A stretch of DNA of 22,136 nt, taken from a virus. This document shows, piece after piece, positions 1-22,136 of the stretch. Numbering within the stretch: position 1 is the stretch's first letter; every line of letters begins with the position of its first letter. Location of the stretch: the IMG/VR virus record IMGVR_UViG_3300030107_004066, positions 331 through 22,466 of that record. One strand, given 5' to 3'. The position numbers and the translations under genes are program-made. Under the pieces are notes generated by a model, which did not search any database, was not told the DNA's origin, and saw only the letters and a program-made list of their open reading frames with translations.

Positions 1-1
1 C

Positions 2-1681
2 GGACCCTTGGACACCCAAAGCAGGAGGGTCGGAACGTTTGAAGAGTTCTGCAAGCATTACTTGCAAAACTGGTCTTGTCCTGACTGTGGCGTGCATCAC
101 GACATGCCTGATTTTCATAAAGATTTTGCAGAAGCGATTACAGGGGATCACCATAGGGTTGTAATTAACTGCCCTCCGTATCATTCTAAATCTACACTGG
201 TTTCTGTTTGGCACACGGTTTACGACATTTGTCGTGACCCTAACTTGCGTACTTTGTTGGTGTCTAAATCTTTACCGTTCGCTAGAACGTTCATGCACAG
301 TATCAGTGAAATGTTGATGAACCCTGATTTGTATGCAGGTGGTCCTTCTATTATTGATGACTGGGGTCCGTTTAAGCCTGACGGCCAGTCTTCTTGGTCT
401 TCTGAACAGATTTATGTTGAGGGTCGTACTACTGCGGAGAAAGACCCTACTGTTGCTGTGCTTGGTGTAGGGCAGCAGATTTATGGTCGTCGTGCTGACA
501 TTATTAAATTCGACGACGTTGCTACTTTAGATAATCAAAGAAACCCTGACCGGGTTGCTGGCATGTTGGAGTGGTTTGATAAGGAGGCGTTGTCTCGTAT
601 TGGTCGTTCCGGTAAAGCAATTTGGGTCGGTACCCGTGTTTCTCCGGGTGATGTGTATTCGACTTTGGCTACCCGACCGGGGTATAAGGTTTTGAAGTTT
701 CCTTGCATTGTTGACGACCATGAAGAGAAAATGTTGTGGGGGGAGCATTTCCCTTACGAGCAGGCTTTGATTCATCGTTCGGAAATGAGACCTGCTGACT
801 TTCAGTTGATTTACCAGCAGGTAGACATTCCGGGTATTGGTGCTTCTTTCACTCAAGACATGATTGATGCTTCTAAGGATACTTCTCGGGTTGCTGGCCA
901 TTTTGATTCTAGTTGGCGTTTGATAGCAGGTTTAGATCCTGCTGGCGGAGGTAAAGGTTCCGGGTTCACAGCGTTTAGTTTGATAGGGGTTGATTTATCT
1001 ACGGGTAAACGATACTTGGTGGATAGTTTGTCTGTTAGACAAATGAAGGCTCCTCAGATGAAAGATCAGTTGCTGGAGTGGACTGACAGGTACCCTATTT
1101 ATGAATGGCGTGTCGAATCTAACGGTGTTCAGTCTCAGTTGGTGCAATACGATGTTGAGTTAACTCAGGCTCTGGCTAAACGTGGGGTTCGTGTTGTTCC
1201 TCATCAGACGCACGGGAATAAGTGGGACCCTCAGTTCGGGGTGGAATCTATCGCTCCTTTGATGGAAACCGGGTTGTTTTCTATCCCGTGGGGTAACGCT
1301 CCTTCTACTCAAGTGTTTCAGCCTTTAATCGAGGAATTGATTGCTTTCCCTATGGGTACTGTGTCTGATAGGGTTATGTCTTTATGGTTCGCTGATTTGG
1401 GTTGCCGTGACTTGTTGAAACGAGCCCATTTGCCGATGTTTCATGAAAGGATGCATGTGCCTAACCGTATTAAACGCCGCAGGCGTGTAGTTGACTTTCA
1501 TTCCCGGGAAGTTCGTGGAGTTAACCTTCACGACCAAAGACCGGGCCACATGACTCGTGGTATGGCTGGTTTTAGAAGGCAAACAGTGGGTAATGCTACA
1601 GACCATAGCGCTGTTGAAGAATATGAAATTGAAGATGGGCCTCAGCCCATGAATATAGATCCTAGTATTTGGGGCCAATGA
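2..1681 (+). CDS. terL: Terminase large subunit (DNA-packaging ATPase/nuclease), 5' end possibly outside window
   Basis: This is the motor that cuts concatemeric DNA and pumps it through the portal. Residues are counted from a TTG at position 8; the frame stays open to the left edge, so the true start may lie upstream. Seen in the sequence: a Walker A-like loop PPYHSKST at residues 56-63 (the usual form is PPRHGKS/T), a Walker B stretch IIKFDD at 165-170, and a C-terminal RNase H-like nuclease beginning at LDPAGGG with Asp310. A second acidic strand is VESNG and a late Asp454 sits in SDRVMSLWFA. An N-terminal CPDC with nearby His (residues 24-31) could bind metal. The gene ends at TGA 1679-1681, and an unknown gene and the portal follow, the normal neighbourhood. 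Leucine is written mostly TTG here, unlike the genes downstream. Family assignment is firm; the start is not. Confidence 0.9.
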   Translation, partial: GPLDTQSRRVGTFEEFCKHYLQNWSCPDCGVHHDMPDFHKDFAEAITGDHHRVVINCPPYHSKSTLVSVWHTVYDICRDPNLRTLLVSKSLPFARTFMHSISEMLMNPDLYAGGPSIIDDWGPFKPDGQSSWSSEQIYVEGRTTAEKDPTVAVLGVGQQIYGRRADIIKFDDVATLDNQRNPDRVAGMLEWFDKEALSRIGRSGKAIWVGTRVSPGDVYSTLATRPGYKVLKFPCIVDDHEEKMLWGEHFPYEQALIHRSEMRPADFQLIYQQVDIPGIGASFTQDMIDASKDTSRVAGHFDSSWRLIAGLDPAGGGKGSGFTAFSLIGVDLSTGKRYLVDSLSVRQMKAPQMKDQLLEWTDRYPIYEWRVESNGVQSQLVQYDVELTQALAKRGVRVVPHQTHGNKWDPQFGVESIAPLMETGLFSIPWGNAPSTQVFQPLIEELIAFPMGTVSDRVMSLWFADLGCRDLLKRAHLPMFHERMHVPNRIKRRRRVVDFHSREVRGVNLHDQRPGHMTRGMAGFRRQTVGNATDHSAVEEYEIEDGPQPMNIDPSIWGQ

Positions 1682-1724
1682 AATGAAAAAAGTCCACACT
1701 TGTCGGGTTTCTGTCTGAGGGAAC

Positions 1725-1967
1725 ATGATTAAAGACGCTCTCAATCGTCGAGCATTTCGTTCGGCAGAAAAAAACTTAAACGAAAACGAAATGTTATGCG
1801 GAACTATGATCAATAACAAGCCGCATTATTTTTCTATGCCGAAAGATGCTACCGACATGGAGGTAAGAGAACATGCTTTTGAACTTAGAGAGGGACGTAA
1901 AATGAGTTCAATCGAACGCTCGTTGTTAAGCATCGCTGAAGGAGCCCAACAAAATGTTAGACACTGA
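1725..1967 (+). CDS. Small protein of unknown function between terminase and portal (80 aa)
   Basis: I do not recognise a family. The ATG at 1725 is preceded by a GAGGGA ribosome site only a few bases away. The end overlaps the portal start by 14 bases (TGA 1965-1967, portal ATG 1954), which suggests translational coupling. The protein is charged, basic at the N-terminus and predicted helical. It has no signal peptide or membrane segment; its central part reads like a small compact domain (one Cys, Tyr/Phe cluster) followed by a charged helix. The position suits a small head-assembly or packaging accessory, but that is only context. Confidence 0.75.
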   Translation: MIKDALNRRAFRSAEKNLNENEMLCGTMINNKPHYFSMPKDATDMEVREHAFELREGRKMSSIERSLLSIAEGAQQNVRH

Positions 1968-3756
1968 TCGCCTAGCCTCCCTATATACGGCTTGGCGTGC
2001 CAGATACGCTGATCGTGATGTCCGCATGGACACTATCGAACGTGTGATGCGAGGAGACTTTGATGTTTTCGACCCAGACGAAGAAAACATTGATTCTAAA
2101 TCGCCTAACCTTATTCAAGTTGCTTTAGAAGACACTGCTGAGGCAGCGTCTCTTGTGCCTACTGTGAGGGTTCAGCCAGCACGAGGATCTAAAGAATCTA
2201 AAAAAGTTTCTCAAAAGATGGAAAATATCGCTGCGTCTTATATGGACGCTAACGGTATGGACCTTATGATACCTCGGGCTGTCATGGATATGGCCGCTTA
2301 CGGTTTTTCTGTGTGGACATTAACTCCAGACTTTGAACAAAACATTCCTCTTATTGAACGCAGAGACCCACGGCACTGCTACCCAGAACCGGGTTTCAAA
2401 CCGGGAGATTCTGTGCGTCGATGCATGTTCGCCCGAGAAGTTTTCTTCACTCAACTACCAGAAGAATACCAGCATAAGATCGCTGAGTTCACTGGCCAAC
2501 GAACAGACATACAACAACCCGATGAAAACACTCGGGTAGTTATTGTCGAATACTACTCTGACGAAGAATATGTTCTCGCTGCCCTTTACCAAGGGTCAAC
2601 TGAAGGATTTAATCGTTACGGTTCAAATACTGACATTCCTTTCCCTGTTGTTTTGGAAAGGATAGAAAACAAAGTCGGTGTTTGCCCTGTAGTTATTGGA
2701 ACCCGTATCACTTTAGATGGTGAGATGCGTGGACAATTCGATCAAGTCGTAGGACTGTTAGAAGCCCACATTCGTTTAATGGGGCTTGTGTTAGATTTCG
2801 CTGACCAAGCAGTCTACTCAGACATTTGGGTTCGTGACCTTATCGGTGAAATGCCTTACGGTGGTGGTTCATTTATTGAACTCGGGCCTCAAGGTGCCAT
2901 AGGTCGTGTCCCTCCTGCAGTTTCCTCTTTCAACATTCAATCAGATTTACAAAACTTGATGGAAGGAATCCACCTTGGCGGTCGCTGGCCTAAAGCCCGA
3001 CCGGGCGAAGTGGACCAGTCGATCGCTTCAGCGAAATTTATTGAAGCATCAGCAGGAATGATGAACACTGCGATCAGAACTTATCATCAGATCTTACAAA
3101 AGAAATTAGAACGAACTTTACGTTTAGCGTTTGAAGTAGATAAAGCATATTTCTCAGGCTCTAAATCTGTTACAGGTACTTTAAGGAACCAAAACTTTAT
3201 CGAAGAGTATTCTCCTTCTAGGGACATAGATATAGAAAACCGTGTCCGAGTAGAGTACGGGCTTGGTTTAGGTCGTGACCCTGCACAATCTGCAGTGCTT
3301 CACATCCAGTATTCTCAAGCAGAGTTTGTTTCTAAAGAGTTTGTTCAGGAAAACATTGACGGGTTAACAGATGTTGCTCGTGAACGTTCAAGACTGGACG
3401 TTGAAAAGTTTAGAGGGATGGCTCTCGCTAAACTTCTCCAAGGTTTAGAAACAGGTGAAGTTCCTGACGAGGCTTTAATTGAAATGGCCCGAGCGAGAGA
3501 AAAAGGTGAAGACCTTTTTGAACTATATGACGAATGGATAGTTCAACCTAAGAAAGCGTTAGAAGAACAAATGCTTGAAACAGGGTTAGGGGCTCCGCTA
3601 ATGCCGGGTCTCCCACCACAAGGGGAGGAGGAATTAGGCGGTCCGGTTCCTCCTCCTCCAGTCCCACCGGGGGGTGGGGAACTTCTGGCTCGCATCGGTT
3701 CGGGTCCGGGAGCAGGACCACCTCCCGGTGGACCACCACCTGAAGGTCCGGCATAG
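1954..3756 (+). CDS. Portal protein
   Basis: It forms the dodecameric ring at the head vertex through which DNA enters and leaves. Support: position directly after the terminase, about 600 aa, and a mixed alpha/beta body followed by a long helical section (about residues 340-400, around SIASAKFIEASAGMMN) of the type that lines portal channels. AAGGAG at 1939-1944 sets the ATG at 1954. The last 55 or so residues (from about 545) are a low-complexity Pro/Gly tail with short Glu runs, likely disordered and perhaps reaching into the capsid or binding an internal protein. The stop codon shares one base with a possible GTG-started mini-gene. I see no single diagnostic motif, so the call rests on context, size and overall pattern. 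Confidence 0.82.
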   Translation: MLDTDRLASLYTAWRARYADRDVRMDTIERVMRGDFDVFDPDEENIDSKSPNLIQVALEDTAEAASLVPTVRVQPARGSKESKKVSQKMENIAASYMDANGMDLMIPRAVMDMAAYGFSVWTLTPDFEQNIPLIERRDPRHCYPEPGFKPGDSVRRCMFAREVFFTQLPEEYQHKIAEFTGQRTDIQQPDENTRVVIVEYYSDEEYVLAALYQGSTEGFNRYGSNTDIPFPVVLERIENKVGVCPVVIGTRITLDGEMRGQFDQVVGLLEAHIRLMGLVLDFADQAVYSDIWVRDLIGEMPYGGGSFIELGPQGAIGRVPPAVSSFNIQSDLQNLMEGIHLGGRWPKARPGEVDQSIASAKFIEASAGMMNTAIRTYHQILQKKLERTLRLAFEVDKAYFSGSKSVTGTLRNQNFIEEYSPSRDIDIENRVRVEYGLGLGRDPAQSAVLHIQYSQAEFVSKEFVQENIDGLTDVARERSRLDVEKFRGMALAKLLQGLETGEVPDEALIEMARAREKGEDLFELYDEWIVQPKKALEEQMLETGLGAPLMPGLPPQGEEELGGPVPPPPVPPGGGELLARIGSGPGAGPPPGGPPPEGPA

Positions 3757-3845
3757 TGGAAGATAAAAGAGACCCTTTTGAAGATGATGAAATTATAGAT
3801 TCTTGCGATCTTGAAAACCCAGAATCTTGCGATTCTTGTCAGTAG
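3756..3845 (+). CDS. Possible 29-aa acidic mini-protein with three cysteines
   Basis: A GTG at 3756 overlaps the last base of the portal TAG, as in coupled phage genes, and GAAGG lies about nine bases upstream. The frame runs 29 codons to TAG at 3843-3845, filling the gap before the next GTG start at 3852. The product is strongly acidic and ends in a Cys-rich stretch (SCDLENPESCDSCQ), so a small metal-binding or disulfide peptide is possible. Close tiling between two real genes is the main support; the short length means chance remains possible. Confidence 0.4.
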   Translation: MEDKRDPFEDDEIIDSCDLENPESCDSCQ

Positions 3846-3851
3846 GTAAAC

Positions 3852-4283
3852 GTGGCTGAAGAAATAGAAAAAACACCAACAGGGGATGTAGCGTTAAACA
3901 AACCTACGTCTGGCACATACGGAGAAAAAGCAGACCTTAACAGGTTAAAAAGTGCGTTGCCTCCGATGGAGCAACAACAAAGACCTTCTCAGCAGCCTTC
4001 TCCTATGCGTTCACCGTCGGGGCAAGTTCCTCAACGCCCTATGGGAAGGCCAACTAACGCTCCTTTGAATCTTCCTGCAGGAATTACTGCACCTACTAAC
4101 CGTCCAGAAGTGCCATTAAACACGCCTTTAAGTCAAGGGCCAGTTATGCCGCAAAGAAACCCTGCAGCAGACAAACAACGTTTAGCAATTTTAGAAGCAC
4201 TTTCTACACATCCAGAAGTTTCTCAAGAAACTAGAGAATGGGCTGCTTTAGTAGCGGAGTATTTAATTTCCGGGAGGGGTTAA
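3852..4283 (+). CDS. Pro/Gln-rich, largely disordered virion-module protein (143 aa)
   Basis: Unknown function. It starts at GTG 3852 with a weak AGG site just upstream, and its stop codon directly abuts the ATG of the next gene. About residues 35-105 are low complexity, rich in Pro, Gln and Asn (for example MEQQQRPSQQPSPMRSPSG), so probably unstructured. The last 38 or so residues form a likely helical segment containing THPEVSQETREW. This architecture, a flexible linker plus a C-terminal helix placed between portal and giant internal proteins, would suit a small tether or assembly adaptor. That role is inferred from position and composition only. Confidence 0.75.
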   Translation: MAEEIEKTPTGDVALNKPTSGTYGEKADLNRLKSALPPMEQQQRPSQQPSPMRSPSGQVPQRPMGRPTNAPLNLPAGITAPTNRPEVPLNTPLSQGPVMPQRNPAADKQRLAILEALSTHPEVSQETREWAALVAEYLISGRG

Positions 4284-7200
4284 ATGCCGTTTAATTTAGA
4301 CACAGGCGAATGGGAAGAAGAAGAACCTGTAGAGGAGGATATTCCTGCTGAAGGGCAAGCACAACAAGTTTCTATTTTTGACCCTGTAAAAGAACAAGGC
4401 GTTTTAGAAGGTGGTTTGTCTCTTGCTGGTTCGATGATTCCCGGCGCTGCAGCCGGTTACGCTGCAAGGCAATCCCAAACAGATAACTTTTCTGTTGGGG
4501 ATATTTTTAATCAATTAGGTAAATCAGATTTACCTTATTACATTCCGGGTGTGGGTGAAGCGTTAGGGTTAAAGCACGCTATACAGTCAAACAACCAAAA
4601 CACTGACGCTGCAACAAACGCTTTGTCGAAATTAGGTTACCTTGGAATTGTTGGTCTTGGTGTAACAGGAGCAGGTTTAGGTGGCTATTTGGCTCATTCA
4701 GTTGGCCGTCAGATAAGAACTAATCGAGGCATAGCAGACATGAGGGCTTTGCCTAGCCGCCCAATATCTAACCAGCCTCAAACAATGTTGTCTCCCCAAT
4801 CTCATGAAGCAGTAAATCTTTTTCCTTCTTCTGTTCCTTCTTCTCGCAGGTCTTACATGATGGATGCTTTGCATGAAGTAGAATTAGCAGCGTTAGAAGG
4901 AAAAACAACACAAGGTCACGTTTTCGACGATCTTTCAAAAATAAGTGCGACAAGCACTTTAGAGCATGTTTTGGCTCCTATAGCCGAAGCATTCATTAGG
5001 GGAGTAACAGGCAAAACTAAACGCACTACTGGTGTTAGGCGTCAAGAAGTAAATGTTGACGTTATCAGACCTTTTATGTTGGCAATGGGGGAAAGGTATA
5101 AAGAACTTCCTGCATTCCGGCAAGGAGGAGGCGTCGGAATGAGCGACTTAAAACGCCATCCTAGCCCAGAATTTCAACTCGTAGAATATATTGCTAGAGA
5201 GTTTTCTAAATTTGATTACGCTTTAGAGAATGACATTATAAGGATGGTTCATCCTAACAAGTGGAAAAAAATACCGGGAAGTAGCCCACCAAAAGGAGAA
5301 GTGTCTAGTTTCGTTGCAGCGGATGAACGGCTTGGCCCTAACAGAGCCCTCCCCGGATTGATGCATGAATCTCCAGACGTTGTTATTAAAGCATGGGAAA
5401 AAATATCCCGAGGTAAAAGTTTAACCGCTAGAGAGATGATGGCTTTAAGCGAAACAATGTTTTCGTTCGCTGAACTAACTCAACAAATCGCTCACCCTGA
5501 ATTGATTCTTTCTAATCCTTTAATCAAGTTAAAGAGAGTTTCTATTTCACAGTATCGTTTCAATGATTCACCAACAAAGGGCCAATTAGAATTTAGTACC
5601 TTAAAGTTTCCTCGCAGACCTAGAGGTTCGGAACAAATTCATTATGAGGTAATGAACGACTTGCAGGAGTTGTATACACACAACCCTGATGCCTTGATTT
5701 CTTTAATGACTGAAAACATTTTGAGAGCATTCACAGACGATGAAGTTGCGACGCTTCGGAGATTAAGTCAAATCGAAGATAAAGAAAAAGCGTTTAACTG
5801 GCGAGAAACTGAACATAGTTGGCGGCACGGTTTATACGACAGGGGTCCGGGTTTTGGTTCCGAAGGATACGACGCTTCTTCGCAACGTGCATTATCGACA
5901 ATACTGTGGGGGTTTTCAAGTCAAGTTCATCCAGATATTGAAATCGGCACGCCTATGATGGCAGCGTTAGAAAACGCTACTAAAATTCTTGGCTTAGAAG
6001 GGCCTAATGCTCTGCTAAAAAATATCCAGTCAGATTTCGTAAAGATGGCAACTGGAGGGGTAAGCCCGGAACGTTCTGTTTTTTGGGACAGACTTTCTTT
6101 AAGTGTCTCTGGGGAACTCATTCAGGGTTTAAGACGGAAAGCAAGAGAAACATTTGATCCTTTGTTCTTGGAAGACATAAATCAACCCCTTCAGGGAGAT
6201 CTTCAACTTTTCCTTAAAACTAAAGGAGTTGACGTTGTTGGCAAGTTGACTGAATCTTTAGATCCTTGGGATTCGATAACCGCAAAAATTTTAGGCGATA
6301 AAAGATATTGGCAAGACGGCGTAGGCCCTCGACAGATATTCAGCACAAACATATTAAAAATTATTCAAGAGCCTTTACCTGCTGGTTTTATTTCAGCAGG
6401 GGATAAAGCCATTACATATTTGCCTGAGATAGTTCCTGTGCAAAGCCTTAGACAAACTTCCTTTGATGACAACTGGGGCATGAAACCTGCTTCAAGGGTT
6501 CAGGAAATAAATTTACTTACTGACTCTGAAGGAAACATAAACATAGGCGGCAACGGGCTTACTTCTCGTTTGTTGTATTCAACTGTGGTTCCGTCAACCG
6601 ACGGGAAATCATTTGTTATGAGACGGAAACGCCCTGAACAAATTGCTCCATCTTTAACCATGGAAGAGTTTTTTGAAATGCTCGGAGATTTAACTATGGG
6701 GCCAACAGGCCAAGCAGGAGAAACGGGTGCAAGAATATATTCTTCTCAAAACAAAATACCGGGTTTAATGGAAGGGGAAATCATAGCCTTGAGTGCTAGA
6801 GCAGACGGTCCTTTAAGTTTAACAGAAACAGGAAAACCTACTGCTCAACAACTTTTGAAACTTAAAAGGTTCCTTGAATCTGAAGGTATCGAATTTGAAG
6901 CAATTATAGACAACCCTCATCAAGGCCCTACAAGAGTTCATGTTGACGAACTTGGTCAACCTGTTTGGGATTCTACATTTGCTAAAGAACAAGGCTATGG
7001 CATGGGTGTTACTAGCGAAGTTCGACAGCAAGTTATTCTAAAATTTAGAACTCCAGAAGATCTTAAAAAGGCTTTTGCTCTTATGCACAGTCCAGAAACT
7101 CTTCTTCGTAGTGCTGCAACTGGATGGGACGAACCATCCAGCCATCATGCGAGAGCCTCTCATTATTCTGTTTTATACAACGCTCTGTACGGTTCTGACT

Positions 7201-8702
7201 TGGGGCTGGACGATCTTCCTCGTCGAATAAGAAAATATGATGTTGACGAAAACGGAATGCTTGTACCAGTTCAGCATGAAACAGACATGAAATTGGCTGC
7301 TGTTATTGCCCGTGATTATGACGCTTTACCAGAAGGTGTTAAACATTTAACGACTGAAGAACTTCAAGCATGGCGTCAAGCCGAAGTAGAAATTCATTCT
7401 CAGTTTCACTATTTGACAGAAGACCCTAACGGGCCTCAGTTGAAAGTTGAGTTTGTTGATTACGACCCTTATTCAACTAACGGCCAGCCTGACTACAAAG
7501 CAATGGTCAAGGATGTTCAAGAAAACAATACTTTGAAAATTATGGACACCAAAGTTACGGGAAGTCATCCTTTATGGACTAATGAAACAAACAACAAGTT
7601 TCGTGCCGTTCATGACTATTTCGGTCATGCTGGTTTAGGAAACGATTTTGGCCGACACGGAGAAGATTACGCTTTCGCTAAACATTTCCACATGTTCAGC
7701 AGGAAAGCACAAAAAGCAATTTTTGTTGAAACAAAAGGCCAAAACTCTTCTCTTGTAATCAACGGAGAATTTGCTCCTCAAAAAGTTGGGTTTCTTAAAT
7801 CTTTTGACGAAGTTTTGAAACCAGAATTTCAAAAGAAATGGTGGGTCGAAGCAGACAATTCAGGTCAAATGACAGGGCCGGGTGCAACTCAAGGCCGTGT
7901 AATAGATTCTCTTCTTGGAGAAGACGTTTTAGATTTGGTTATTTACAGCGATCAACCTGTTGGAGGAACACGAACAGCGTATGAGCATCATTACCAAAAC
8001 GAATCAGGGTCACAGCATTTAGTCCATAATTCTATGCAAGGGAATGTTGATTCTGCTAACACTGTTCCTGTTCAAATTGTAAAAGGCAGACATGGTTTAG
8101 ATCATTTTTTTGGATCTTCAAACACCCCTTCTTACGAAAAAGGATTTACAAATATCAGCACCCCTTCACTTGAAGCAGCACAATCAGGCCGAACAGTTAT
8201 GACTAGAGGCGGTTTGGTAGACATGGCTGCTTCAGAACCGGGAGATTCAATAATCGCTACAGGAAGAACTTCTCCGAATCCCTTGTTTGACAGCATCCAG
8301 ATTTTACCAGAAGGGGCAACTACCCCAGTTAAACCTCAAGCGATTGTTGTTGGAATGGGGGCAGCAAGATCACAACATCCTTCTATGGGGTCAATAACCC
8401 CAGATCAAAAACTGTTGCAAAGAAAAACTTTTTCTTATGTGGCTGAGGCTAGACCTGATAACTTGTTTGGACCCGAAGCGCTTCATCAAGCAGTCATTGT
8501 AAAAGACGGTTCTGGGGTGATAGTTGAACTGCCTGTGATGAAACATTCCGAAAGAGGAATAGCAGGCGAAATAAGAGATATTGATTTTGTTAACCCTACA
8601 CTTGCTACAGAAATACAGCAATTACTTTTAAGTCTTGGGGTAAGCAAAGTTGAATTTAGGGCCATGGATACAAAAGATGCGTACCGTGGATTTAGGTTAT
8701 AA
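4284..8702 (+). CDS. Giant putative internal/ejected virion protein with HDYFGHA-ETKGQNS module (1472 aa)
   Basis: ATG 4284 follows GGAGGGG at 4272-4278. The N-terminus is acidic and is followed by two Gly/Ala-rich apolar segments (about residues 46-66 and 116-145, GYLGIVGLGVTGAGLGGYL) that could insert in a membrane. The middle is long and mixed alpha/beta with no family I recognise. About residues 1000-1190 hold a conserved-looking module: a DPY element, FRAVHDYFGHA with His1110, Asp1111 and His1115, then ETKGQNS at 1149-1155. From memory, this arrangement recurs in very large phage and polyvalent proteins whose activity is unknown; the HD...H set could be catalytic or metal-binding. The C-terminus (about 1390-1472) looks like a small alpha/beta domain. 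Sitting directly after the portal region, where MuF-like capsid cargo proteins are often found, it is a candidate for delivery with the DNA. Gene call certain, function inferred. Confidence 0.85.
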   Translation: MPFNLDTGEWEEEEPVEEDIPAEGQAQQVSIFDPVKEQGVLEGGLSLAGSMIPGAAAGYAARQSQTDNFSVGDIFNQLGKSDLPYYIPGVGEALGLKHAIQSNNQNTDAATNALSKLGYLGIVGLGVTGAGLGGYLAHSVGRQIRTNRGIADMRALPSRPISNQPQTMLSPQSHEAVNLFPSSVPSSRRSYMMDALHEVELAALEGKTTQGHVFDDLSKISATSTLEHVLAPIAEAFIRGVTGKTKRTTGVRRQEVNVDVIRPFMLAMGERYKELPAFRQGGGVGMSDLKRHPSPEFQLVEYIAREFSKFDYALENDIIRMVHPNKWKKIPGSSPPKGEVSSFVAADERLGPNRALPGLMHESPDVVIKAWEKISRGKSLTAREMMALSETMFSFAELTQQIAHPELILSNPLIKLKRVSISQYRFNDSPTKGQLEFSTLKFPRRPRGSEQIHYEVMNDLQELYTHNPDALISLMTENILRAFTDDEVATLRRLSQIEDKEKAFNWRETEHSWRHGLYDRGPGFGSEGYDASSQRALSTILWGFSSQVHPDIEIGTPMMAALENATKILGLEGPNALLKNIQSDFVKMATGGVSPERSVFWDRLSLSVSGELIQGLRRKARETFDPLFLEDINQPLQGDLQLFLKTKGVDVVGKLTESLDPWDSITAKILGDKRYWQDGVGPRQIFSTNILKIIQEPLPAGFISAGDKAITYLPEIVPVQSLRQTSFDDNWGMKPASRVQEINLLTDSEGNINIGGNGLTSRLLYSTVVPSTDGKSFVMRRKRPEQIAPSLTMEEFFEMLGDLTMGPTGQAGETGARIYSSQNKIPGLMEGEIIALSARADGPLSLTETGKPTAQQLLKLKRFLESEGIEFEAIIDNPHQGPTRVHVDELGQPVWDSTFAKEQGYGMGVTSEVRQQVILKFRTPEDLKKAFALMHSPETLLRSAATGWDEPSSHHARASHYSVLYNALYGSDLGLDDLPRRIRKYDVDENGMLVPVQHETDMKLAAVIARDYDALPEGVKHLTTEELQAWRQAEVEIHSQFHYLTEDPNGPQLKVEFVDYDPYSTNGQPDYKAMVKDVQENNTLKIMDTKVTGSHPLWTNETNNKFRAVHDYFGHAGLGNDFGRHGEDYAFAKHFHMFSRKAQKAIFVETKGQNSSLVINGEFAPQKVGFLKSFDEVLKPEFQKKWWVEADNSGQMTGPGATQGRVIDSLLGEDVLDLVIYSDQPVGGTRTAYEHHYQNESGSQHLVHNSMQGNVDSANTVPVQIVKGRHGLDHFFGSSNTPSYEKGFTNISTPSLEAAQSGRTVMTRGGLVDMAASEPGDSIIATGRTSPNPLFDSIQILPEGATTPVKPQAIVVGMGAARSQHPSMGSITPDQKLLQRKTFSYVAEARPDNLFGPEALHQAVIVKDGSGVIVELPVMKHSERGIAGEIRDIDFVNPTLATEIQQLLLSLGVSKVEFRAMDTKDAYRGFRL

Positions 8703-8720
8703 AGTGCGGAGGTTGGCGTA

Positions 8721-11700
8721 ATGGTAATGGAAGATTCCATAAAACAAATCGACCACAATGTTCAGGCTATTAAAGCCATAGAAAAAACTTGGGGTTTACC
8801 GGCACTACCTAGCGCTGTAAAACTTGATTTAGCCATGATGTCGGGGTTGGACGCAAGAGGTATACAAGATTTTGTTGCAGGCGTAGGGAACGATATTCGG
8901 AAAAAGTATTCGCAGCCTCGGAGGACACAAAATGTTCGCTTCAATATGGAAGGCGTTCCTGAACCTGAACCAGAACCTCTTCCCGATACAAGAATTTCTT
9001 CAGGGTCTAGTTTAGAAAATTTTTGGAGAACCACAGCAGGTTTGGAACCTGAAGGTGTGCCTAGCGCTGACGCTGTTTCTTCTTGGAAGCAACGTGCTGT
9101 TGACTTAGGTTACTTACCTTCTAACACCCCGATAGATAACCGTTGGGACCCAAACTTTAACCGCATTGCAAATGAAATGCGTAACGACGACTTTAATCGA
9201 ATGGTTAAAGGAGGGGGAGACCGCCCCTTTGCTTTACCTATTCAACGAGACGAAACAGGTGGCAACAGTGTTATTTCTTTAATGGATGACTGGCTGTCCC
9301 CTACTGGTGCTTTACGGGCTATGACCGAACTTGGTTTCTTACCTAACTTTGATGCTTTATCCAAAGACTTCAAAGAGTTTAAGAGTCAATGGTGGAACCC
9401 TGTTAAATGGATTGACGTTCTTGACAATTTCGCTATGCCAGTTTTGAACCTTGCTTTGATGACCACTGGTGTAGGCAACTTGCGTCTTGTGGCGCTTGGG
9501 GCTTTAAGAGCAAAAAAAGTTCAAGGGGCGCTTACTGTAAGCGCTTCTGCAGTTAAAACAGGCGGCTGGTTTAGGAAAACAAAATTTGGAAGTTCTAAAC
9601 TTTTAGGCGGTTACGATGATGCCGCTGTTGCTCTTCAAGAAATAACTGGAAGAGGTTACTTGGCGACAAAAGCAGCAGGCAGCAGTAAACCTGTTTTGAA
9701 CTCATTTGCTGCGGCAAGCGACAAATGGAGAAACCTTAAAGGTGTTGCTATTGGTAAGGCTGCTGTAGGGCAAACAATGAGATTAGGTGTGACCCAAAGA
9801 ATACAGCAAGCAGCCGGGTTTGAAGGAACAAGTCTTTCTACTTTCGCTCCCGGAGTAGCAGAGGACATAGAGGGCGCTAGTCGGGATCTTCGACTTCAAC
9901 TAGTTTCTGACGTTTTTCTAATGCCTAGGTTAGTTTTTGGTCAAGGCCAAATTAGAAGTTTAGCCGCTCCTGTAAGGATGATGTCTAACAAGGTAGGGCA
10001 AATTTCTCACAACAGCGCTTTTGTTAACGGCCCTCATAGAGCGATAGGCGACAACTTTAAGGCTCGGCAAATAAACGGCGAAGACGTCACTCAAGACATA
10101 GAAAAATTTAATGAAATTACTAAAACAAAAGGTAAACATTATGCTGTCGCTGACTTTGTTGGTTTGAATTTAGACGATGTTACTGACTCAAATACTTTTG
10201 GTAACTTTTTATCTTGGGTCGCTATGCGAGCAGCAATAAGAGCGAGGGCTGTAAACCCTATGGGGACCATGGAACTTGACGATGTTTTAGAAAAAGTTAT
10301 CGCTAGTTCTAAACTTGACGCAGAAGAAGCCACTGTCCTTAACGCTGAAGGGATGCTTGTTTCTCAGTTAAAGTTTATAGAACCCGGTGATGTGAATGAG
10401 GCTATTTGGGTTAAAGCAATAGCCGACGCTGAAGGAAATATCGCACAAGCGACTAAAAAGTATGATGAACTTTTAGGAAACTGGGATGCAACAAAAGAAG
10501 CGGAACTTATTAAATGGATAGACGACCATAACACTGCAAGAGTTGCCCTTATTGAAGAGTTAATAAGTGGTTTAGACGATCATCTTATGACGGCTTATTT
10601 TTCTAAATACATCGACGAAATGGGCAACGGCGATTTTGCTTTGTTTATGGGCCTTGACGATAAGTTAGTTAACCTTCAAAGTGCTAAACATTTTGAAGGA
10701 GTCAAATTTGTTGAAATAGAGGGTGCGCCGTATCGCCCGGGTGAAGCAGGACCTGCTAGTGGTGATGATTGGTTAAAGAACACTGACACAAATTTCATTT
10801 CTTTAGAAGATTTGTGGACCCCTAAAATGATTAAATACAACAACAAAGCAGAAGCAAAAACTTTTGCTCCATTTACAAAACCGAGAAACAAACTTGGAGA
10901 TTTTGCTATAGCCAGAAAAGGCACTGTTGTCAGGCAGGAAATCGTTTCTCGGGTAGCGGAAATTAAGGCTTTGCTAAACATGCAAAAGAGGTTAAGAACA
11001 TACACGAGGGCTTCTGCTGATGTGAGACAACAACAAGTAGCGAAAAGAATTAAAGAAGGTGTAAGGGTAGCCATAAGAGACAAAGCCGGTGCAAAGTTTA
11101 TATCTGATTTGAGCATCGGGGATTTGAGTAAAATAGTTAAAGAGGCTCAAATTAGGGGAAAAGTTTTAACGACAGATGAGAAACGGCATTGGGATGCTCT
11201 TTTGCGTTATGCCCGAACAATAGACGAAAACATTACTCACGGAAATTTAATTGATGTAATGAATGCGAACATTAACGGCCGAATAGCAGAACTTGATGGA
11301 AGTCTTGAATGGGCATCAAAATGGGGCATCGATACGACATTGCCTTTGCATGGCCCTGATGGAAAACTTGCTTTACTTGAAAGAAGAGGACGAACTACGG
11401 CTAGTGCTATTGACGTTGACTCAGTTAAAACTAAAGAAGGTAAAAAGTTTCTTGAAGAATTGGATGCTAAAGGATACCAACTTGTTCATGGTCAACAATA
11501 CTCCCACACTAGAGATTTAAGAGATTTTACCGTTCCTTGGAAAGAAGGTTTCGATGATTTGAAATACCAACGCAGTTTAGGTCTTTCAGGTCATTCTCGT
11601 GTCCCTGCTGTAGCAATGGATTGGACAAGAAGATTTTTATTAAAGAGGGCGTATAGTTTTTTCCGCAATGACCAGCGTCACATTGGGATGCAGTATCGTG

Positions 11701-14306
11701 CTACTTTAATGAACGCTTTGCATCGTAATCTTTTCAGCATTGAAGACGGTTCGACTTCTATTAAATGGATTGGTGCAGACGGTACTCCAACGGGGGCGAC
11801 AGACAAACTCACTGACCAGTTGCAAAAAATTGTTAGAGAAGAAGCGGACCGCATCCAAAAAGAAATGTTGACAAAGCGTCACATGTCCAAAATAGATGTA
11901 AACAGAGCAGCAGTTAATGTTAAGAGTTCTTTCACTCCTTACCAGCCTTATGATTTGGTGAGAACTAAAAAACTTTGGAATCAAACAAATGATGCGTTAA
12001 AAAAACTTGGCTACACAGACAGTGAAAGAAACGCTATTTTTCATTCTTTGAAGCAGTCAAGGCTTTTAGATCATGGTGCTGAAATCAGGGGTGGTTTAAC
12101 TCATTGGCAGGATAAATTCCAATCGAAACAAAACCTTGTCAACATGATGAATTTAAGCATGGCTCCTTACACCGTTCGTGAGCAAGCGGCTTATAGGAGT
12201 TTAAGAATGATGGGTAATTTTAGTCTTCGTGGGGCAGGAGGCGTTGCTGGCGGTGCCTTTGCTTCTTATTACGGTGCTTTCGATCCTGTTATGGACCCAG
12301 ATTCTGGATTTGCGGAAAAACTTTTTGGAACTCTTGCAGCAGCATCTGGATTTCTAGGAGGTCGTGCATTAGCAAACAGAATTATGACGGGAAGTAAATT
12401 AAAAATCCCGGGTATAAATAAAACAATGGATGAACTTTTTCAAACAGAAGTTCAAAGCAGGGTGAGGAGAAGATTGTTTGATCCTGCTCCTCGTCCTTCT
12501 GGCAAATTGGGTGCAACTCAAAGAGCGAATGAGGCTTTATTGGGTGGACGGTTGCAGCCGAAACAAATACGGTCACCTCTTCGGGCTATTGCCAGAAGAG
12601 CGGAAAGACTAGTTAATGACCCGGATGATGCTTGGAAACAATTTTCTTACTTGAGTGATCGTTGGGCAACAGCCCGTGACTATATGAGATTCACTCTTTC
12701 TCCAATTTTTGACGCTTCTCGTTACACAGAAGGCATGGTTCTTGGACAAATCGGAATTGGTGATAAAGCGGTTAGGGACGCTGGAGGTTTACCTTTTAAC
12801 GCTTCTCCTACAGCATGGAAGAATCGTAGAGCGCAACATCTTTCTTCTGGTAAAGCCCGTGGTAGACATGCCAAAAAAGAAACGGGAACTTTCTATCAGG
12901 TAGACGGAGAAAAGCGCTGGTTGGCTGCAGAGGAGTTGGACGCTAGGGGAATTAAAACTACCGACAAAAATGTTACATCTCAGCAGATGACTATTGGAGA
13001 TAAGGTTGATCAAGATTGGGACGCTGCTGTCGCTGATTTCGTTAACGCTCAACGAACAAGAGGCGATTTCGATTATGACGCTTTGGAAGCAGCAACTGCT
13101 CGTTTCCGACAAGTAGGTGTTTTAGGTTTCAACACTCAAGAATGGGAAGTAGCGATGTATGCTCAACTCACTCAAGTGTTCGGAATGGACAAAGTTAAAG
13201 CCTATGAAACCGCTAAGAGAGCGTTCGCTTACGGAGTCGATCCTAGATCTGCGATGGAAATGAACGTTAACGCTATATTCTTTCCGTTTTCTTTCATGAA
13301 AAAAACGGTGGGTCACACTGCAGAATTTTTGATGGACGACTGGTCAAGAGTTGGTTTCCTTCACGGGGCTTTAAGAACTTACGAAGAGTTAGATAAAAAA
13401 TATGACTTAGAACAAATGATGGCAGACCATTTACCTATCTTAAATAAATTCACTAGGTTGAATGTTTATGCATACGGTATTTCTGCCGGTGAGTTCGGTG
13501 GAGCGAACCGTCCAGTTATCGACTGGTTTAACTCTACTCCTATGGCAGATGGTATAACTAACCCTATCGCTAACCTGTTTGGGCCTATCGGTATTAACGC
13601 TCGAAATTCAGGCGACTGGGATAATTTCAAAACAGACTGGCAACGTTTATTGCCTGCAATGAATGACCTTAAATACGTCGTAGATGATTTTCACGCTCAA
13701 ATGTTTGAAGTCGTACCCGGTATCTTTGATGGGACTCGCCATGCAATAACTTCAGATGCTGAAGCCCGTATAGGGTTTGAAACACAAAGAAATAAGAAAG
13801 ACGTCATTATAGAAAATTTTGCTAGGGCGGAAAACTGGAAGATACAAAATCCTGATGGCACCCCGATTCCTTCAGCATACGACCAAGTATGGAGTTATTT
13901 GTCAAAAGACGAAGAGTTTGCTGCTGGCTGGGATAATTTTGTCACAAACTTAGAAGCAGAATACCCGGGGTATGCTGCGGCTAAAATCGAAGGTATACCT
14001 TTCTCTATTCAACGAGGTAAAGACGCTGACGCTCTTGAAAGTTATTTCTTAACTGTTAAGGATTTGTCTGGACTAAACGGTTATGACGCAGCAAACCAAG
14101 GTGACGATAAGACAAAGGTAGGTTACCTTTTAGCATCGTCAAGAGCATTAGAGCAAACATACGGATCTTACGATTTGATACCCATGAGTCAGGTGGATAT
14201 TTTGTTAGAACAAGCCACTTCTTGGGCGGAGGATAGCGACTATGTTCGGATTCAATGGCGTAAACATTTGATGAGAGTGTTTGGCCCGATCATCACAGAA
14301 AGATAA
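8721..14306 (+). CDS. Giant putative internal/ejection virion protein (1861 aa)
   Basis: At 5.6 kb this is the longest gene in the window. CGGAGG at 8706-8711 supports ATG 8721; an ATG at 8727 is an alternative. The protein is mostly helical. Apolar stretches occur at about residues 239-264 (VLNLALMTTGVGNLRLVAL) and 1166-1222, the latter with small-residue runs GAGGVAGGAFA and GTLAAASGFLGG that resemble membrane-inserting glycine-zipper segments. A further aromatic motif, FFPFSFMKKT, lies at 1520-1529 in a C-terminal region that recalls conserved parts of huge phage structural proteins. I see no nuclease, polymerase or lysozyme motif. A long helical protein with membrane-active segments next to portal and capsid genes is most like podovirus internal core proteins that form an ejection channel. 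A tape-measure role is the main alternative, but the gene lies before the capsid genes and no tail tube genes flank it. Confidence 0.85.
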   Translation: MVMEDSIKQIDHNVQAIKAIEKTWGLPALPSAVKLDLAMMSGLDARGIQDFVAGVGNDIRKKYSQPRRTQNVRFNMEGVPEPEPEPLPDTRISSGSSLENFWRTTAGLEPEGVPSADAVSSWKQRAVDLGYLPSNTPIDNRWDPNFNRIANEMRNDDFNRMVKGGGDRPFALPIQRDETGGNSVISLMDDWLSPTGALRAMTELGFLPNFDALSKDFKEFKSQWWNPVKWIDVLDNFAMPVLNLALMTTGVGNLRLVALGALRAKKVQGALTVSASAVKTGGWFRKTKFGSSKLLGGYDDAAVALQEITGRGYLATKAAGSSKPVLNSFAAASDKWRNLKGVAIGKAAVGQTMRLGVTQRIQQAAGFEGTSLSTFAPGVAEDIEGASRDLRLQLVSDVFLMPRLVFGQGQIRSLAAPVRMMSNKVGQISHNSAFVNGPHRAIGDNFKARQINGEDVTQDIEKFNEITKTKGKHYAVADFVGLNLDDVTDSNTFGNFLSWVAMRAAIRARAVNPMGTMELDDVLEKVIASSKLDAEEATVLNAEGMLVSQLKFIEPGDVNEAIWVKAIADAEGNIAQATKKYDELLGNWDATKEAELIKWIDDHNTARVALIEELISGLDDHLMTAYFSKYIDEMGNGDFALFMGLDDKLVNLQSAKHFEGVKFVEIEGAPYRPGEAGPASGDDWLKNTDTNFISLEDLWTPKMIKYNNKAEAKTFAPFTKPRNKLGDFAIARKGTVVRQEIVSRVAEIKALLNMQKRLRTYTRASADVRQQQVAKRIKEGVRVAIRDKAGAKFISDLSIGDLSKIVKEAQIRGKVLTTDEKRHWDALLRYARTIDENITHGNLIDVMNANINGRIAELDGSLEWASKWGIDTTLPLHGPDGKLALLERRGRTTASAIDVDSVKTKEGKKFLEELDAKGYQLVHGQQYSHTRDLRDFTVPWKEGFDDLKYQRSLGLSGHSRVPAVAMDWTRRFLLKRAYSFFRNDQRHIGMQYRATLMNALHRNLFSIEDGSTSIKWIGADGTPTGATDKLTDQLQKIVREEADRIQKEMLTKRHMSKIDVNRAAVNVKSSFTPYQPYDLVRTKKLWNQTNDALKKLGYTDSERNAIFHSLKQSRLLDHGAEIRGGLTHWQDKFQSKQNLVNMMNLSMAPYTVREQAAYRSLRMMGNFSLRGAGGVAGGAFASYYGAFDPVMDPDSGFAEKLFGTLAAASGFLGGRALANRIMTGSKLKIPGINKTMDELFQTEVQSRVRRRLFDPAPRPSGKLGATQRANEALLGGRLQPKQIRSPLRAIARRAERLVNDPDDAWKQFSYLSDRWATARDYMRFTLSPIFDASRYTEGMVLGQIGIGDKAVRDAGGLPFNASPTAWKNRRAQHLSSGKARGRHAKKETGTFYQVDGEKRWLAAEELDARGIKTTDKNVTSQQMTIGDKVDQDWDAAVADFVNAQRTRGDFDYDALEAATARFRQVGVLGFNTQEWEVAMYAQLTQVFGMDKVKAYETAKRAFAYGVDPRSAMEMNVNAIFFPFSFMKKTVGHTAEFLMDDWSRVGFLHGALRTYEELDKKYDLEQMMADHLPILNKFTRLNVYAYGISAGEFGGANRPVIDWFNSTPMADGITNPIANLFGPIGINARNSGDWDNFKTDWQRLLPAMNDLKYVVDDFHAQMFEVVPGIFDGTRHAITSDAEARIGFETQRNKKDVIIENFARAENWKIQNPDGTPIPSAYDQVWSYLSKDEEFAAGWDNFVTNLEAEYPGYAAAKIEGIPFSIQRGKDADALESYFLTVKDLSGLNGYDAANQGDDKTKVGYLLASSRALEQTYGSYDLIPMSQVDILLEQATSWAEDSDYVRIQWRKHLMRVFGPIITER

Positions 14307-14309
14307 ACG

Positions 14310-16376
14310 ATGGCAACAATAGACGATCTTGTTAATACAACTTACCAAATTTTCCTTGACAACGGTTTAGACACTTCTGAGGTATTTAAGCCAATGGGGT
14401 CGGACCAAACGACTATCGGAGAAGCCCTATTAGGGCTTTTATATGATATAGCCGATCAGAAAGATTATGCAGATTGGGATGTTGATTCATGGAAGACTGC
14501 TGTTGCAGATACAGTTGGGAGCAGTCCAAAAGTCCGCCCTGAAACAGGGGATGCAGATTTTTACCAATCGATTGACATTTTCGACCAATATGATAGAGAG
14601 GAGGCTGCTTTCGTTCCCGGAGCAGAAGAAGGGGATCGAGAGTATTTGCCGTGGCGAGTTTTTGTCCCTCCTGTTGGTGGGCTAACTGTTGAACAAGCAT
14701 CAACGCTAACTAACTATGGAGAAACCACCTATGGTGGTATTCGGTCGGCTAAACCGACGGCTGGTACTAGCGAATTCGTTGAGCAACAATTAGAGGTAGC
14801 CGAGGCTGCAGGCACAACTGTTACTGGAATAGAAGAAAGAAGAGTTTCCAGAGATTATCTTGATGAAAGATATTTTGATGCTTATGTGCGTGCCGGGTTA
14901 ATTATCTCTGAAGACGATTTTGAAAGAGGTGTTACTACAACAGGCATTGATTTTGATGAACTCTCTCAAGAAGGCGGCACCGACACCACTAGTTTAGACG
15001 AAGGGCTTGACCCTGTTGGTTATGGTGACGAGGAGGAATTTGTTTTCACTGAAGTTGGGATGCGTTTAATAACAGAGTTCGTTGAAGAAAGAACAGATAT
15101 TTCAGGCGTCAACGCTGACGAAAGATTTTCTCAAGCCATCAAATGGTTAAATGCAAGAGGAGATGATGGTAACGTAAATTGGTCTATATACATGGACGAA
15201 ATAGACGCTAGATTTGTTGGCGAAGTTGAACCTAGAATGTCTCAGGTTTTCTATGTGAGAGGTAGCGACATGACTGTTGTTATCCCACAAGATGATATTA
15301 GCAGAGCAGGGATAAACGGAAACGACCTTAGCCTTGTGATTAACGGTATGCATGCTCAAGGTTTAGATCCTTCTCGGGGTAGTGAATGGAAAGTTATCGC
15401 TGACATTGTTACCCGAAGAGATATTTCACCTAAAGGTGAAAGAGTAAGCGTAGAAGAAATGCCTTGGTCTGAGGTTAGTAGACTTTTTGGTGAAACAATA
15501 AACATAAACGGTGTAGACCAAGAGGTTGAAATCTTATTCAATAATGGAGAATTTGATATTCTTCAAGAAGCATGGGACAACATGCCTTCTTCTGAACGAA
15601 GCGGTGTTGATGATGTAGGAACCGTTGTCGCTACTTATGCTGAAGGTTTATCTTTGTACGACAACAACCGAGAAATGGCTTACCTTCATAGTTTCGCTCC
15701 TGATGTTGCAGCAACTCTTTTTGCTGGAGGGGAAAACGATTTAACTCCTGAAGAGCGTAGTTTGCTTGCTGACACGTTGAACAATTTGAACTCAACTGGT
15801 GCTGTCTCCAACATAGGAGTCTTTAACGCTCTTAATTCTGTTGCTCAAAGCGATGTTCTTTCTTCTACCGGCGAAACAGTATCTTTGGCATCTGACGAAG
15901 ACATAGAGGAATCTTATAGATCTATTTACAAGCAATGGTATCTTGAAGATCCTGACGAGTATCAAATTTCTAGGTTTATAAACGAATTAGAAAATTCCAA
16001 AACTGATTGGAAAGAAGGCCGACAAGAAGGCATTGTTTCTAAGGCTCTTAGAGGAGGTGACGTCGATCAGGCGGCACCTTCTAACACTGTTCTTCTTTTG
16101 CAACAGTTAAGAAGCGATAGAAGATATGACGATTTGTTTGGTCACATGCCTGCTCATTTAACTGAAGAACAATGGGTAAATGAGTTCGCTAATGCGACCT
16201 TAAATCTTTTAGGTTCTGAAACTGCTGAAGGTTTTGCCGATTTACAGAGGGCAGGTATGGAAACAGGGAACCTTAGTGATGTCCGCAGGAAAGCGTTCAC
16301 CACTGACATTTGGAAAGAGAATCCCAGAATTAGAGAAAATCTTGCTCAGTTCGGGAATTTGATAAAGGGAGCGTAA
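14310..16376 (+). CDS. Acidic putative minor virion protein (688 aa)
   Basis: It starts three bases after the previous stop with only a weak purine stretch upstream, so it is probably translated by coupling. It ends in TAA directly against the next ATG. The protein is notably acidic and soluble-looking, with no signal or membrane segment. The N-terminal 70 residues form a likely helical domain, about residues 85-165 are a looser linker, and the remainder is mixed. Near the C-terminus the segment LRSDRRYDDLFGHM (600-613) matches in pattern a segment near the start of the 353-aa protein two genes on. I do not recognise a named family; position and this shared module suggest a structural protein of the same complex as its two downstream neighbours. 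Confidence 0.8.
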   Translation: MATIDDLVNTTYQIFLDNGLDTSEVFKPMGSDQTTIGEALLGLLYDIADQKDYADWDVDSWKTAVADTVGSSPKVRPETGDADFYQSIDIFDQYDREEAAFVPGAEEGDREYLPWRVFVPPVGGLTVEQASTLTNYGETTYGGIRSAKPTAGTSEFVEQQLEVAEAAGTTVTGIEERRVSRDYLDERYFDAYVRAGLIISEDDFERGVTTTGIDFDELSQEGGTDTTSLDEGLDPVGYGDEEEFVFTEVGMRLITEFVEERTDISGVNADERFSQAIKWLNARGDDGNVNWSIYMDEIDARFVGEVEPRMSQVFYVRGSDMTVVIPQDDISRAGINGNDLSLVINGMHAQGLDPSRGSEWKVIADIVTRRDISPKGERVSVEEMPWSEVSRLFGETININGVDQEVEILFNNGEFDILQEAWDNMPSSERSGVDDVGTVVATYAEGLSLYDNNREMAYLHSFAPDVAATLFAGGENDLTPEERSLLADTLNNLNSTGAVSNIGVFNALNSVAQSDVLSSTGETVSLASDEDIEESYRSIYKQWYLEDPDEYQISRFINELENSKTDWKEGRQEGIVSKALRGGDVDQAAPSNTVLLLQQLRSDRRYDDLFGHMPAHLTEEQWVNEFANATLNLLGSETAEGFADLQRAGMETGNLSDVRRKAFTTDIWKENPRIRENLAQFGNLIKGA

Positions 16377-18131
16377 ATGGCTGAAGAAAGTGTTTTTATA
16401 GAAGGTACAGGCTTCGATGAGGCTATAGCCGAACAAACAAAAGGAACTAGACAATCTTTTGCTATTGCTATTCTTGGTGGTCTTGGCGCTCCTATGACTC
16501 AGGAAAATATAGACATTCTGCTTGCTTGGATGGGTAAAGAAAACACTAAAGCAACAAACAATCCGTTGGCCACCACTCAAGGACAGGGAAACCCCGAAAA
16601 GTATGGAGGGGATGTGATGGGCGATGACTATATCTTCAATTCACATAAGGTAAAGAACTATCCTGATTTCGATACTGGGGTACGGGCCACTGTCGATACT
16701 ATAAACCTTTCGTGGTATTCCGATATCAAGCGTTTGTTGATGAAAGGCAATGTTAGTATTCAAGATTTTAACAGACAGGCCATCGACAATCTAAAATTGT
16801 GGGGTACATGGCAAGTCGCCGAAGCGAGTATCCACCCGAATGCAGCAATACCTGATATTGACACATTAAGATCCTTTGAAGGGGTAAATAAGGCTAGTCG
16901 TATCGCACCTTACACTCGGGCTGTAGAGGTCGATGGGGAAGTTTTTCTAGGTTATGAAGTAAAATCCAGTAGCCACCCCAAGAAGATGTCTACCGGAGGG
17001 TTTAGGGGAGGTTTTGGTAAATCTTTCCAAGGGCCTACAGTGTGGATAAAATATGAAGGGGACGCTCCTCTTGTTGCAGTAGATAAAGTAGACAATCAAA
17101 CTTGGGACGATGAATTTCTTTCAGATCCTAATAACATTTTGTCTTTGCTTCCTTACGATTTGCATTTTGAAGATTCGCAAAATTGGGACGTTCAAGTTGA
17201 AGAAGTTTTGTATTCGCTGGGTGTTTCGTGGCTAGAAGACTATGAAGACGATCTTGAAATTTTAGCAATCGTTGGAAAAATTATTGCTGGCTATTATACA
17301 GATCCTGCAACTGGCGAAACATTGTCTGGTGTTTTCTTAAATGATTGGCAACAAACTGAGTTATGGAACTCTAAAACGGAAAATGCCCGGTTGTGGGACA
17401 GTTCTTCTGAGGCTGACCAAGAAAGTATGCTTATGGAGACAGCAACAATGTTGCTTTCTGCATGGAACGCTAACACTGGTGAGAATCTTCGTTGGATAGA
17501 TTTTGATTCTAACAACGATGGGGCTGTTTCTACTGCGGAACTTGAAAGCGGCAACTCTGAATTGTATAACCATGCTTTAAGTGTCGCAAATGGTTCCGTC
17601 GGCATAGAGCAAGTTCAGTTGCAGTGGATTTATCCTGCTGCTGAAGGAATGCCAGAAAGCCCTAGGAATAGGCTACTTAGATCGGAAGAAGTCGCTCAAA
17701 ATGAATTTAGTAAATCTGTTTCAACAAACAAAGGCGATGTTATAGCAACGTTTGATAAGTGGGGTGTTGAGATTGCTGACTCCACTGCCCAAACTTACGC
17801 TAACGAATTGTATATGGGAACGATGTCAGATTTTGACGTTGAACAGTTCGCCAGATCTATTTCCAACGGCTTGTATGCTCACAAGCCAGAAGACGTTGAT
17901 TTCGATACTTGGTCCAGCGTTTACGCTACCAACTACTCTGCGATGCTAGGTGTGGCTTCTCCAACTTATAAAGACGAGGCTTTTGTAGATATGTTGAATG
18001 GTGATGAGGCAGTGAACTTGAGACAGTTTAAGAAAAAAGTTCGACAGGATGAACGCTGGAAAGACTCAAGCGACGCTAGAGAAACTTACAGCAGAGTCTA
18101 TTCGGATGTAGGAAGGTTGATGGGGTTTTAG
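16377..18131 (+). CDS. Virion-associated protein with lysozyme-like N-terminal domain and EF-hand loop (584 aa)
   Basis: It probably cuts peptidoglycan locally during DNA entry. Residues about 20-165 match in pattern a phage lysozyme-like domain: WMGKENTKATNNPLATT at 51-67, where Glu55 is the likely acid and NNP-TT the substrate-side motif, followed by a YPDFDTGVRATVDTI segment and a WYSDIKRLLMKGN helix. About 321-366 hold a DWQQTELWNSKTENARLWDS stretch that I recall from actinophage minor structural proteins. Residues 377-388, DSNNDGAVSTAE, fit the canonical calcium loop D-x-N-x-D-G-x-V-x-x-x-E exactly. The C-terminus has VRQDERW at 555-561, sharing a module with the neighbours. There is no signal peptide or holin nearby, which argues against a free endolysin. 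ATG 16377 abuts the upstream stop and has AAAGGGA before it. Confidence 0.82.
   Translation: MAEESVFIEGTGFDEAIAEQTKGTRQSFAIAILGGLGAPMTQENIDILLAWMGKENTKATNNPLATTQGQGNPEKYGGDVMGDDYIFNSHKVKNYPDFDTGVRATVDTINLSWYSDIKRLLMKGNVSIQDFNRQAIDNLKLWGTWQVAEASIHPNAAIPDIDTLRSFEGVNKASRIAPYTRAVEVDGEVFLGYEVKSSSHPKKMSTGGFRGGFGKSFQGPTVWIKYEGDAPLVAVDKVDNQTWDDEFLSDPNNILSLLPYDLHFEDSQNWDVQVEEVLYSLGVSWLEDYEDDLEILAIVGKIIAGYYTDPATGETLSGVFLNDWQQTELWNSKTENARLWDSSSEADQESMLMETATMLLSAWNANTGENLRWIDFDSNNDGAVSTAELESGNSELYNHALSVANGSVGIEQVQLQWIYPAAEGMPESPRNRLLRSEEVAQNEFSKSVSTNKGDVIATFDKWGVEIADSTAQTYANELYMGTMSDFDVEQFARSISNGLYAHKPEDVDFDTWSSVYATNYSAMLGVASPTYKDEAFVDMLNGDEAVNLRQFKKKVRQDERWKDSSDARETYSRVYSDVGRLMGF
16533..16577 (+). other. 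Putative catalytic Glu and NNP motif of lysozyme-like domain
   Basis: The codons encode GKENTKATNNPLATT, with Glu55 of the 584-aa protein followed by Asn61-Asn62-Pro63 and Thr66-Thr67. In related lysozyme-like phage domains, as I recall them, a Glu just before a nearby NNP-x-x-T motif marks the active site. The assignment of Glu55 is inferred from pattern alone. Confidence 0.55.
17505..17540 (+). other. EF-hand/dockerin-type calcium-binding loop
   Basis: The twelve codons encode DSNNDGAVSTAE (residues 377-388 of the 584-aa protein). Positions 1, 3, 5 and 12 are oxygen ligands (D, N, D, E), position 6 is Gly and position 8 is Val, as in canonical EF-hand and dockerin loops. Only one clear loop is seen, and no full helix-loop-helix pair is obvious, so a lone structural calcium site is most likely. 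Confidence 0.7.
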
Positions 18132-19193
18132 ATGACTACTTTAGACGAAATTAGAGGCCTGTTCCCTTGGGCGGAAACCCTTGGGATGACTGAATTTATA
18201 TCAGAACTCATCATGGAAGGGGCAACTTCTTATGAGATAGTTGCTCAAGTAAGAGCAAGCGATCAATACAAGCAAATGTTCCCGGGAATGATTGCTGAAG
18301 ATGGCACTCGACGTTTCCAGTATGAAAGAGATTACTTAGAACAAGTTGACAACTATAGAACTGTTCTTCAACAGGCAGGGATGTATAACGCTGACGTTGA
18401 AAGCCCGTTAGATTATGTCGAATTTATGGCTAGCAATATAGCGCCTGATGAATTGCGTGAAAGAATTACTGTCTATCAGCAGATCCAAATGGGCAGCCAA
18501 GAGTTAAAAGATCAATTCTACATTTATGCTGGCATGGAAATAACTGACGACGATTTATTTGAAGCGGTTATTAACCCAGAGTTCGGGCAGGAACTCCGAG
18601 ACGAGTTCGATCGAACAGTAGCGGCAGGTGATCTTGATTATGCAACTTACATATCTAGAGCAACTGAGCGTGGTTTAGCGAACGTTTCTGATTTATTACA
18701 AGGAATGAGAGATGAAGGCCTTGTATCAGGAGAGGCGGTGCAACGAATCCGTGACTTAGATCCTGATTTCGCTAGAGAAGTTATGGGAGTAATAGCCAAC
18801 CAAGGAACTTCTACTCTCGGCTATGACGCTTTATCTTACGCTTTCCAATATGCTTTGCTTGGCTCTGCAGCAACAGAACAAGGTTTAACTGCTCCTTCTG
18901 CGGAGATGGTTGAACGTCTTCGTGCTGCTGGTGTTGATCGAAGCAGAGCAATGACAGCGTATGGCGCTTACGCTAATACGCAGAATCTGGTTTCAGGCAT
19001 GGTTCAACGTGCCACAGGTGAAGAGTTCGGACAAAAAGAGTTTGAAGAGGCTGTTTTGCTTGGTGAAGCAAGATCTGTTGATCTTTTAGATCGTGCTAGA
19101 GGCTTAGAACAGTCTTATGCCCGTAGATCAGGGGGATTTACCACTGGTCAGGAAGGCTCTAGGTTCACTCAAAGCGGTCGAACAAGGTATTAG
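18132..19193 (+). CDS. Putative minor structural protein (353 aa)
   Basis: It starts at an ATG that abuts the preceding TAG, with AGGAAGG upstream. The protein is almost entirely helical, acidic, and lacks membrane segments. An N-terminal motif VRASDQYKQMFPGM (residues 40-53) followed by YERDYLEQVDNY is, from memory, shared with many actinophage minor virion proteins of unknown function. The C-terminus (about 330-353) is a Gly/Ser/Arg-rich tail, probably disordered. It is the last gene of the large block before the scaffold and ends upstream of an inverted repeat. The shared module ties it to the 688- and 584-aa proteins, suggesting one assembly; its exact place in the particle is unknown. 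Confidence 0.8.
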   Translation: MTTLDEIRGLFPWAETLGMTEFISELIMEGATSYEIVAQVRASDQYKQMFPGMIAEDGTRRFQYERDYLEQVDNYRTVLQQAGMYNADVESPLDYVEFMASNIAPDELRERITVYQQIQMGSQELKDQFYIYAGMEITDDDLFEAVINPEFGQELRDEFDRTVAAGDLDYATYISRATERGLANVSDLLQGMRDEGLVSGEAVQRIRDLDPDFAREVMGVIANQGTSTLGYDALSYAFQYALLGSAATEQGLTAPSAEMVERLRAAGVDRSRAMTAYGAYANTQNLVSGMVQRATGEEFGQKEFEEAVLLGEARSVDLLDRARGLEQSYARRSGGFTTGQEGSRFTQSGRTRY

Positions 19194-19194
19194 G

Positions 19195-19213
19195 ACACAC
19201 TTTTTGGGTGTGT
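19195..19213 (+). terminator. Stem-loop between the minor-protein block and the scaffold gene
   Basis: ACACAC (19195-19200) and GTGTGT (19208-19213) form a six-base-pair stem around a T-rich loop two bases after a stop codon. No strong T run follows, so it is at best a weak terminator or an mRNA-processing or stability hairpin. It sits in one of the few real gaps of the window, which is the main reason to record it. Confidence 0.35.
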
Positions 19214-19243
19214 TAATAGAATCCCTGAACGTATCCCCCGACG

Positions 19244-19268
19244 AACAGGCGTAACCAACAGGGGCGTA
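19244..19268 (+). repeat. Imperfect tandem repeat before the scaffold ribosome site
   Basis: AACAGGCGTA (19244-19253) is followed after three bases by AACAGGGGCGTA (19257-19268), the second copy having two extra G. The pair lies in the 85-base gap upstream of the scaffold gene and runs into its AGGAG site. It might bind a protein or RNA, but chance is possible for so short a pair. Confidence 0.3.
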
Positions 19269-19278
19269 GGAGAAGAAC

Positions 19279-19743
19279 ATGAGCACAGATTCTGAAGATT
19301 TAGAATTTGAATCGGGTTCGAGCCTCAGGAGAAAACTTGAGGCGCAACTTGAAAAGAATCAGGAACTTTCCAAAGAGTTATCCTCTTATAAAGCCCAAGC
19401 GGTGATTGTTGAGAACGGATTTTCATTGGTAAAACCTGAAGATATTTCGGATGCAAAACCTGACGAAATGATCTCTGCAGCAGAAGCGGTTCAAGAGAAA
19501 CGCTTAAGCGAAAGAGAAGATGTCGTTAGGGACATACTTAGTCAAAAAGGTTTTACTGGAGAAGAACTGGATCAAGCAGCACAAGAAATGCTTAATCCTT
19601 CTGATGCAGATTTATCAGCCTATTCGAGAGCGAAGGAAACTTCAGCAATAGGGGGTAATGCTACCCCGTTGAAAGATCCTCGCACGATTCAACCGGGTTT
19701 GAGTCGTATCGAATATGCGTTGGAATCTAAAGCCAAAAAATGA
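19279..19743 (+). CDS. Capsid scaffolding protein
   Basis: It guides assembly of the capsid shell and is lost before DNA packaging. Support: position directly before the major capsid gene, 154 aa, high charge, and a heptad-like coiled coil at about residues 12-40 (SLRRKLEAQLEKNQELSKEL). A second charged helical stretch lies around 75-115 and a basic Lys-rich C-terminus, as is common where scaffolds contact the capsid protein. An AGGAG site before ATG 19279 fixes the start. No protease motif is seen, so any maturation protease must be elsewhere or absent. Family assignment rests on context and composition, not on a signature. Confidence 0.8.
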   Translation: MSTDSEDLEFESGSSLRRKLEAQLEKNQELSKELSSYKAQAVIVENGFSLVKPEDISDAKPDEMISAAEAVQEKRLSEREDVVRDILSQKGFTGEELDQAAQEMLNPSDADLSAYSRAKETSAIGGNATPLKDPRTIQPGLSRIEYALESKAKK

Positions 19744-19793
19744 ACTAAGTACCATATTGACAATTTAATCCTACTAACTGTGAGGTAACGACT

Positions 19794-20732
19794 ATGGCTT
19801 CAGGAAGCCTTTCTTTACTTGAGTCAGCCAAGTATGGCAACGATCAGTTAGCATCTGGTGTAGTTGAAACTCTTATTCAAGAGTCTCCAATTCTCGAGAT
19901 GCTTCCTTTCACTGCTATTTCTGGCAATGCACTCAAGGTTACAGTCGAAGATACTCTCCCAGCACCGGCTTTCCGTAATGTAAACGAGAACTATTCTCGT
20001 ACATTCGGTACAGATACAGAGCGTTTCTTCGGATGCTCAATTCTCGGTGGGGAAGTATTCATCGACAACTACATCGTTCGTGTGCAAGCGAACCAGATCA
20101 GCGCTAAGGCAAGGCAGTACGCCAAATTTGCTAAAGCAATGAGCCGCACATTCGATGCTTCTTTCTTTGACGGAACTGGAACGTCTAAAGACTTCAAAGG
20201 TATCAACGCTTTGATCGACGAAGGTCTCGGTCAAAAAGTATCAATGGGTACTAACGGCGCTGCTTTAACCTTAGACAAAATGGATGAGGCTATGGATTCT
20301 GTCCGTAACCAGTCCAGCCCAGATGCCCTTCTGATGAACCGTACGGTACGCCGTAAGGTCACCAGTTTGGCCCGTAACACCAGTGGCTACTTTACGCTAC
20401 TCGATGTTGGAGAAGACGCTCTTGGGCGTCAGGTAAGCACCTATAATGGTGTCCCTATCCGTATCATCGGTGACGATAAAGCAGGCGCTGCTATCCTCGA
20501 CTTTGACGAGACCCAAGGTTCTTCCTCGGTAACCTCTTCAATTTATGCTCTTGCCTTCGGCACTGACGAGAATGTCTATGGTATTCTCGGCCTTGGCGGT
20601 TCATTCGATGTCGTGGACTTCGGTGAAACAGAAGCCTCTCCGGGTCACCTCGGACGGGTTGAAGTTTATCCGGGCGTTGTTATTGCTAACTCATTTAGTG
20701 CTGTGCGTTTGCATGGTATTACTAACGCTTAA
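19794..20732 (+). CDS. Major capsid protein, HK97 fold
   Basis: It builds the icosahedral shell. The 312-aa protein has the expected order: an N-terminal helical arm (LLESAKYGNDQLASGVVETL), an elongated strand region with SISGN-like and FGTDTERF stretches, a spine helix at about residues 98-125 (AKARQYAKFAKAMSRTFDA), then the P and A domains with DALLMNRTVRRKVTSLAR and NGVPIRIIGDDKA, and a C-terminal strand ending in HGITNA. There is no long N-terminal delta domain, in line with a separate scaffold gene upstream. GAGGT at 19782-19786 sets the start. Codons are visibly richer in C-ending forms (CTC, TTC, GTC, AAC) than in neighbouring genes, as expected for the most highly expressed phage protein. 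Confidence 0.92.
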   Translation: MASGSLSLLESAKYGNDQLASGVVETLIQESPILEMLPFTAISGNALKVTVEDTLPAPAFRNVNENYSRTFGTDTERFFGCSILGGEVFIDNYIVRVQANQISAKARQYAKFAKAMSRTFDASFFDGTGTSKDFKGINALIDEGLGQKVSMGTNGAALTLDKMDEAMDSVRNQSSPDALLMNRTVRRKVTSLARNTSGYFTLLDVGEDALGRQVSTYNGVPIRIIGDDKAGAAILDFDETQGSSSVTSSIYALAFGTDENVYGILGLGGSFDVVDFGETEASPGHLGRVEVYPGVVIANSFSAVRLHGITNA

Positions 20733-20747
20733 TCGGAGGTTTTGATT

Positions 20748-21185
20748 ATGGCACAAGCAACAAGAACACCCGGTCCGGGTACAACAATCGAGGACGCTAA
20801 CGCAGTTGAACTAATTGCTTCTAGCGCTCACTCTGCCGACATAGCGGCTTCTTGGAAACAAGTTGACCGCCCCGGCCATGTTGTGGTTATAACCACTTTA
20901 GGTACGATCGCTTCAGACGTATCTGACACTGACATTGAAATACTTGGTGCTGATGATTCATCAGGAACCAACCCTGTTTCATACGGCCATTTTGATACTA
21001 TTGCTCACGATGACGATAATGAAACTCGTTATCTTGAAGCAGTTGTTCATAAATCATACATGGCAGCAGTTCTAGACTTGACTAAATCAGGTTCAGGAAC
21101 TGTTACTGCCGGTGTTAAAGTTCATGCAATCCCTCACAAGGGACGCACGGACGACGGTACCGCTACCGGACAACGTACCGCTTAG
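20748..21185 (+). CDS. Probable capsid decoration/stabilisation protein (145 aa)
   Basis: GGAGGT at 20735-20740 points to ATG 20748; an in-frame TTG six bases earlier is less likely. The protein has a Pro/Gly-Thr start (RTPGPGTT), then a mostly beta pattern with alternating apolar residues (HVVVITTLGTIASDV) and an acidic DDDNE loop, and a basic end. Immediate position after the major capsid gene, small size and beta-rich character fit the outer-surface decoration proteins found at this place in many phages. No specific family motif was recognised, so a head-completion or other small structural role is the alternative. Codon use is partly C-rich as in the capsid gene. Confidence 0.65.
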   Translation: MAQATRTPGPGTTIEDANAVELIASSAHSADIAASWKQVDRPGHVVVITTLGTIASDVSDTDIEILGADDSSGTNPVSYGHFDTIAHDDDNETRYLEAVVHKSYMAAVLDLTKSGSGTVTAGVKVHAIPHKGRTDDGTATGQRTA

Positions 21186-21204
21186 TCGGTATTACACAAG
21201 CGAA

Positions 21205-21228
21205 GGGGCAGGGCTTCGGCCCTGCTCC
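21205..21228 (+). terminator. Stable UUCG-capped hairpin after the capsid module
   Basis: GGGGCAGGGC pairs with GCCCTGCTCC around a TTCG tetraloop: ten base pairs with one G-U. It lies 20 bases after the decoration gene stop and 29 bases before the next ATG. No T run follows, so it could be a U-less terminator, a partial terminator that boosts capsid-module transcripts, or a 3'-end protector of capsid mRNA. Confidence 0.65.
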
Positions 21229-21257
21229 AACGCTTACTTTAAGGAGATCTTTTTATC

Positions 21258-21755
21258 ATGTCAGATGACGGCATAAACACTAAAAACTGGAACGTTCTCG
21301 CTACGGTAGAGAAATGGCATCGTGCCGAGGATCGTCATGTAGGCCTTCCACCTGATGAGGTGGTTGAAGCCAAAGATAACCTCCTGCTTAACGGAGGGAT
21401 ACAGTTACTACTTGATTTGCTTATCGGCGCTGGTGGTACTGTTTACAACAACAGCAATGCTTACATTGGTGTTGGTGATTCTTCTACTTCTGCGGCCGCT
21501 ACTCAAGATGCTTTGCAGGCTTCTTCTAATAAATCTTATAAAGGAATGGAATCTTCTTTCCCTTCACGTTCCGCTCAAACTTTAAGTTTCAAATCTGTTT
21601 GGGGTTCCTCTGATGGAAACTTTGCTTGGAACGAGTGGAGCATTTCTAACTCGAACTCAGATTCTGGGGTGAACCTTAATCGTAAGGTTGCTTCTTTAGG
21701 CACTAAAGCGTCTGGGTCTGAATGGACCTTGACGGTAACTATTACGGTATCATGA
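21258..21755 (+). CDS. Putative tail/fibre-associated structural protein (165 aa)
   Basis: AAGGAG at 21241-21246 supports ATG 21258. The N-terminal third is charged and helical with a LLLNGGIQLLLDLLIG segment. The rest is beta-rich and Ser/Thr/Asn-rich, including NAYIGVGDSSTS and a NFAWNEWSISNSN stretch, and ends in a strand WTLTVTITVS. From memory, small proteins with an IGVGDS motif followed by NRK and GTKASG-like elements occur next to fibre genes in many phages and are probably surface or receptor-binding accessory proteins. Its end overlaps the next start as ATGA (21752-21755), so it is translationally coupled to the Cys-cluster gene and to the fibre-like gene beyond. Confidence 0.65.
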   Translation: MSDDGINTKNWNVLATVEKWHRAEDRHVGLPPDEVVEAKDNLLLNGGIQLLLDLLIGAGGTVYNNSNAYIGVGDSSTSAAATQDALQASSNKSYKGMESSFPSRSAQTLSFKSVWGSSDGNFAWNEWSISNSNSDSGVNLNRKVASLGTKASGSEWTLTVTITVS

Positions 21756-21919
21756 GCGCTCCTGAATTATCTGTTCAGGACGTTCAAGCAAATTTGAGCG
21801 AACGAGGCCAACTCGAATGGGAGTTGGCTGCTCAACGTGCGATGATCGCTAAGTTACAGGCAGAGCGTTGTCCGTGTCCTGATTGCACTTGTTGCTCGGA
21901 GACGGCTAATGGCGACTAA
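21752..21919 (+). CDS. 55-aa helical protein with C-terminal cysteine cluster
   Basis: It starts in an ATGA overlap with the gene before and ends 11 bases inside the gene after, so it is held between two coupled genes. The first 38 residues form a probable amphipathic or coiled-coil helix (GQLEWELAAQRAMIAKLQAE). Then five Cys fall within nine residues (CPCPDCTCC, 40-48), which suggests metal binding or disulfide linkage, and a short polar tail follows. I do not recognise the family. The longer in-frame extension upstream of 21752 would lie wholly inside the previous gene and has no better ribosome site. Confidence 0.6.
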   Translation: MSAPELSVQDVQANLSERGQLEWELAAQRAMIAKLQAERCPCPDCTCCSETANGD

Positions 21920-22136
21920 TTTTCCGGGCAGTTTAGATACTTCTACTCAGCAGCCATCTCCTTCGTCTTCGACGGAGATGGATGATTCGGGTTACGAACA
22001 CGATGTTGTCCACACTAACCACTCTGGTGCGATTATTGCGTTAGAGACCAAACTTGGTACTACTGATTCTAATCCGACTGCTAATGCGGTGTTGATGGGG
22101 ACTGGTTCGGGTACTTCTGAGTGGGATACTTCTCCT
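21909..22136 (+). CDS. N-terminus of a fibre-like protein, cut by window end
   Basis: An ATG at 21909 opens a frame that overlaps the previous gene by 11 bases and runs without stop to the right edge (76 codons). The N-terminus starts MATNFPGSLDTSTQQ, then a Ser/Pro/Asp stretch, then HTNHSGAIIALETKLGTTDS. The combination FPxSLDT plus AI-ALE-KLGT is, as I recall, characteristic of the N-terminal attachment part of phage tail fibres and of related structural proteins. The rest of the protein, which would carry the receptor-binding part, lies outside the window. Confidence 0.65.
   Translation, partial: MATNFPGSLDTSTQQPSPSSSTEMDDSGYEHDVVHTNHSGAIIALETKLGTTDSNPTANAVLMGTGSGTSEWDTSP

Follow-up and report, generated by a model that had tools for sequence, protein, structure and literature searches.

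Why does a stretch of phage DNA more than 22 kb long not contain a single AGCT? The stretch analyzed here, which we call the window, comprises 22,136 bases, positions 331-22466 of a 22,466-base IMG/VR record (G000:C1:331-22466). In our best explanation, which we hold to be highly probable, selection has purged the window of words that several Type II restriction enzymes of its hosts recognize, and the set of purged words switches with the host.

Results and Discussion

The Window and Its Relatives

The window comes from an uncultured tailed phage and covers the virion-gene half of a genome whose relatives measure about 47 kb (Table 1). The source is a bacterial virus, probably of marine origin. 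A megablast search of the window against phages returned no match. We collected relatives from IMG/VR by their capsid (70 loci) and terminase (38 loci) sequences, and these included contigs of 44-47 kb. Besides the virion genes, the 44-47 kb relatives encode a DnaG-type primase, a DnaB-type helicase, a PDDEXK exonuclease, a dNMP kinase, an HTH protein, and an amidase, and some members carry a tyrosine integrase.

Table 1. Genes of the window, with coordinates and the basis for each assignment
Feature	Coordinates	Strand	Basis and remarks
Large terminase subunit	8..1681	+	Terminase_6C RNaseH domain, Pfam E 4.4e-7; 95% identical to sibling L323, 84% to G002
Small conserved ORF between terminase and portal genes	1725..1967	+	Conserved in relatives
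Portal protein (P22-like)	1954..3756	+	Pfam P22_portal E 4e-6; conserved in 13 relatives
Proline-rich conserved ORF, no assigned function	3852..4283	+	No Pfam match
Very large virion-module protein, 1472 aa, no assigned function	4284..8702	+	No Pfam match
Very large virion-module protein, 1861 aa	8721..14306	+	Probable internal or ejection protein by position and size; conserved in 14 relatives
Virion-module protein, 688 aa, no assigned function	14310..16376	+	
Virion-module protein, 584 aa	16377..18131	+	phrog_6654, a family with no assigned function
Virion-module protein, 353 aa	18132..19193	+	phrog_8424, a family with no assigned function
Probable scaffolding protein	19279..19743	+	Gene order: directly before capsid gene
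Major capsid protein, GP7/HK97-type	19794..20732	+	Pfam GP7 E 4.8e-11; 70 related loci; marker for lineage tree
Conserved ORF 3' of capsid gene	20742..21185	+	Conserved in relatives
Conserved virion-module ORF	21258..21755	+	Conserved in relatives

Several Words Are Missing From the Window

A preliminary description, made from the sequence alone, had reported that AGCT occurs nowhere and had estimated by hand that composition predicts about 80 copies. An exact count gives 0 in 22,136 bases and the computed expectation from composition is 82.6, so both figures stand. Markov models place the expectation between 93 and 97 overall (93 at first order; 95.9 at maximal order, z = -14), and 1,000 shuffles in which protein sequence, codons, and all dinucleotide counts were fixed contained 100.1 ± 7.2 copies, with a minimum of 77. 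Among the 4-bp palindromes, AGCT and CGCG both stood at 0, and the others lay far nearer to expectation (observed/expected: GATC 70/70, GGCC 50/54, CCGG 57/51, TCGA 71/83, ACGT 48/71). Words one base away from AGCT were not depleted either (AGCA 140/91, CGCT 118/57, TGCT 144/105, GGCT 93/70).

Against shuffles of the same type, four further words had counts of 0 in the window where substantial numbers were expected: CGCG (18.9 ± 3.8), CCWGG (33.7 ± 3.8), CCCGC/GCGGG (14.2 ± 3.3), and TTTAAA (13.4 ± 2.8). TTCGAA was also absent (8.7 ± 2.5 expected), which is less sure once the number of words tried is corrected for. AATATT, CAATTG, ATTAAT, and GKGCMC were each at 0 against expectations of just 6.5-7.6, and these fail that correction. 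Under a sound null, AGCT, CCWGG, CGCG, CCCGC, and TTTAAA have observed/expected ratios below 0.1, the criterion for site elimination. Because shuffles that preserve codons and dinucleotides never came near zero, codon usage is excluded as the cause of the absences. The window has been purged of at least five or six words, of which AGCT is one. The absences of CGCG, CCWGG, CCCGC, TTTAAA, and TTCGAA had been overlooked in the preliminary description.

We take AGCT, CGCG, CCWGG, TTTAAA, and TTCGAA to be sites of known enzymes and CCCGC to be an asymmetric word. The corresponding enzyme types would presumably be AluI for AGCT, AccII/BstUI for CGCG, EcoRII for CCWGG, DraI for TTTAAA, and probably FauI for CCCGC.

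The Words Are Avoided by Silent Codon Choice

The absence of AGCT has a clear imprint on codon choice. Across 13 genes of the window, alanine following a codon that ends in A is never GCT (0 of 174; GCA 90, GCG 46, GCC 38), as had been noted from the sequence, whereas GCT is used in 281 of 433 cases after codons ending in C, G, or T. The other two reading frames show the same avoidance: leucine after an NAG codon is TTA or TTG in 21 of 21 cases and CTN in 0 of 21 (CTN elsewhere, 246/559), and serine ahead of a codon starting with T is AGC in 0 of 107 cases (62/399 elsewhere). AGCT is thus avoided in all three reading frames. Likewise, the CGCG ban is visible in alanine after C-ending codons in the window, where GCG is used in 0 of 113 cases. 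The relatives G001, G002, and G003 commonly use GCT after A (131-244 cases); what they nearly lack is TCG before A (0-1), reflecting a ban on TCGA.

We also aligned the AGCT positions of relatives to the window. The window keeps 0 of the 89 in G001, 85 in G002, 121 in G003, and 44 in L112; G001 and G002, a comparison pair that both allow AGCT, have 107 of 198 sites in common. Amino-acid identity at the lost sites equals the background (43% vs. 43%, 36% vs. 37%, and 32% vs. 31%, with 85-121 sites per relative), so AGCT was removed by silent choice and the protein was spared. The preliminary description had proposed counter-selection on the DNA word without change in protein, as for an AluI-type restriction target. 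The first part is borne out by the shuffles, the three frames, and the identity at lost sites. A single enzyme of AluI type is too small an explanation because the purge extends to at least five or six words; that AGCT itself was lost as an AluI-type target is a step that we infer.

Word Sets Persist in a Sibling and Switch Between Branches

The sibling L323, which comes from another metagenome and shares 92% DNA identity with the window, has the same set (observed/expected: AGCT 0/14, CGCG 0/9, CCWGG 0/7, CCCGC 0/5, TCGA 21/18). A scan for siblings with the 688-aa virion-module protein found none. In the next relatives (L001-L003 and L062, with capsids 87-89% identical), AGCT is in excess and TCGA is nearly gone, as illustrated by G002 (AGCT 278/239, TCGA 1/67) and G001 (TCGA 4/64). 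CCWGG, CGCG, and CCCGC are likewise gone from these relatives.

Other branches have other sets. AGCT and TTAA are missing from a distant branch (L030-L057, 60% G+C, about 71-73% identical), most members of which are also without AATT; in G009, the counts are AGCT 0/72, AATT 0/41, and TTAA 0/21. The branch L021-L026 is without GGCC and has lost nearly all CCWGG; GGCC is at 0/32 in G006. GGCC and CCGG are few in G010 and its kin, and the shortage in G010 falls mostly within the virion module (GGCC 3/20, CCGG 2/16, vs. 13/18 and 15/13 in the rest of G010). With few exceptions, the 4-bp words that are avoided are palindromic. In relatives, longer words under avoidance match recognition patterns of known Type II enzymes, degenerate ones included (CCWGG, GRCGYC, YACGTR, CYCGRG, GWGCWC); the lists of avoided 5-7-base words hold overlapping and merged patterns, and we count the main words alone as established.

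CGCG is the constant of the lineage, missing in practically all members from 42% to 67% G+C. Of 66 first-batch loci, which are partly redundant and together have an expectation of 2962 copies, 64 have none, as do 37 of 38 further loci. The first-batch exceptions are confined to sequence past an abrupt breakpoint or to the end of a contig; G005 has a breakpoint at 26.1 kb, which may reflect recombination or chimeric assembly. CGCG does occur in the outgroups G012, G018, L067, and L357.

The G+C contents of relatives with close proteins are far apart (window 44%, L112 65%, at 84% capsid identity), so silent sites have fully turned over, and the CGCG and CCWGG bans are kept in both. On the capsid tree, in which several forks are weakly supported, the loss of AGCT in the window's group and its loss in the distant branch lie at separate places. 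The loss therefore arose twice, or sites were regained several times. One entire branch, comprising about 20 contigs drawn from many samples, is free of AGCT.

How Unusual Is the Loss?

Restriction-site avoidance in phages was reportedly the subject of older work by Sharp, Karlin, and Rocha; our search of the literature on site avoidance in uncultured viral genomes found nothing beyond general work. As a baseline, we drew random IMG/VR loci with neutral DNA patterns. Among testable loci, those with at most 5% of the expected count numbered 8/157 for AGCT, 2/116 for CGCG, 3/128 for GGCC, and 2/152 for TCGA. When 89 loci were scored over up to 10 kb, 15 were without at least one 4-bp palindrome and just 2 were without two or more.

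The preliminary description had held that the same absence in unrelated phages would speak against its reading. Such absences do occur, as a matter of frequency only (about 5% of random loci for AGCT), and that frequency agrees with published elimination: about one tenth of viral genomes show complete or almost complete site elimination, nearly all of it for orthodox Type II enzymes (Rusinov et al. 2018, PMC6286503). Since the random-locus rates fit this figure, the absence of AGCT by itself is an ordinary occurrence. What stands out is the combination of words, the lineage-wide ban on CGCG, and the switching between branches.

Host Restriction as the Probable Selecting Agent

The absences, the codon-neutral route by which they arose, their persistence in the sibling, and their change between branches are matters of observation. 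Counter-selection by Type II enzymes of the host explains these features together, including the exact zeros and the preference for short palindromes. A host enzyme would cut incoming unmethylated phage DNA at each copy of its word, and genomes with fewer sites would survive more often until zero sites remain, with the changes placed at codon positions that are neutral for the protein. Once a branch has passed to hosts that carry different enzymes, words lost earlier would drift back and new words would be purged. In line with this explanation, members of the lineage carry other anti-restriction genes: a Mom-family gene in G002 and G001, and an N6/N4 DNA methyltransferase in G006 and G015. That restriction cleavage by the host is the selecting agent is our inference, which we hold to be very likely. 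Some observations count against it. Avoidance of orthodox Type II sites does not usually involve words that are not palindromes, such as CCCGC and, in the G009 branch, CTCGR, and integrase-bearing members still show complete elimination, opposite to the published trend in temperate phages.

Several clues bear on the host. A capsid profile search of GTDB contigs hit two MAG contigs, assigned to Acidimicrobiaceae and Deltaproteobacteria; the placements disagree, and both may be the result of mis-binning. In the class of the Acidimicrobiia MAG, 2 of 395 genomes had a capsid match, one being that MAG. The Acidimicrobiaceae MAG (G031) has a C5 methyltransferase adjoining an HNH protein to which no specificity is assigned. 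It also counts against host restriction that a search of 247 genomes of the same class for a ThaI-family (CGCG) enzyme came up empty, although other CGCG enzymes may belong to other families. A TIGR04338 match (the family is named after Rv0185 of Mycobacterium) and capsid matches to Streptomyces and Gordonia at 37% identity hint weakly at an actinobacterial host. tRNA genes, sought as clues to attachment sites, turned up once in 26 stretches.

The purging could instead originate in the phage. A sequence-specific nuclease of the lineage might cut host DNA while the phage's own genome is kept free of the word and is not methylated. CGCG would be the best candidate, given its absence from 64/66 and 37/38 loci at 42-67% G+C, and the lineage has a conserved gene for a PDDEXK nuclease. 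That protein, however, matches phage exonucleases and is also found in the outgroup G012, where CGCG is normal (422 found). No restriction-enzyme families were found among the conserved and accessory genes of the relatives scanned, a subset of ORFs (the window's record holds virion genes), and the many words that switch between branches would need one enzyme each. We consider a phage nuclease very unlikely. The narrower claim, that the absence of CGCG specifically is due to a phage-carried factor such as an early nuclease acting at CGCG and not to hosts, seems to us very unlikely; if true, it would mean that self is told from non-self by the absence of a word instead of by methylation.

We give still less credence to some other factor that reads the words, either a host defense nuclease outside restriction-modification or the phage's own methyltransferase or regulator. 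Several defense systems use sequence-specific methylation for self-recognition, and we count this in favor of such a factor, together with the asymmetry of CCCGC and CTCGR. Most avoided words, though, are short and palindromic, as sites of orthodox Type II enzymes typically are, and little avoidance has been published for other enzyme types (PMC6286503).

Loss by mutation without selection, through host cytosine methylation within AGCT (or TCGA) followed by deamination, is highly improbable. Some lost sites do read AACT/AGTT or TTGA, but AACT and AGTT together make up just 10 of 89 replacements relative to G001, and the transversion products AGCA, TGCT, AGCG, and AGCC are equally common. For TCGA, this route predicts TTGA and TCAA in equal measure; TTGA was found in 14/46 and 19/53 cases, and TCAA was outside the 14 commonest replacements. 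Moreover, erosion would give depletion and not an exact zero, and would alter proteins, yet identity at lost sites equals the background. Finally, we dismiss as scarcely credible that the absences are an artefact of assembly or of restriction-digested libraries, or that they reflect peculiar codon usage. The window does come from a metagenomic contig, but the same set recurs in L323 from another metagenome, the AGCT-free branch spans about 20 contigs from many samples, different branches are without different words, and shuffles that preserve codons and dinucleotides exclude codon usage.

Comparison With Known Systems

Restriction-site elimination is a known kind of phenomenon; the phage lineage in which we see it here is new and unusually informative. 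Proteins that are 80-90% identical, different purged words, very different G+C contents, and many independent contigs make the lineage a natural experiment, in which one can measure how many specificities are lost at once and how quickly the set switches. Such phages could serve as a readout of the restriction repertoire of uncultured hosts, and a sharp change of the forbidden set along a contig could serve as a detector of recombination or chimeras.

The pattern resembles the Type II site elimination described by Rusinov et al. (2018, PMC6286503), in which short, mostly palindromic words are lost, neighboring words remain normal, and proteins are conserved. In contrast to those cases, at least five words are purged here in one 22-kb fragment, the sets of close relatives differ, and CGCG is missing lineage-wide at 42-67% G+C. 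Phage T7, a classic example of a genome poor in sites, is similarly without CCWGG, has almost no GATC (in 10-kb segments), and contains six-base palindromes at 0.40-0.51 of expectation. T7, however, is one cultured phage whose hosts are known and which carries the antirestriction gene Ocr, whereas the present lineage changes its set by branch. Mom-type modification in phage Mu has a counterpart here in a Mom-family protein (PF25680, E 9e-41; phrog_1384) of G002, with a near-identical homologue in G001. Unlike Mu, G002 and G001 are also without TCGA, CCWGG, and CGCG, such that modification and site loss are combined in the same phages.

Depleted words across and within related contigs

Word content changed abruptly inside some contigs. 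In the 33.2-kb stretch of one relative of the window (L017 / G005), the first 26 kb lack both CGCG and CCWGG; the two words set in together at 26.1-26.2 kb, with 41 CGCG and 22 CCWGG sites in the final 7 kb and no change in G+C across this point. The breakpoint is a recombination joint or the product of a chimeric contig. L040, a related locus, belongs to a branch from which AGCT, AATT, and TTAA are all missing. It contains these words solely in its terminal 1.1 kb (L040:5700-6803), where G+C also falls, and this segment is probably a chimeric contig end or joint.

In the relative G010 (loci L086-L088), depletion of GGCC (3 observed/20 expected) and CCGG (2/16) was seen in the virion module, with near-normal numbers outside it (13/18 and 15/13, respectively), which suggests that its modules differ in restriction history. 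Between the window and the relative L112, silent sites have completely turned over even though these are close phages, since their G+C contents are 44% and 65% despite 82-84% identity in capsid and terminase.

CTCGR (CCGAG and CTCGA) was strongly depleted in the branch comprising G008, G009, G011, and G024, with 5 sites against 154 expected in G009. Being non-palindromic, it would be an unusual target for orthodox Type II avoidance.

Modification and integrase genes

A Mom-family gene coexists with the loss of TCGA, CCWGG, and CGCG in G002 and in G001, another close relative, which carries a homologue.

Mom-family gene located in G002
Feature	Location	Evidence
Mom-family DNA modification protein	L077:4056-4703 (G002)	PF25680, E 9e-41

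A tyrosine integrase is encoded by G004, G006, G007, G013, and G015, which would be temperate judging by gene content. CGCG or GGCC is fully eliminated in these relatives, and this runs counter to the published trend, in which site elimination is rare in temperate phages.
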